Shown here: in pieces, positions 1-56,154 of the stretch
How the letters are laid out: each line of letters begins with the position of its first letter
How positions within the stretch are numbered: the stretch's first letter is position 1
Notes under the pieces: model-generated
What the model was told of the DNA's origin: nothing
The model's input: the letters and a program-made list of their open reading frames with translations, nothing else
Databases searched by the model: none
Assembly (NCBI GenBank): GCA_947626105.1
Contig: CANQQY010000009.1
Coordinates: 1-56,154, forward strand
Length of the DNA: 56,154 nucleotides
Direction: 5' to 3'
From: an uncultured Clostridia bacterium
GTDB taxonomy: Bacteria > Bacillota > Clostridia > Christensenellales > Borkfalkiaceae
Translations under genes and position numbers: made by a program

Positions 1-76
1 TGGAGCTACTGGTCGGACTTGAACCGACGACCTGTTGATTACGAATCAACTGCTCTACCGACTGAGCCACAGTAGC
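1..76 (-). tRNA. tRNA-Thr (anticodon CGU)
   Basis: On the minus strand the sequence folds as a complete cloverleaf: 7-bp acceptor stem GCTACTG/CAGTAGC, D arm GCTC..GAGC, anticodon stem GTTGA/TCAAC with loop TTCGTAA, and T arm GTCGG-TTCGAGT-CCGAC. The anticodon is CGT, which reads ACG (Thr). The discriminator is T, as in E. coli tRNA-Thr, and CCA is encoded. The 3' end coincides with the window edge, so its terminator and any neighbouring tRNAs are outside. Confidence 0.96.
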
Positions 77-104
77 AAACGTTTATTTCTGCAATGCATT
101 TTCT

Positions 105-133
105 ATTATATGAGAAATTTCCCGAAAAAGCAA
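105..133 (-). promoter_or_regulatory. Promoter of tRNA-Thr
   Basis: On the minus strand, TTGCTT (128-133) and TATAAT (105-110) are 17 nt apart, about 29 nt upstream of the mature tRNA 5' end. A perfect -10 with a reasonable -35 fits a strong housekeeping promoter. Confidence 0.7.
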
Positions 134-190
134 GCGTTTTTACGCTGTTTTTTATATTTTTTCCGAAACTCTGTTTTCGGGCGCTTTGGC

Positions 191-219
191 TTTACTTTTG
201 TCCCGCGATATATTATGAT
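191..219 (+). promoter_or_regulatory. Promoter of the NUDIX/TcdA/TtcA operon
   Basis: TTTACT (191-196) and TATGAT (214-219) are separated by 17 nt, 19 nt ahead of the NUDIX start codon. The promoter lies inside the longer open frame that begins further upstream, which supports the downstream ATG as the true start. Confidence 0.65.
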
Positions 220-238
220 AGGATACGGAGGAAAAAGG

Positions 239-631
239 ATGAAGATCGTTGAAGTCGTGGCGGCGCTGCTTTGGAACCGTGAGAAATTTTTGATCTGCCA
301 ACGCCCGCCAGGGAAGGCCCGCGCTCTTCTTTGGGAATTTGTCGGCGGGAAGGTGGAGCCGGGGGAGACGAAAGGGGAGGCGCTCATCCGCGAGTGCAGA
401 GAAGAACTTGGGATCGAGGTCTCCGTCGGCGGCGTTTTTGCCGAAGTCGTCCATGAATATCCGGACATTTGCGTGCATTTGACCCTATTCAACTGTCAGA
501 TCGCTTCGGGCGTTCCGCAGCTGCTCGAACACAACGACATGAAATGGATCCTGCCTTCCCAGATCCCAGATTATCCGTTCTGTCCGGCCGACCGTTCCAT
601 TCTCGCAAAGATCTCGGCGGAAGCGCATTGA
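239..631 (+). CDS. NUDIX hydrolase (MutT-like)
   Basis: 130-residue NUDIX pyrophosphohydrolase, probably sanitising oxidised nucleotides such as 8-oxo-dGTP, or acting as a CTP pyrophosphohydrolase. The NUDIX box is complete at about residues 36-58: GG-KVEPGE, then REC-REELGI, matching G-x5-E-x7-R-E-x2-E-E-x-G. The length is typical for MutT. The ATG at 239 was chosen because GGAGG lies 9 nt upstream and a promoter ends just before it; the open frame extends upstream to 35, but that part runs over the promoter. It is first in a same-strand group with tcdA-like, lipoprotein and ttcA-like genes. The family is certain, the exact substrate is not. Confidence 0.9.
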   Translation: MKIVEVVAALLWNREKFLICQRPPGKARALLWEFVGGKVEPGETKGEALIRECREELGIEVSVGGVFAEVVHEYPDICVHLTLFNCQIASGVPQLLEHNDMKWILPSQIPDYPFCPADRSILAKISAEAH

Positions 632-732
632 CCGCCGCAGAGGGATCTTTCGCCGCTTCGATTAGAAAAGGGGTGCATGCCGCGCGGTGGGATTTGATTG
701 ACTTTGGGGCGCGGAGGAAGTATAATCATCAT

Positions 733-1452
733 ATGCTGAATCAATTTTCGAGAACGGAGCTCCTTTTGGGGAAGGACGCGACGGAAAAACTTGCCGCAAG
801 CCGCGTGGCGGTATTCGGGCTCGGCGGCGTCGGCGGGTATTGCGTGGAAGCGCTCGTCCGCGCGGGCGTGGGGGCGCTTGACCTCATCGACAGCGATAAG
901 TTCTCTCTCACCAATCTCAACCGCCAACTGCACGCGACGGCAAAGACGCTCGGGCGGTATAAAACGGACGTCGTCGCCGAGCGCGTCGCGGAGATCAACC
1001 CCGATTGCGTTGTGCGAACGTTCCGGACTTTTTATCTCCCCGAGACGGCGGGGGAGTTTGATTTTCGGCGCTACGACTATATCGTCGACGCGATCGACAC
1101 GGTGGCGGGCAAGATCGCGCTCGTCAGGAATGCGGAAGCGTGCAAAACGCCGATCATCAGCGCGATGGGGGCGGGAAACAAACTCGACCCGACGAGGTTC
1201 GAAGTCGCCGACCTTGCAAAGACTTCCGTCTGCCCGCTCGCCCGCACCATGCGGCGGGAGCTCAAAAAATACGGCATCGAACATCTGAAAGTCGTCTATT
1301 CGAAGGAAGAGCCCATCCGCCCGCTCCTTTCCGAAGAGGAGAGCGGCAAGCGGGAGACCCCGGGGAGCGTTCCCTTCGTGCCGTCCGTCGCGGGGCTCAT
1401 CCTCGCGGGAGAGGTCGTGAAAGACCTCCTCAAAAAAGGGGAGAGCCGATGA
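733..1452 (+). CDS. tcdA: tRNA threonylcarbamoyladenosine dehydratase-like E1 protein
   Basis: 239-residue ThiF/MoeB/E1-superfamily protein. The nucleotide-binding fold is at residues 25-45 (VFGLGGVGGYCVEALVRAG), followed by the DSDKFSLTNLNRQ motif that binds ATP and positions the adenylated substrate. This arrangement and the KTSVCPLARTMRRELKK segment match TcdA (YgdL/CsdL), which converts tRNA t6A37 to its cyclic form using ATP. The start at 733 gives a protein of family length; a GGAGG at about 715 is somewhat distant, so the start is less certain than the identity. The stop overlaps the ATG of the next gene (ATGA at 1449-1452), so the two are probably translationally coupled. Two tRNA-modification enzymes therefore share this small operon. 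Confidence 0.88.
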   Translation: MLNQFSRTELLLGKDATEKLAASRVAVFGLGGVGGYCVEALVRAGVGALDLIDSDKFSLTNLNRQLHATAKTLGRYKTDVVAERVAEINPDCVVRTFRTFYLPETAGEFDFRRYDYIVDAIDTVAGKIALVRNAEACKTPIISAMGAGNKLDPTRFEVADLAKTSVCPLARTMRRELKKYGIEHLKVVYSKEEPIRPLLSEEESGKRETPGSVPFVPSVAGLILAGEVVKDLLKKGESR

Positions 1453-1937
1453 AAAAACTGCTGTTTGGGCTGTCGCTTGCTGCGTCGCTCCTGCTCTGCG
1501 CCTGCGGCGGCGACATGGAAGGCTGGCCGACGCTCGATTTGAATTTAGAGATCGGAAACTACGATGAAGTTTCGCTCGAATATCATCACATTTCCGCCCG
1601 TTCCGACCGCATGCCGTCGGATGTCGATGAGGATTATTTCGGCACATCGGCGGATAGAGATCTCATAACCGAAATCTATCGGGAGATCGACGGCTTGCCA
1701 TATAGCGAAGAAACATACGACAAGATCGACACGCAAAACTATTCGAGCAAAGTCGTCATTACGTTTCGGAAGGACGGCGGGGCGGAGTACACGTTCACGT
1801 TTTACGGGTACGCCGTCAAGGACGGCTATTTTGTCTTGGACAACGGGGAGATCCACAAATATTTGGGTGACTTTGTAAGCGGCACTTATGAGCGTTTCAA
1901 GGACAAACTCACCCCGTCGGAGAGGAGGGCGGCATGA
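1449..1937 (+). CDS. Small lipoprotein of unknown function
   Basis: 162-residue protein with a lipoprotein signal: MKK start, hydrophobic stretch, and LCAC with the acceptor Cys at about residue 19. The mature part is acidic (DVDEDYFG, DLITEIYREIDGLPYSEE) and ends with an alternating beta-rich segment (KVVITFRKDGGAEYTFTFYGYAVKDGYFVLD). I recognise no family. It overlaps the TcdA-like gene by 4 nt upstream and the TtcA-like gene by 4 nt downstream, so it is embedded in a tRNA-modification operon although it should sit on the outer face of the membrane. The start is well supported by the ATGA overlap. Confidence 0.8.
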   Translation: MKKLLFGLSLAASLLLCACGGDMEGWPTLDLNLEIGNYDEVSLEYHHISARSDRMPSDVDEDYFGTSADRDLITEIYREIDGLPYSEETYDKIDTQNYSSKVVITFRKDGGAEYTFTFYGYAVKDGYFVLDNGEIHKYLGDFVSGTYERFKDKLTPSERRAA

Positions 1938-2755
1938 CGGACGACGTTGCGAAAACCATCGAAGAGGGGATCAGGACGACGTTTGCGAAGCGGCTTTTTA
2001 AGCCGTTCGCGAAGGCGATCGTCGAATACGGCCTCATCAAACCGAACGACAGGATCGCGGTGTGTATTTCGGGCGGGAAGGACTCCACCCTCATGGCGAA
2101 ACTTTTTCAGGAACTCAAACGGCACAACAAATTTCCGTTTGAGCTCGTCTTTCTCGTCATGGATCCGGGGTACAGCCCCGCAAACCGCCAAAAGATCGAA
2201 GAGAACGCCCGCCTTCTCAATATTCCCGTCACAATTTTTGAGACGGATATCTTTGAAAACGTCTATGAGATCGAAAAGTCTCCCTGCTACCTCTGCGCGC
2301 GCATGCGGCGGGGGCATCTCTATGCCAAGGCGAAGGAGCTCGGCTGCAACAAGATCGCGCTCGGGCACCATTACGACGACGTGATCGAGACCATTCTCAT
2401 GGGTATGCTCTACGGCGGACAGATCCAGACCATGCTCCCCAAGCTCAAAAGCACGAATTTCGAGGGGATGGAGCTTATCCGCCCCATGTATCTCGTGCGG
2501 GAGAGGGACGTCATTGCGTGGCGGGAGGAATACGGGCTTGAATTTTTGCGCTGTGCATGTAAATTTACGGCGGAGCTTGCGGAAGGCGAAGTGGACGGCA
2601 AGCGGCAGAAGGTGAAGGAGCTCATCCGAAGGCTGCAAAGAGAGGATCCGCAGATCGAGCGGAACATTTTCAAGAGCGTGGAAAACGTCTCTCTCGCGAC
2701 CGTCATCGAATATAAAGATAAAAACGGCGTAAGGCACCGTTTTGACGAAGAATAG
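1934..2755 (+). CDS. ttcA: TtcA-like tRNA 2-thiocytidine synthetase
   Basis: 273-residue PP-loop ATPase of the TtcA/TtuA group, expected to thiolate a tRNA base (cytidine 32 in TtcA) using ATP activation and an Fe-S cluster. The PP-loop SGGKDS is at residues 46-51. The paired Cys motif PCYLCARMRRG has Cys118 and Cys121, and Cys207/Cys209 (CAC) are in the place of the third cluster ligand of TtcA. Start overlap with the lipoprotein gene (ATGA) suggests coupling. It is the last gene of the operon; a short GGGAC/GTCCC hairpin follows, but no T-run. The family call is strong; the exact tRNA position modified is inferred. Confidence 0.87.
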   Translation: MTDDVAKTIEEGIRTTFAKRLFKPFAKAIVEYGLIKPNDRIAVCISGGKDSTLMAKLFQELKRHNKFPFELVFLVMDPGYSPANRQKIEENARLLNIPVTIFETDIFENVYEIEKSPCYLCARMRRGHLYAKAKELGCNKIALGHHYDDVIETILMGMLYGGQIQTMLPKLKSTNFEGMELIRPMYLVRERDVIAWREEYGLEFLRCACKFTAELAEGEVDGKRQKVKELIRRLQREDPQIERNIFKSVENVSLATVIEYKDKNGVRHRFDEE

Positions 2756-2843
2756 GGGACTTTGTGACGTCCCTCGGCTCCCAGCCCCCAATCCTTGGCT
2801 CCCTTTCTGCGTCACGGGGGTTCAGGATGACGCGGGGGAAAAC

Positions 2844-2952
2844 CTTGTCGCCACTTTTAGGGGAGATGTCACGAGCTTGCGAGTGACAGAGGGGTTTTGA
2901 AACCCCTTTCCCCTCGCTACGCTCGGGGACTTCCCCTAGAAGGGGCAGCAAG
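2844..2952. repeat. MITE-like multi-hairpin element, copy 1
   Basis: 109 bp. The first 21 bp (CTTGTCGCCACTTTTAGGGG + A) and the reverse complement of the last 21 bp (CTTGCTGCCCCTTCTAGGGG + A) are nearly identical terminal inverted repeats. The interior is a string of small hairpins: GTCAC..GTGAC, GGGGTTTTGAAACCCC, and CCCCT..GGGG. Confidence 0.8.
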
Positions 2953-3007
2953 AAAGGCCTACCCCCTACGGGGGGAGGCTCCGCCGTAGGCGGTGGTGGG
3001 GGGATCA

Positions 3008-3113
3008 CTTGTCGCCCCTTTTAGGAAGATGTCGCGAGCTTGAGTGACAGAGGGGTTTTGAAACCCCTTTCCCCTCGCTACGCTCGGGGACTTCCCCTAG
3101 AAGGGGCAGCGAG
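3008..3113. repeat. MITE-like multi-hairpin element, copy 2
   Basis: Close relative of copy 1 in the same orientation. It carries a 3-nt loss in the first terminal hairpin (TTAGGAAG instead of TTAGGGGAG) and a shortened GTC..GTGAC hairpin. The GGGGTTTTGAAACCCC hairpin and the right end are intact. Confidence 0.78.
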
Positions 3114-3118
3114 AGAGA

Positions 3119-3172
3119 CCTGCCCCCTTTGAAGGGGGCGGGTGGCGCGCGAAGCGCGTCAAGTGGGGGTTG
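3119..3172. repeat. GC-rich intergenic repeat, second family, copy 1
   Basis: About 54 bp beginning CCTGCCCCCTTTGAAGGGGG and continuing with GGCGCGCGAAGCGCG and GTGGGGGTTG. It recurs almost identically at 39965-40018, again directly abutting a multi-hairpin element, and its first 21 bp recur at 47908. It contains two nested palindromes (CCCCCTTTGAAGGGGG and CGCGCGAAGCGCG). Confidence 0.75.
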
Positions 3173-3185
3173 TAGTCGGGAGCAG

Positions 3186-3357
3186 CGAGAACCCCTTTGG
3201 CTCACTACGTTCGCCACTGTCTCACGCGGGTAGCACCCCGCGTTCGGTCAGCATTTGCCCGAAACATATGGGCAAATGCCAAGAAAATTTTGCGTTCTGC
3301 CAAAGATTATCAATCTTTGGCAGAACGCAAAATTTTCCCTAAGAGGGGCAGCGAGAC
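3186..3357. repeat. Multi-hairpin element fragment interrupted by palindromes
   Basis: The left part (AACCCCTTTGGCTCACTACG, to about 3218) and the right part (CCCTAAGAGGGGCAGCGAG, about 3338-3357) are the second half of a multi-hairpin element; compare 40075-40125, where the same two blocks are contiguous. Between them lie three palindromes: GCGGG..CCCGC (about 3228-3243), a 10-bp stem GCATTTGCCC/GGGCAAATGC (3251-3279) and a 25-bp perfect stem (3284-3308 with 3312-3336). Confidence 0.65.
3284..3336. repeat. Perfect 25-bp inverted repeat with 3-nt loop
   Basis: The left arm 3284-3308 (AAAATTTTGCGTTCTGCCAA + AGATT) is perfectly complementary to the right arm 3312-3336; the loop is ATC. The stem ends in AAAATTTT on both sides, so it could terminate transcription in either direction, including that of the minus-strand gene ending at 3372. 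The position inside a broken repeat element is the unusual part. Confidence 0.85.
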
Positions 3358-3371
3358 CCCTAAAAGCGCTC

Positions 3372-3806
3372 TTACAGATATTTTTGTAATTCTTTGAGCT
3401 GGCGGTCTTGAAGTTCGATGAGGCGGCGGGTAAAATCCTTGCTCCGCCCGTCCGCCGCGCCGTATTGGTTGAGATATTTGTTTAGCGACTTGATCCCCAT
3501 GTTACAGCCGTCCGTAAGAAGGTCGGCGATCTCCTCGTCCGTCTCTTTGACAGCCATCATGACGTTGGTTTTCAGCCACGCCATGCCCTTTGCGACGGGG
3601 TTCGGATCCTTTCCCTCGTCATTGTAGCTGTGCAGGACCTCTTGCAGCTCGTTTTGGAGCTCGGCGTACTCGCGCTGGTAGTCGTCCAGCATCCTCTTGA
3701 ATTCCGTATTTTTCGCATGTTCCTTGACTTCGTCGATCGCGGCGATCCCCATTTGGATCCCCGCGTCGCATTCGCGCATAAGTTCTATTGTATCGTGTTC
3801 TATCAT
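3372..3806 (-). CDS. DUF2383-like four-helix-bundle protein
   Basis: 144-residue all-helical protein of the ferritin-like DUF2383/PA2169 type that is common in clostridia. Family-like segments are ECDAGIQMGIAAIDEV near the N terminus, the central NPVAKGMAWLKTNVMM, and DGCNMGIKSLNKYLNQY near the C terminus. The function is not established; a role in stress or cell-envelope state is sometimes assumed. The protein has no signal peptide and no membrane segment. An AGGAGGAG site lies 5 nt before the ATG on the minus strand, so the start is secure. It is a single gene, convergent with the ttcA operon; the strong inverted repeat at 3284-3336 lies just past its stop and may end its transcript. Confidence 0.85.
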   Translation of the reverse strand: MIEHDTIELMRECDAGIQMGIAAIDEVKEHAKNTEFKRMLDDYQREYAELQNELQEVLHSYNDEGKDPNPVAKGMAWLKTNVMMAVKETDEEIADLLTDGCNMGIKSLNKYLNQYGAADGRSKDFTRRLIELQDRQLKELQKYL

Positions 3807-3967
3807 AACTCCTCCTCACCCAAGTATGTGCAAGAGGATATTTTTTTACGCGGAACGCCGCTTTTCAGTCTGTTGAACGGCGGATTGGGGCAGGTTTGCT
3901 CGTTATTGTTTGTTTTTGCTTGTTTGTTTGATTTTTTCATTTTATTTTTCAACATGGCAATCATATC

Positions 3968-3996
3968 TTGACAAATTCTCATAAAAATGATAGGAT
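3968..3996 (+). promoter_or_regulatory. Promoter of the glycan-uptake operon
   Basis: TTGACA (3968-3973) and TAGGAT (3991-3996) are 17 nt apart, about 97 nt before the first permease start. The 5' leader (about 4003-4092) is AT-rich and includes ATGAATCATTTATTG, a possible imperfect palindrome. No other good promoter is visible in the following 17 kb of co-directional genes. Confidence 0.75.
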
Positions 3997-4092
3997 AAAT
4001 GTATAAAATGAATCATTTATTGTATCAAATGAAATATTAAAAAAGCGTTTTTTGAGTGATTTTCACAAAATCGAATGGCGCGAAAGGAAAAA

Positions 4093-6135
4093 ATGAAGAA
4101 TTTAACAAAATCCGGAAAGTTATTCCTTTGCGGAGCCGTAGCAGCGGCTCTGGTTTTCCTCGCTTCCGTGGTGATGTTCGCGATCTCGATCGTCAAAGCG
4201 GATGAGGAAAGCGACCTCGGGTTCGATCTCACCGGGTACGACGTCGTAAAGATGACGTTGGACGATGAGAACAACCGTATTGCCGGAACGCAGGAGGGGG
4301 ACGTTTTCGCTTTCAGCGAGAGCGGCGATCTCCTCTGGGACGTCGGCAAACTTCGTGACTGCGCCGTGTACGATATTGCAATTAAAGACAATCTCGTGTA
4401 TGCCGTCTTTGCGGACGGCAGTATTCTCTCCTTCTCCGAAGAGGACGCTTCGGCGTTCTCTTCGGCAGGGGAAGAGGGGCAGGCGTTTGGCGCAAAGTGC
4501 ACGGAATACCGTCTTGATTATTCCATTTCGGGCAACGTGAAAAATACGCAGCTTCTCGTGGGGAACGGGGAGTTTTATCTGCGCGCCCGCTGTAACGACG
4601 GCGCAAACCGCAATTATCTTTTCCGCTTTGAAACGGGCGAAGAATTTCCCGAAGAGATCAGAAAGAGCGCGGGGAATTTCTCGATCGGCGGCATGGTATA
4701 CTTCGGGGGGCGTTTTGTCTATTCCTACCGCGGAGATTTGATTTCGGGGGGGGAGAAATTACTTGCGCTGGATGAGGATATTCTCGCGCTCTCCGCTTCC
4801 GAAACCGAAATTTCCATGATCACGGCGGGCGGTAAACTCGTGATTTTCAGTGCAGAGCGCGGAGAGATCGTGTATGAAGAGTCGCTCTCCGAATCGCTCG
4901 ATTCTTCCTATGTTTTCTCCACGGGGGAAAATTTCCTTGCAAAGACGCAGAGCGGAAATGCCGTAAAGATCGATACGTCCGAGCGGTCGCTCGAATCCTT
5001 TACGGTGGGAAGGGACTCCGTCAACTTTATTCTGTGGAACGACGAATGCTTTATGCTTCGCGATACCACGGACGTTGAGAATCCCTTCGTGCTTTTCTAT
5101 ACCGAAGAACAAGCGCGCTTAAACGCGCTTTTTTCTGTGCTCCGCTGGGTATTCCTTGCGCTCGCTATCGTGATGCTCGCCCTTGCGATCATCCTGTTCC
5201 TCTGCATTCGGGAAGAGCGCCGCTTGAAGATCAAAAAGGGGACGGTCTCTTTCTTCAAGTCGATTTGGCGGGACAGGGCGATCTATCTCTCTCTTCTCAT
5301 TCCGTTCGGGCTACTTATAACATTTTATTATGTTCCTACCGTTTTGGGCTTTTCCATTTCCTTCCTCGACTATGTGCCGGGGGTGAAATCCAACTTCATG
5401 GGATTCAAATATTTCGCCGAAGTTTTGCGGAGTGCGGATTTCTGGAATTCCGTGGGTACGATGATGCTCTTCCTCCTTGCGGATCTTGCAAAGGCGCTCA
5501 TTCCGCCATTCATCATCGCGGAACTTCTCATTACGGTGAGATTCAAACGTTTTTCGCTTTGGGTGCGCATTTTGCTCTTTATTCCCGGGATCCTGCCCGG
5601 CGTCGCGGCGACCCTCGTTTGGATGCAGGGCGTGTTCGATTCCTCGACGAACAGTCTTGTCAACGGCTTCATCAAAGTATTCGCGCCGTCGTTCACGGGA
5701 CTCAACTGGATCTATAATCCTTCTTATATGGTACGAGTCCTGACGATCGTGTGTTTCGGATTTCCGTGGGTGGGATCTTACCTCATCTTCTTCGGGGCGC
5801 TCGGCGGGATCAACACTTCCATCTTCGAGGCGGCAAAGCTCGACGGCTGTCCGTGGATCACGAGGGTGTTCAAGCTGGATATCCCGCTCATCCTTTCCCA
5901 ATTCAAATATGTCCTCATTACGACTTTTATTGCCTCCGTACAGAACTACGGTACGCTGTATATTCTCTATGGTACGGGCGCGCGCGATACCCTCATGACG
6001 CCCGCGCTCACGATGTACGGCGAGATCGCGAAAGGGAATTACAATATCGCAAGCGTAATGGGAATGTTCCTGTTCGTCTTCCTTGCTGTTGTAACGGTGT
6101 CGAATTTCCGCTCACAGAAAGAGCAGATCGATTGA
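4093..6135 (+). CDS. ABC sugar permease (MalF type) with extracellular propeller-like domain
   Basis: 680-residue inner-membrane permease. The C-terminal half (about 390-680) is a standard MalF/UgpA-type subunit with six helices and the ATPase-docking EAA loop (IFEAAKLDGCPWITRVFKLD, about 576-595). The N-terminal half is unusual: one membrane helix (about 9-35), then about 300 residues of short beta-rich repeats of PQQ/WD propeller character (GDVFAFSESGDLLWDV, GSILSFSEED, GKLVIFSAERGEIVYEE), then a second helix (about 347-372). Usual family length is about 300. The propeller should face outside and may contact the substrate or binding protein; that is inference. The ATG at 4093 has AAAGGA 4 nt upstream; an ATG at 4075 lacks a site. 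First gene of the operon; the second permease starts 9 nt after its stop. Confidence 0.88.
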   Translation: MKNLTKSGKLFLCGAVAAALVFLASVVMFAISIVKADEESDLGFDLTGYDVVKMTLDDENNRIAGTQEGDVFAFSESGDLLWDVGKLRDCAVYDIAIKDNLVYAVFADGSILSFSEEDASAFSSAGEEGQAFGAKCTEYRLDYSISGNVKNTQLLVGNGEFYLRARCNDGANRNYLFRFETGEEFPEEIRKSAGNFSIGGMVYFGGRFVYSYRGDLISGGEKLLALDEDILALSASETEISMITAGGKLVIFSAERGEIVYEESLSESLDSSYVFSTGENFLAKTQSGNAVKIDTSERSLESFTVGRDSVNFILWNDECFMLRDTTDVENPFVLFYTEEQARLNALFSVLRWVFLALAIVMLALAIILFLCIREERRLKIKKGTVSFFKSIWRDRAIYLSLLIPFGLLITFYYVPTVLGFSISFLDYVPGVKSNFMGFKYFAEVLRSADFWNSVGTMMLFLLADLAKALIPPFIIAELLITVRFKRFSLWVRILLFIPGILPGVAATLVWMQGVFDSSTNSLVNGFIKVFAPSFTGLNWIYNPSYMVRVLTIVCFGFPWVGSYLIFFGALGGINTSIFEAAKLDGCPWITRVFKLDIPLILSQFKYVLITTFIASVQNYGTLYILYGTGARDTLMTPALTMYGEIAKGNYNIASVMGMFLFVFLAVVTVSNFRSQKEQID

Positions 6136-6144
6136 GGTGAGAAG

Positions 6145-7083
6145 ATGACCGAGAAAATAGTTGAGCAGACATTTGAACAGCCGGTTGAGCAGATGGCCGG
6201 ACAGACGGTTGAACAACCGCCCAAGAAGATAAAGCCTAAGATGAAGATCAGACTCGGCGGGATCGACGGCGCGATCGCCCAAACAGTCATCGTGCTCTTG
6301 CTCGTTTTGACGCTCTTCCTTTGCATGGTGCCCGTGCTGATCACGATCATCATGTCCTTAAAACTTCCCGAGGATATCCAAGGGAATCCTATTTGGACGC
6401 TTCCCAAGACGCAATGGGCATTTGCAAACTACAAGGAGGCGTTTAATGTGCTGTCCGGTCCCTTGCTTTGGACGCTCGTCATGGACATTGCCGTCAGCGT
6501 TACGGTCATGCTCATGAGCTGTTATATCGCCTTTTTGTTCCAGTGGTACAAATTCAAGGGGAACAAGGTGCTCTTTGCGCTCTTTATCCTTCCCATGCTC
6601 GTGCCCAACGTCGTCTTGCTCTCGCCGACCTATCTCGTGGCGTATAATCTCGGGCTCGTCGGGAACTACTGGGGCGTCATTTTACCCTATCTCGCGGGCA
6701 ACCAGATCGCTTCGGTCTTTATGCTACGCGTATTTATGGGACAGCACCCGAAATCCCTCTACGAGGCGGCGCAGCTCGACGGGGCGAATAAGTTCAATCT
6801 TTTCGTCTATGTGTGCCTTCCGCTCTCCTTCCCGATCATGATGGTGCAGGGGATCGGGATCTTCGCGGCGATCTATAACGATTACCTGTGGCCGCAGCTC
6901 ATTTTCCAGAACGACTATTCCAAGGGAACGATCATGCCTTACCTTCGTTCGTCGCTTCAAGGGATCAATCAAGGCATTCAGTATGCAATGTATCTTGTGG
7001 CAGGTATCCCGCTCATCATCTCCACGGCGATCAGCATCAAGTTCTTCGTCTCGGGCGATTTTGCAAGCGGACTGAAAATGTAA
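6145..7083 (+). CDS. ABC sugar permease (MalG type)
   Basis: 312-residue carbohydrate ABC permease of the MalG/UgpE type, partner of the preceding subunit. It has a Gln/Glu-rich cytoplasmic N terminus with repeated VEQ units (residues 4-29), six predicted helices starting at about residue 48 (TVIVLLLVLTLFLCMVPVLI), and an EAA loop YEAAQLDGANKFNLFVYVCL at about 204-223. The C terminus FFVSGDFASGLKM is typical. GAGGTGAG lies just before the ATG and only 9 nt separate it from the upstream gene. No ATP-binding subunit is encoded in the window; Firmicutes commonly use a shared MsmX/UgpC-type ATPase encoded elsewhere. Confidence 0.93.
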   Translation: MTEKIVEQTFEQPVEQMAGQTVEQPPKKIKPKMKIRLGGIDGAIAQTVIVLLLVLTLFLCMVPVLITIIMSLKLPEDIQGNPIWTLPKTQWAFANYKEAFNVLSGPLLWTLVMDIAVSVTVMLMSCYIAFLFQWYKFKGNKVLFALFILPMLVPNVVLLSPTYLVAYNLGLVGNYWGVILPYLAGNQIASVFMLRVFMGQHPKSLYEAAQLDGANKFNLFVYVCLPLSFPIMMVQGIGIFAAIYNDYLWPQLIFQNDYSKGTIMPYLRSSLQGINQGIQYAMYLVAGIPLIISTAISIKFFVSGDFASGLKM

Positions 7084-7114
7084 AAATCAAAAAAGATAGG
7101 AGGAAATTCAAATT

Positions 7115-8977
7115 ATGAAAAAGAAATGGTTCACAGTGATCGCAAGCCTGTTGCTCTGCCTGTGCTTCCTGTTTGTCGCATGCGACAGCGGGACGGGCAA
7201 CGGCTCGGGCAATGAAAACGGCGATCAACCGAGCGGCAACGAGGGCGGAAACCCGAACGGCGGGAATGAGGGCAATAAGCCGTCTCCCGGCGGCCAGCAG
7301 CAGGGAGATCCCGTACAGGGTACGATCCATATGTATACCTCGGTGAATATCATCGAATTTGAGGCGCTTCAAGCGGCCGCGTATGCATATGAGGACTACC
7401 AGATGTCTCTCGGCAACGATATCATCATCGACCTCGGGCACAATACGGACGACCCCGACGGCTTGCAGAGAACGCTTAGAAATTTGATCAGTACGGACAG
7501 CGTCACCGAACCGACGATCGCCCCGGTCTCCACCCTTCCCGAATACCACGGTACCAATAAGCTCGTGGACCTTTCGGGGTATCTCGAAGAAGCTAATCCT
7601 TACAGCCCCGATTACGATACGTGGAAGGATTCCCTCGAAGAGGACGCTTACCGTCCCATCCGCGCGGGTTCCACCGTCACGATCCCGGGCGTAAGCTATT
7701 CCGCAAACTATGCTTGCGCGTTCTATAACAAGAAGGCGATGCTCGACGTCATGGGGGACGATCCCCTTGTGGACGAAACGGGCACGATCGACACTTCCAG
7801 CCCCGATTTCACGTGGGAATGGATGCTGGGTGCGCTCGCAAAAGCGAAGTCGCAGGGCGGAACATCGGGCAGGAAATTCAATAATCCGCTCGCGATCTCC
7901 CGCAATGAGCAGGCGTGCGGACAGGTCAATTTCAACCTCGTCACGACGCTCATCAATATGTATCTCGACCAATATTTCCGCGATTTCACCGAGGATGTGC
8001 ATTCGCAGGAAGGCGATTACAGCTATATCCGCAGTCTCGACTCCAAGTGGGCGTACGACGAACAGGACGCCAAGGTGGACTACGAGAGCAAGTATACCTA
8101 CAACCTCAATAAGGTCGTAGACAGTTATTTCAACCACAGCACGGAGTACGGTCCCGAATCGGCACGCTATGCCGAGATGATGGAAAACCTCTACGACCTT
8201 CTGCAATACTCCAATCCCAACGATTCTTATCAGGATTGCTTCAACCGCTTCAACGAGACGACGATCACATACAGCAGAAGCGGCTCCTATTCGGACATGA
8301 AGCTCTTCTATTTCGAGACGCTCGGCTACATCAGAACGTACCGCGACGCGCATAAGACCGGGAACGATTATCCCTCCGCGAAGTGGATCGACGATTCTTT
8401 GGGTTGGTTCCTGATGCCCGCAATGCCTTCCGAGCTTGAAGGCGTTGCCGACAACGTCCGTCCTACGGGCGGCCCCCTCGAATGCTACGGCGCTCTTGCC
8501 ACGGGTTCTACCGCTTTGGATGAGATCGCGATCGACTTCCTTCGCTGGCTTACCTCGCCCATGGGGCAGGAGCATATTACGGCGCACTATGTCAGCCAGG
8601 ACGCGCCCCAGATGATGCGCCAGCTCGTCAAGGGCGTCAGAATCGATCCGAAAGTGGACTTCACCAAAGTCGCAATGCAGGTCACGGGTGACGTCGGGTT
8701 CTCGCCCTACAATATCTTCGGCATGGGCAGCGGTATGTCCACCTGCAAAGTAGACGGCACCTCCGACTATGTGGGTAACAGAGTCGCAACGCTCCTCAGC
8801 AGCTACTTCAAGGGAAGCGTCCGCACATGGGGAGAGAACGGCAAGGAAATGCTCAACCACATCAAGAGCGGCTTTAAGGATTATGCGGCGCAGTATCATC
8901 TGATCTACACCGATCCCGCCAAAGTTTCCGAGGCGACCAACGGTCTCAAAAATAACCCCTTCAACGTGACGGATTGA
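7115..8977 (+). CDS. Extracellular solute-binding lipoprotein (family 1-like)
   Basis: 620-residue substrate-binding lipoprotein of the ABC importer. The signal peptide ends FVAC with lipid-acceptor Cys23, followed by a 45-residue Gly/Asn/Pro linker (SGNENGDQPSGNEGGNPNGG). The mature domain starts with IHMYTSVNIIEFEALQAAAY and contains the QMSLGNDIIIDLGHNTDDPD segment of family-1 sugar-binding proteins. At 620 residues it is long compared with the usual 420-450, so an insertion or a large-oligosaccharide site is possible. AGGAGG precedes the ATG by 10 nt. It sits between its permeases and two lipoprotein glycosidases, which supports import of the oligosaccharides they release. The actual ligand cannot be read from the sequence. 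Confidence 0.9.
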   Translation: MKKKWFTVIASLLLCLCFLFVACDSGTGNGSGNENGDQPSGNEGGNPNGGNEGNKPSPGGQQQGDPVQGTIHMYTSVNIIEFEALQAAAYAYEDYQMSLGNDIIIDLGHNTDDPDGLQRTLRNLISTDSVTEPTIAPVSTLPEYHGTNKLVDLSGYLEEANPYSPDYDTWKDSLEEDAYRPIRAGSTVTIPGVSYSANYACAFYNKKAMLDVMGDDPLVDETGTIDTSSPDFTWEWMLGALAKAKSQGGTSGRKFNNPLAISRNEQACGQVNFNLVTTLINMYLDQYFRDFTEDVHSQEGDYSYIRSLDSKWAYDEQDAKVDYESKYTYNLNKVVDSYFNHSTEYGPESARYAEMMENLYDLLQYSNPNDSYQDCFNRFNETTITYSRSGSYSDMKLFYFETLGYIRTYRDAHKTGNDYPSAKWIDDSLGWFLMPAMPSELEGVADNVRPTGGPLECYGALATGSTALDEIAIDFLRWLTSPMGQEHITAHYVSQDAPQMMRQLVKGVRIDPKVDFTKVAMQVTGDVGFSPYNIFGMGSGMSTCKVDGTSDYVGNRVATLLSSYFKGSVRTWGENGKEMLNHIKSGFKDYAAQYHLIYTDPAKVSEATNGLKNNPFNVTD

Positions 8978-8987
8978 CGGAGTTTTC

Positions 8988-10895
8988 ATGAAAAAAATAT
9001 TATCTTTGACATTGAGCGCACTTTTGCTGCTCGCTGCGGTCGGCTGTACGAACGGCAAGACAAGCGGTTCGGGCGAAACGCCTCCCGGGAACGATCCCCC
9101 GGGCGGCGGGACCTCGGGCAGCGGTCTTTCGGGAACCCTCGAACAGACCGACATGCAGACGGGCTTTCTGCGCACCGCCGCAACGGACGACATGGGACGT
9201 TCCTTCACCCAGACGGAGAGCTACAACGATAACGTCGTAGGGATCTTCTACTTCCTTTGGTTGAGCCAGGCGTCGAACGACAACACCGTCGAGAAATATA
9301 TCGCCGACGGCAGGGCGGAGGAGACCCTCACGAGCCAGGACGGGTTCGGGACTCCCGCTTTCACATGGTGGGGCGAACCCATGTACGGCTACTATCTGGT
9401 TCAGGATAAGTGGGTCGTGCGGAAGCACGTGGAACTCTTTATCAACGCGGGACTCGACTTCATCTGCTTCGATACGACGAACAATAACCACTATGCCGCG
9501 GATGCGCGCGCGGTGCTCGACGTCCTTCTCGAATATGAGCAGATGGGCTACCGCGTTCCCAAGGCGATGTTCATGACCAATTCGGACTCCCCGGGACGGA
9601 TCAAGGCGATCTATAACGACTTCTACCGCCGCGATACATACGACAGCATTTGGTTTACGGGCAACGGCGACAAACCGTGGATCATCGGCAGCGAACCCGC
9701 AACCGACAAGACCATCATGGATCGCTTCTATTTCAAGCGTTCCCAGTGGCCGAATGCCGCTCTCCATGAGGACCGCTTCCCGTGGATCTCGTGGAACTGG
9801 CCGCAGGAGAAATATTACGACGAAGAGAACAATTACGACATCATGAGCGTTTCCGTCTCCCAGCACGTCGGCGACGGGAGAGGGGCGGAATTCTCGCTCT
9901 CGGGCGTCTGCTCGCCGCACGTCTTTGCCACTCTCTCGGAGGAGACGCGTGCAAAGATCCTCTCGGGCAGCGGAAGCGACTATTACTACAACAAAAATTG
10001 GGGCAGAGGCTTCTCGCACGAGACGGGCGAAAATAACTACGAAAACGCGCTCGCCAATGTCAACTTCGAAGAGCAGTGGCAGACGGTGTACGACGACGGA
10101 AGCATCAACCTCGTGTTCGTGACGGGCTGGAACGAATGGATCGCCCAGCGCCAGTCGGGGGATCCTGTTCTCGGCAGTACCTACGGCCGTTACATCGACA
10201 CTTTCGACATGGAGTTCTCCCGCGATATCGAAATGATGAACGGGGGATATCTCGACAACTGTTTCCTTCAACTCGTGAAAAACATCCGTACCTACAAGGG
10301 GAGCGGATCCAAGAAGATCGAGACGGCGGCGACGGACAAGGATCTTCATAAGCTCGAAAATTGGGCGGATATGCCCGCGTATGCCGACCTTGTGAAAGAG
10401 ACGGAAGCACGCAATTCGATCGGCGTCGGTTCCCACTTCTATGAAAACAGGACGGGCAGGAACGACATCCGCGAAGTGCGCGTTGCGACGACGGATTCGG
10501 ATATTTACTTCCTCGTCTCCACGGTGGACGATATCACCGCCCGCACGGCGGGAGATACCCGTTACATGAACGTCTGGCTCGGGTTCGAAGGACAATCGGG
10601 CGGCTGGAACGGATCGCAATACGTCGTCAACCGCACGGCGGACGGCTCCGTCGCCTCTGTCGATAAGATCGAAAACGGCTCGTTTACGAGAGTAGGCGAC
10701 GCCGAAGTGACGATCGAGGGAAGATATATGCTCGTGAAAGTTCCGAAGAGCGCCGTCGGCGTGAGCGGGAACGGGTTCGGGCTCCAATTCAAAGTCACCG
10801 ACAATCTCCAAAAAGATTTCGATATCACCGATCTCTATACCAACGGAGACTGCGCTCCCATCGGCAGGATCAAGTACAGCTATTATGCAAGCTAA
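8988..10895 (+). CDS. GH99/GH71-like lipoprotein glycosidase, paralogue A
   Basis: 635-residue surface lipoprotein (AVGC, Cys20; Gly/Pro/Ser-rich linker to about residue 45). The central domain (about 75-420) looks like a GH71/GH99/WbsX-type TIM barrel: VGIFYFLWL at strand 1, EPMYGYYLVQDKWVVRKHVE, AGLDFICFDTTNNN at strand 3, and VFVTGWNEWIAQR at a late strand. GH99 enzymes carry two catalytic Glu as E-W-H-E; here E383 is kept but the second position is Ala386. The C-terminal 170 residues (from about 470) form a beta-sandwich resembling a CBM9-type binding domain (DIREVRVATTDSDIYFLVS). About 10 nt separate it from the binding protein gene and from paralogue B. I infer an outer-surface endo-acting glycosidase, specificity unknown. 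Confidence 0.75.
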   Translation: MKKILSLTLSALLLLAAVGCTNGKTSGSGETPPGNDPPGGGTSGSGLSGTLEQTDMQTGFLRTAATDDMGRSFTQTESYNDNVVGIFYFLWLSQASNDNTVEKYIADGRAEETLTSQDGFGTPAFTWWGEPMYGYYLVQDKWVVRKHVELFINAGLDFICFDTTNNNHYAADARAVLDVLLEYEQMGYRVPKAMFMTNSDSPGRIKAIYNDFYRRDTYDSIWFTGNGDKPWIIGSEPATDKTIMDRFYFKRSQWPNAALHEDRFPWISWNWPQEKYYDEENNYDIMSVSVSQHVGDGRGAEFSLSGVCSPHVFATLSEETRAKILSGSGSDYYYNKNWGRGFSHETGENNYENALANVNFEEQWQTVYDDGSINLVFVTGWNEWIAQRQSGDPVLGSTYGRYIDTFDMEFSRDIEMMNGGYLDNCFLQLVKNIRTYKGSGSKKIETAATDKDLHKLENWADMPAYADLVKETEARNSIGVGSHFYENRTGRNDIREVRVATTDSDIYFLVSTVDDITARTAGDTRYMNVWLGFEGQSGGWNGSQYVVNRTADGSVASVDKIENGSFTRVGDAEVTIEGRYMLVKVPKSAVGVSGNGFGLQFKVTDNLQKDFDITDLYTNGDCAPIGRIKYSYYAS

Positions 10896-10904
10896 GGAGG
10901 ATTT

Positions 10905-13091
10905 ATGGCGTTATACAGAAAAGCTGCAATCATGTTGAGTCTGCTTCTTGCTTGCTCCGCGGCGGGTTGCACGCTCGGAAAAGGAAGCTCCGCGAACGAG
11001 GGGGATCCCACGCCGTCGGAACAGCCGCCGAACACCGATCCTCCCGAAACGGATCCCCCCGAACAGGATCCTCCCGAAGAGGATCCCCCCGTGGATCCGC
11101 CCGCTCCCTCTTACGAATACGGCGAGAACTGGTCGGATCCCTACGATGCGGACTATACGCGCTCGCTCCTCTCCATGGGAGATCAGGCGTTCACGCTGAG
11201 CCAGCTCTCGGGGGTCGATTATTTCCGCCGCACCCGCACGCCCAACAGCGGCAACAAAGAGGGGAAATACGTCGGGATCTTCTACTTCCTTTGGCAGAAC
11301 GAGGGGAACGGCCTGTACGATATTTCCAAGTTGCTTGAAAAGTACGACCCGACGGACGTCGAAAAGAATCCGCTCTGGGCGATCAAGGGAGGCGAGTACT
11401 ACGATCCCAATATTTCGCCCATGAGTGCGTTCCACTACTTCGAGGAGCCCCTCTACGGCTACTATGCCTCGACGGATAAGTGGGTGATCATGCGGCATCT
11501 CGAACTTCTCACCTATGCGGGGGTCGACTTCCTCTATCTCGACTACACGAACGCCAACTCGGCGGATCCCGAGAAAGAGCCCGGGAATATTTATCCCGCT
11601 GCGACCTACGCTCTTCTCGACAGTATCCTCGAATTGCAGAAGAAGGGGATCGACTGTCCCAAGATCGTCCCCCTCATCTGCAATCCCTATACGAGCGGAA
11701 AGGATGTGTCGCCCAATCAGAGGCGCGCGAACGTCGTCCAGTGGGTGTATAAAAATTATTACGCGAAGGATAATTTCAAATACAAATCCTGTTGGTTCAC
11801 GGCGGATAAGACGCATAACCCTTCGGGCAAGCCTCTGCTTGTGAGCTACACGATCGACCGCAACGACTTTGCGGATAAGGCCGCCTACGACGCATTCTGG
11901 TTCCGCGACGTCGTCTGGCCGACGATGGTGAACGGCGGCGTATATGAAAACGGCTTCCCGTGGATGGATTACGAACTTCCGCAGGCGAATTACAACGGGT
12001 TCATGAACATCTCTGTCGCCCAGCATTTGGGCGGGAGCTGGTCGTCGGAGGCATATCTCGCACAGAGCAGAGGGACGGGTACCATGTACCGCGGCAGGGG
12101 AGCGAAATCTTCGGACGTCCTCGCCGCCGACTCCGCCGATGTAGAGGACGCGATCTACGGGATCAACTTCAACGACCAATGGCGCAACGCCCTCAATGCG
12201 ACGGGCGACAGGGAGCCGTGGGTGCTCACCGTGACCGGCTGGAACGAGTGGACGGCACAGAAGCTCGACCAAGGATTGGGACGTGCGACGTTCGTCGATA
12301 CCTTCTCGATCGCCTTCTCCCGCGACGCGGAGATGATGCGCGACAAGAACGGCTATTCCGACAATTTCTATATGCAGATCGCGGCGAACACCGCCAAATT
12401 CAAGGCGAAGCCTTCGACGCGCAAATCGGACGCCGCAATGTGGCAGCGCACGTCGCTCATGATCGACGACCTCGCCGCGTGGGAACTTGTCGAGGGCAAA
12501 TATCTCGACCTCTCGGGCGACGCGATGAACCGCGACAAAGACAGCGTCGGGCACGTCTACCACTACACGGACGACTCCGCCCGCAACGACATCGAATATC
12601 TCAAATTCGCCAACGACAGCGAAAATCTCTACGTCCTCGTCAGCACCAAGGACAACGTCACCCCGTATGAAGAAGGGGACGGGTGCTGGATGAATCTCTA
12701 TCTCTCCACGACGACGAGGGGCTGGCAGGGATACGATTTCGTCATCAACCGCTCTCCCGACGGAAAAACGACCTCGATCGAAGCGCTCTCGGAGGATGAA
12801 GAGGGGAAGATCGTCGCAACGCTGCTCGAAGCGCGGGCGGAATATTTCGTAAAGGACAATTTCATCGCTTTCTCCATTCCGCTGGAAGCGATCGGCGTTA
12901 CTTCGAAGGACGTCATCGGCATCAAGGCATGCGACAACATCTTCGGCGTGAAGCGGACGGAATCGGACGGCGAGACGCCCGGAAACGACGGCGTCGGCGT
13001 GTATCAATTCGGCGACATCGAAGCCTTCTACTGCGGCGGCGACTGCGCTCCCATCGGACGGCTCAATTACAGTTACAGGCTGGGCTATTGA
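10905..13091 (+). CDS. GH99/GH71-like lipoprotein glycosidase, paralogue B
   Basis: 728-residue tandem paralogue of the preceding gene, with the same plan: lipoprotein signal (AAGC, Cys22; LLAC at Cys17 is an alternative), a linker built of DPPE repeats, a barrel and a CBM9-like C-terminal sandwich. Matching motifs are VGIFYFLWQ, EPLYGYYASTDKWVIMRHLE, AGVDFLYLDYTNANS and LTVTGWNEWTAQK. As in paralogue A, the first Glu of the GH99 pair is present (E448) and the position three residues later is Ala451. Both proteins end with the same NGDCAPIGRIKYSY-like stretch (here GGDCAPIGRLNYSY). Insertions relative to A occur early in the barrel (IKGGEYYDPNISPMSAFHYF). AGGAGG lies 5 nt before the ATG. Confidence 0.75.
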   Translation: MALYRKAAIMLSLLLACSAAGCTLGKGSSANEGDPTPSEQPPNTDPPETDPPEQDPPEEDPPVDPPAPSYEYGENWSDPYDADYTRSLLSMGDQAFTLSQLSGVDYFRRTRTPNSGNKEGKYVGIFYFLWQNEGNGLYDISKLLEKYDPTDVEKNPLWAIKGGEYYDPNISPMSAFHYFEEPLYGYYASTDKWVIMRHLELLTYAGVDFLYLDYTNANSADPEKEPGNIYPAATYALLDSILELQKKGIDCPKIVPLICNPYTSGKDVSPNQRRANVVQWVYKNYYAKDNFKYKSCWFTADKTHNPSGKPLLVSYTIDRNDFADKAAYDAFWFRDVVWPTMVNGGVYENGFPWMDYELPQANYNGFMNISVAQHLGGSWSSEAYLAQSRGTGTMYRGRGAKSSDVLAADSADVEDAIYGINFNDQWRNALNATGDREPWVLTVTGWNEWTAQKLDQGLGRATFVDTFSIAFSRDAEMMRDKNGYSDNFYMQIAANTAKFKAKPSTRKSDAAMWQRTSLMIDDLAAWELVEGKYLDLSGDAMNRDKDSVGHVYHYTDDSARNDIEYLKFANDSENLYVLVSTKDNVTPYEEGDGCWMNLYLSTTTRGWQGYDFVINRSPDGKTTSIEALSEDEEGKIVATLLEARAEYFVKDNFIAFSIPLEAIGVTSKDVIGIKACDNIFGVKRTESDGETPGNDGVGVYQFGDIEAFYCGGDCAPIGRLNYSYRLGY
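11033..11100 (+). repeat. Tandem 15-bp repeats coding a DPPE linker
   Basis: About four and a half degenerate units of GATCCYCCCGAA + 3 nt encode (T/E/Q/V)DPPE. This is an in-frame low-complexity spacer between the lipid anchor and the catalytic domain, prone to length changes by slippage. Confidence 0.7.
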
Positions 13092-13132
13092 TCTCTGGAC
13101 AAAAAATCAGGAATATTTAAGGAGGAAACCTT

Positions 13133-16100
13133 ATGAAAGTAAAGAAACAATGGAAACTTGTATGCGCATCGCTGCTCACGGCGTGCTGCATCGGTACCGC
13201 TGCGGCGGGCTTTGCGCTCGCGGGCGGCGGGAGGACGGCGAACGCTGCGGCAAGCGACAAATGGGTCGGGCTTCCCGCAAAATCCGCCATGGTCGGTGAC
13301 GAGATCCTGACCGTAACGGATAACGCTGCAATTGTCAACAAGACCGACATCTTGCAGCTCCCGAACAGCACCGGTGTATTCTATATGTATTACAACGATT
13401 CCGTGGAATGGAGCGGCTTCACGCTCCGCAACGGATGCGAAGCTGTCGGCTATTCTTGGGTCCTCACCGGCGCAAGCGAAACGGCGTTCCCTTGGCACAC
13501 CGTCGGATTCGAGGGCAAGAACAACCACATGATCCTTCAAGACAACCGTAAGTTCCCGTCGTCGGGCGGCACATACGGCGGCTTGAAAGGCGTGGAAGGC
13601 GAGAACTTCAAGAACGGATTCATCCCGATCGAGATCCATGTCGGTCAGGGCGCCGCGTCGGAGGATCCTTCCTACATCAAGATCGGCGGCGTAGAACTCA
13701 TCCACGAACAGGGCAGCGGCGTCTCCGTCACACAGTCGGCGTCGCGTGAAACGGGCACGTGCACGGAGCTCGTCTCCTCCTTGTTCACCGAAGGGGCATA
13801 TCTTGCCATCAACTATAACGGGCGGGCAAATCCCCTTCTTGCGATCTCCGAACCCGGTTCCGTCGTCGCGACGAACGTGTCCATGGACATGACGAAGCAG
13901 GAGCATGCGGGAGCATTCTCCAAGGATCTCACGATGGATCTCTCCTCTGCGGAGGACGTATTCGGCGACGGCTGCACCGTGACGGTCAAACTCAACGGAA
14001 AGGTACTCTCTTCCGTGACGCCCGAAGTCACTACGACGGACGACAATAAGCATGCGACCCTCAAAGTTACCAAGGCGCAGCTCGACGCGATCGACACGGA
14101 GGATCTGGAAACTTCCAGCTACTTGACGTTCTCCTTTGATAACGGTGACAAGCATTACGGTGACGTTCCCGTTGCGCTCAGCATTCTCTTCGAGGATCCG
14201 CCCGTAGTAGAGGAGTCCGATATCGCGCTCGAAAAGAAAGAGCCTTTCTCGGTTTCCTTCACCTATGCAGGGGTTGCAGATCCCGAAACCGGTCTTAGCG
14301 TCAGCTACCAGCTTAATTCCGCTTCTCCCGAGGAATCCCTCACGAAGGATACGGATTACACCATCACAAAGGCCGACAGCAAATACACCGTCACCTTCAC
14401 GGAGGCGGGCGTTGAAAAGCTCTTTAACGGACACAATTCTTCGACCCTCGTATTCAGACTCGGTAAGCACGTATTCAACGCTTCCGTCTATGTGGAAGGG
14501 CAAACGACGGAGTACGGGATCCGTTTCCGCGAAGGGATCGACTATGTGGGCGATTCGCTCAAAATCGACGAATATTATGCGAGCGCGAAGATCCACAGGC
14601 TCGACACTTCCATCCTCGCTTCCCGTGTTTTCTACGAGAACGGCGTCGATGTGACGAAACCCATCTTCATCGAGTACGGTACCCTCGATCCCAAAGTCGA
14701 ATGGATGCTTATCTCGCTCATGAGCACGCCTACGATCTCCGAATACTTCACAGAGACGACTGCTCCCTCGCAGGGCAACGTATTCTCCTTCATCGTATTC
14801 GGTCAGGGCAGAAACAACTTGCAAGGCATGAACGGAACGTTTGTCAACGGCAATACGACCGAGCATGCGAAGAACACCAACATGAAGAACAACGTCGTTG
14901 AGATCAGCCTCGGCGCGACGAACGCGGCAGACGGTTACGTCAAGATCAACGGCCAAAAGGTCGAAGGCGCGGTTCCTGCAAAATCGCAGGCAGACTTCCC
15001 GAGCGGAAAGGCATGGGTCGGCTTCTTCTTCAATAACGGCGGATCCGAATTTGACTTCATCTGCAACACGCACGTCAACGCCGTCGCGATCACTTCTCCC
15101 CAGGCGGACAGCGAATATAAGATGGACCTCGGCAAGGCTGTGGATTTCTCCGTCGACCTTGTGAATACGAGCGGCAACCTCAAATTGAAGGACGAGAGCG
15201 GCAAGGAGATCCCTTCCTCGCAGTATAGCTACGAAGGCGGCAAACTCACGATCAAGGCGGAATACTTCTCCTCCAAGTCCTACGTCAAGGACGGACAGAT
15301 CTTCATTTGGGACAACGAGAAGGAAACGGGTACCGCTTTCAAGATGGAATACACCAACAGCGATATGGGTACCGTAAGGATCGCCTATGCGGTCAAGGGC
15401 GGCACGGAGAACGTGGCGTTTGATCTCGGGATCGAGAGCGTGACTTCCGTCACCCAAGACGGCGAACCCGTCTCCGAGGACAAATACACCGTTGAAGGCG
15501 GCAAGTTCATCGTCAAGGCAACATCGATCCCCGCAGAAGTCGGCGCGTATGAGTTCCTCGTGAATGCAAACGGCAGCCTCTATCCCTGCTACGTCTATGT
15601 GGATAACTTTGCAAACGGTTATGCCGCTGCGGCAGGCGCGGTCGCTTCCGAAAACGGCTACACGCTCACGGGTGTGACGAGCGTGACGGAGGCAAAGACC
15701 TACGATCTCACGGAAGGCTACGAAGTCAAACTCTCCTTCAAGACCATCGACGGATACTATGAACGCGGCGTCAACGAAAAGGCGACGAGCGTGACACTCA
15801 GATTCTATGACCCCGTCACCGCCCAGACCCTTGTCATCACCGTGTTCGCGAACTTCGAGGATGATAAGATCACCTCTTCCAACCAGGCGCTCTTCATCTC
15901 CTATGCGTTGTACGATGCGGCAGGGACGAAACTCTCCGGCGGTTCCGAGAGACCCGTAGCACCCACGGACGGCAACAACAGCGCTTCCGGCGTGCACGCG
16001 CTCGAAGTCGCGGAAAAGAGCGGCGGGCTTACCATCACCCTTGCGGGACGTCCCTATAACCTTAGCGCATCCGCACTCGGGAATTTCGGCCTCAAGGCTT

Positions 16101-16426
16101 GCGTTTTGACCGTGACGACCGAGAATTCGACGAGCGGTTCCGTTGCGGAACTTACCGTCGGCGAATCGACTCCCGGCGGCACGACCCCCGGCGGTACGAC
16201 CCCCGGCGGCACGACCCCCGGCGGCGATGATAACCCCGGCAATACCCCCGGCGGTACGACCCCCGGCGGCGATACCCCTAGCGGAAATGAGAACGGCGAC
16301 AGCTCCGGTGAAGAGGGCGGCTGCGGTTCCGTGATCTTTGCGGGCTTCGGCGCGGCGGTTGCGGCGCTCGTGCTTGCGGTCGGCGCGGCAGTTCTCATCG
16401 TCGTTCGCAGAAAAGAAGATAAGTGA
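13133..16426 (+). CDS. Large modular surface protein with C-terminal GCGS anchor
   Basis: 1097-residue exported protein with no catalytic motif I can see. It has a signal peptide (residues 1 to about 40, ending TANAA) without lipobox. Two distantly similar beta-rich modules of about 180 residues follow (about 42-220 and 460-650; WSGFTLRNGCEAVGYSW and MLISLMSTPTISEYF regions) with Ig-like stretches between and after them. A Thr-Pro-Gly-Gly repeat spacer (about 1010-1060) leads to the C-terminal GGCGSV (Cys1064), a hydrophobic helix and RRKEDK. It is likely a cell-surface glycan-binding or adhesion protein serving the adjacent hydrolases. AAGGAGG precedes the ATG. The same C-terminal pattern is found in three other proteins of the locus. 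Confidence 0.72.
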   Translation: MKVKKQWKLVCASLLTACCIGTAAAGFALAGGGRTANAAASDKWVGLPAKSAMVGDEILTVTDNAAIVNKTDILQLPNSTGVFYMYYNDSVEWSGFTLRNGCEAVGYSWVLTGASETAFPWHTVGFEGKNNHMILQDNRKFPSSGGTYGGLKGVEGENFKNGFIPIEIHVGQGAASEDPSYIKIGGVELIHEQGSGVSVTQSASRETGTCTELVSSLFTEGAYLAINYNGRANPLLAISEPGSVVATNVSMDMTKQEHAGAFSKDLTMDLSSAEDVFGDGCTVTVKLNGKVLSSVTPEVTTTDDNKHATLKVTKAQLDAIDTEDLETSSYLTFSFDNGDKHYGDVPVALSILFEDPPVVEESDIALEKKEPFSVSFTYAGVADPETGLSVSYQLNSASPEESLTKDTDYTITKADSKYTVTFTEAGVEKLFNGHNSSTLVFRLGKHVFNASVYVEGQTTEYGIRFREGIDYVGDSLKIDEYYASAKIHRLDTSILASRVFYENGVDVTKPIFIEYGTLDPKVEWMLISLMSTPTISEYFTETTAPSQGNVFSFIVFGQGRNNLQGMNGTFVNGNTTEHAKNTNMKNNVVEISLGATNAADGYVKINGQKVEGAVPAKSQADFPSGKAWVGFFFNNGGSEFDFICNTHVNAVAITSPQADSEYKMDLGKAVDFSVDLVNTSGNLKLKDESGKEIPSSQYSYEGGKLTIKAEYFSSKSYVKDGQIFIWDNEKETGTAFKMEYTNSDMGTVRIAYAVKGGTENVAFDLGIESVTSVTQDGEPVSEDKYTVEGGKFIVKATSIPAEVGAYEFLVNANGSLYPCYVYVDNFANGYAAAAGAVASENGYTLTGVTSVTEAKTYDLTEGYEVKLSFKTIDGYYERGVNEKATSVTLRFYDPVTAQTLVITVFANFEDDKITSSNQALFISYALYDAAGTKLSGGSERPVAPTDGNNSASGVHALEVAEKSGGLTITLAGRPYNLSASALGNFGLKACVLTVTTENSTSGSVAELTVGESTPGGTTPGGTTPGGTTPGGDDNPGNTPGGTTPGGDTPSGNENGDSSGEEGGCGSVIFAGFGAAVAALVLAVGAAVLIVVRRKEDK
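16161..16290 (+). repeat. Tandem 15-bp repeats coding a TPGG spacer
   Basis: Repeats of ACGACCCCCGGCGGY (Thr-Thr-Pro-Gly-Gly) with a few diverged units, in frame. They form the wall-spanning low-complexity linker before the GCGS segment; such arrays expand and contract readily. Confidence 0.8.
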
Positions 16427-16448
16427 TCCCACCGGATCGAGCTTAACA

Positions 16449-16478
16449 AATAAGATCCGCCTTCGGGTGGATCTTATT
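16449..16478 (+). terminator. Intercistronic hairpin, possible attenuator
   Basis: AATAAGATCC (16449-16458) pairs with GGATCTTATT (16469-16478), with GCC-TTCG-GGT stacked between, including a stable TTCG loop. No T-run follows, so partial termination or mRNA stabilisation is as likely as full termination. It separates the adhesive protein gene from the two glycosidase-like genes. Confidence 0.5.
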
Positions 16479-16504
16479 GTCAAGTTGAGTCCATGAGGTA
16501 TCCC

Positions 16505-18319
16505 ATGAAAACGATTTGCAAAAAATTAGTGCTGTTTTCGGCAGTTTTCGCATTGATCTTCGGCGCGCTCTTTGCGGCGTTTCCCCGTACCGCGCACGCG
16601 GCGGGGGAGCTCACGCTGAATAAGCCGGGGCTGGAACTTTCCGTCGGGGAGTCCGATCTTCTCACGGCGGACGGCGGGGACGTCGTTTGGAGCAGCGCGG
16701 ATGAAAACATCGCCACCGTGTCGAAAAGCGGCGTCGTCAAGGGGGTCTCGGTCGGAGAGACTTCCGTCACCGCCGAAGATAGCAGCGGCGCGAGGGCGAC
16801 CGTTCCCGTTTACGTCATCGAACGGGAGCGCGGTTTCGACGAAAATATCCTCATCTCCGTGTTCTGGCCTCCCACGGCGGAGTACATGAACGCAGGGGAG
16901 GGGGACGAGAGATGGGACGAACAGTATAAACTCCTCGCCGACGCGCACATCGACTACCTCTGCAACGTGACGGGCAGAGACCGCCAGCAGAACATCGGCT
17001 CTACGCCCAAGCAGGAAAATACCAAAGAGACCAATCTCAAAATGGCGTACTATGCCCATAAATACGGCATGCGCGTCTCGGTCGCGGACGAGCGGTTCGG
17101 CACAGCGTTCCTCAATACCGACCCCGTGCGGATCACCGATATCATTTCGGAGTACAGCAACGTGCCCGGCGTCGGCGGATACTATATCCTCGACGAGCCC
17201 TTTGACCCCATGCCCTATGCGGACGTCTATGAGGCGATCAAGCTCGCCGATCCGACGGGGTATGCGCACCTGAATTTCCAGCCCATCCACGCCTACGGCA
17301 GTCCCATCGGCACGCTCGATGAAAGAGCGGACGAAAGGTACCGCGAAGTGCTCCGCGAGTGGCTTCTTGCGGGCGAGGAGGCCGGCTTCCCGCACGAATA
17401 TCTCATGTTCGACTTCTATCCTTTTACGGATACGCAGGGCGGCATGGCGCGCGACATCTATTTTGCTAACCTCAACGCCGTGCGCGAAGTCGGGCTCGAA
17501 TTCGGGGTAAAGACGGCGAACTATCTGCAATCGATCAGCTCTGTGCTGCAAGCGAGCGGCGCTCTCTCCTTCCGCAGCGCTTCGCCCGAGGAGATCCGCT
17601 ACGAGGCGATGACCTCTCTTGCTTACGGCTACAAACAGCTCTCTTACTTTACATGGTTTTTGCCCACCAACCGAAACGGCGAGAACTTCTCGCAGTCGAT
17701 CGTGGACGAAAACGGCGTCCCCAATCCCAAATACTACGCCCCGATCACGCAGCTCAACGCCGAGATCCATGCGCTCGGAAAGACGCTCATCGGCTTGAAT
17801 GCGACGGAAGTCTATCTGAACGGCACGCAGTGGGGATGGCAGGAAGCGATCCCCGCGGGATTCCCCGTCCAGCCCAAGGACGATACCGATTTTACCGTCT
17901 CTCTGCTTGAAGATGCAACGGGAAAGCGGCGGTATGCGATGGTCGTGAATAACGACTTTTCCGCCCCCGCCGAGATCCCGCTTACCTTCGGTGAAGAGGC
18001 GAAAACGCTTCGCCGCGTGAACCCCGAAACGGGAGAGCCCGAACCCGTCGCGCTCGGCGACGACGGTAGTTTAGTTTTGAAACTCGGCGCGGGCGACGGT
18101 GCGCTCTTCGCGCTTTTTGCGGACGAGAGCGGTTCCGAAAACCCCGAAAATCCCGAAAAGCCCTCCGATTCCCAAAATCCCGCTCCCGACAAGACGGAAG
18201 GGGACGAAAAAGGGTGCGGATCGGTCGTGCTCGGCGGCGGGATCGCGATTTCCGTCGGCATTCTGTCTGCCGCCGCGGCCGTGCTCTGCGCCGTGCGGGG
18301 ACGCGGAAAAGAAAATTGA
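16505..18319 (+). CDS. Surface glycosidase-like protein with Big2 domain and GCGS anchor
   Basis: 604-residue exported protein. Signal peptide ends TAHA-A (about 31); residues 36-105 are a Big2 Ig-like domain (LELSVGESDLLTADG, WSSADENIATVSKSG). Residues about 115-480 look like a clan GH-A TIM barrel: ILISVFWPP, DERWDEQYKLLADAHIDYL, VPGVGGYYILDEP (candidate catalytic Glu in the DEP motif), YLMFDFYPF, and AYGYKQLSYFTWFLPTNR. A beta-rich domain follows, then a Pro/Glu linker and KGCGSV (Cys571), a helix and RGRGKEN. I cannot assign a GH family number. The ATG at 16505 has GAGG 6 nt upstream; an ATG at 16493 has none. Tandem paralogue of the next gene. Confidence 0.72.
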   Translation: MKTICKKLVLFSAVFALIFGALFAAFPRTAHAAGELTLNKPGLELSVGESDLLTADGGDVVWSSADENIATVSKSGVVKGVSVGETSVTAEDSSGARATVPVYVIERERGFDENILISVFWPPTAEYMNAGEGDERWDEQYKLLADAHIDYLCNVTGRDRQQNIGSTPKQENTKETNLKMAYYAHKYGMRVSVADERFGTAFLNTDPVRITDIISEYSNVPGVGGYYILDEPFDPMPYADVYEAIKLADPTGYAHLNFQPIHAYGSPIGTLDERADERYREVLREWLLAGEEAGFPHEYLMFDFYPFTDTQGGMARDIYFANLNAVREVGLEFGVKTANYLQSISSVLQASGALSFRSASPEEIRYEAMTSLAYGYKQLSYFTWFLPTNRNGENFSQSIVDENGVPNPKYYAPITQLNAEIHALGKTLIGLNATEVYLNGTQWGWQEAIPAGFPVQPKDDTDFTVSLLEDATGKRRYAMVVNNDFSAPAEIPLTFGEEAKTLRRVNPETGEPEPVALGDDGSLVLKLGAGDGALFALFADESGSENPENPEKPSDSQNPAPDKTEGDEKGCGSVVLGGGIAISVGILSAAAAVLCAVRGRGKEN

Positions 18320-18337
18320 AAAATTAAGGAGATAGCA

Positions 18338-20941
18338 ATGAAAACCAAGAAAAAAAGGTTACGCATCCGGCTTGCGCTTCTGTGTGCGGCGTGTTTTGCG
18401 CTCGGGGGAGGCGCTCTCATGCTGAGCGGTGAAGTCGTGCACGCGGCGGAAGATAGCCAAATCACGGCCTATTGCCCCGAGGGGAGCACCAACATTTCGC
18501 TCGGTAAAACTGTGACGGCCTCTTCCTCGTATGAAATGGCAAACGAGGGCTGGTCGGCTTCTTTCCTCACGGACGGGAAGATCGGCACGCCCGGGGTACA
18601 GCCGCCCAACGGCTGGTCGACAATGCCCGGCGAGACGACCGACCCTCTCAAAATCGCATGGGCGAGCATCGACCTCGGCGGGGAATGCAATGTTACCCGC
18701 ATCGTGCTCTTCCCCCGCAACGATCAGACCTACGGCGAGAGTTTCCCCGTAAACTTCCAGCTTCAAGTCTCGGCGACGGGTGCGGACGGCTCGTGGCAGG
18801 ACGTCAAATCGTTCACGAACTTCCAAACGCCCACCGAGCCGCTTTCAATCGACCTCACCGAGGAGACGACCGCAAACTATGTGCGCCTGTATGTTACGGG
18901 ACGCACGGGCGCCGATAACTTCTCGGGCGGCGCGCACGGGAATGACGGCAAGCTCGTACAGCTGTGCGAAATGGCGGTTTTCGGCACCCTTTTGCATGAA
19001 GCTCCCAAGCCCGTCAAACTCGACAGACCCGCGCTCGAACTCGCCGTCGGCACTTCCGATCGGCTCAAAGTCACAGGTCTCGGAGAGGATGCGCCCACGC
19101 TCACATGGACGAGCGACGATTCGGGCGTCGTGACCGTCGAATCGGACGGCACCGTCACGGCAAAAGCCGTCGGCAAGACGACGGTACGCGTAAACGGCGA
19201 GGGCATCGAAGAACAGAGTTGTCCGATCACCGTCGTCGAAAAGAAGTATGACTTCGACGAAAACATAACGATCTCCGTGTTCTGGCTTCCCACCAAGACC
19301 TATCTCGAAGGGGGAGAGGGCGACGAGCGCTGGGATGAGCAGTTCAAGCTCCTTGCGGACGCCGACGTCGACTGGCTCGCCAACGTCACCGACAACGACA
19401 ACACGGGCATGCTCCTTCATACCAAAGAGGACAATTTGAAGGCGGCGGAGTATGCGGCGAAGTACGGCATGCACCTCACCGTCGCGGATACCCGCTTCGG
19501 GAAGAGCCTTCTCAATATGACCGATGAGGAGATCACCGCGCTCGTGGAGGAATACCGCAATGTGCCCGGTGTGGGCGGTTACTACATCTGGGACGAACCG
19601 AGTCCGCAGGAAGATCTTTTCTACTATTCCCTCGTCTACGCGGCTATGAAGAAGGCGGATCCGAGCGCCTATGCCCATCTCAACTTCCTGCCCATGTGGG
19701 CTTATACGGGCGGAAATTGGAGGACGGCGGAGGAACCCTACCGTGAACACGTCGGCTCGTGGCTCGAAGATACTTTGGATATGGGCGTCGAACAGGATTT
19801 CGTCATGTACGACCTCTATCCCTATACGGGCTTCGGTACGGATATGATGCGCGATGAGTTCTTCTCCCACCTCGACGTGATGCGCAAGATCGGGCTCGAT
19901 TACGGCGTAAAGACGGCGACGTATCTCCAATCCAACGGCGGCCCGAGCAAACGCTCGCCTTCCCCGTCGGAGATCCGCTATCAGGCGATGACGTCGCTCG
20001 CCTACGGCTACAAACAGCTCTCCTACTTCACATGGTTCCTTCCCACCCACCGCGGCGAGACGTTCAACGACTCCATCGTAAGCGATCAGGGCGTTCCCAA
20101 TCCCAAGACCTACGATGCGGTGAGCCAGCTCAACAAGGAGATCCACGCCCTCGGCAAGACGCTGATCGGTCTCGACAGCCTCGAAGTGCACCTCAACGGC
20201 GAGCTGTGGGGCGGACAGACGGAAATCCCCTACAATTTCATCTTCCAGCCCATGGACGATGTCAACTACACCGTCTCGTTGATGAAGGATAAGCACACGG
20301 GACGCAACTACGTGATGCTCGTCAATAACGATTTCACGAACCCCATGCAGACGAGCATTTATCTGAATGCGCCCGTCGCCTTGCAGCGGGTGAGCCCCGA
20401 GACGGGCGATCTTGTTGATGTGCAGGTTTCCGACGGCATCCTCGACGTATCGCTCGAAGCGGGCGACGCGATCCTGTACGCCCTGCCCGAGGGGATCGAC
20501 TTCACCGAAGAGCATACCGTAGACAGGACGGCGGCGGATGAGATCATCGCGCGTGCGGAAGCGGCAATGCCCAACCTTTCCGATACGGACGCGGCGGCGG
20601 TCGGCGCGGCGGTGGCGGAGCTCAAAGCGGCGCTCAAAGAAAGTTTTTACATGCAGGAGTATATTGATGAGCTCACGGAGCGCGTCGAAACCCTTCTCGA
20701 CAATGCGGAGGGCGGCGGGGGAAGCCCCGACGATCCCGGCGATCCCGACGACCCGAACAAGCCTTCCACGGGAGAAAACGACCCGAACAAGCCTTCGGGA
20801 GACGGGAAAGATCCCGATGAGGATGGCGGCGGTTGCGGAAGTACGATTTTCGGCGGCGTCGCGGGCGGCATAGCTGCGCTCGGCATGCTCGTTGCGGCGG
20901 CGGCAGTGATCTGCTCCGGCAAGAGAAAAGAAGATAAGTAA
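18338..20941 (+). CDS. Surface glycosidase-like protein with F5/8C, Big2 and GCGS anchor
   Basis: 867-residue paralogue of the previous protein with an added N-terminal discoidin (F5/8 type C) module at about 45-220 (NISLGKTVTASSSYE, WASIDLGGECNVTRIVLF, ANYVRLYVTGRTG), a carbohydrate-binding fold. Big2 follows at about 225-303, then the same barrel (about 304-690): ITISVFWLPT, DERWDEQFKLLADADVDWL, VPGVGGYYIWDEP, MYDLYPYTGFG, AYGYKQLSYFTWFLPTHR. After a beta domain comes a helical FIVAR-like segment (about 730-790), a DDPNKPS linker and GGCGST (Cys833), a helix and GKRKEDK. Signal peptide ends VVHA-A. AAGGAG lies 8 nt before the ATG. It is last in the operon and followed by a strong terminator. 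Confidence 0.75.
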   Translation: MKTKKKRLRIRLALLCAACFALGGGALMLSGEVVHAAEDSQITAYCPEGSTNISLGKTVTASSSYEMANEGWSASFLTDGKIGTPGVQPPNGWSTMPGETTDPLKIAWASIDLGGECNVTRIVLFPRNDQTYGESFPVNFQLQVSATGADGSWQDVKSFTNFQTPTEPLSIDLTEETTANYVRLYVTGRTGADNFSGGAHGNDGKLVQLCEMAVFGTLLHEAPKPVKLDRPALELAVGTSDRLKVTGLGEDAPTLTWTSDDSGVVTVESDGTVTAKAVGKTTVRVNGEGIEEQSCPITVVEKKYDFDENITISVFWLPTKTYLEGGEGDERWDEQFKLLADADVDWLANVTDNDNTGMLLHTKEDNLKAAEYAAKYGMHLTVADTRFGKSLLNMTDEEITALVEEYRNVPGVGGYYIWDEPSPQEDLFYYSLVYAAMKKADPSAYAHLNFLPMWAYTGGNWRTAEEPYREHVGSWLEDTLDMGVEQDFVMYDLYPYTGFGTDMMRDEFFSHLDVMRKIGLDYGVKTATYLQSNGGPSKRSPSPSEIRYQAMTSLAYGYKQLSYFTWFLPTHRGETFNDSIVSDQGVPNPKTYDAVSQLNKEIHALGKTLIGLDSLEVHLNGELWGGQTEIPYNFIFQPMDDVNYTVSLMKDKHTGRNYVMLVNNDFTNPMQTSIYLNAPVALQRVSPETGDLVDVQVSDGILDVSLEAGDAILYALPEGIDFTEEHTVDRTAADEIIARAEAAMPNLSDTDAAAVGAAVAELKAALKESFYMQEYIDELTERVETLLDNAEGGGGSPDDPGDPDDPNKPSTGENDPNKPSGDGKDPDEDGGGCGSTIFGGVAGGIAALGMLVAAAAVICSGKRKEDK

Positions 20942-20943
20942 AG

Positions 20944-20976
20944 AAAAATATCCGCGGGGATCCCGCGGATATTTTT
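20944..20976 (+). terminator. Rho-independent terminator of the glycan-uptake operon
   Basis: A perfect 15-bp stem, AAAAATATCCGCGGG (20944-20958) with its complement (20962-20976), loop GAT and a terminal T-run, starts 3 nt past the stop codon. The A-tract on the 5' side means it can also act on transcripts from the opposite strand (the deoR-type gene). Confidence 0.9.
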
Positions 20977-20988
20977 ATGACCTTTTTC

Positions 20989-21094
20989 CTTGGCGCCCCT
21001 CGTAGGGGAGCTGGCGCGCGCTCTTGCGCGACTGAGGGGTTTCAAAAACCCTATCCCCCGCTACGCGGGTACTTCCCCTAAGAGGGGAAGCAAG
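20989..21094. repeat. MITE-like multi-hairpin element, copy 4
   Basis: 106 bp with terminal inverted repeats CTTGGCGCCCCTCGTAGGGG + A and TCCCCTAAGAGGGGAAGCAA + G. The interior hairpins are diverged from copy 1 (GGGGTTTCAAAAACCCT, CCCGCTACGCGGG) but keep the same order. Confidence 0.78.
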
Positions 21095-21102
21095 ATTTTC
21101 AA

Positions 21103-21152
21103 CTTGGCGCCCCTCGTAGGGGAGCTGTCACGCTGTCCTTGCGCGCCTGAAA
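21103..21152. repeat. Truncated multi-hairpin element next to copy 4
   Basis: The left end (CTTGGCGCCCCTCGTAGGGG) and first interior hairpin are present, 8 bp after copy 4. The element stops at the 3' end of the minus-strand DeoR-type gene, so it may have been cut when it landed against or was lost next to that gene. Confidence 0.65.
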
Positions 21153-21154
21153 GG

Positions 21155-21898
21155 TTAAACGATGACGGGTAGACTTTCGAGGGCGGCGCGCCGCGTTTTA
21201 GAGAGATCGTCGAAGATCAGCATGTCGAACGCCGTAAGCGGTTCGAGGAGATACGTTCCCGGTTGGTCGAACTTGGTTTGGTCGGCGAGAAGGACGCGGA
21301 ACACCGAACGCTGGAACACGGTGCGCTTGATCTCTCTTTGGTCGAGCGACGTCTCGTAGGTGCCCGTGTTGTCGAGCGCGGAGCAGGATGTGAGCATGAG
21401 ATCGAAGCGGAATTCCCCCATGAGTTTGTTCGTCCAGCTCCCCGAGATGGAGTGCCCGCGCGGGGATACCGTGCCGCCGGGGATGATCAGATTGATCCCG
21501 CGGATCCGCGAGAGGAGGGTCGCCGCCTGCAAAGAATTGGTGACGACCGTCTTTTCGGCGAGCGTCATTTGCTGTGCGACGGCAAGCACGGTGGAGGAGT
21601 TGTCCAAAAAGACCGTCTTGAAGTCGGTCGGCAGATGCTCGATCGCCTTATGCGCGATCTGCGCCTTGGATTCCGCGTTTTCCGTCATACGGACGAGAAT
21701 GGATACCTCGTCCGCCGCTTCGAGCAAAACGGCGCCCCCGTGGCTTCTCCTGAGAACCCCGAGATCCTGCAATTCGATGAGGTCGCGCCGCACCGTTGCC
21801 TCGCTCACATAGAGGGTCTGCGCCAACTCGTTCACTGTTGCGGAGCCCTGTTTCCGTAGGATTGTTAAAATTTCCTCTTTCCGTGCGTCATTTAACAT
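21155..21898 (-). CDS. DeoR-family transcriptional regulator, probable rhamnose repressor
   Basis: 247-residue DeoR/GlpR-type regulator. The N-terminal winged helix-turn-helix spans about residues 6-57 (EEILTILRKQGSATVNELAQ, then SEATVRRDLIELQDLGVLRR and HGGA), and the C-terminal sugar-phosphate sensor domain runs from about 75 to 235 (DFKTVFLDNSSTVLAVAQQM, VVTNSLQAATLL). It is transcribed divergently from rhaB, with back-to-back promoters. DeoR-type RhaR proteins control rhamnose genes in Bacillus, with a phosphorylated rhamnulose intermediate as effector, so a rhamnose-responsive repressor is the best reading. Ten-bp direct repeats downstream of its own -10 suggest autoregulation. The ATG matches the family N terminus MLNDARKEEIL. 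Confidence 0.87.
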   Translation of the reverse strand: MLNDARKEEILTILRKQGSATVNELAQTLYVSEATVRRDLIELQDLGVLRRSHGGAVLLEAADEVSILVRMTENAESKAQIAHKAIEHLPTDFKTVFLDNSSTVLAVAQQMTLAEKTVVTNSLQAATLLSRIRGINLIIPGGTVSPRGHSISGSWTNKLMGEFRFDLMLTSCSALDNTGTYETSLDQREIKRTVFQRSVFRVLLADQTKFDQPGTYLLEPLTAFDMLIFDDLSKTRRAALESLPVIV

Positions 21899-21910
21899 AG
21901 TTTTTTATCG

Positions 21911-21930
21911 CTTTTGCTTATTTGTGCTTA
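21911..21930 (-). promoter_or_regulatory. 10-bp direct repeats, candidate DeoR operator
   Basis: On the minus strand the deoR-type leader reads ATAAGCACAA followed by ATAAGCAAAA, then GCGATAAAAA: two near-identical units one helical turn apart, directly after the -10 box. Direct repeats are common in DeoR-family operators. Confidence 0.5.
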
Positions 21931-21931
21931 T

Positions 21932-21960
21932 ATTGTAGCACATTCTTGAAGTTTTGTCAA
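21932..21960 (-). promoter_or_regulatory. Promoter of the DeoR-type gene
   Basis: On the minus strand TTGACA (21955-21960) and TACAAT (21932-21937) are 17 nt apart. It is divergent from the rhaB promoter; the two -35 boxes are only 15 bp apart, so a regulator bound here could affect both. Confidence 0.8.
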
Positions 21961-21975
21961 CATTTCAAAATAACA

Positions 21976-22004
21976 TAGACAAAATTATCATTTTGTGATA
22001 TGAT
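21976..22004 (+). promoter_or_regulatory. Promoter of rhaBA with inverted repeat in the spacer
   Basis: TAGACA (21976-21981) and TATGAT (21999-22004) are 17 nt apart. The spacer contains the inverted repeat TATCA-TTTTG-TGATA (21986-22000), which overlaps the -10 and would be well placed for repressor binding. Confidence 0.75.
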
Positions 22005-22021
22005 ATTTGTGAGGTGAGGAC

Positions 22022-23389
22022 ATGACTGAATTTCTTGCAATCGACATCGGCGCCTCTTCGGGACGGCATATTTTAGGTTCCGTGAAAGAGGGGATCCTCA
22101 CTATCGAAGAGATCTATCGTTTTCCCAACGCACCCGTCCTCGAGGGCGGGGATCTTGTTTGGGATATTTCCCGTTTAGAGCGCGAGATCATCGCGGGAAT
22201 GAAGCGCGCGGGCGAGCTCGGACGGATCCCGGCGAGCGTCGGGATCGACACATGGGCGGTGGATTACGCCCTGCTCGACCGTGAAAACAACCTGCTCTCT
22301 CCCGTGCATGCTTACAGGTCCGACCGCACCAAAACTGCGATCGGCGAAGTCCATGCCCGCATTCCGTTTGAAGAGCTCTATGCGCGCACGGGCATTCAGT
22401 TTCAGCCGTTCAATACCGTATACCAGCTTGCGGACGATCTGCGGCGTGGGAAGCTCGAAAGGGCGGCGCATATGCTCATGCTTCCCGACTATCTGCATTA
22501 CCGTCTTACGGGGAAGATGAGCCGCGAATACACCAATGCGACGTCTACGGGGCTTGTCAATGCGCGCACGCGCACGTGGGATAATGAGATCCTTGAAACG
22601 CTCGGCTATCCCGCGCGGCTCTTCCCGACGCTCGTACAGCCGGGGACGAAACTCGGGCGTCTGTCCGACGCCGTAAGACGCGAGGTGGGGTACGATACCG
22701 TCGTGACCCTTCCCGCCACGCACGACACGGCGAGCGCCGTCGTCTCTTCGCTTGCGGGCAAGGGGGCGTATCTTTCGAGCGGGACGTGGTCTCTGCTCGG
22801 AACGCTCAAAAAGGAAGCAAACACAAGCGCACGTTGCCGCGAATACAACTATTCCAACGAAGGGCATCTCTTCGGCGGCGTGCGGCTTCAAAAAAATATC
22901 ATGGGGCTGTGGATCGTACAGCGTCTGCGCGAGGAAGAGGGAAAAGACCTCTCCTTTGCGCAACTTGCCGCGCTTGCGGCGGAAAACGCGAACGACGCCG
23001 AGATCGACGTCAACGACGAAGTTTTCCTCGCCCCCGAGAACATGAAAACGGAGATCGAACGCATGGCGGGAAGAAGCCTCACCCTCGGCGAGGCGGCGTA
23101 CTGCGCGTTCAGCGGGCTTGCAAAATGCTACCGCGCCGCGGTGGAAGAACTCTCCGACGTCACGGGCGAGAAATATGACTCGCTCAATATCTTCGGCGGC
23201 GGAAGCAAAAATAGACTTTTGAACGCGCTTACCGCAAAAGAGACGGGCTTAAAAGTCATCGCGGGACCCACCGAGGCGACGGCGATCGGCAATCTGCTCG
23301 TCCAGATGGAGTCCATGGGAGAGATCTCGGCGGAGGACGCGTCCGCGCTCGTTGCGCGTTCATTTGAAACGGAGGAATACATAGCATGA
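22022..23389 (+). CDS. rhaB: Rhamnulokinase
   Basis: 455-residue FGGY-family sugar kinase that phosphorylates L-rhamnulose to L-rhamnulose 1-phosphate in the cytoplasm. RhaB-type features are the N-terminal phosphate-binding AIDIGASSGRHILG, the substrate-side segment GIDTWAVDYALLD, the RSDRT and FQPFNTVYQL segments, the second ATPase motif LPATHDTASAVVSS, and the C-terminal adenosine motif NIFGGGSKNRLLNALTA. Length and motif order are normal. A purine-rich GAGGTGAGG site lies just before the ATG. The stop overlaps the rhaA start by 4 nt (ATGA), so kinase and isomerase are translationally coupled. Confidence 0.95.
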   Translation: MTEFLAIDIGASSGRHILGSVKEGILTIEEIYRFPNAPVLEGGDLVWDISRLEREIIAGMKRAGELGRIPASVGIDTWAVDYALLDRENNLLSPVHAYRSDRTKTAIGEVHARIPFEELYARTGIQFQPFNTVYQLADDLRRGKLERAAHMLMLPDYLHYRLTGKMSREYTNATSTGLVNARTRTWDNEILETLGYPARLFPTLVQPGTKLGRLSDAVRREVGYDTVVTLPATHDTASAVVSSLAGKGAYLSSGTWSLLGTLKKEANTSARCREYNYSNEGHLFGGVRLQKNIMGLWIVQRLREEEGKDLSFAQLAALAAENANDAEIDVNDEVFLAPENMKTEIERMAGRSLTLGEAAYCAFSGLAKCYRAAVEELSDVTGEKYDSLNIFGGGSKNRLLNALTAKETGLKVIAGPTEATAIGNLLVQMESMGEISAEDASALVARSFETEEYIA

Positions 23390-24621
23390 CGGAAATAAAG
23401 AAGCAATATGCGGCATTCGGCGTCGACGTGGAAGCGGCGCTCGAAACGCTCGGAACCATTCCCATAAGCGTCCACTGCTGGCAGGGGGACGACGTCATCG
23501 GGTTCGACGGCGCGGGAAGCCTTTCGGGCGGCATTCAGACGACGGGGAACTACCCCGGCAGAGCGCGCAATTTCGAGGAACTGAAAGCGGACATCAGGGA
23601 GGCTTTTTCTCTCATGCCCGGCAAAAAACGGCTCAATTTGCATGCGAGCTATGCGATCCTCGGCGACGACGCGGGAAAAGTGGACAGAGACGCTTATTCC
23701 TACAAACATTTCATCCCCTGGGTTGAATTTGCCAAAGAGCTTGGACTCGACGGCATTGATTTCAACCCTACTTTCTTCGCTCACCCTAACATGAAGGACG
23801 GACTCACTCTTTCTTCCCCCCAAGAGAGCGTCCGTTCCTTCTGGGTGGAGCACGGCAAACGCTGCATGGAGATCGCCGCCGAACTCGGCAAGGCGTTCCA
23901 AAAGCCCTGCCTCGTCAATATCTGGATCCCCGACGGGTTCAAGGACGTGCCCGCAGACCGCCTCACGCCGCGGCTCAGGTTGAAGAGATCTCTCGACGAG
24001 ATCCTTGAAAACTACGATAAAGAATGGGTCATTCCCGCCGTCGAAAGCAAGGTTTTCGGCATCGGCGTCGAAAGCTATACGGTGGGTAGCAACGAATTTT
24101 ACCAGAATTATGCCGCACAGAAGGGGATCTGCTGCCTTTTGGACAACGGGCACTATCATCCCCTCGAATACGTGTCGGATAAGATCCCCGCGCTCCTTGC
24201 CTTTTACGATAAGGTCGCCCTCCACGTCACGCGCGGCGTGCGGTGGGACAGCGACCATGTCGTCCTCTTCGAAGATGAACTCAAAGAGATCGCAAAGGAG
24301 ATCGTGCGCAGTCACGCCACGGAAAAGGTGCTCATCGGTCTCGACTATTTCGACGCAAGCATCAACCGCGTCTTTGCATGGGTCACGGGGCAGCGCTCCA
24401 TGCAGAAAGCGCTCCTCTATGCGCTCCTTCTGCCCCATGACGAAATGAGAAAGTTGCAGGACGCGGGCGATTTTACCGCCCTCATGGACTTGCAGGAGCG
24501 GGTCAAGACGCTGCCGTTCGGGGCAGTTTGGGAGGAGTATCTCCGCCGCTGCGGGCTCGACGAACATGTGTTGGAGCACGTCCGCAAGTATGAAAACACC
24601 GTCTTGAAAGAGAGGATATAA
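23386..24621 (+). CDS. rhaA: L-rhamnose isomerase
   Basis: 411-residue metal-dependent isomerase converting L-rhamnose to L-rhamnulose. Family hallmarks are PISVHCWQGDDVIGFD near the N terminus, GGIQTTGNYPGRARN, KRLNLHASYAI, the long metal-binding region around LGLDGIDFNPTFFAHP, the CCLLDNGHYHPLE segment, and HVTRGVRWDSDHVV. All residues expected around the active site seem present and the length is standard. It overlaps rhaB by 4 nt. The next pathway enzyme, rhamnulose-1-phosphate aldolase, is not in the window; the gene after rhaA encodes a surface protein instead. Confidence 0.96.
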   Translation: MTEIKKQYAAFGVDVEAALETLGTIPISVHCWQGDDVIGFDGAGSLSGGIQTTGNYPGRARNFEELKADIREAFSLMPGKKRLNLHASYAILGDDAGKVDRDAYSYKHFIPWVEFAKELGLDGIDFNPTFFAHPNMKDGLTLSSPQESVRSFWVEHGKRCMEIAAELGKAFQKPCLVNIWIPDGFKDVPADRLTPRLRLKRSLDEILENYDKEWVIPAVESKVFGIGVESYTVGSNEFYQNYAAQKGICCLLDNGHYHPLEYVSDKIPALLAFYDKVALHVTRGVRWDSDHVVLFEDELKEIAKEIVRSHATEKVLIGLDYFDASINRVFAWVTGQRSMQKALLYALLLPHDEMRKLQDAGDFTALMDLQERVKTLPFGAVWEEYLRRCGLDEHVLEHVRKYENTVLKERI

Positions 24622-24623
24622 CG

Positions 24624-24673
24624 CCCGACGGCTGTCGGGTAATGGATCTGACCGCGCCCGTTTTCGGGCGCGG
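24624..24673 (+). terminator. Double hairpin after rhaA
   Basis: Two hairpins follow the rhaA stop: CCCGAC-GGCT-GTCGGG (24624-24639) and CCGCGCCCG-TTTT-CGGGCGCGG (24652-24673). Neither has a proper T-run, so they may be an mRNA-stabilising or partial terminating element that lowers expression of the large surface protein downstream. Confidence 0.5.
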
Positions 24674-24712
24674 AAATTATAGATCGATAGGGAAAAATAA
24701 GGAGGAAAAAAG

Positions 24713-27700
24713 ATGAAACTCACAAAGACAAAAAGCGTTCTGATGATTCTGACGCTTGCCTTGCTCGTGCTGACGCTCGGTTTCGGACTTCTGTTCTTAC
24801 AGAAGAGTAGCACCGCAAGTGCGGAAGAAGCAGGCACGTTTGTCCCGCTTGCCGACGCTGAATTGCAGTCGACAAAATCGGCTAAAATATTTACGCCGGG
24901 CGGGACTGCAATATGGTGGAGCGGCGCACATGAACAGTTGCGCATCCACTATAAAATCGAAGGTGCTTCGCCCGCAAGAGGCAGTTCGCTTGGATCGCAT
25001 ATTTATGATGATTCCGAAAAACTCGAAATCACGAGCGGCGGCGTAACCAAGACTGCAAAGGCTTGGGGCGTGGGCAACAATTCCTGGATCGATAACGCCG
25101 AATCCAACGTGAACGGCCCCAGCGAGCCCGGCGATACCTATGAGATTTGGATCTGGGCAGGCGGAGATAAGTTGTCTTGGCTTCAAGGGATCACGGAAAT
25201 CCACTTCCTTCCCGGGTTCGGACGTTTGGACGCTAAGGGCGGTACGCCCAGCGCTACGGTTGCAAAGGATTTCTACCTTTGGAGAAATGGCAACTTCGGT
25301 TGGCAGACGCGAATCGATCCGTCGAAAGGGATCGAGGTCACATACAATGGTGACGGCGTTGCCTTTGGCGAAGTGCTTGATCCGAGCGATTTCACCGTAA
25401 AAGCAACCCTCAAAGGCAGCGAGGAGCCCACCGAAATCGACGCTTCCGGTTGCACGTTTGAATACAGCTATAACGGGCTTGCTGCCGAAGGCGGTCAGAT
25501 GTCTGTAACCGTAAAGTATCAGGATGCGACGAGCCAACCTGTCAACGTAACGGTCGCCGCAGACGCCGATCCCTCCAAGGGCTTGGTTCCTTATTTCGAT
25601 TACGCACAGAACAACGACTATCGCACCGATTGGAATGGGCAGGGAAGTCAGGATAACCAGCTTCTCCTCTTTTTCAACCTGAAAGGTGAAGTTACGGCTC
25701 CCGCGGCGGGTCTCAATCAATTTGCATATCTTCAAGGTCAAGGCTCGAAGGGTACCCGTATCCTTGATTATATCGTTTTCAACGGTACGACGAAGCTCTC
25801 CGAAATTACCGATATATTCGATTGGATCGGTCAGCATGCCGCAGGCCCCCAAGGGAGTGCAAGTTCCCCTTACGCCCTTTGGTTCTGCCCCGTGGGCACC
25901 GAGAACAATGGATGGAGAGGAACCATTCAAACCGTCACGATCAAAGCGGGCTTTACATGGGCGAATGCTTCGGGCGATATGGCAGACCTTATGGTCAAAG
26001 AGGACTACACCCTCTACAACGCGCATAACGCAGGTTGGCAGCGCGCGGTAGAAAGCATCTCTGCGGAATATACGGGCGATGAGGTGGAAGTCGGCAGTTC
26101 ACTCGATCTTTCCAAGCTCACAATAACGGGCAAGTTCATGGATAAGAGCCCCGACGCGACGATCGACAACTCCAAAGTTACGATCGGTGCATTACCGAGC
26201 GATGCAGGTTCGGGCAATGTTCAAATCACTTATCAGGGCAAGACTTGCGAATGCGCTGTCAACATGAAAGCCTCCAAGAAGCTCACGGGCGTTACCGTTG
26301 AGGGCGCCGATGATGTTACGGCAGAGCAGTGGACACGTCCCACTTTCGACGGGATCACCGTAAAGGCACAGTTCGAGGGCGCGGAAGCAGAAACGCTCGA
26401 AAAGGGACAGTACACAATCACTTGCGACACATGGACGTTGGGGCAGCAGGAGGCGACCGTCTCCTACACCTATGGGGGCGAGACCAAGTCCACGACTTTC
26501 AATGTCAATGTGACGGCGAATACCGCTACCGACAAGTATTTTGAAATTCTCGACGATGAGAAGGCGGCGCGTTCTACATCCTCTGCCTTCCCCGGTTACT
26601 ATGATGCCGGTTTGGCTTTCCGAATCAATTTTGTCGGCGTAGAACTCGGCGCTTACAATGGCGCTACGGCAAATTACTACTTTGACAAAGTCAAGGGCAT
26701 CCACCTGAACGAATATATCGAATTCGTCATTGGCGGAGATACCAAGACGGCGGCAGAGCTGTTTACCGACGGCACGTTGACGCACATCGGTATTTCCGAT
26801 ACCGGTAAATTGGTTATCTGCTTCAAAGATACCACCGAGCGTGACAAAGTAACGCAGGTCACCTTTAAGGCGGGTATGGAATTTGCGTCAAATCAGAATG
26901 CTTTTGACTTTAACGCCGATCAAACAAAAATCGATCAAAACGCGATTTTCCTGCCCAATGCTGTCCTCAAGAGAGATTATGTTTACTCCAATGGCGGAGC
27001 GAAGGGCTGGCTCAAAGTTGCCGATACGCTCAACGTGACCGTTGCGGGAGGGGAAATCCCGCAGAATGCACCTGAGGCTGAGGTGAAGGCAAAACTCACC
27101 GTTACGGTAAAGTATAAGGGTGAGACCGAAGAGACGACGCTCAAGGCTGCCGACTACACGCTTGAGCTTGACACTTCCGAACTTGGCGATTCCGTGACGG
27201 GCACCGTAACCTATCGCGAAGCAACGAAAGAATTCACCACCAAAGTGGTCGAAAGCAAAGAGCTTGAACGTATCGAACTTTCGGGCACGACGACGTTCAC
27301 CGGCGAACGCTTCGGCACGGCTCCCGAGCTTACGGGCTTCACTATCACCGCATATTATGTGGGCAATGAAACGGGCGTAGTGCTTGAAAAAGGCTTCACC
27401 GTCGGCAAGGCGGATATGTGGCTCGAAGAAGGTGCTCACAACATCGAAGTCTCCTATACGGAAGGCGGCGAGACAAAGACGGCGAACCTCACACTCACGA
27501 TTACCGCACCCAATTTGGAGAACGGTTTGGAAGTTTTGCATGACTACGAAGTGGAGTCTCCTCCTCCTTCGAGCTGGGACAGCGGCTTCTGGGGACCCAC
27601 GGGTTGGGGCAATCAGGCTTCCAATAACTCTCAGATAATCCTTTACTTCCGTGCAAAGGGTGACGTTACTCTTCCCGCGACCGGCGCTCTCGATCAATTC

Positions 27701-28975
27701 GTGGTCAATGGAACATCGAAGGGGACCCACATCCTCGATTACATCCTCATCAACGGGCAGCCTTACAGTGCGTGGAAAGATGCTTTCGGCGGCGGAAGTT
27801 GGATCGGTCTCCACAGCGCAGGTCCTCAAGGCACCGCAGACGGCAGCACTCCTTATCTGCTTTGGCTTAACCCCAGCGGTGGAGATAATTCGTGGAGAAA
27901 TTCCATAACCACGATCACCATCAAGGCGGGCTTCCAGTGGGCTTCCAGTGCCTCCGGCGACGTCGCGGGCGCAGTTGTGAAAGAAGATATCACTCTTTGG
28001 AACGCGAAAGACGCAGGCTGGAAACTCCATGCAGACAGCGTGAAGGTTGAACTCAAAGAGGGCGCGACCGTCTATGTCGGCGACGACATCAGGACCAAGA
28101 TCGACGTTAAGGCTGTCTTTGGAACTGAAGAAAAAGCCGTAACCGACTACACTGTTACCGATTACACCGCAGAGACCGCGGGCGAACAGACCATCACCGT
28201 TACCTATCAGGATCAGACGGCGACCCTCAAGATCAACGTTGAAGAGGCTCCCGCACCTGTGACACCCGAACCCGAGTCCGTCACGCTCGATAAGAGCGAG
28301 ATCGAGACCAAGGTCGGCGTCCAGCCCGATCTCTCGACGATCACGGCGACCGTGAAGTATAAGGAGAACGCGAAGGCGGATCTCACCTTCAAGCTCAATG
28401 CACTTCCCGAAGGCGCGTCGCTCTCCGCGATCGACGTTTCCGCAAAGGGCAACAAGACGATCACCCTTACCTATGTTGAGAACGAAACGACCGTTACTGC
28501 CACCTTTACACTGAAAGTGACCGAGGAAGCGGCTCCTCCCGCAACGCAGTACACCGTGAAGTTTGCAGTCGGCGACCACGCGGCGGCAGATGCAACGGCT
28601 CCCAACGAGCAGAAGGCAGACAAGGACGCACAGATCACCCTTCCCGCAGCTCCCAAGGCGGCAGAAGGTTACAAGTTCGACGGTTGGTACGACGGAACGA
28701 CGAAGGTCGGCGACGCAAATGCGAAGTACACTGTGACGAAGGACGTCACCCTTACCGCGCACTGGGCGAAGGACGAGACACCCGTTGAGCCCGGTCCCGG
28801 CGGCGACCAGCCCGGCGGCGACCAGCCCGCGAATCCCGAAAATCCCGACGGCAACGAGCCCGCTGAGGATGAGGGTTGCGGCTCCGTCATCTCCGTTTCC
28901 GGCATGATCATTGCGTTTGTGACCCTTGTCGGCGCAGCAGTCGTTGTGATCGCAGTTCGCAAACAGCGGAACTAA
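24713..28975 (+). CDS. Giant modular surface protein with GCGS anchor
   Basis: 1420-residue exported protein. A signal peptide (ending ASA-E, about 37) is followed by four related modules of roughly 150-180 residues (about 38-205, 285-445, 610-780, 945-1110). Each contains an ILDYI-like or KLEI strand, an I-x-AGF-x-W or ITEIHFLPGF strand, and a closing WxNAxxAGW-like segment (LYNAHNAGWQ, LWNAKDAGWK, LWRNGNFGWQ). Ig-like domains alternate with them, then an InlB-type repeat (GYKFDGWYDGTTKVGDAN, about 1315-1340), a PGGDQPGG linker, and EGCGSV (Cys1389), a helix and RKQRN. No enzyme motif is seen. It lies between rhaA and the rhamnosidase genes, so binding a rhamnose-containing polymer at the surface is a sensible guess. 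AAGGAGG precedes the ATG. Confidence 0.72.
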   Translation: MKLTKTKSVLMILTLALLVLTLGFGLLFLQKSSTASAEEAGTFVPLADAELQSTKSAKIFTPGGTAIWWSGAHEQLRIHYKIEGASPARGSSLGSHIYDDSEKLEITSGGVTKTAKAWGVGNNSWIDNAESNVNGPSEPGDTYEIWIWAGGDKLSWLQGITEIHFLPGFGRLDAKGGTPSATVAKDFYLWRNGNFGWQTRIDPSKGIEVTYNGDGVAFGEVLDPSDFTVKATLKGSEEPTEIDASGCTFEYSYNGLAAEGGQMSVTVKYQDATSQPVNVTVAADADPSKGLVPYFDYAQNNDYRTDWNGQGSQDNQLLLFFNLKGEVTAPAAGLNQFAYLQGQGSKGTRILDYIVFNGTTKLSEITDIFDWIGQHAAGPQGSASSPYALWFCPVGTENNGWRGTIQTVTIKAGFTWANASGDMADLMVKEDYTLYNAHNAGWQRAVESISAEYTGDEVEVGSSLDLSKLTITGKFMDKSPDATIDNSKVTIGALPSDAGSGNVQITYQGKTCECAVNMKASKKLTGVTVEGADDVTAEQWTRPTFDGITVKAQFEGAEAETLEKGQYTITCDTWTLGQQEATVSYTYGGETKSTTFNVNVTANTATDKYFEILDDEKAARSTSSAFPGYYDAGLAFRINFVGVELGAYNGATANYYFDKVKGIHLNEYIEFVIGGDTKTAAELFTDGTLTHIGISDTGKLVICFKDTTERDKVTQVTFKAGMEFASNQNAFDFNADQTKIDQNAIFLPNAVLKRDYVYSNGGAKGWLKVADTLNVTVAGGEIPQNAPEAEVKAKLTVTVKYKGETEETTLKAADYTLELDTSELGDSVTGTVTYREATKEFTTKVVESKELERIELSGTTTFTGERFGTAPELTGFTITAYYVGNETGVVLEKGFTVGKADMWLEEGAHNIEVSYTEGGETKTANLTLTITAPNLENGLEVLHDYEVESPPPSSWDSGFWGPTGWGNQASNNSQIILYFRAKGDVTLPATGALDQFVVNGTSKGTHILDYILINGQPYSAWKDAFGGGSWIGLHSAGPQGTADGSTPYLLWLNPSGGDNSWRNSITTITIKAGFQWASSASGDVAGAVVKEDITLWNAKDAGWKLHADSVKVELKEGATVYVGDDIRTKIDVKAVFGTEEKAVTDYTVTDYTAETAGEQTITVTYQDQTATLKINVEEAPAPVTPEPESVTLDKSEIETKVGVQPDLSTITATVKYKENAKADLTFKLNALPEGASLSAIDVSAKGNKTITLTYVENETTVTATFTLKVTEEAAPPATQYTVKFAVGDHAAADATAPNEQKADKDAQITLPAAPKAAEGYKFDGWYDGTTKVGDANAKYTVTKDVTLTAHWAKDETPVEPGPGGDQPGGDQPANPENPDGNEPAEDEGCGSVISVSGMIIAFVTLVGAAVVVIAVRKQRN

Positions 28976-28989
28976 TCCTCCGCACTTCC

Positions 28990-29026
28990 CCCGATACAGG
29001 GCGTCCGTAAGGACGCCCTCATCGGG
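28990..29026 (+). terminator. Long intercistronic hairpin before the rhamnosidase genes
   Basis: CCCGAT (28990-28995) pairs with ATCGGG (29021-29026) and AGGGCGTCC (28998-29006) with GGACGCCCT (29011-29019), loop GTAA. A GTAA-capped stem without a T-run suggests mRNA processing or stabilisation, or partial termination, between the surface protein and the cytoplasmic rhamnosidase genes. Confidence 0.5.
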
Positions 29027-29043
29027 TAAAAGAGGTTTATTTC

Positions 29044-32001
29044 ATGAAGTATTTTCGGAACCCGCCCGCTCAAATGCGGGCAAAACCGTTTTGGTCGCTG
29101 AACGGCTCCCTTGAAGAGGAGGAATTGAAGCGGCAGATCGGCATTATGGCGGAAATGGGCTTTGGCGGCGCCTATCTCCATTCCCGCACGGGACTCTCCA
29201 CGGAGTACCTTTCCGAGGAGTGGTTCAGACTCATGAATATCTGCGCGGATGAGCTTAAATCGCACGGCATGTGCGCACGGCTCTACGACGAAGATCGCTA
29301 TCCGTCCGGCGTTGCGGGCGGATATGTTACGATGGAACCATCCCACCGCGGGCAATATCTCACCGTCCGCGTGGTTCCCGCCGAAGAACTGACGCCCGAA
29401 GAGGGCGACATTGCGGCGTTCTCCGTCGAATTTAAGGGCGATCGCATGGTGCGCTTTTCGCCCTACGGCGGAGAGGGACGGGGGAGCGTTGCCGTCTTTT
29501 CGGTGCGCGAGAGGGAAGCGCAGGACGTCTACAACGGCTATTCCTATTTCGACGCTCTGAAAAAGGAAGCGACGGACGCCTTTCTGCACATCACGCTCGA
29601 CAAATATGCCGAGAAGATGGGCGGGCGGATCGGCGATGTCGTGGACGGCGTTTTTACGGATGAGCCCAACCGCGGCGCGGTGTTCAACGGTTTCGCCCAC
29701 ATCGGCGCGGACGCCGAGCGGCGCACGCCCTACACCGAGGCGCTCTTTCCCGCCTACTTCGAAAAGTGGGGGGAACGGCTTGAAGAACATCTCCCCGAGC
29801 TGTTTTTCCGCGGCAAGGAGAGCTTCTCCCGTACGGCGTGGCGGTATATGGAAACGCTCACGTCTCTCTTTCTCGAAAATTACGCAAAACCTTACAAGGA
29901 ATGGTGCGACTCTCACGGCGTCGCCTTTACGGGGCATATCCTGCATGAGGACAATCTCTCCGCGATGACGACCCTTTGCGGCAGTCCCATGCGGTTTTAC
30001 GAATATATGGATATCCCCGGCGTCGATAATCTCACGGCGGACAGCACGAATATCGCCGTCCCGCTCATGGCGGCGTCCGTGGCGCGGCAGTGCGGCAAGC
30101 GCGGCGTGCTCTCGGAGATGTATGCCGTTATCGGCTGGCAGGCAGATTTTACGACCTATAAGCGTATCGGCGATTGGCATGCCTTTTTCGGCGTGAACGA
30201 CCGCTGTACGCATTTGAGCATGTATACCATGTCCGGCATCGCCAAGCGCGACTACCCCGCAAGCATTCTCCACCAAAGCGTATGGTGGAAGGATTATCGG
30301 GCGGTCGAGGACTATTTTGCCCGCCTCAACGTCTTTCTTGCAAAGGGCAAGCGCGAGGCGCAGCTTTTATGGATCCATCCCGTCGAATCGGCGTGGGGCA
30401 TGGGTCGGATGGAAGGATACAATAACTGCTTTGTTCCCAAAGATCGGGACTATCTCGCCCTCGAGACCCGCTACTGGCGGGTGAGCAATCTCCTTGCGGA
30501 CCGCGGCGTCGCCTTTGACTTCGGGGACGAAGAGATGATGTCGCGCCTTGCCCGCGTCTCCCGCACGAAAGAGGGGGTGACGCTTCGGGTCGGGAACGCT
30601 GTCTACCCGAAAGTTCTCCTCGCGGGGAACGTCACCCTGCGCTCTTCCACCGTTGCGCTCCTTCAAAAGTTCATGCGTGCGGGCGGCGAAGTGCTCGCCG
30701 TCGGCGACCTTCCGAAGTATCGCGACGGAGAACGTTTCAGCGCAAAACGCTGCCTGAAAGGGGTAAAATGCGTCGAAGAGGGGGATCTCCCCGCCGCCGT
30801 CTCCCTTCCGTTTACGATGAAAGGGGGGAAGGCGTATACGCACGTCGCCGCCGAGGGGCGGAGGCTGTACTTTGCCGCCGTCTCCGTTGAAAAGGAGGCG
30901 AAAGCATATGAATTTACCTTCGATGGACGGTATTCTGTCAAGCGTTGCGATGCGCGGACGGGCAAGATTGCTCCCTTCGCGGCAGAATTTGACGGTACCA
31001 TGACCAAGATCTCTGCCCATTTGGACGCGGGAGAAGAGATTTTACTTGTTTTAACGAAAAATGAGGTGCCCATGTCCGCAACCTGCCACCATGTCGCGGC
31101 TCCGGCCGCGGAAACGTTGGCGGCGGACGGGGAATATCCCTATCTCCTCAAAGAGCCGAATGTCTGTGTGCTCGATTTCGCCGCCTATTCCGTCAACGAC
31201 AAGACGGGCCACGGGGAGATCTTGCGCGTAGACGACGAACTCCGCGACGCATTGGGACTTCCCCGCCGCACGCCCGAGGCGATCCAGCCGTGGTTCCGAA
31301 AGAAATTCGGCATGGTGAAGCCCTGCGGCGCGCAGACGACCTTGCGCTTCTCCTTCCGTGCGGAATACCTTCCGCCCGCGCTCACTCTTGTTTGGGAGCC
31401 CATCCGCGGCGCAAAAGTTTCCCTCAACGGCGTGGCGGTAGAAAGCGTTCCGCGCGCGAGCGATTGGGACAGCTGTTTTGCCGAGCTCGATCTGCCGCGT
31501 CTTGCGCTTCATAAGGGAGAAAACGTCATCGAGGTCGCTTTTCCCATGGAGGAGGATACGCCCGTCGAGGCGATGTATCTCAAAGGAAGGTTCGGCGTGC
31601 GCGTCGACGGCCATACCGTCACCCTTTGCCGCTTGAAAAAATCATTGCATATCGGCGATATTTCGGGGCAAGGGCTGCCCTTTTACAGCGGCGAACTTTG
31701 CTACCGTATTCCGCATGCGGCGGGGAACTACCATGTCTCCCTCGGACGGGTGGGCGGCGCGCTCGTGCGTATTCAGGGCAAGACCCTTCCCTTCCGTCCC
31801 TTTGCGGCGGACGTGCACATCGAAGATCGGCTTGAAATCAGCGTCATGATCACACAGAGGAACAAGTTCGGGCCGTCGCATTTTGTCGGCGAGAGCAGGG
31901 GCGCGTTCGGAGAATTCTGCCCCCCGCACGAACAGTACAGCGAGGACTATCGGCTCATTGAACAAGGACTTTTGGAAGTCCCCGTGATAAGAAACAGATG
32001 A
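29044..32001 (+). CDS. GH106-like alpha-L-rhamnosidase
   Basis: 985-residue protein resembling glycoside hydrolase family 106 (alpha-L-rhamnosidases) and its relatives. It opens with FRNPPAQMRAKPFWSLNGSL and EEELKRQIGIMAEMGFGGAY, then YLSEEWFRLMNICADELKSH and the conserved LYDEDRYPSGVAGG; VWWKDYRAVEDYFARL occurs in mid-barrel. The C-terminal third has jelly-roll stretches (AKVSLNGVAVESVP, GENVIEVAF). There is no signal peptide, so it should act on imported oligosaccharides in the cytoplasm. It overlaps the GH78-like gene by 4 nt (ATGA), and the rhaB/rhaA context supports rhamnose release. The exact linkage cut is unknown. An AGAGG site lies 10 nt before the ATG. Confidence 0.82.
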   Translation: MKYFRNPPAQMRAKPFWSLNGSLEEEELKRQIGIMAEMGFGGAYLHSRTGLSTEYLSEEWFRLMNICADELKSHGMCARLYDEDRYPSGVAGGYVTMEPSHRGQYLTVRVVPAEELTPEEGDIAAFSVEFKGDRMVRFSPYGGEGRGSVAVFSVREREAQDVYNGYSYFDALKKEATDAFLHITLDKYAEKMGGRIGDVVDGVFTDEPNRGAVFNGFAHIGADAERRTPYTEALFPAYFEKWGERLEEHLPELFFRGKESFSRTAWRYMETLTSLFLENYAKPYKEWCDSHGVAFTGHILHEDNLSAMTTLCGSPMRFYEYMDIPGVDNLTADSTNIAVPLMAASVARQCGKRGVLSEMYAVIGWQADFTTYKRIGDWHAFFGVNDRCTHLSMYTMSGIAKRDYPASILHQSVWWKDYRAVEDYFARLNVFLAKGKREAQLLWIHPVESAWGMGRMEGYNNCFVPKDRDYLALETRYWRVSNLLADRGVAFDFGDEEMMSRLARVSRTKEGVTLRVGNAVYPKVLLAGNVTLRSSTVALLQKFMRAGGEVLAVGDLPKYRDGERFSAKRCLKGVKCVEEGDLPAAVSLPFTMKGGKAYTHVAAEGRRLYFAAVSVEKEAKAYEFTFDGRYSVKRCDARTGKIAPFAAEFDGTMTKISAHLDAGEEILLVLTKNEVPMSATCHHVAAPAAETLAADGEYPYLLKEPNVCVLDFAAYSVNDKTGHGEILRVDDELRDALGLPRRTPEAIQPWFRKKFGMVKPCGAQTTLRFSFRAEYLPPALTLVWEPIRGAKVSLNGVAVESVPRASDWDSCFAELDLPRLALHKGENVIEVAFPMEEDTPVEAMYLKGRFGVRVDGHTVTLCRLKKSLHIGDISGQGLPFYSGELCYRIPHAAGNYHVSLGRVGGALVRIQGKTLPFRPFAADVHIEDRLEISVMITQRNKFGPSHFVGESRGAFGEFCPPHEQYSEDYRLIEQGLLEVPVIRNR

Positions 32002-33602
32002 AAATTTATGAAGTTTTGCCCGAGCGCATCGTCGCGCAAGAGGGCGTAAAGAATGAAACAAGATTGCTTTCCCCCGCCACGATGCAGATCGGGATCGGCA
32101 GGGAAGAGACGGCGGAGATCGCCCGCGGCGGATATATCGTTCTGGATTACGGAAGGGAGATCGTCGGCGGCGTGCGGCTCCTCTCCTACTTTTCGGAGCA
32201 GAACGTCCCCGTGCGGCTCCGTTTCGGCGAATCGGTCGCGGAAGTCTATGCCGAGCTCGGCGAAAAGAACGCGACGAACGACCACGCCCTGCGCGACTTC
32301 CGCCTCTCGCTTCCCCAGCTTTCGGACGGCGTATACGGAGATACGGGCTTCCGTTTTCTGCGCATCGACGCGGAGGAGTCCGTCTCCCTCAAAGCCGCCG
32401 TTGCGGTGGATAAGCGCGCCGATCTTCCGATCACGGGCAATTTTACTTGCAGCGACCCGCGCGTGGACGAGATCTACAAGACAGCCCGCGAGACGCTCCT
32501 CTGCTGCGTGCAGAACGGCTACATCTGGGACGGCGTCAAGCGCGACCGCCTCGTCTGGATCGGGGATCTGCACCCCGAACTCATGGGGCTTCTCTCCGTG
32601 ACGCGCAGTGCGGAGAGCGTCGTCAACTGCCTCCGCATCGCGGTGGAACAGACGCCGCTGCCCGGGTGGATGAACGGCATTCCCTGCTATTCGCTCTGGT
32701 GGATCGTCGATCTTCACGACTACTATTCGCATACGGGCGATCTTGCGGCAGTAAAGGAGTTTTCCGACTACTTTACGGAGCTGCTCCGTCAGGTGGACGG
32801 CTACGTCGGCGAGGACGGCTCGACGCATTTTTCCTACGATTTTCTCGACTGGCCCACCCACGGGCAGGAGGATGAGGTCGCGGGGCAGACGGGGCTTGTG
32901 GCACTCGCCATGGAGAAGGCGGTAACGCTTTCGGAAGTTTTGGGACTTTCGACGCCCGCGGCGGCGATCCTCGCACGCGTGAGGAAGCACAGGGCTACCG
33001 TCAAAAAGAGCAAACAGGCGATGGCGATGCGCGCTCTTGCGGGACTTTCGGGAAAAGAGGAGACCGCCGCCTTTCTCGCACGCAACGGCGCGGAGGGGAT
33101 GTCCTCGTTCATGAGCTACTATATCCTTCGCGCGCTCGCCGAATGCGGCAAGGGAGCGGAGGCGCTTTCCATGATGAAGGACTACTACGGCGGCATGCTC
33201 GACGCGGGCGCCCGTACCTTCTGGGAGGACTTCTCTGTCGGTTGGAAAGAGGGGAGCGGCCGGATCGACGCTCTTCCCAAGGCGGGCGAAAAGGACATCC
33301 ACGGAGATTTCGGCGCCTTCTGCTATGTCGGATTCCGCCACAGCCTCTGCCATGGCTGGTCGTGCGGTCCCATTCCGTTCCTGATGCACGTTGTGCTCGG
33401 CATCAGGATCTTGGAAGCGGGCTGTAAGACGGTCGCCGTCGTCCCCGACCTTTGCGGACTAAGTTATGCGGAAGGGGATCTCCCCACGCCGTACGGCGTT
33501 CTCCACATCGAGCACAGAAAAACCGAAAACGGGATCCAAACGAAGATCGACGCTCCCGCGGGGGTCAAGATCGTAACATCAGGCAAATCGTTGATCAGTT
33601 AG
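31998..33602 (+). CDS. GH78-like alpha-L-rhamnosidase, short form
   Basis: 534-residue (alpha/alpha)6-barrel protein of the GH78 rhamnosidase type. The barrel begins at about residue 150 (CSDPRVDEIYKTARETLLCC); the core motif DGVKRDRLVWIGDLHPE has Asp183, Arg184 and Asp190. Classic GH78 enzymes have Q-R-D-E-R at this place, so the usual catalytic Glu position holds Asp183 here; similar RDR forms exist in a GH78-related clade. The C-terminal beta domain (GVLHIEHRKTENGIQTKIDA) matches the rhamnosidase C domain. About 150 residues of beta sandwich precede the barrel, fewer than the multi-domain 900-residue enzymes have. No signal peptide: cytoplasmic. It is coupled to the GH106-like gene, whose product likely shares the substrate. 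Confidence 0.83.
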   Translation: MKIYEVLPERIVAQEGVKNETRLLSPATMQIGIGREETAEIARGGYIVLDYGREIVGGVRLLSYFSEQNVPVRLRFGESVAEVYAELGEKNATNDHALRDFRLSLPQLSDGVYGDTGFRFLRIDAEESVSLKAAVAVDKRADLPITGNFTCSDPRVDEIYKTARETLLCCVQNGYIWDGVKRDRLVWIGDLHPELMGLLSVTRSAESVVNCLRIAVEQTPLPGWMNGIPCYSLWWIVDLHDYYSHTGDLAAVKEFSDYFTELLRQVDGYVGEDGSTHFSYDFLDWPTHGQEDEVAGQTGLVALAMEKAVTLSEVLGLSTPAAAILARVRKHRATVKKSKQAMAMRALAGLSGKEETAAFLARNGAEGMSSFMSYYILRALAECGKGAEALSMMKDYYGGMLDAGARTFWEDFSVGWKEGSGRIDALPKAGEKDIHGDFGAFCYVGFRHSLCHGWSCGPIPFLMHVVLGIRILEAGCKTVAVVPDLCGLSYAEGDLPTPYGVLHIEHRKTENGIQTKIDAPAGVKIVTSGKSLIS

Positions 33603-33610
33603 GAGGAAAT

Positions 33611-34930
33611 ATGAAGAAGAAACTTTCGATTCTGCTTGCACTTTTCATGGCGCTCGGCGTGTGCGCGGGGTGCGGCTCCGCCGACCAAGGCGGCAAAGAC
33701 AAGGACACGGGCGAAACCAACAAAGAGGATGTAAAAGATCCCGAAGAGCAGGGAAAAGACCCCGAAGGCGGCGGAGAGGAAGAAGAGCCCGACAACAAAG
33801 AGGAACTTATGGAATATCATCGCTATGATCTGAAAACTTATCTGAAACCCCTTTGGACGGGCAGCGTCGTCTATAACGAGACCCTGTGGTTCGCGGGCGA
33901 CGACGACCTTACCGCGCCGCTCATGTATGCGCCCGACGAGATCATCTCCGTGATGTCTTACGACTTGAAAACGACCTATCGCGAGGGGACAGACTACACA
34001 TGGCAGAAGGGAGATAAGACCATTCGGCTCCCGCTCTCCACGACGACCATTCCCCATATGGATCAGATGGACTACTACCCCTCGGAGGCGGGATCGAATA
34101 CGCAAGCCTATAAATACGGCGGGAATATTTATTTCGCCGAAGGGTCGGACATCAGCAGCAGACAGGTCGTCGTCACCTATCGTCACAGTGACACGGGCGA
34201 TTGGCAGCTTCCCCGCGATGAAGCGGCAAAATTCCCCAAGACCATGGCAAAACTCGAAAACGGGGAGCCCCTGAACGTGCTCTTCTACGGAGACTCCATC
34301 ACCGTGGGCGCCAATTCGAGCGGATTTATCGGCTACGGCCCCAATGCGGAATCCTATCCCGAGATGGTGCGTTCTTATCTCAAAGCCCGTTACCCTTCCG
34401 CGCAGATCAACTATAAGAATACGGCGGTGGGCGGAACGGATTCCTACTGGGGCGCCTCGAAATCGGGCGGCGCGGCAGGCGGCATCGAAGCGGGCGAAGG
34501 GGATCATTTCGCCGTCCGCGTGCTCAACAATCATCCCGATCTTCTCTTCATCGCCTTCGGCATGAACGACGGCGGGTATACGGGAGAGGCATATAAGGAA
34601 AATATCCGTACGATGATCGATCGGGCGAGAGAGCAAAATCCCGACGTGGAGATCATGCTCGTCTCGGGAATGATCGCCAACCCCGATACGTACTTTTACA
34701 ACAAGGACTACGAGTCCTACCAGACGGCGCTCATTGAGCTTTCGGAGGAGTATGATAACATCGGCGTTGCGAACGTCCTCGACTGCGTGAGAAGCGTCTA
34801 TGCGATGGGCAAGCGTTTCTGCGATTGCACGGGTAATAATGTCAATCACCCGAACGACTTCATGGCGCGCGTCTATGCGCAGACGATCCTCTGTGCGCTC
34901 TTCGGCGACGATTACATCGACGCGATTTAA
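33611..34930 (+). CDS. SGNH/GDSL hydrolase lipoprotein, probable carbohydrate esterase
   Basis: 439-residue lipoprotein (VCAGC, Cys at about 21-22) with an acidic Lys/Asp/Glu/Gly linker to about residue 70. A beta-rich N-terminal domain (about 75-210) precedes the SGNH hydrolase domain: block I FYGDSITVGANSSG, block III FGMNDGG, and block V TGNNVNHPNDFMARVYAQ with the catalytic His. Related proteins deacetylate plant polysaccharides. At the end of the rhamnosidase operon it probably removes acetyl groups from the glycan outside the cell, before or during hydrolysis. AGGAGG lies 5 nt before the ATG at 33611; the frame is open further upstream, but that part overlaps the GH78 gene. Confidence 0.87.
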   Translation: MKKKLSILLALFMALGVCAGCGSADQGGKDKDTGETNKEDVKDPEEQGKDPEGGGEEEEPDNKEELMEYHRYDLKTYLKPLWTGSVVYNETLWFAGDDDLTAPLMYAPDEIISVMSYDLKTTYREGTDYTWQKGDKTIRLPLSTTTIPHMDQMDYYPSEAGSNTQAYKYGGNIYFAEGSDISSRQVVVTYRHSDTGDWQLPRDEAAKFPKTMAKLENGEPLNVLFYGDSITVGANSSGFIGYGPNAESYPEMVRSYLKARYPSAQINYKNTAVGGTDSYWGASKSGGAAGGIEAGEGDHFAVRVLNNHPDLLFIAFGMNDGGYTGEAYKENIRTMIDRAREQNPDVEIMLVSGMIANPDTYFYNKDYESYQTALIELSEEYDNIGVANVLDCVRSVYAMGKRFCDCTGNNVNHPNDFMARVYAQTILCALFGDDYIDAI

Positions 34931-34946
34931 GAAAAACACAAAAAAG

Positions 34947-34974
34947 CTCCCCCGACTGCCTTTCGTCGGGGGAG
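34947..34974 (+). terminator. Terminator of the rhamnosidase operon
   Basis: CTCCCCCGAC (34947-34956) pairs with GTCGGGGGAG (34965-34974), loop TGCCTTTC, with an A-tract before and TAATTTTAT after, 16 nt past the esterase stop codon. Confidence 0.82.
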
Positions 34975-34990
34975 TAATTTTATGGACATT

Positions 34991-35017
34991 CTTGTCGCCT
35001 CTTATAGGGGCAGCGAG
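34991..35017. repeat. Minimal multi-hairpin element (fused ends)
   Basis: CTTGTCGCCTCTTATAGGGG followed by CAGCGAG: the left end of the element runs straight into its right end, as expected if the interior was lost by recombination between the palindromic ends. Confidence 0.65.
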
Positions 35018-35076
35018 AGGGACTGCCGCGTCATCCTGTACAAAAGTGAAGGATCCCGAAGAACGGAGTCCGAACC

Positions 35077-35185
35077 CTTGTCGCCCCTTCTAGGGGAGAT
35101 GTCACGAGCTTGCGAGTGACAGAGGGGTTTCCGAAACCCCTTTCCCTCACTACGTTCGGGGATTTCCCCTAAGAGGGGCAGCGAG
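35077..35185. repeat. MITE-like multi-hairpin element, copy 5
   Basis: 109 bp, same structure as copy 1: left end CTTGTCGCCCCTTCTAGGGG, interior GTCAC..GTGAC and GGGGTTTCCGAAACCCC hairpins, right end CCCCTAAGAGGGGCAGCGAG. A further right-half fragment follows directly (35186-35233). Confidence 0.8.
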
Positions 35186-35311
35186 AACCCTATCCCCCGC
35201 TACGCGGGGACTTCCCCTGAAAGGGGAAGCAAGAGGATCTCGCAACAGAGCCCGAAACAAAATATAACATCAATCATATAACAACCGTTATTATTGATTG
35301 ATTCGCCCTTA

Positions 35312-36475
35312 TCAGAGGCTTTCCTGCAAGATCTTCACGATTTCCGCGTGGGTGAGGACTTTATATCCCCCGTCCATGACGCGGGTCGCTTCGGCGATCC
35401 CTTCGATCATATCGGGCGTAACGCCGAGCTCGGAAATGTTCATCGCGACGCCGAGCTCTTTCATCCAGCTTTCGAGGGCGGCAAGCCCTTTCAGTGCGAT
35501 CTCCTCGTCGGAGCCCTTCTCCTCAACCTTCCAGACTTCCACGGCGAACCTTCTGAATTTTTTGACGCCGTAGGGAAGGATATGGCGGTAATAGGGGAGC
35601 GACACGGCGGAAAGGGTCATGCCGTGCGTCTCGTCGGTGTACGCGCCGACCGCCTGCCCCAGCATGTGGACTTCCCAATCCGTCTCCTTGCCCATGTCGA
35701 GCAAGGTATTGAGCGCCCACGTCGCCGCCCACATGAGGTTGCTTCTCGCCTCGTAGTCGCAGGGATCTGCGATCGCCTTGCGGGAAGATACGATAATCGA
35801 GCGCATCAGAGCTTCGCAAAGGTAATCCGTCACGTTGTCATCTTCGCCCGAAAAGTACTGTTCGCAGATATGGTTGAACGCGTCGTATATCCCCGCGACC
35901 ATCTGCCGTTTGGGGACGGTGTAGGTGAACGTGGGGTCGAGAATGGTAAATTTCGGCATGACGTCGCTTCCGAACACGTGCCCGATCTTGCGCTTTTCCT
36001 TGCGGTTCGTGATGACGGAGCCCCCGTTCATCTCGCTCCCCGTGCCCACCATCGTGAGGACGCACGCGACGGGAATAACTTTGCAGGAGGGATCCTCAAA
36101 GTCGACATAATATTTCTGCCAGAAATCCCCCTCGCAATATGCGGAGACGGAAACGGCTTTTGCGTAATCGCACACAGACCCGCCGCCGACGGCAAGAAGC
36201 AGATCTACGGCGTGTTCTCTTGCGATCGCCGCGCCTTCTGAAACTTTCTCCGTCGTGGGATTGGGCATGACGCCGCCGTCCTCGACGATCTCCTTGCCGC
36301 AAGCGTGAAGCGCGGCCACGACGGCGTCGTATATGCCGTTTTTCTTGATCGACCCGCCTCCGTAGATGAGCTGGACGGTCTTGCCGTAGTTTTTGAGTTC
36401 CTCTTTGAGATTTTCAAGCGCGCCTTTGCCGAAGTACAGCTTCGTCGGATTGTGATATTCGAAATTTCCTAACAT
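35312..36475 (-). CDS. Iron-containing alcohol dehydrogenase
   Basis: 387-residue group III (iron-dependent) alcohol dehydrogenase of the butanol dehydrogenase/YqhD type, reducing aldehydes with NAD(P)H. Family features are the N-terminal FEYHNPTKLYFGKGALENL, nucleotide-binding QLIYGGGSIKKNGIYD, LLLAVGGGSVCDYAKAVSVS, GTGSEMNGGSVITN, and metal-ligand segments DAFNHICEQYF and DETHGMTLSAV. The ATG at 36475 is preceded by GGAGG at 6 nt; an ATG four codons upstream has no site. It is a single gene with its own promoter. Rhamnose breakdown yields lactaldehyde, which such an enzyme might reduce, but the gene is on the opposite strand in its own unit, so this link is only a possibility. Confidence 0.92.
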   Translation of the reverse strand: MLGNFEYHNPTKLYFGKGALENLKEELKNYGKTVQLIYGGGSIKKNGIYDAVVAALHACGKEIVEDGGVMPNPTTEKVSEGAAIAREHAVDLLLAVGGGSVCDYAKAVSVSAYCEGDFWQKYYVDFEDPSCKVIPVACVLTMVGTGSEMNGGSVITNRKEKRKIGHVFGSDVMPKFTILDPTFTYTVPKRQMVAGIYDAFNHICEQYFSGEDDNVTDYLCEALMRSIIVSSRKAIADPCDYEARSNLMWAATWALNTLLDMGKETDWEVHMLGQAVGAYTDETHGMTLSAVSLPYYRHILPYGVKKFRRFAVEVWKVEEKGSDEEIALKGLAALESWMKELGVAMNISELGVTPDMIEGIAEATRVMDGGYKVLTHAEIVKILQESL

Positions 36476-36502
36476 AGAAACCTCCATTACGGTTTTTCCA
36501 TT

Positions 36503-36517
36503 ATTTTACCGTAAAAT
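36503..36517. promoter_or_regulatory. Perfect palindrome over the adh -10 box, candidate operator
   Basis: ATTTTAC-C-GTAAAAT is a perfect 7-bp inverted repeat covering the -10 element of the dehydrogenase promoter. A related half-site ATTACGG (36486-36492) lies further downstream. It does not match the Rex consensus that I know. Confidence 0.55.
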
Positions 36518-36531
36518 CGCCGCCGCGTCAA
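36503..36531 (-). promoter_or_regulatory. Promoter of the alcohol dehydrogenase gene
   Basis: On the minus strand TTGACG (36526-36531) and TAAAAT (36503-36508) are 17 nt apart, 28 nt from the start codon. Confidence 0.75.
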
Positions 36532-36609
36532 TATCCGTGCGAAAAATTTCCCCCGCGTTACGCCGTGATCCCGAGAGGACTCCGCAGGGAAGAATCGTAT
36601 GCAGAAGGC

Positions 36610-36638
36610 TTGACGTACGGCATAAAATATGGTACAAT
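36610..36638 (+). promoter_or_regulatory. Promoter of the LemA operon
   Basis: TTGACG (36610-36615) and TACAAT (36633-36638) are 17 nt apart, 42 nt upstream of the ATG at 36680. The in-frame ATG at 36629 lies inside this promoter and cannot be the start. Confidence 0.8.
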
Positions 36639-36679
36639 TTTGTCGAAAAAGCGCGAATGCGCACGGAGAAGGGGTGCAA

Positions 36680-38452
36680 ATGGACGATTTGTTGCTCGAA
36701 CCGCTCGAAGCGTACAAAAGCCGTTACCGCGATGCGTTCAGGCAGAATGCGGAGGCGTATTTCGACGGGCTCCTGAAAAAATCGGGGGTGCCGGAAGCCG
36801 AAAATAAAAAGAAAGTCTCCGCCTATGCCGCAAAGACGCATAAGATCGCTTCGCTCACGGGAAAGCTCAAAAAATACAGGACGCTGCGCGGGCTTCTCAT
36901 CTTTCTCTCCGTCGTGGGAGTTGTGCTCTTCATCGCGGGGATCGTCTGTCTCGTACAGGAGTCGCTTGTCGCGGGGATCGCAATGACGGCCGTCGGCGCG
37001 GTGACGCCCGCCGTCTGTATCCCGATCATTATGGCGAAGATCCGCCCCGTGCTCAAAGAGACGGAAGCCGAGCGCGACAAGACCCAAAAGGAGGCGGACG
37101 CCCTTTTGAAAGAGGCGTGGGCGCAGATGGAGCCGCTCAACGCGCTCTATGACGACGATATCACGCGGAAGCTCATCGAACAGACGATCCCGCTCCTCAA
37201 AATCGACGAAAATTTCAATATGCGCCGCTATGACTATCTAAGCGGCAAATACGGATTTTCCGAACCGCTCGACCCCGCACGGTCGACGGTCGGCATTCTG
37301 ACGGGGGAGATCCTAGGCAATCCCTTCGTCGTAGACCGCGAGCTCGTCCATACGATGGGGAGCGAGACGTATACGGGAACCCTTCCCATTTCTTGGACGA
37401 CGACGCATACCGATTCGGAGGGACATGTCCACATCGAGCACCATTCGCAGCTCTTGGTTGCGACGATCGTCCGCCCCAAACCTTACTACGGCGAACAGAC
37501 CCGCCTCATCTACGGAAACGAGGCTGCGCCCGACCTGCATTTTTCTCGCAAGCCCTCGCACGCGGAGCGTTTGAGCGAGGACGCCCGCGAGAAAAAGGTG
37601 AAATCGGGGGCGAAAAAACTGCGCCGCAAGCAGCAAAAAGCGGTGACGAAGGGGGGAAGTTTTACCGAGCTCGGCAACAGCGAATTCGACGTGCTCTTCG
37701 GTGCGACGGACAGGGACAACGAGGTGCAGTTCCGCCTTCTCTTCACGCCCCTCGCGCAGAAAAATCTCGTTTCGCTCATGACGGACGGCGCCGACGGCTA
37801 CGGGGACGATTTCGGCATGAGAAAGGACGGCCCCTTGAACATGGTATCCTCGGAGCACTCCGCGGCATGGGACATGGATACGGGATACAGGCGGTATCTA
37901 TCATACAGCGTCGAGCTTGCGCGCAAGAATTTTGTGGCGTTCAACTGCGGATATTTCCGTTCCCTCTACTTCGACCTCGCGCCGCTCCTTTCCATCCCTC
38001 TGTATCAGCAGCACAAGCCGCAGGAATATATCTATCGGGAAAATTATCCGCGCAATCTCACTTCCTATGAGACGGAATACGCCGTCAATCTCTTGGGGGA
38101 GAGGGCGTTCGCTTCGCCCGCCGCGGCGACAAGAAGCATCTTAAAGACGGAATTTCTCCGCGGGGAAGGGGGGAGCGACAAAGTCCGCGTGACCGCCTAT
38201 TCCTACTCGGCGCACGAGCGCGTGGAGCTCGTCCCGAAGTTCGGCGGGGACGGCAATATGCATATGGTTCCCGTCCCGTGGACAGAATATATCCCGATCG
38301 TAAACTCCTCGTTTGTCTCTCTGACCGAACTCCGCCTTACCGAGCGGGAATTCGAGAGGCAGATGGGCACGGGTCCGCTCAAAGAACGGCTCGCGGGCGC
38401 GCTGGATTTCAGTTACGGACACGGGATCCTCTGCCGCAAAGACGGGGAGTAG
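36680..38452 (+). CDS. LemA-associated membrane protein of unknown function
   Basis: 590-residue protein that I cannot place in a named family with confidence. It has a charged helical N terminus (YKSRYRDAFRQN), two adjacent membrane helices (about 71-93 and 97-120), a coiled-coil-like stretch (KETEAERDKTQKEADALLKEA), then a large soluble domain with MRRYDYLSGKYGF, GEILGNPFVVDRELVHTMGSETYTGTLP in short blocks, and a basic KKVKSGAKKLRRKQQKAV loop. Proteins of this look occur beside LemA genes in Firmicutes and Mollicutes. AAGGGG lies 6 nt before the ATG, and the promoter position fixes this start. The LemA gene follows after 48 nt, so the two probably form one membrane complex; what it does is unknown. 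Confidence 0.78.
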   Translation: MDDLLLEPLEAYKSRYRDAFRQNAEAYFDGLLKKSGVPEAENKKKVSAYAAKTHKIASLTGKLKKYRTLRGLLIFLSVVGVVLFIAGIVCLVQESLVAGIAMTAVGAVTPAVCIPIIMAKIRPVLKETEAERDKTQKEADALLKEAWAQMEPLNALYDDDITRKLIEQTIPLLKIDENFNMRRYDYLSGKYGFSEPLDPARSTVGILTGEILGNPFVVDRELVHTMGSETYTGTLPISWTTTHTDSEGHVHIEHHSQLLVATIVRPKPYYGEQTRLIYGNEAAPDLHFSRKPSHAERLSEDAREKKVKSGAKKLRRKQQKAVTKGGSFTELGNSEFDVLFGATDRDNEVQFRLLFTPLAQKNLVSLMTDGADGYGDDFGMRKDGPLNMVSSEHSAAWDMDTGYRRYLSYSVELARKNFVAFNCGYFRSLYFDLAPLLSIPLYQQHKPQEYIYRENYPRNLTSYETEYAVNLLGERAFASPAAATRSILKTEFLRGEGGSDKVRVTAYSYSAHERVELVPKFGGDGNMHMVPVPWTEYIPIVNSSFVSLTELRLTEREFERQMGTGPLKERLAGALDFSYGHGILCRKDGE

Positions 38453-38500
38453 ATCGCGGCGGGACTTTCAAAAAGAAAAAAATAAAAAGGAGATAAAACA

Positions 38501-39172
38501 ATGGCAAACGAACTCGACGAAATGAGCGGCCCTACGCTCGAAGAGGGGCGGGACGTCAACGTCATCGCCAAGAAGATCGACGTCAAAATCGGAAAGGGCT
38601 CCGTCTTTTTCGACATCATCTGGTGGTTCCTTCCGCCCATCATCGGCGGCATCATCTGGACGGTCATGAAGATGAAGGCGCGGAGCTATTTCCGCCAGCT
38701 CGAACAGAAGATCCAGCATGACGCCTCGCAGATCGACAACTATCTGGAACAGCGCGTGCAGATCCTGCAAAACTGCGCCCGTCTACTCGACAAGGCGATC
38801 GACCTTGACAAGGATACCTTCAAAACGGTCGCCGCATACCGCAGCGGCAGGGGCGCGGACGGCGACGCGGCGCGCAATGAATTTGCCGAAAAGATCGGCG
38901 AGATCGGAAGGTCCGTCAATATCGCCTTCGAGAACTATCCCAACCTCAAAGCGCATCAGGAGCTTGCGGACGCGATGCAGCAGAATTCCTATCTCCAACG
39001 CGAGATCACGGCGGCGCGCGAAGTGTATAACGACACCGTGAACGCCTGGAACAGAGACATCTTCGCATGGCCGACGAAGCAGATCGTCGCCGCCAAGGCG
39101 GGCTATACGACGCGGATCCCCTTCATCGCGGACAGAGAGACCAAGGAAGCCGCGCGCGGAGTATTTTTCTGA
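38501..39172 (+). CDS. LemA family protein
   Basis: 223-residue LemA-family protein: an acidic N-terminal extension (about 1-33), one membrane helix (about 36-56, VFFDIIWWFLPPIIGGIIW), then the LemA helical bundle with FRQLEQKIQHDASQIDNYLE, NIAFENYPNLKAHQELADAM and the signature REITAAREVYNDTVNAWNRD. The topology suggests a membrane-anchored bundle. LemA function is not settled in bacteria. AAAAAGGAG lies 8 nt before the ATG. The next gene begins within its stop codon (TGATG). The N-terminal extension before the helix is longer than in most LemA proteins. Confidence 0.92.
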   Translation: MANELDEMSGPTLEEGRDVNVIAKKIDVKIGKGSVFFDIIWWFLPPIIGGIIWTVMKMKARSYFRQLEQKIQHDASQIDNYLEQRVQILQNCARLLDKAIDLDKDTFKTVAAYRSGRGADGDAARNEFAEKIGEIGRSVNIAFENYPNLKAHQELADAMQQNSYLQREITAAREVYNDTVNAWNRDIFAWPTKQIVAAKAGYTTRIPFIADRETKEAARGVFF

Positions 39173-39878
39173 TGGCGAAGAGGGCGGTTTTTTTCGACCT
39201 CGACGGCACCCTCCTGCCGATGGATCAGGACGTCTTTACGAAGCGCTATTTTTCCCTGCTCGCAAAGAAACTCGCTCCCCGCGGGTACGAGGCGGAGCCC
39301 CTCATCGACGGAATTTGGAAGGGTACCGCCGCAATGGTGAAAAATGACGGCTCGCGGAGCAACGAGGAGGCCTTCTGGACGACGTTCCGCGCCATCTTCG
39401 GCGGGCGGGTCGACGGGGACTATCCCGTGTTCGAGGAGTTCTACGCGAGGATTTCAACGCCGTAAAGGCTTCCTGCGGGTTCGCGGCGGAGGCGGCGGAG
39501 ACGGTCGGGCGGCTGAAAGAGAGGGGAAAGACCCTCGTCTTGGCGTCCAACCCGATCTTTCCGCGCATCGCGCAGGAGAATCGCATGCGCTGGGCGGGGC
39601 TCGATCCCGCGGATTTTGAGTATCTCACCTCGTACGAAAATTCCCGCTATTGCAAGCCCAACCCCGCGTACTATACGGAGATCTGCGAAAAGCTCCGCCT
39701 GTCCCCGTCCGACTGTATCATGGTCGGAAACGACGCGAGAGAGGACCTCGCTGCGCGAAAGGCGGGGCTCGACGTCTTTTTGCTGACACCCTGCCTCATC
39801 AACCGTGAAAACGCGGATATTTCCCTCGTCCCGCACGGGGATTTTAACGCGCTCTCCGCCTATCTGGAAAACATATAA
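39172..39878 (+). pseudogene. HAD-superfamily hydrolase gene with a -1 frameshift
   Basis: The ATG at 39172 overlaps the LemA stop. Frame 1 encodes motif I FFDLDGTLLPMD and the cap region, to a stop at 39465. The other frame (stop at 39878) continues from about 39450 with DFNAVKASCGFAAEAAE, motif II LASNPIFP, motif III Lys in YCKPNPAYY, and motif IV VGNDAREDLAARKAG. One missing base near 39448-39449 (TACGCGAGGAT) would join them as FYA-(K/E)-DFNAVKASCG, giving about 235 residues, a normal length for a phosphatase of this type. All four catalytic motifs are intact, so this is either a recent null allele, programmed slippage or an assembly error. There is no homopolymer at the site. Confidence 0.85.
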
Positions 39879-39927
39879 ATTTCATTGGGTTTTCAGACAC
39901 GGTATGCTCGTTTCCCTTGAAAGTATG

Positions 39928-39956
39928 AAAAATCCCCGCCTTCCGCGAGGATTTTT
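39928..39956 (+). terminator. Terminator of the LemA operon
   Basis: AAAAATCC (39928-39935) pairs with GGATTTTT (39949-39956), continued by CGC/GCG around a TTCC-type loop with one mismatch. A run of seven T ends the structure. It starts 50 nt past the HAD stop. Confidence 0.88.
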
Positions 39957-39964
39957 TTGCTTAA

Positions 39965-40018
39965 CCTGCCCCCTTTGAAGGGGGCGGGTGGCGCGCGAAA
40001 CGCGTCAGGTGGGGGTTG
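39965..40018. repeat. GC-rich intergenic repeat, second family, copy 2
   Basis: CCTGCCCCCTTTGAAGGGGG, then GGCGCGCGAAACGCG and GTCAGGTGGGGGTTG. It differs from the copy at 3119 by only a few bases and likewise abuts a multi-hairpin element. Confidence 0.78.
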
Positions 40019-40019
40019 C

Positions 40020-40125
40020 CTTGTCGTCCCTCTTAGGGGAGATGTCGAGCGTTAGCGAGACAGAGGGGTTTCGAAAACCCCTTTGGCTCACTTCGTTCGC
40101 CACTTCCCCTAAAAGGGGCAGCGAG
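40020..40125. repeat. MITE-like multi-hairpin element, copy 6
   Basis: Left end CTTGTCGTCCCTCTTAGGGG, right end CCCCTAAAAGGGGCAGCGAG. The penultimate hairpin is the GGCTCACTTCGTTCGCCACT type, as also seen at about 3199-3218 and 48134-48157, so at least two interior hairpin alleles circulate. Confidence 0.78.
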
Positions 40126-40177
40126 GTAGGCATCCGCGTCATCGAAAGGGGCAGCGAGGTAGGCATCCGCGTCATCC
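40112..40177. repeat. 33-bp tandem duplication
   Basis: AAAGGGGCAGCGAGGTAGGC and the following 12 bases (CATCCGCGTCAT) occur twice, offset by exactly 33 bp (40112-40144 and 40145-40177). The duplication spans the junction of a multi-hairpin element and a GTCATCC-type element. Confidence 0.8.
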
Positions 40178-40260
40178 TAAGCGTAGCGAAAGATCCCGAA
40201 GATCCAGTCCGAACTTTCATCCTCGGGATTCTTCGGTCGCGGAGCTCCCTCGGAATGACG
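40170..40260. repeat. GTCATCC-type intergenic repeat, copy 2
   Basis: About 91 bp bounded by CGTCAT and ATGACG, with GATCCCGAAGATCCAGTCCG and CTCGGGATTCTTCGGTCGCG inside. The ends and centre are imperfect inverted repeats. A near-identical copy is at 47789-47881. Confidence 0.8.
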
Positions 40261-40289
40261 CACAGGCAGGGACGAGTGCAACGCCCCCT

Positions 40290-40931
40290 TCACCACACGA
40301 ATTTTGCACGGGCGCTCTCGCCGTTGTCGATGAGGAGATCCTGCGCCGTCATCGACTTGTTGACGGCGGCGACGAAGTAGACCCACTCCGCGATCTCCTC
40401 GGGGGAAGCCCACTTCTTTAAGGGGGTTTCGTCCATGATCTGCGCCCAAAGCGTCCGATCTTCCATGACATGGCGGTTGAGTTCCGTCGTCACGCCCCCG
40501 GGGGAGACGCTGTTCGCCGTTCCGCCCCATTCCGCCGCCCTAAGGGCGACGTTTTTCATATACGAGACCAATCCGCCCTTGCTCGCGGCATAAGCGGGAA
40601 ATTCCGACCCCGTCGACGCGCTCGCCGAGGCGATGAACACGACGCTCTTCGGGCGGTATTTGAGGTAAAATTCGGTCACGCGGATGCTGCCTTTCAGGTT
40701 GACGTCGATATCCCGCCCGCTGTCCTGTACGCCCGCGTTGTTGATGAGGATCTCCGCCTCCGTTTCGGGAAGTGCGCCGCTCAAAATATCCGCGGTGCAG
40801 TGCGTATACGCGGGGTGCGAAAGAGAGGGGGGAAGAACGTCGATCCCCGTAACAAGGCACCCCATGTCGAGAAACTTTCGGGCGATCGCCTTGCCGATGC
40901 CCTTACTCGTCCCCGTGATCACAACTTTCAT
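40290..40931 (-). CDS. Short-chain dehydrogenase/reductase
   Basis: 213-residue classical-type SDR. The Rossmann motif is TGTSKGIGKAIA at residues 7-18, NNAG at about 67, the catalytic Ser lies in FIASASAS, and Tyr/Lys in YAASKGG. The C terminus (TPLKKWASPEEIAEWVYFVA) is typical of this fold. The protein is somewhat shorter than the usual 245-255 residues because the segment between the Rossmann motif and NNAG is compact. The start at 40931 has AAGGAG 8 nt upstream; the first 29 nt overlap the 3' end of the transporter gene in another frame. It therefore falls under the preQ1 riboswitch transcript, an unusual partner for a queuosine-precursor transporter. The substrate is unknown. Confidence 0.85.
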   Translation of the reverse strand: MKVVITGTSKGIGKAIARKFLDMGCLVTGIDVLPPSLSHPAYTHCTADILSGALPETEAEILINNAGVQDSGRDIDVNLKGSIRVTEFYLKYRPKSVVFIASASASTGSEFPAYAASKGGLVSYMKNVALRAAEWGGTANSVSPGGVTTELNRHVMEDRTLWAQIMDETPLKKWASPEEIAEWVYFVAAVNKSMTAQDLLIDNGESARAKFVW

Positions 40932-41679
40932 TCTGACTCTCCTTTTTTGCAGCATATGCGAGATATTCTTTCCCGACGCCGCGCTCCCGCCAGCGCTTTA
41001 AGATCCTGAATCCGAGCGGGGAAAAGACCGCCTCGACGAGGAGCTCCGCAACCATGCCCGTCGCCGCGCAGGTAATACATTGAAGAGCCGTCCAGCCGAA
41101 GAAGAAATGGCTCACGAGGAAGGCAAAAATGAGGTTATCCGCAAATTGCCCGATCGCAGTCGAGAGATAGGTGCGGCAGGCGAACGCCCAAAAACCGTCG
41201 GGGTTCTTTTTGAACGCCTTCCCGATCCCCCAATTCGAGAAATTATTGATGATCGCCGAGGAGATAAAGGCGACCGTGCTCCCGAGCAGCACATACCATG
41301 TCCCGCCGAACGTCGAATCGAGCGCCTCATTGATGACGGGCTGCTCACCGAAGTCGAAAAACGCCCCCCATGTGCCCGGAATGAGGCTCGCAAGGTACAA
41401 AATGAGGCAGGCGAGAAGATTACACCCGATCGCCGCGACCGAGACGATCGTTGCCGCCCGCGGGCCGAAATGTTTCGTCATGACGTCCATACATAAAAAA
41501 GCCACCCACGACACCACGATCCCGCAGTCGAGGGCAAGCCAATCGACGTTGAGATCGAGACTCTTGTTCGCGAGCAGGTTCATTGCAAAGACGCTTAAAA
41601 GAAAGAGGGCGAAGGTAAGGGGGGGAACAGAAGAGAGAAGCAGGCGCGCTTCGGAAAAAAATGCCTTGAATTGCTTCAT
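40903..41679 (-). CDS. VUT/YhhQ-type queuosine precursor transporter
   Basis: 258-residue multispanning membrane protein of the VUT (DUF165/YhhQ) family, which takes up queuosine precursors such as preQ0/preQ1. About six helices are visible, including FALFLLSVFAMNLLANKSL, LALDCGIVVSWVAFLCMDVM, AATIVSVAAIGCNLLACLIL and TAIGQFADNLIFAFLVSHFF. The segment DVMTKHFGPRAATIVS and the FxSWG-like NNFSNWGIG fit the family. The start at 41679 gives a family-like N terminus (MKQFKAFF). Its GGAGG site 10 nt upstream overlaps the pseudoknot of a preQ1-I riboswitch, which both confirms the substrate class and shows the regulation. Some upstream residues in the same open frame run through the riboswitch and promoter and are not coding. 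Confidence 0.9.
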   Translation of the reverse strand: MKQFKAFFSEARLLLSSVPPLTFALFLLSVFAMNLLANKSLDLNVDWLALDCGIVVSWVAFLCMDVMTKHFGPRAATIVSVAAIGCNLLACLILYLASLIPGTWGAFFDFGEQPVINEALDSTFGGTWYVLLGSTVAFISSAIINNFSNWGIGKAFKKNPDGFWAFACRTYLSTAIGQFADNLIFAFLVSHFFFGWTALQCITCAATGMVAELLVEAVFSPLGFRILKRWRERGVGKEYLAYAAKKESQNESCDHGDE

Positions 41680-41692
41680 AAGAAAGAAGCCT

Positions 41693-41728
41693 CCTTGTTT
41701 TTTTCGGATGGTTTGGCAAGGAACATCC
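41693..41728 (-). promoter_or_regulatory. preQ1-I riboswitch aptamer (translational)
   Basis: On the minus strand: P1 GGATG (41724-41728) with CATCC (41706-41710); between them TTCCTTGCCAAAC, holding the conserved UUC and the C-rich loop; then the A-rich tail GAAAAAAA; then CAAGG (41693-41697), which forms the P2 pseudoknot with CCTTG (41717-41721). CAAGG overlaps the ribosome binding site AAGGAGG (41690-41696), so ligand binding should hide the site and switch translation off. Size (36 nt) and arrangement match class I preQ1 riboswitches. Confidence 0.88.
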
Positions 41729-41736
41729 TTTTGTGC

Positions 41737-41765
41737 ATTATACAGACTTTTCCCGCTCCTGTAAA
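41737..41765 (-). promoter_or_regulatory. Promoter of the preQ1 riboswitch operon
   Basis: On the minus strand TTTACA (41760-41765) and TATAAT (41737-41742) are 17 nt apart. Transcription would start a few nt before the aptamer, as usual for this riboswitch class. Confidence 0.82.
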
Positions 41766-41881
41766 GCGTTTTTGCCCGCCTTTTTCCGAAAAAAATCGGA
41801 CGAAAAAAGGAGCCCGATAGACGTTTTCGAAAATTGTCCGACAAATATAAATTCTTTTCCTTATTTTTATACGTCAACCCC

Positions 41882-41910
41882 TTGACAGAACTGTGAAAAT
41901 CATGTAAAAT
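41882..41910 (+). promoter_or_regulatory. Promoter of the 1905-residue lipoprotein gene
   Basis: TTGACA (41882-41887) and TAAAAT (41905-41910) are 17 nt apart, followed by a leader of about 48 nt to the GGAGGAG site and the ATG at 41965. Confidence 0.82.
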
Positions 41911-41964
41911 CATAATCGATTCATAATGCTCGTATCCTGCGGGTGCGGGCGGAGGAGATTTTGT

Positions 41965-44900
41965 ATGAGCAAAACGGTAACTTGGCAACTCAGAAAGCTC
42001 CTTGTCGCAATCCTTCTCTGCGTGACGTTTTTTGCGTTCGCAACGGCTTGCGGCGGATCGGTGACCGGGAACGAGGATCCCGGGCAAGAAAACGCTTCGG
42101 TTCTCATCGTCGGCGGCGCGCCGGGCGCGGAACTGGGCAAAGAGGGCGATATTTGTTTCGACAGCGCTTCCCGCACACTCTATGTGAAAGACGCACAGCG
42201 CTGGGTCGAGACGGAATATCTCTCCTGCGAAGTGGAAGAAAATTCACTCAACGTCACTTTCAAGGACGGCACGGTGAAGCGCTACGCTCTCTCGGACGGG
42301 GCAGAAACCTCTTGCGAGCATGAGTTCGGCGAAGAAGTCTACACGGTGCATCCCGCAACCTGCGTTACCCCGGGCATAGGAGTGCATGTGTGCACGAAAT
42401 GCCACAACACCTTTGCCGTCGTCATTCCCGCGGACGGCGTCACGCACGACATTCAGCCGGACGGCAAGTGCTCCATCTGCGGCGAAAAGGTCGCCTTTAC
42501 CGCCGATCCCGACCCCGACGATCCTACGGGCTCCGTCGTCGTTCAAGGCGTGGAAGATTCCAGACAGACTAAGATCGTCATTCCCGAAAAGATCGAGGGG
42601 AAAGACGTCAAGGTCGCAGCGGAAGCCTTCAAGGGCAACACCACGATCGAGGAAGTCGAGATCCAGGGCTCCGTTTCCGTCGGCGACAGCGCTTTCGAAG
42701 GCTGCACCAATCTTGAAAGCCTCACCATTCAGGAAGGCACCGAGTCCATTGGCGACAACGCCTTCAAGGATTGCGAGAATCTCGAAAATGTCACGATCCC
42801 CGAAAGCGTGACCTCCGTCGGCGCAGACGCCTTCGATGGGACGAAATACTATACCACAGAAGAGAATTGGAAGATAGAAGAGGATCACAAGGTTCTCTAT
42901 GACGCAAGCGAGGGCGTCCTTCTCAAAGCCAAGGATTACACCGCGCCCGTTCCCGCAGGCCGTCGCAATGCCGCACGGAGCGGGGGGGGAGAATACAGGC
43001 TCCAAGCAGATGTCCGCGTCATCGCAGACGGGGCGTTCGTCGGCGTAGAGAACCTGACGCGCGTCGTTTTGAACGAAGGGCTTAAAACGGTCGGCAAGGG
43101 TGCATTCGAAGGCACCAAGCTGGAAGGCGTTATCCTTCCCGCGGGCATAGAGAATGTGGAAGGGCTCAAAGGGCTCGTCGTCAATTTCTACTTCCGCGGC
43201 GTTGAGGGCGAATGGACGTACGGCAGCGATTTGGGCGAAAATTATTATTACTTCTCCGAAGTCCCGCCTACGAAAGAAGGCAATTATTGGTTCGAAAAGG
43301 ACGGTGCACCCGTCGTTTGGGAGCTCACCGCGCTCGAACTTAATTACAGCGAATGCACGACGGAATATCGCCTGAACGAAGAATTCTCGTCCGAAGGGCT
43401 CAAAGTGACCGCCGTATTCAACTGGGAAACGAGGGTCGCGGCGGAAACTTTCACGGTCGATTCCAAGGCCGTGAACCTTCTCAAAGCGGGCAGCTACGAT
43501 GTCACCGTCACCTATCTCGGCGTAAGCGCGACCTATTCCGTCACCGTAAAGCCTTTCACCGTGACCATCGTCTACGGCAACGGAACGGCCAACGGCACGG
43601 CAACCGTCAATGAAGGCGGTGAGAATAACTACACCTTGCCCGCAGCTCCCGCACGGACAGGCTATACCTTCAACGGCTGGAAGGTCGGCGAGGGCGGCAC
43701 ATCGGATGCGGAGACCAAGATCACCGTCTCGGCAGATGTGACGATCGAGGCGCAATGGCATGTCGTCGGCGTCAATGTCGAATTCAGCCTCGGCAAGGGC
43801 GGCGAAAAGGGCTCGGCGACCGCGAAGAGCGATTTCAAAGAGGACAAATACGAGATCACGATCCAAGGCACACCCACCCGCAGCGGCTACCGCTTCAACG
43901 GCTGGCATTATGAGGTGAACGGCGCGTCGGGCGATCTTGGCGTAGAGGGCGGCACGTTCACTGTCGACCTCGCGGACGAGATGACGATCACCGTCACGGC
44001 GCAGTGGGTACAGCAAGTTACCGTTACATATCAGTACAACAATACGCAGGGCAAGGTCGAAAAGACGGTAGACGTCGGCACAGACGTCGAACTTCCGACC
44101 CCCGAACACAAGACAGGCTACGACTTCGACGCATGGTATGTCGGCGGACAAAAGCTCGAAGGAGAAACCTACAAGGCAAACAGCGACGTCACGCTCGAAG
44201 CGCATTGGACGGCTCGCACGCCCGTTGTGACTGTTGTCTATGGCGACGAGAACGCAAAGGGCAGCGTCACGGCTTCCTATGAATTGAAGGAAGAGAAATA
44301 CACGATCACGCTCAACGGCGAAGATCCCACGCTCGACGGCAGTAAGTTCATCGGTTGGACGGTCTCCGGCGCCGTTTCCCTCGAACTCGATGCAACGGCA
44401 AAAACCTTCACGATCGACCTTGCCGACGAGATGAACGTCACCGTCACGGCGAAGTGGACGAAGCTCTACACCGTTACGGTGACCGCGGGACACGCAACGC
44501 TTTCCGAAGAACTCAATGGGAATCAGTACACGGAAGGCGAATCGTTCTCCTTCTCCGTTACGGTCGATAAAGGCTATAAGCTCGTCTCCGTCAAGAACGG
44601 CGAAAGCGACCTCACGCCGCAGGACGGCGTCTATACCGTCACCGTCGGCACAGAGAATATCGAAATCACCGTGACGACTGAACAGGTCGCAGTCACCGTC
44701 AACTATGCGGAAGAAGGATACGGTGTCACAGCGAACATCGACCGCACTTCCGACCCCGCCAAGGCGACGATCACCATTGCCGACCCTTCAAAAGAGGGTT
44801 ACACCTTCGATAAATGGACTTATCAGATTGAGGGCGGCGACTCGGGCACTTATTCCGAGTCCCTCGTCATCGAGCTCGCCAACGCCGACGTCACCGTCAC

Positions 44901-47682
44901 CTTCACGGCGCACTTCAACTTTGTGGAATATACTCTCTCTGTTGCAGAGGGAGTCGCGGGTAACCCGCAACTCGTTTATACGGAGGGTCAAAAATCCACT
45001 TACCATATTGGCGATACCGTCAAATTTAAGGTAACCGTCGATGCGGGCTATCTCGTCACCAAAGTTATGGCAGGCGACGCGGAGTTGACGGCTGCCGAAG
45101 GCGTCTACACCTACACCTTCGGCGCAGCCTCTGTCACCATTACGGTCACGACCGAGGAAATCAAATACACCGTGTCGCTTAAAGCAGAGACAGAGCACGT
45201 TGAGATCGGCGATTTCAAGGTTGGAGATGTAACGGACAACGGCCCTTATAAGAACGGCACGACGGTTACCTTCACGCTCACCGTTAACGATCCGCTCTAT
45301 GTGATTACGTCCGTCAAGAACGGTGAGAATGACCTCACCGCGCAAGACGGAAGATATTCCGTCGAGATCAACGGCGCAAATGTCGAAATCACCGTCACGA
45401 CCGATTACAACTACGGGACGAAGGACGCTCCCATTTCCGTTTCCGCTGTGCTTACTATTGCAAAAGATCTCGGCTATAACGAGTGGACAAAATCTCAGAT
45501 TTATGTGACCGGTAAGCTGACGGAGAACCCTACCGCGGCAAGTGACAAAGATAGCGAAAACATTAAATTTACACTCGTTGATCTGGAAGATCCCAGCAAA
45601 ACGATTACGGTTTTCAAACCCACAATGGGCGACGGAGTTGCGCAGCCCGCGCAAAACGATACTGTCATTGTGTACGGTTGGGTTGAAAATTATATGGGCA
45701 ACGAGTTGGAATTCACGGGATATGATACTCAAAAGAAAGATTTCCCTCAAATCGTCTCCAACGAGCGCGGCACTTCCAACATCACCGTGACAAATGACGG
45801 TGCGACAGTCACTCCCGAAATCAAGAGTACTGAAAAGAACGGCGAAGAAATCACCTTCAAAGTTACCGTTTCCGAAGAAGGCAAGAAGGCCGTTGTCACC
45901 GTAAACGGCGTGACGGTCAATCCCGACGGCGACGGCAACTACAAATTCACCGTCCACGGCGATATGACAGTCGATATCAAGGTCGTCGACGCAAGCGCGG
46001 CAACAGAGACAACGGTAATCTTAAATATCGGAGAATATGCTGCGGCAAATAACTGGAATGACGCAAGCGAGTATGCCACAAGCGAAGAGACAGCCATAGT
46101 ATTGGATGACAATATTAAGGTATACATGAGTACTGACAACACGCAAAACGGATATTATGCGAAGAATTCTCAACAATGGCGTTTGTACTCTGGTAGCGTT
46201 ACTTTTGTCGCGTCAAACGGCGCTATGATCCAATCCATTAAGATTACATATGAATCGAATAAAAGCGGTAAGCTCCTTGATGAGAGCGGACAGAACGTTG
46301 ATTCCCCCGCTGAATTCAAAAATGTTAACAAGGATTCAGTAACCATAAGTATGACCTCAAGCGGTCAAGTCAGAATTACCGATATTTCCGTAACCTACAT
46401 CGGCGGAATCGTACCTTCCGATGAGGATAAGGTGCAAGCGGCGGCGGAGGCGTACGAGCTACCTGCGGAAAACAAGACCTATTCGGAAGTGAAGATATAC
46501 GATCTTCCCACCGAAACTACGGGGGGGGTGACGATTACTTGGGCTCTGACAGGGACTTCCGACTACTGCTCGATCGACGGCGGTACGAAGCTCAATGTCA
46601 CATCGCTTCCCGAACAGGACGAGAACGTTGAGCTTACCGCAACCTTCCACCTCAACGGTAAAACCGCGACCAATACCTACACCGTTACCATTAAGGCAAA
46701 ATCCGGTGGTGGTGAAGTAAAAGAGAACACTGTCACAATAAATCAAGGCTTCTTGACGGGCTGGGCAAGTAGCGGCTATACAGATTCATTATCGGGTACA
46801 GATGATGGAATTACATATTCTGGCGTAGCGCTCATGAAGTCGGGAAGCAATATGCAGTTCCGTGCCAACAAAACACCCAAGGGTTCTATAAAGAACACAA
46901 CCGCATATGTTAAAATAAAGACGATCAAGATCACCGGTGCGACGAGTGGAGCTTTCACACTGAAATTGGGAACGACATCGGCATGTAGCGATCAAACGAT
47001 TTCTGTTGCGACGACATCAACAAATAACACCGTATACGATTCGGCAACGGCGGGCGGGTCATATCAATATTTTGAGGTGGCGTGCACTGCCAGCAGCGGA
47101 ACCAATGTTCTTACTTCCATTGAAATTACTTATGAAAAAGATTCTACCGGAGGTGGGACGGAGCCAGGTGGTGAAGTAAAAGAGAACACTGTCACAATAA
47201 ATCAAGGCTTCCTTACGGGCTGGGCAAGCAGCGGCTATACAGATTCATTATCAAGTGTAAGTGATGGAATCACATATTCTGGCGTAGCGCTCATGAAGTC
47301 GGGAAGCAATATGCAGTTCCGTGCCAACAAAACACCCAAGGGTTCTATAAAGAACACAACCGCATATGTTAAAATAAAGACGATCAAGATCACCGGTGCG
47401 ACGAGTGGAGCTTTCACACTGAAATTGGGAACGACATCGGCATGTAGCGATCAAACGATTTCTGTTGCGACGACATCAACAAATAACACCGTATACGATT
47501 CGGCAACGGCGGGCGGGTCATATCAATATTTTGAGGTGGCGTGCACTGCCAGCAGCGGAACTAATGTACTTACTTCCATTGAAATCACTTACGAAACATA
47601 CGCTTCCGACACAGGAATGGAAGGCCCCTCGGTGAATACGGTCGCAAATATGGTTGCAACCCTTCCCCACAAGGAGAACTGA
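41965..47682 (+). CDS. Giant BspA/InlB-type surface lipoprotein
   Basis: 1905-residue lipoprotein (ATAC, Cys29). In order: a Cys-rich segment with CTKCH and CSICGEK (about 110-165); BspA-type leucine-rich repeats (about 190-420, e.g. AFKDCENLENVTIPESVTSV); Ig-like domain; several InlB-type repeats (about 535-830, GYTFNGWKVG, GYRFNGWHYE, GYDFDAWYVGG); beta repeats with VTVDKGYKLVSVKNGE (about 830-1150); an OB-like module (about 1150-1265); a beta module (1349-1482); an Ig-like domain; and two near-identical 143-residue repeats (about 1582-1724 and 1735-1877). It lacks the GCGS anchor, being held by its lipid. The start at 41965 has GGAGGAG upstream. It is a single gene, probably an adhesin or glycan binder. 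The C-terminal 600 bp are clearly AT-richer than the rest. Confidence 0.85.
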   Translation: MSKTVTWQLRKLLVAILLCVTFFAFATACGGSVTGNEDPGQENASVLIVGGAPGAELGKEGDICFDSASRTLYVKDAQRWVETEYLSCEVEENSLNVTFKDGTVKRYALSDGAETSCEHEFGEEVYTVHPATCVTPGIGVHVCTKCHNTFAVVIPADGVTHDIQPDGKCSICGEKVAFTADPDPDDPTGSVVVQGVEDSRQTKIVIPEKIEGKDVKVAAEAFKGNTTIEEVEIQGSVSVGDSAFEGCTNLESLTIQEGTESIGDNAFKDCENLENVTIPESVTSVGADAFDGTKYYTTEENWKIEEDHKVLYDASEGVLLKAKDYTAPVPAGRRNAARSGGGEYRLQADVRVIADGAFVGVENLTRVVLNEGLKTVGKGAFEGTKLEGVILPAGIENVEGLKGLVVNFYFRGVEGEWTYGSDLGENYYYFSEVPPTKEGNYWFEKDGAPVVWELTALELNYSECTTEYRLNEEFSSEGLKVTAVFNWETRVAAETFTVDSKAVNLLKAGSYDVTVTYLGVSATYSVTVKPFTVTIVYGNGTANGTATVNEGGENNYTLPAAPARTGYTFNGWKVGEGGTSDAETKITVSADVTIEAQWHVVGVNVEFSLGKGGEKGSATAKSDFKEDKYEITIQGTPTRSGYRFNGWHYEVNGASGDLGVEGGTFTVDLADEMTITVTAQWVQQVTVTYQYNNTQGKVEKTVDVGTDVELPTPEHKTGYDFDAWYVGGQKLEGETYKANSDVTLEAHWTARTPVVTVVYGDENAKGSVTASYELKEEKYTITLNGEDPTLDGSKFIGWTVSGAVSLELDATAKTFTIDLADEMNVTVTAKWTKLYTVTVTAGHATLSEELNGNQYTEGESFSFSVTVDKGYKLVSVKNGESDLTPQDGVYTVTVGTENIEITVTTEQVAVTVNYAEEGYGVTANIDRTSDPAKATITIADPSKEGYTFDKWTYQIEGGDSGTYSESLVIELANADVTVTFTAHFNFVEYTLSVAEGVAGNPQLVYTEGQKSTYHIGDTVKFKVTVDAGYLVTKVMAGDAELTAAEGVYTYTFGAASVTITVTTEEIKYTVSLKAETEHVEIGDFKVGDVTDNGPYKNGTTVTFTLTVNDPLYVITSVKNGENDLTAQDGRYSVEINGANVEITVTTDYNYGTKDAPISVSAVLTIAKDLGYNEWTKSQIYVTGKLTENPTAASDKDSENIKFTLVDLEDPSKTITVFKPTMGDGVAQPAQNDTVIVYGWVENYMGNELEFTGYDTQKKDFPQIVSNERGTSNITVTNDGATVTPEIKSTEKNGEEITFKVTVSEEGKKAVVTVNGVTVNPDGDGNYKFTVHGDMTVDIKVVDASAATETTVILNIGEYAAANNWNDASEYATSEETAIVLDDNIKVYMSTDNTQNGYYAKNSQQWRLYSGSVTFVASNGAMIQSIKITYESNKSGKLLDESGQNVDSPAEFKNVNKDSVTISMTSSGQVRITDISVTYIGGIVPSDEDKVQAAAEAYELPAENKTYSEVKIYDLPTETTGGVTITWALTGTSDYCSIDGGTKLNVTSLPEQDENVELTATFHLNGKTATNTYTVTIKAKSGGGEVKENTVTINQGFLTGWASSGYTDSLSGTDDGITYSGVALMKSGSNMQFRANKTPKGSIKNTTAYVKIKTIKITGATSGAFTLKLGTTSACSDQTISVATTSTNNTVYDSATAGGSYQYFEVACTASSGTNVLTSIEITYEKDSTGGGTEPGGEVKENTVTINQGFLTGWASSGYTDSLSSVSDGITYSGVALMKSGSNMQFRANKTPKGSIKNTTAYVKIKTIKITGATSGAFTLKLGTTSACSDQTISVATTSTNNTVYDSATAGGSYQYFEVACTASSGTNVLTSIEITYETYASDTGMEGPSVNTVANMVATLPHKEN
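46708..47137 (+). repeat. 459-bp-period direct repeat, copy 1
   Basis: In-frame block coding for GGEVKENTVTINQGFL to the SIEITYE-type end. It matches 47167-47596 with only scattered differences near its ends; the central 280-290 bp appear identical. Confidence 0.93.
47167..47596 (+). repeat. 459-bp-period direct repeat, copy 2
   Basis: Second copy, offset exactly 459 bp and in frame. Variable spots relative to copy 1 are near 47211-47237 and 47250-47270, and two bases near 47562 and 47568. The near-identity at silent positions shows a recent duplication or ongoing gene conversion. Confidence 0.93.
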
Positions 47683-47707
47683 CGTTTCTAGTTGTAACAA
47701 AGTACGA

Positions 47708-47745
47708 AAAAGCCCGAGCGATTCCTTCGAATCGCTCGGGCTTTT
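47708..47745 (+). terminator. Terminator of the giant lipoprotein gene
   Basis: A 17-bp perfect stem, AAAAGCCCGAGCGATTC (47708-47724) with its complement (47729-47745), loop CTTC. It ends in TTTT and starts 25 nt after the stop codon. Confidence 0.93.
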
Positions 47746-47788
47746 CCTTTTCTCTCTGCTCCGCCCACTTGCCCACCCCGTTTTACCG

Positions 47789-47881
47789 CGTCATCCTGAA
47801 CGAACGTGAAGGATCCCGAAGAACGAAGTCCGAACTCTCATCCTCGGGATTCTTCGGTCGCAGAGCTCCCTCGGAATGACG
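47789..47881. repeat. GTCATCC-type intergenic repeat, copy 3
   Basis: 93 bp from CGTCAT to ATGACG with GGATCCCGAAGAACGAAGTC and TCGGGATTCTTCGGTCGCAG inside; nearly identical to 40170-40260. A half copy is at 35029-35075. Confidence 0.82.
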
Positions 47882-48045
47882 CGTAAGAGGGGCGCCGAGA
47901 GAAAGACCTGCCCCCTTTGAAGGGGAGTGCCTTCGGACATGCCCCCTCCCGCCCCGCGCGCGTTCTAATGCACTAAGCGCGGCACGAGCGCCGCCCTTGG
48001 CGCGAAGTAGGAGGGGGGTAGGGGGTGGGCAACGATTCCAAATTA

Positions 48046-48117
48046 CGTCATCCTGAGCTTGTCGAAGGATCACCGCATTATAAACAAGGTGATGGTTCGA
48101 CTACGCTCACCATGACG
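48046..48117. repeat. Hybrid GTCATCC inverted repeat
   Basis: The left half GTCATCCTGAGCTTGTCGAA pairs imperfectly with the right half TTCGACTACGCTCACCATGA + C, and ATCACC pairs with GGTGAT in the centre. The whole forms one long stem of about 29 bp with a few mismatches. Confidence 0.75.
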
Positions 48118-48239
48118 TAATAGGAAGCGCACCCCTTCAGTCGCTCACTTCGTTCGCGACAGCTCCCCTAAGAGGGGAGCCGAGATGCCCACCTCAGTCA
48201 CCTGCGGTGCCAGCTCCTCCTTGGGAGGAGCCATGAAGC

Positions 48240-48303
48240 CCCCTCCCGCCCGCGCGCATGCCCCTCCCGCCCGCGCGCATGCCCCTCCCGCCCCGCGCGC
48301 ATG
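48240..48303. repeat. 21-bp tandem array
   Basis: Three units of CCCCTCCCGCCCGCGCGCAT + G; the third has one extra C. A related single unit lies at about 47942-47964 (CCCCTCCCGCCCCGCGCGCG). Confidence 0.88.
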
Positions 48304-48359
48304 CCCCCTCCCGAGGAGGGGGGTAGGGGGGGTGGGCAACGATTCCAAAATCACGTACC

Positions 48360-49025
48360 TTATACCCGCGTGTCTCTTCGGGCGAGGACTTCGCCGGTTT
48401 CGCTGTCGAGAAGAAGAGACAGCGTTTCGCCGTCGCGATCAATGATCCCGACATAGTAATAGTTTTTATCCCTCCGCAGAAGCCGCACGTGAAATTCGCC
48501 GCAAAACGATCCGCCGCTCGTCATACGCTCGATCCGTTCGCTCTCCGCCTCGATCGCACACCCGAGCGCGTCCTCTACGCTCAAAGTGTTCTCGTTTTTG
48601 ACGGACGTTGCGGTGATCTCCCGTTTTTCTTCTCCCCACGAGACAGTGACGGAGACGGTTTTGTCGGGGAACGCGTCAACGCTCTCCGAAAGATAATAAT
48701 CCGCAAAGGCGTTGCGGTAAGACATCTCGCCCCCGATTTTTCCCGTACCCATGTCGAGTTCGACGGTATACTCGTCCGAAAGTTTCTCTGCGGGGATCAG
48801 GGAGATCTCGACAATGTCGCTCTTCGGGCAGGCGATCCCGTCCAAGCCGAACGGGTACTCCCGCGAGACGCAGGAGACGGTGACGGTAAATTCTTCCGTT
48901 TCGGCACGGAAAATATCCGACTTTGCTTCGGAGATGTGGGCTGTATAATCGTAGTTCCCGCCGCAGGCGGCGAGCGCGGGCAGGAGCCCTATTGCAAGTA
49001 AAAAGGGAATAAAACGTTTTTTCAT
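48360..49025 (-). CDS. Lipoprotein of unknown function
   Basis: 221-residue lipoprotein: MKKRF start, hydrophobic core and LAAC lipobox with Cys at about 21. The mature protein is beta-rich, with an ETEEFTVTVSCVSREYPFG segment, a central DMGTGKIGGEMSYRNAFADYYLSE in short blocks, and a C-terminal KNYYYVGIIDRDGETLSLLLDSETGEVLARR that resembles a PepSY-like hairpin (peptidase-inhibitory type fold). I do not recognise the whole protein. AAGGAT lies before the ATG. It is transcribed divergently from the membrane protein that precedes guaB and converges on the repeat block. No good promoter could be assigned. Confidence 0.8.
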   Translation of the reverse strand: MKKRFIPFLLAIGLLPALAACGGNYDYTAHISEAKSDIFRAETEEFTVTVSCVSREYPFGLDGIACPKSDIVEISLIPAEKLSDEYTVELDMGTGKIGGEMSYRNAFADYYLSESVDAFPDKTVSVTVSWGEEKREITATSVKNENTLSVEDALGCAIEAESERIERMTSGGSFCGEFHVRLLRRDKNYYYVGIIDRDGETLSLLLDSETGEVLARRDTRV

Positions 49026-49119
49026 GCTTTATCCTTATGAAAAAACAGGTTGCTTCATGACTTTTTGTGTCGATACGGTTGCTTTTTTTTCGGAGGTATG
49101 ATAGAATGGGAAAAATCAC

Positions 49120-51200
<2,081 letters not shown>

Positions 51201-51260
51201 TTTCGTTGAATTTCTTTGTTTCGTTCATTTCTTTGCTCGCCCCGCGGACGCGCGCCTGTT

Positions 51261-51306
51261 CCGTCATTTCGAGCGGAGCGAAGCGGAGTCGAGAAATCTC
51301 GCGGGG
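51261..51306. repeat. GTCATTTCGAG-type palindromic repeat
   Basis: CCGTCATTTCGAGCGGAGCG followed by AAGCGGAGTCGAGAAATCTC. GATTTCTCGA-like and TTTCGAG arms form an imperfect stem. Similar palindromes are widespread in bacterial intergenic DNA; only one copy is in this window. Confidence 0.6.
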
Positions 51307-51776
51307 CATTGAAAAGAAATGAACGAGCGAACCTTCCCTGTGCATCAATCAAGTCACTGCGAATATCGCTTTGCAATTACAATAAGCCGAAGGGGTTCGG
51401 CAAATTGAGTCGCCCACGGCGGAAGTGAATTCCGCCTAAGGCAAGTGATTTTGGAATGTTTCGCTCGATTTCTTTGCTCGTCCGCGCCATGGGGGCGCAT
51501 GCTCAAAAATAAATTCAACGAGGGGTTAGTTCTCTTGCTTTGTATTTGCATTTCGGCCGACACCTTTTTGTTTCACAGGACAGTAAGGCTCCCGTAGGGT
51601 GCCAAATAGGGGCGTGCAGCGGCGGGAAACCCGCCTCGCACAATAATTTTAGAACAAAGGGCGGCGAGGTAATAGCCCTCATCCCGAGGCGAAGCCGAGC
51701 GGATCTCATAGACCACGGGCGTCCGTACTTACGAGGGGATTCACTCGCCCCTTGCGGGGCTCGGAATGGGGCCCTC

Positions 51777-51883
51777 TCGGCGCCCTCATAGGGGAGCTGT
51801 CACGCGCCCTTGCGTGACTGAGGGGTTTTCAAAAACCCTATCCCCCGTTACGCGGATACTTCCCCTAAGAGGGGAAGCAAGGG
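51777..51883. repeat. MITE-like multi-hairpin element, copy 7
   Basis: Left end CTCGGCGCCCTCATAGGGGA, right end TCCCCTAAGAGGGGAAGCAA + G; interior GTCACGCGCCCTTGCGTGAC and GGGGTTTTCAAAAACCCT hairpins. It is closest to copy 4. Confidence 0.76.
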
Positions 51884-51950
51884 GTGGCTGTGCGGCTACT
51901 TTCCCTCCCAAAGAGGGCGTAAGGGGGCGTTTTTGATATCGGAGAAAATT

Positions 51951-53486
51951 ATGCAACATCAAAAAGTCCTCGTGCTCGATTTCGGGGGACAGTACAACCA
52001 ACTCATTGCGCGGCGCGTCCGCGATCTCGGCGTCTATTGCGACTTGAAACCCTTTGAAATGACTGCGAAGGAGATCAAGGCGTACGATCCGATCGGGATC
52101 ATCTTTACGGGCGGGCCGAACAGCGTCTACGACGAAGCCTCTCCGCGGATCGGAAGAGAAATTTTAGAGCTCGGGATCCCCGTGCTCGGGATCTGCTACG
52201 GTTGCCAGCTCATCGCCCACACTCTCGGCGGCAGGGTGGAACATGCGCATATGAGCGAATACGGCAGGCGGGAGTTTACCTTGGCGAAGGAAAGCCCGCT
52301 TTTCGACGGCTTGCCGCCCGTGAGCGTCTGTTGGATGAGCCATACCGATCTCGTAAAAGATCTTCCCGAAGACTTCGAAACGCTTGCTTTCACCCAGAGC
52401 TGTCCGCAAGCGGTCTTTGGGAATGAAGAAAAGAAGATCTACGGCGTGCAATTTCATCCCGAAGTCGCGCATACCGTCTACGGAAATCTACTCTTAAAGA
52501 ATTTCCTCTACCGCATCTGCGGCGCGAGAGGGGATTGGACGGTGAAGGGCTTTGTTTCGGAAGAGGTGGAAAAAATCAAGCAAAAGGTCGGAAGCGGCAA
52601 GGTGCTATGCGCCATGTCGGGCGGGGTGGATTCTGCCGTCGCCGCGACCCTTGTATACAGAGCGGTGGGGGACAGGCTGACCTGTGTGTTTGTGGATCAC
52701 GGCCTTCACCGCAAAAACGAGCCCGAAGAGGTCTTGTCCGTGTTCCGCGACGGGCTCGGAATGAACCTTGTGAAGGTGGACGCAAAGGATCTCTTTTTGA
52801 ACGCCCTGAAAGGTGTGACGGATCCCGAACAAAAGCGCAAGATCATCGGCAAACTCTTTATCGAAGTCTTTGAAAAAGAGGCGAACAGAATCGGCGCGGT
52901 GGACTTTTTGGTGCAGGGGACGATCTATTCCGACGTCGTGGAGAGCGGCAAGGGAAAGAGCGCGGTGATAAAATCGCACCATAACGTAGGCGGGCTTCCT
53001 TCCGTCGTGGATTTCAAGGAGATCGTCGAGCCTCTCCGCGACCTTTTCAAGGATGAAGTGCGGCGGGTGGGGACAGAGCTCGGACTGTCCGACGAGATCG
53101 TTTGGAGGCAACCATGTCCGGGACCCGCGCTCGCCATCCGCATTATGGGCGAGGTGACGGAGGAAAAACTCGAAACGATCCGCGACGCGGACGCGATCTT
53201 TTGCGAGGAGATCGCTCGGGCGGGGCTAAATAAGGAGATCTGGCAATATTTCGCCGTCCTCACGGACAGTAAAACGGTGGGCGTACAGGGGGATTTCCGC
53301 ACTTACGAGAACGTGATCGCCCTCCGCGCCGTGACGAGCGTAGACGCGATGACCGCCGACTGGGCGCGCATTCCCTTCGAGGTCTTGGCGCAGGTCTCCA
53401 ACCGCATTACGAACGAGGTAAAGCATGCGAACCGCGTCGTTTACGACATTACTTCCAAGCCCCCCGCGACCATTGAGTGGGAGTGA
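51951..53486 (+). CDS. guaA: GMP synthase (glutamine-hydrolysing)
   Basis: 511-residue bifunctional GMP synthetase, converting XMP to GMP with glutamine and ATP. The N-terminal class I amidotransferase domain ([20 protein letters not shown]) has nucleophile Cys82 in GICYGCQ and the His/Glu pair in QFHPEV (about 168). The ATP-pyrophosphatase domain has the P-loop SGGVDS at 223-228 and DHGLHRKNE; the C-terminal dimerisation domain ends with [13 protein letters not shown]. All catalytic residues are present. The ATG at 51951 has GGAG 8 nt upstream and gives the usual length. It does not overlap another gene; a hairpin with a T-run overlaps its stop. Confidence 0.97.
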
Positions 53487-53507
53487 GACGAAAACTCTCT
53501 TTTTTTC
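53479..53507 (+). terminator. Terminator of guaA
   Basis: GGGAGT (53479-53484) pairs with ACTCTC (53494-53499), including one G-T pair, loop GAGACGAAA, followed by eight T. The stem overlaps the guaA stop codon. Confidence 0.8.
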
Positions 53508-53537
53508 ATAGAAATAAAAACTACTAATGGGGAAATT

Positions 53538-54395
53538 ATGATTTTTTTAACATATCAATCTGTAGATACGCTTGAAGAAATTTCCGAAGACAAACTTTCC
53601 CATTCACTTTGGGCGATCCCTCTCACAAATCTTCGTGATACTTTTACATCCTTGTTCTGCTGCGCTCCGAATCGAATGGAGGTTTTGATTGTTCTCGAAT
53701 CAGAGCAATATCATCGCATTGATAAAGTAGGATGGTATCAGGCGATCAAGGATTCACAGGATGACGAAAGTCCTGACCCTTCTCATTTTTTTTGCGAGGA
53801 AACCGACGATCTCCATTCAGAATTCCTGTTGGATAGCGTCACTTTGGAGAATATCAGGTTTATGGTGCCGATAGCAGAAATCGGGGAATCAGCAGATATT
53901 CTTGATCATGACGGAATTCAGATGGATCCATCAATGAAGCTTTATCTACAAGGGTTGGCGGAGCGTATTATCTCAAATATTGGTTTTCCGCTTGAGTTTA
54001 ATATGGCGTTCGGAATGGATCGAAAATATGCCGAATATCGCTGTGAAATGCAGCCGAAGAAGATCGCTTTCGAATTCGTGTATTTTCCCATTGTTTTTTA
54101 CTTTTTTTCGGTAAAAAAGGATGGGACTACATTTGATGTGCGATATTTGTCGAACATGATTACCATGAGTGCAAATAAACTCCAACGCCTGAACGACAAA
54201 TTTACTATTTGGTCATACAATGATTGCAGCCGTGAGGGTTTCGATGCGGTAACTTCGGAGATCAAGCAGTGTATCATCGACGATAAAAATGTCGTACTTC
54301 GGTTCGTAAATGGACCGAAAATAGAGAGGAATGAACTTTGTCCGTGCGGGAGTGGGAAGAAATTCAAAAAATGTCACGGTTTTTTGATCTTATGA
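53538..54395 (+). CDS. SEC-C motif protein, AT-rich, unknown function
   Basis: 285-residue protein whose last 20 residues form a SEC-C zinc-binding motif (ELCPCGSGKKFKKCHG: C-x-C-x8-C-H), as found at the SecA C terminus and in many accessory proteins. The rest is not recognised: it starts MIFLTYQSVDTLEEISEDKL, has an acidic middle and a beta-rich region (AFEFVYFPIVFYFFSVKKDG). There is no signal peptide. Base composition is visibly AT-richer than the flanking guaA and glycosyltransferase genes, and codon use is unlike the neighbours (many TTT, ATA and AAT), which suggests recent acquisition. The only site upstream of the ATG is a GGGG 9 nt away, so expression may be weak. It is a single gene with its own unit. 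Confidence 0.8.
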   Translation: MIFLTYQSVDTLEEISEDKLSHSLWAIPLTNLRDTFTSLFCCAPNRMEVLIVLESEQYHRIDKVGWYQAIKDSQDDESPDPSHFFCEETDDLHSEFLLDSVTLENIRFMVPIAEIGESADILDHDGIQMDPSMKLYLQGLAERIISNIGFPLEFNMAFGMDRKYAEYRCEMQPKKIAFEFVYFPIVFYFFSVKKDGTTFDVRYLSNMITMSANKLQRLNDKFTIWSYNDCSREGFDAVTSEIKQCIIDDKNVVLRFVNGPKIERNELCPCGSGKKFKKCHGFLIL

Positions 54396-54451
54396 CCGAA
54401 GTATCATGCGTCGATCCGTCCAATTGCCCTCGGAACTCTTTCGGGAGAGTT

Positions 54452-55492
54452 TTAAGAGGAAGGCCGGTTCGCGAAAAATTTTTGATTGAACAGAACAGAC
54501 GGATGCGCGGGGGCGAGAGCCTCCGCTTTTTTATGATACTTTTTCGCCGTTTCCCTGTCGCCGAGCCGCCAATAACAGACGACGAGCTGTAAACAGGGGG
54601 TAAGATTGCGGCATGCGGGCTCCTCGAAGTCTCCCTCGGCGGCGTGATCTTTGCACGAAAGGGCGGCTTCATACCAAAAAGCCGCCTGCGCGTATTGCCC
54701 CCGCTTCATGAACAGCTCCCCGATGCGGCAGAGCACAAAGGCGCGGGGTTCTCCGTACAGAAAACTTCTTAGCAGCGCTTGCAGGGCTTCGGTCTCTCTG
54801 TTCATTCCTTCATAGCATCGGGAGAGGGTCTCGCACGCGGCGATCTTATTGACATACCAGCCCTCTCCGTCGAGCATCTTCCCGAGGACGGCGGCGGATT
54901 CCGTATAGAGGCGGTGATAGAAGAGCTCTCTGCCGTAGTAGAAGAGATCCCGCGGGGAGAGGGGCTCCTCTTCCGCCCATTTGAGATAGATATCGAGATT
55001 TCTTCTGCTTTTTTCCTTTCTGTCGGGGAGATGCCGCACAAAAAAGGGATAGCGGGCTACGGTTCCGCGCGGGGGGATCGCTTCATGCACCCGCCCCTCG
55101 AATCGGTAATGCATTTCCCGCCGCAGAAAGCGTTCCCGCTCATAGGAGAGCGTCCCGGAAAGATAGGGGCAGTACACCATATCGGGCTTTTCCGCTTCCA
55201 AAAAAGATCGCAGGGCGGAGAAATCCGTGTTTTCCGCAACATCGTCGGCGTCGAGCCACAAGAGATACTCCCCGTTTGCACGCGAAAATGCTTCATTCCG
55301 CGCATAGGAGAAATCGTCCTTCCACGGAAGGGAAAATACGCGGTCCGTGTACCGTCTTGCGATCCCGACCGTCCCGTCCGCCGAACCCGTGTCTGCGATG
55401 ACGATCTCATCGACAAGCTCCTTTATGCTTTCGAGACAGCGCGCAAGGGTCTTTTCTTCATTCCGTACGATCATACAAAGAGATATCAGCAT
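54452..55492 (-). CDS. GT2-family glycosyltransferase with TPR-like C terminus
   Basis: 346-residue protein. The N-terminal 220 residues are a GT-A fold family 2 glycosyltransferase: LISLCMIVRNEEKTLARCLE, EIVIADTGSADGTVGIAR, FSYARNEAFSRANGEYLLWL and the DADD nucleotide-sugar metal motif. The C-terminal part (about 220-335) has TPR-like helices (YTESAAVLGKMLDGEGWYVN, MKRGQYAQAAFWYEAAL). Proteins of this plan in clostridia are often linked to spore or surface glycosylation. It is divergent from the collagen-like gene next door, and such GXX proteins are often O-glycosylated on Thr, so that protein is a candidate acceptor; this is inference. A GAGGTG site precedes the ATG. Confidence 0.88.
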   Translation of the reverse strand: MLISLCMIVRNEEKTLARCLESIKELVDEIVIADTGSADGTVGIARRYTDRVFSLPWKDDFSYARNEAFSRANGEYLLWLDADDVAENTDFSALRSFLEAEKPDMVYCPYLSGTLSYERERFLRREMHYRFEGRVHEAIPPRGTVARYPFFVRHLPDRKEKSRRNLDIYLKWAEEEPLSPRDLFYYGRELFYHRLYTESAAVLGKMLDGEGWYVNKIAACETLSRCYEGMNRETEALQALLRSFLYGEPRAFVLCRIGELFMKRGQYAQAAFWYEAALSCKDHAAEGDFEEPACRNLTPCLQLVVCYWRLGDRETAKKYHKKAEALAPAHPSVLFNQKFFANRPSS

Positions 55493-55585
55493 CTGTCACC
55501 TCTTTTCTCCTTTCAGGATATGATGAAATAGGGCGGTATGTTTCCGCCCAACTCCCCGAGCGATCGGGAGAAACGGAGGAAAACT

Positions 55586-55987
55586 ATGTATATGTACAGA
55601 CGCTGCTGCAATTGCGGGAATTGTCCCTGCACCTGCGGCAACAATTCCGGATGCAACGGCGGGATCCCCGTTGTGATCCGCGGCGCGACCGGACCCACGG
55701 GTCCCACAGGTCCGCAGGGCCCTGCGACCGTCACGGTGGGACAGACGATCACGGGCGAGCCCGGGACGGCGGCTTCCGTCACTTCGACGGGAGGCGTGAA
55801 CGCCGTCCTTACCTTTACCATTCCCCGCGGCGCGACGGGCGCAACGGGCGCAACGGGCGTTACGGGTCCGCAGGGCGTGCAGGGCATTCAGGGCGTGCAG
55901 GGTCCGCAGGGACCCCAAGGCGCCCAAGGCGTCGCGGGCGCAGTCGGCGCAACGGGTGCGACAGGCCCCACAGAACAAGTGCTTTAA
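55586..55987 (+). CDS. Collagen-like GXX repeat protein (exosporium/BclA-like)
   Basis: 133-residue protein. The N terminus is Cys-rich ([20 protein letters not shown]), then come [14 protein letters not shown], a short [19 protein letters not shown] beta segment including a BclA-like [11 protein letters not shown], and two blocks of collagen-like GAT/GVQ/GPQ triplets up to [10 protein letters not shown]. Clostridial and Bacillus relatives sit on the spore surface; the Cys-rich head could cross-link the layer. It lacks the globular trimerisation domain that usually follows the collagen part, so it is short. The ATG at 55586 has GGAGGA 5 nt upstream. It is divergent from a GT2 glycosyltransferase gene and ends with a clear terminator. 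Confidence 0.85.
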
Positions 55988-56017
55988 GGGAAAAATCAAA
56001 AGCGGGAAGTTATGGTA

Positions 56018-56056
56018 AGAAAGTTCGTGAGCAAAAATCATGAGCTTTCTTTTTTT
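56018..56056 (+). terminator. Terminator of the collagen-like gene
   Basis: AGAAAGTTCGTGA (56018-56030) pairs with TCATGAGCTTTCT (56038-56050) as 13 pairs, two of them G-T; loop GCAAAAA; followed by a T-run. Confidence 0.88.
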
Positions 56057-56088
56057 GCAATATTATTATTCAGATCCGCTCAAAACCG

Positions 56089-56117
56089 TTGACAATCATA
56101 TTGTTTCGCGCTATAAT
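56089..56117 (+). promoter_or_regulatory. Promoter at the right window edge
   Basis: TTGACA (56089-56094) and TATAAT (56112-56117) are 17 nt apart, a consensus vegetative promoter for the gene beginning at the window edge. Confidence 0.88.
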
Positions 56118-56138
56118 AGTTAAAAGGATGAAGTCATT

Positions 56139-56154
56139 ATGGTAAAACAAGTTC
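56139..56154 (+). CDS. Start of a gene cut by the window edge
   Basis: ATG-GTA-AAA-CAA-GTT follows AAAGGA at about 56123-56128 and the consensus promoter. Only MVKQV is visible, so no identity can be given. The other ATG at 56128 meets a stop after five codons. Confidence 0.5.

Follow-up and report, generated by a model that had tools for sequence, protein, structure and literature searches.

The window, i.e., the whole stretch of 56,154 nucleotides of an uncultured Clostridia bacterium that was analysed here, harbors four genes encoding exported proteins, named below after their first position, whose products end in the same way (Table 1). The translations bear out the original prediction that the four proteins share a G-C-G-S motif, a hydrophobic helix, and a basic tail: G-C-G-S is invariant in all four; the cysteine lies 33, 33, 34, and 31 residues from the C terminus in the 13133, 16505, 18338, and 24713 proteins, respectively, within the 31–35 residues claimed; and LPXTG is absent, as had been stated. 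The plain signal peptides assigned to them were likewise recognized by eye, with a reservation on the 13133 protein, in which an LTAC stands within the hydrophobic stretch; most of its homologues (among the matches listed, in searches that scored about 8,000 candidates each) carry LAVC at that position. The 16505 and 18338 proteins look alike by eye. A regular expression for the tail, run over stop-to-stop frames of at least 60 codons, retrieved the four tails and one out-of-frame match (32,414–32,875). No C-terminal sorting model of NCBIfam r20 (MYXO-CTERM and others) matches any of the four at E ≤ 1. We predict that the tail they have in common serves as a C-terminal sorting signal.

Table 1. 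Coordinates of the tail-bearing genes, of their C-terminal signals, and of the two candidate partner genes.
Feature	Position	Strand	Description
13133 protein	13133..16426	+	Exported protein, 1097 aa; HID domain (Shr-like) over cut-off; CBM_X2 match below cut-off; Cys tail at end
C-terminal signal of 13133 protein	16319..16423	+	G-C-G-S, hydrophobic helix, RRKEDK; Cys codon 16322-16324; tail-profile E 5.6e-22
16505 protein	16505..18319	+	Exported protein, 604 aa; Big_2 domain; Cys tail at end
C-terminal signal of 16505 protein	18212..18316	+	Cys codon 18215-18217; tail-profile E 3.4e-19
18338 protein	18338..20941	+	Exported protein, 867 aa; F5/8 type C, Big_2, and GH42 match; Cys tail at end
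C-terminal signal of 18338 protein	20831..20938	+	Cys codon 20834-20836; tail-profile E 1.3e-23
24713 protein	24713..28975	+	Exported protein, 1420 aa; Big_3 and Listeria-Bacteroides-type repeats; Cys tail at end
C-terminal signal of 24713 protein	28874..28972	+	Cys codon 28877-28879; tail-profile E 2.3e-23
Lgt paralogue (Lgt2)	G000:C17:18149-18937	+	Outside the window; overlaps protease gene; divergent second Lgt, prolipoprotein diacylglyceryl transferase family
CPBP/Rce1-like intramembrane protease match	G000:C17:18930-19676	+	Outside the window; overlaps Lgt2

The 7115, 8988, 10905, and 41965 proteins of the same window are without the Cys tail and have, in line with the lipoboxes previously noted in other proteins of the locus, lipobox-like N termini (FVAC, AVGC, AAGC, and ATAC, respectively), which were read by eye, a strict lipobox regular expression having missed them. 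A Pfam search of the 7115, 8988, and 10905 proteins gave no match. The claim that no processing protease lies in the window holds for the CPBP family, both CPBP matches of the genome being located on other contigs.

A profile of the tail revealed a fifth clear tail in the genome, in a 2600-codon frame of contig C8, and a weaker sixth one on contig C2 (G-G-G-C-A-G-S), the remaining weak matches being without the Cys motif. Tails, whose motif is mostly GCG[S/G], were found in 42 of the 103 genomes of the genus at E < 1e-4, a threshold chosen after the scores had been seen; at E < 1e-5, two genomes positive for the protease described below (G001 and G076) drop out, and at E ≤ 0.01, 51 genomes are tail-positive, 36 of them with the protease. 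Several matches of the HMM built on the four sequences (L006, L008, L009, L019, L024, L026, L027, and others) have no Cys motif and were rejected; such matches were removed before the tail model A2 was built, as was L021 (from G028, CAGCGTIGF). The rows of A2 came from 14 of the 42 tail-positive genomes, and the protease is present in 25 of the 28 that gave no rows to it.

The search for a protease tracking the signal across genomes disclosed a CPBP subfamily whose occurrence parallels that of the Cys tail at three levels, namely the genus, a sample of the class, and other Bacillota. All the 36 protease-positive genomes of the genus are tail-positive (E < 1e-4) and the protease occurs in none of the 61 tail-negative ones (Fisher 7e-22, 103 genomes). 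A candidate for the dedicated processing protease that had been suggested was found in this way, by co-occurrence; the second partner, a paralogue of Lgt (Lgt2), had not been foreseen, and 34 of the 36 genomes positive for it are tail-positive. The scores are bimodal for both the protease (at least 74.6 vs. at most 44.9 bits) and Lgt2 (at least 257 vs. at most 170.5 bits). Genomes with many tails and no co-occurring processing enzyme, which had been named as evidence against the signal, did not occur as a pattern: the protease is missing in six of the 42 tail-positive genomes (G003, G029, G036, G083, G100, and G116), four of which are 63–87% complete and one of which has a contig end just past Lgt2; in G036, a genome of 93% completeness, both partners are missing at the thresholds used. 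In two genomes, Lgt2 is accompanied by neither the protease nor a tail that passes the threshold: G028, whose tail is a variant one, and G126, which is 7% contaminated.

The distribution of the tail on an rpoB tree of 76 genomes (a quick single-gene tree, with 27 of the 103 genomes outside it, some having no or a broken rpoB) requires 17 changes. On 13 independent pairs, the protease changes in the same direction as the tail in 11–13 (mean 12.4) and Lgt2 in a mean of 12.6, the opposite direction being observed in 0 for both; the controls do not follow the tail (3.5 vs. 2.7 for other CPBP genes, 2.9 vs. 1.4 for other Lgt-like genes). A likelihood-ratio test of correlated change with the tail, which uses a midpoint root, gave 80.6 for the protease (p 1e-16) and 73.0 for Lgt2 (p 5e-15), and, as controls, 10.9 for other CPBP genes (p 0.028, nominally significant) and 6.5 for other Lgt-like genes (p 0.16). 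The tail, Lgt2, and the protease are gained and lost jointly, many times and nearly always together. The other CPBP gene of the genome (C2:18119) was discarded as the tail enzyme, because its relatives do not track the tail across the independent pairs, even if the likelihood test gives the p of 0.028 noted above; the further Lgt-like class (at most 170 bits) was discarded as partner, as it does not follow the tail in either test.

We propose, with a probability of roughly 0.78, that the tail tracks a pair formed by Lgt2 and a CPBP/Rce1-type protease, which together would swap the helix for a lipid on the conserved cysteine. The tail might instead be a plain membrane anchor, with a cysteine that is incidental or forms a disulfide, and helix tails without the Cys motif do occur in the genus (L024 and L026); this appears scarcely credible, since a plain anchor would give no reason to expect the Cys tail to come and go together with a protease and a lipid transferase, and since the cysteine, on whose conservation the original prediction depended, is retained throughout alignments of 25 and 32 tails, although their rows were selected for Cys. 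The three-part layout also recalls LPXTG tails, and five homologues of the 18338 protein (among the matches listed), two of them named Ruania and Microbacterium, bear LPXTG-like tails, as would suit a sortase acting on a cryptic signal of that type. The four tails are without LPXTG, and this alternative is of negligible probability, since no sortase exceeds the cut-off in any of the 103 genomes of the genus, in which one partial sub-threshold match (G003) was seen.

The two partners were compared with their respective families. CPBP proteases are characterized by the motifs EExxxR, FxxxH, and HxxxD/N; in the protease, E120, F151, H155, H198, and D/N202 are kept in 31 of 31 sequences, as is N158, and E121 and R125 in 30 of 31. 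The C17 protease scores 68.4 bits against PF02517 (cut-off 22.4) and lies below the cut-offs of the myxosortase core model (Mrt_core, NF040914; 24 vs. 100 bits) and of the named models MrtS (27.8 vs. 130), MrtJ (22.1 vs. 75), and MrtA (15.8 vs. 200 bits). The best solved structure matching its model (pLDDT 96) is Rce1 (4cad; probability 1.00, but with E 0.0098 and TM 0.51); a search of PDB sequences with the CPBP profile gave no match. Lgt2 scores 113.9 bits against PF01790 (cut-off 24.9) and stays below the NCBIfam equivalog cut-offs (NF000778, 119.6 vs. 334; TIGR00544, 79.3 vs. 118.9). Six residues of the E. coli Lgt are reported, in the section cited, as absolutely required (Y26, H103, R143, N146, G154, and R239; PMC13251419); four of them (Y26, R143, G154, and R239) have their equivalents in 31 of 31 Lgt2 sequences, whereas two departures speak against the proposal: at N146, all 31 sequences have a Cys, and at H103, for which a Tyr is described in Firmicutes (PMC13251419), a Tyr stands in only 23 of 31. 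Lgt2 reads GRIGC..GCC, and the canonical Lgt of the same genome GRWGN. An Lgt-family gene is present in 60 of 61 relatives, with or without the tail; in G026 (71% complete), the sole match is Lgt2-type. Lgt2 and the protease are adjacent in 29 of 33 genomes of the genus, in three arrangements, and no third conserved gene was found beside the pair, the most frequent neighbour, a family judged by eye to be ABC-ATPase-like, occurring in nine of the 51 pair loci of the wider Bacillota.

The pair might instead tailor ordinary N-terminal lipoproteins, with the Cys tail as a passenger. Lipobox-bearing proteins are present in the genome and, as in the LnsAB system of Staphylococcus aureus, a CPBP-like protein would take part in lipoprotein modification: LnsB, a remote CPBP homologue, is required for lipoprotein N-acylation, according to the sections cited (PMC7387801). 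The same sections indicate that LnsB deviates from the CPBP catalytic motifs, which the C17-type protease keeps, and that its partner is an NlpC/P60 protein, not an Lgt (PMC7387801). Moreover, the relatives have an Lgt-family gene regardless of the tail, yet the pair follows the tail, so that such a tailoring role is very improbable.

The association extends beyond the genus. In a class sample of 391 genomes, at least three genomes have tails at E < 1e-6, corresponding to three of the four with a protease of at least 230 bits; G380, from another family, has at least 18 tail matches, with one tail gene immediately upstream of the pair (up to 6 and 19 candidates were scored per genome, the counts being lower bounds). 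Among 80 protease loci of the wider Bacillota, which overlap the genus genomes (L230 is G015 and L200 is G067), 51 have an Lgt beside the protease, always within 141 bases and overlapping in 37; Lgt comes first in 42, the protease in three (Bacilli-type), and in six the genes are on opposite strands. Tails were found in 44 of 50 genomes from these loci, or in 36 of 42 if the eight that gave rows to the tail model A7 are excluded, with up to 25 matches per genome; two pair-bearing genomes (G512 and G540) have none. In the other 29 loci, some of them on short contigs, the stretch examined showed no Lgt; 16 of 20 examined genomes of this kind nevertheless carry tails, so that Lgt2 could be unnecessary there or have a substitute. 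These loci, and the slightly better tracking of the tail by the protease (36/36) than by Lgt2 (34/36), would fit a cleavage of the tail by the protease with no lipid, or with another group, attached to it, Lgt2 acting on something else. This is unlikely, considering that Lgt2 adjoins the protease gene in 29 of 33 genomes of the genus and co-varies with the tail along the tree, that the conserved residue is Cys, the one that Lgt lipidates, and that the tail cysteines are required for the cleavage of TraA by MrtX, as reported in the sections cited (PMC11980579).

According to the proposed swap of helix for lipid, and as judged from the sequences, the N-terminal signal peptide would direct the protein to Sec export; the hydrophobic segment would then stop the transfer, leaving the basic end inside and, from the topology, the cysteine of G-C-G-S at the outer membrane face. 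Lgt2, as its family membership, conserved residues, and co-occurrence with the tail suggest, would add a diacylglyceryl group to this cysteine, the CPBP protease would take off the tail helix, and the protein would be held on the membrane through its C-terminal lipid. The order of a predicted Lgt-family action on an outer-face cysteine followed by an intramembrane cut is that of Lgt/LspA; unlike there, the cysteine is C-terminal, the helix is inverted, and CPBP replaces LspA. A CPBP protease with a predicted cut next to a lipidated cysteine also recalls Rce1/CAAX processing, from which the system would differ in acting at the outer face and on a diacylglyceryl rather than a prenyl group.

Cys-based tail signals with CPBP enzymes are reportedly represented by JDVT-CTERM/MrtJ, Synerg-CTERM/MrtS, and the archaeomyxosortase MrtA, as Haft is said to have described in 2024. 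In JDVT, one enzyme serves one target, according to the sections cited (PMC11980579), unlike the present case, in which one genome can contain as many as 25 tail matches. The cleavage of MYXO-CTERM proteins by MrtX of Myxococcus xanthus has been demonstrated experimentally by Guo, Haft and Wall in 2025, the cut being predicted to follow the lipidation of the cysteine (PMC11980579). That system, as described in the same sections, shares with the present one the signal peptide, the cysteine, the helix, the basic end, and a CPBP enzyme with many substrates (PMC11980579), and, as with myxosortases, the protease co-occurs with a Cys-containing C-terminal signal. The present system differs in belonging to Bacillota, not Myxococcota, in its mostly GCG[S/G] motif, in a protease far below the myxosortase models, and in the adjoining Lgt paralogue. 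Most likely, it is akin to the myxosortase systems and has a candidate lipid transferase of its own; its lipidation and cleavage steps are inferred.

The cognate acyltransferase of MrtX is described in the sections cited as still to be found, with Lgt as the leading candidate (PMC11980579); since an Lgt paralogue overlaps the protease gene and is gained and lost with the tail, this question becomes directly testable. In the genus, the proposed lipid-anchor route appears to stand in for sortase. More broadly, we consider it probable that Bacillota possess a sortase-independent anchoring, in which a duplicated lipoprotein transferase, redirected to a cysteine near the C-terminal end, acts with an Rce1-like protease to yield C-terminally lipidated proteins, and that this transferase is the one missing from the myxosortase model. 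If so, Cys-based C-terminal sorting would reach gut Bacillota, including a genus without detectable sortase, and many poorly described proteins of animal-gut bacteria would gain a likely surface address.

In the original prediction, four surface proteins of the window were said to share a C-terminal Cys followed by a helix and a basic tail. The translations and their alignment bear this out, since all four proteins end alike: a linker rich in Gly and acidic residues leads into G-C-G-S, followed by a hydrophobic stretch and a basic terminus, the Cys lying 31-34 residues from the C terminus. The bodies of these proteins contain Ig-like, F5/8 type C, GH42-like and repeat domains, and none of the C-terminal sorting models of NCBIfam r20 matched the four proteins at E <= 1. 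In the source genome (1.64 Mb, 94% complete; the window is its contig C9), a profile of the four tails disclosed two more, a clear one on contig C8 and a weaker one on C2. Other features of the locus, which may have a role toward rhamnose-containing glycans, are reported in the table.

Features of the window and observations on each
Positions	Strand	Feature	Observation
13133-16426	+	Tail protein	LTAC at residues 15-18 of the signal peptide, a lipobox-like match; mostly LAVC and then a second Cys (recurrent CC) among the homologues listed
16505-18319	+	Tail protein	Like 18338-20941 over the catalytic-like part, resembling tandem paralogues (by eye)
18338-20941	+	Tail protein
22022-24621		L-rhamnulokinase-like and L-rhamnose isomerase-like genes	By eye; between tail proteins
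24713-28975	+	Tail protein
29044-32001		Gene with a GH106 (rhamnosidase) match	Below the cut-off

The source genome harbors two CPBP genes; the copy on contig C17 (Rce1-like, hereafter the protease) overlaps a second, divergent Lgt-family gene (Lgt2), and a canonical Lgt is also present, on C3. Among the 103 genomes of the genus, the tail (match at E<1e-4) was found in 42, the protease in 36 and Lgt2 in 36. The search for a protease tracking with the tail across genomes, proposed together with the tail itself, gave a positive answer: the tail is present in 36/36 protease genomes, and none of the tail-negative genomes at this cut-off carries the protease. Lgt2 accompanies the protease in 33/36, the remaining ones being G084, G096 (protease at contig end) and G023 (partial match). 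Two genomes have Lgt2 and no qualifying tail, i.e., G126 and G028, the latter with a variant tail. Six have the tail without the protease: four of these are 63-87% complete, in G116 Lgt2 ends about 110 bases before the contig end, and G036, 93% complete, has neither partner at the thresholds used.

At the second Lgt-like locus, fetched from 17 genomes of the genus, a CPBP gene of the same type is adjacent in 11. As for the other six (G001, G005, G008, G024, G028 and G030), the Lgt-like gene of G005, G008, G024 and G030 belongs to the low-scoring Lgt class, and in G001 the protease is about 6 kb away. The low-scoring class (<=170 bits; G005, G024, G030, G125 and others) does not track the tail. 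In G001, Lgt2, the protease and a tail gene all lie within about 13 kb of contig C12 (loci L070 and L439), and its near neighbors in the rpoB tree, G081 and G027, lack both enzymes and any qualifying tail; this stretch of G001 is possibly a mobile island.

Concerning independence of descent, the tail is scattered over an rpoB tree of 76 of the genus genomes, with 17 changes, at least 13 of which are forced by well-supported branches; 25 of these genomes have tail and protease, 49 neither and two the tail alone. Across 13 independent pairs, the protease shifts with the tail in 11-13 and against it in none, Lgt2 shows the same pattern and never moves against the tail, and the control genes (the other CPBP and the other Lgt-like gene) do not track it. 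A Pagel-type likelihood test of correlated change, written by us, gave LR values against the tail of 80.6 for the protease and 73.0 for Lgt2, the controls giving 10.9 (other CPBP, p 0.028) and 6.5 (other Lgt-like, p 0.16).

Beyond the genus, 391 evenly drawn genomes of the class were sampled, part of the candidates per genome being scored. On this basis, tails at E<1e-6 occur in at least three (the source genome, G034 and G380), and the protease reaches 230 bits or more in these and in G339, the rest scoring 97 bits or less. G380, from another family, has 18 tail matches, with the Cys in all 16 fetched and read, and a Cys-tail gene directly upstream of an overlapping Lgt2-protease pair; G339 has the protease and one weak Cys tail, the 10 kb fetched near the protease showing no Lgt. 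A scan of named genomes yielded 218 protease relatives. The titles of the best 80 point mostly to animal guts; their labels are Clostridia, Oscillospiraceae, Borkfalkia and similar names, and three are Bacilli-type records. An Lgt-like gene adjoins the protease in 51 of these 80, always within 141 bases (Lgt precedes the protease in 42 and follows it in the three Bacilli-type records, and in six the two are on opposite strands); at the other 29, no Lgt was seen in the fetched stretch. Tails at E<=1e-3 occur in 44/50 genomes from the 80 loci versus at least 9/391 in the class sample, and more precisely in 28/30 with an adjacent Lgt and 16/20 without. One protease clade including Borkfalkia (L213, L221, L226, L236, L240, L242, L246 and L250) has no Lgt in the fetched flanks, and 7/8 of its genomes contain 4-15 tail matches.

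Residues of the CPBP motifs are conserved in the protease. Foldseek places its predicted structure (pLDDT 96) closest to 4cad (Rce1), with a weak E-value of 0.0098. The sequence of Lgt2 matches that of E. coli Lgt (E 3e-19), and its predicted structure (pLDDT 88) resembles 5azb (E 1.5e-7). Y26, R143, G154 and R239 (E. coli numbering) are kept, with Cys at the N146 position and mostly Tyr at that of H103; PMC13251419 reports the former for Leptospira interrogans Lgt and the latter for Firmicutes Lgt. Cys 137, 142 and 143 of Lgt2 are kept in 31/31, where the canonical Lgt of the source genome reads GRWGN.

Cys-type C-terminal signals were reportedly defined by Haft in 2024. Among open-access titles and abstract beginnings, none paired such a signal in Bacillota with an Lgt, and Haft 2024 could mention such a pairing. 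By analogy with MrtX, the myxosortase of Myxococcus xanthus, the tail Cys would be lipidated and the helix then cut off after it (PMC11980579); the lipid type, the cut site and the order of the steps are inferred. That paper depicts the lipid transferase as "Lgt-like" and calls it unidentified. For the tail Cys, the obvious candidate is Lgt2, whose gene overlaps that of the protease.

G-C is kept in 25 aligned tails of relatives, picked for having the Cys motif, usually followed by G and S/G. By script, a GC-helix-basic tail ends 39/78 homologues of the 18338 and 13133 proteins (P0005-P0082), and LPXTG-like tails end five, two of them named Ruania and Microbacterium. By eye, P0036 and P0050, homologues of the 18338 protein, lack the tail and show a lipobox-like site at the N terminus, i.e., a related body with an anchor at the opposite end. 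Related proteins thus appear with three different anchors, a pattern consistent with the tail serving as an anchor.
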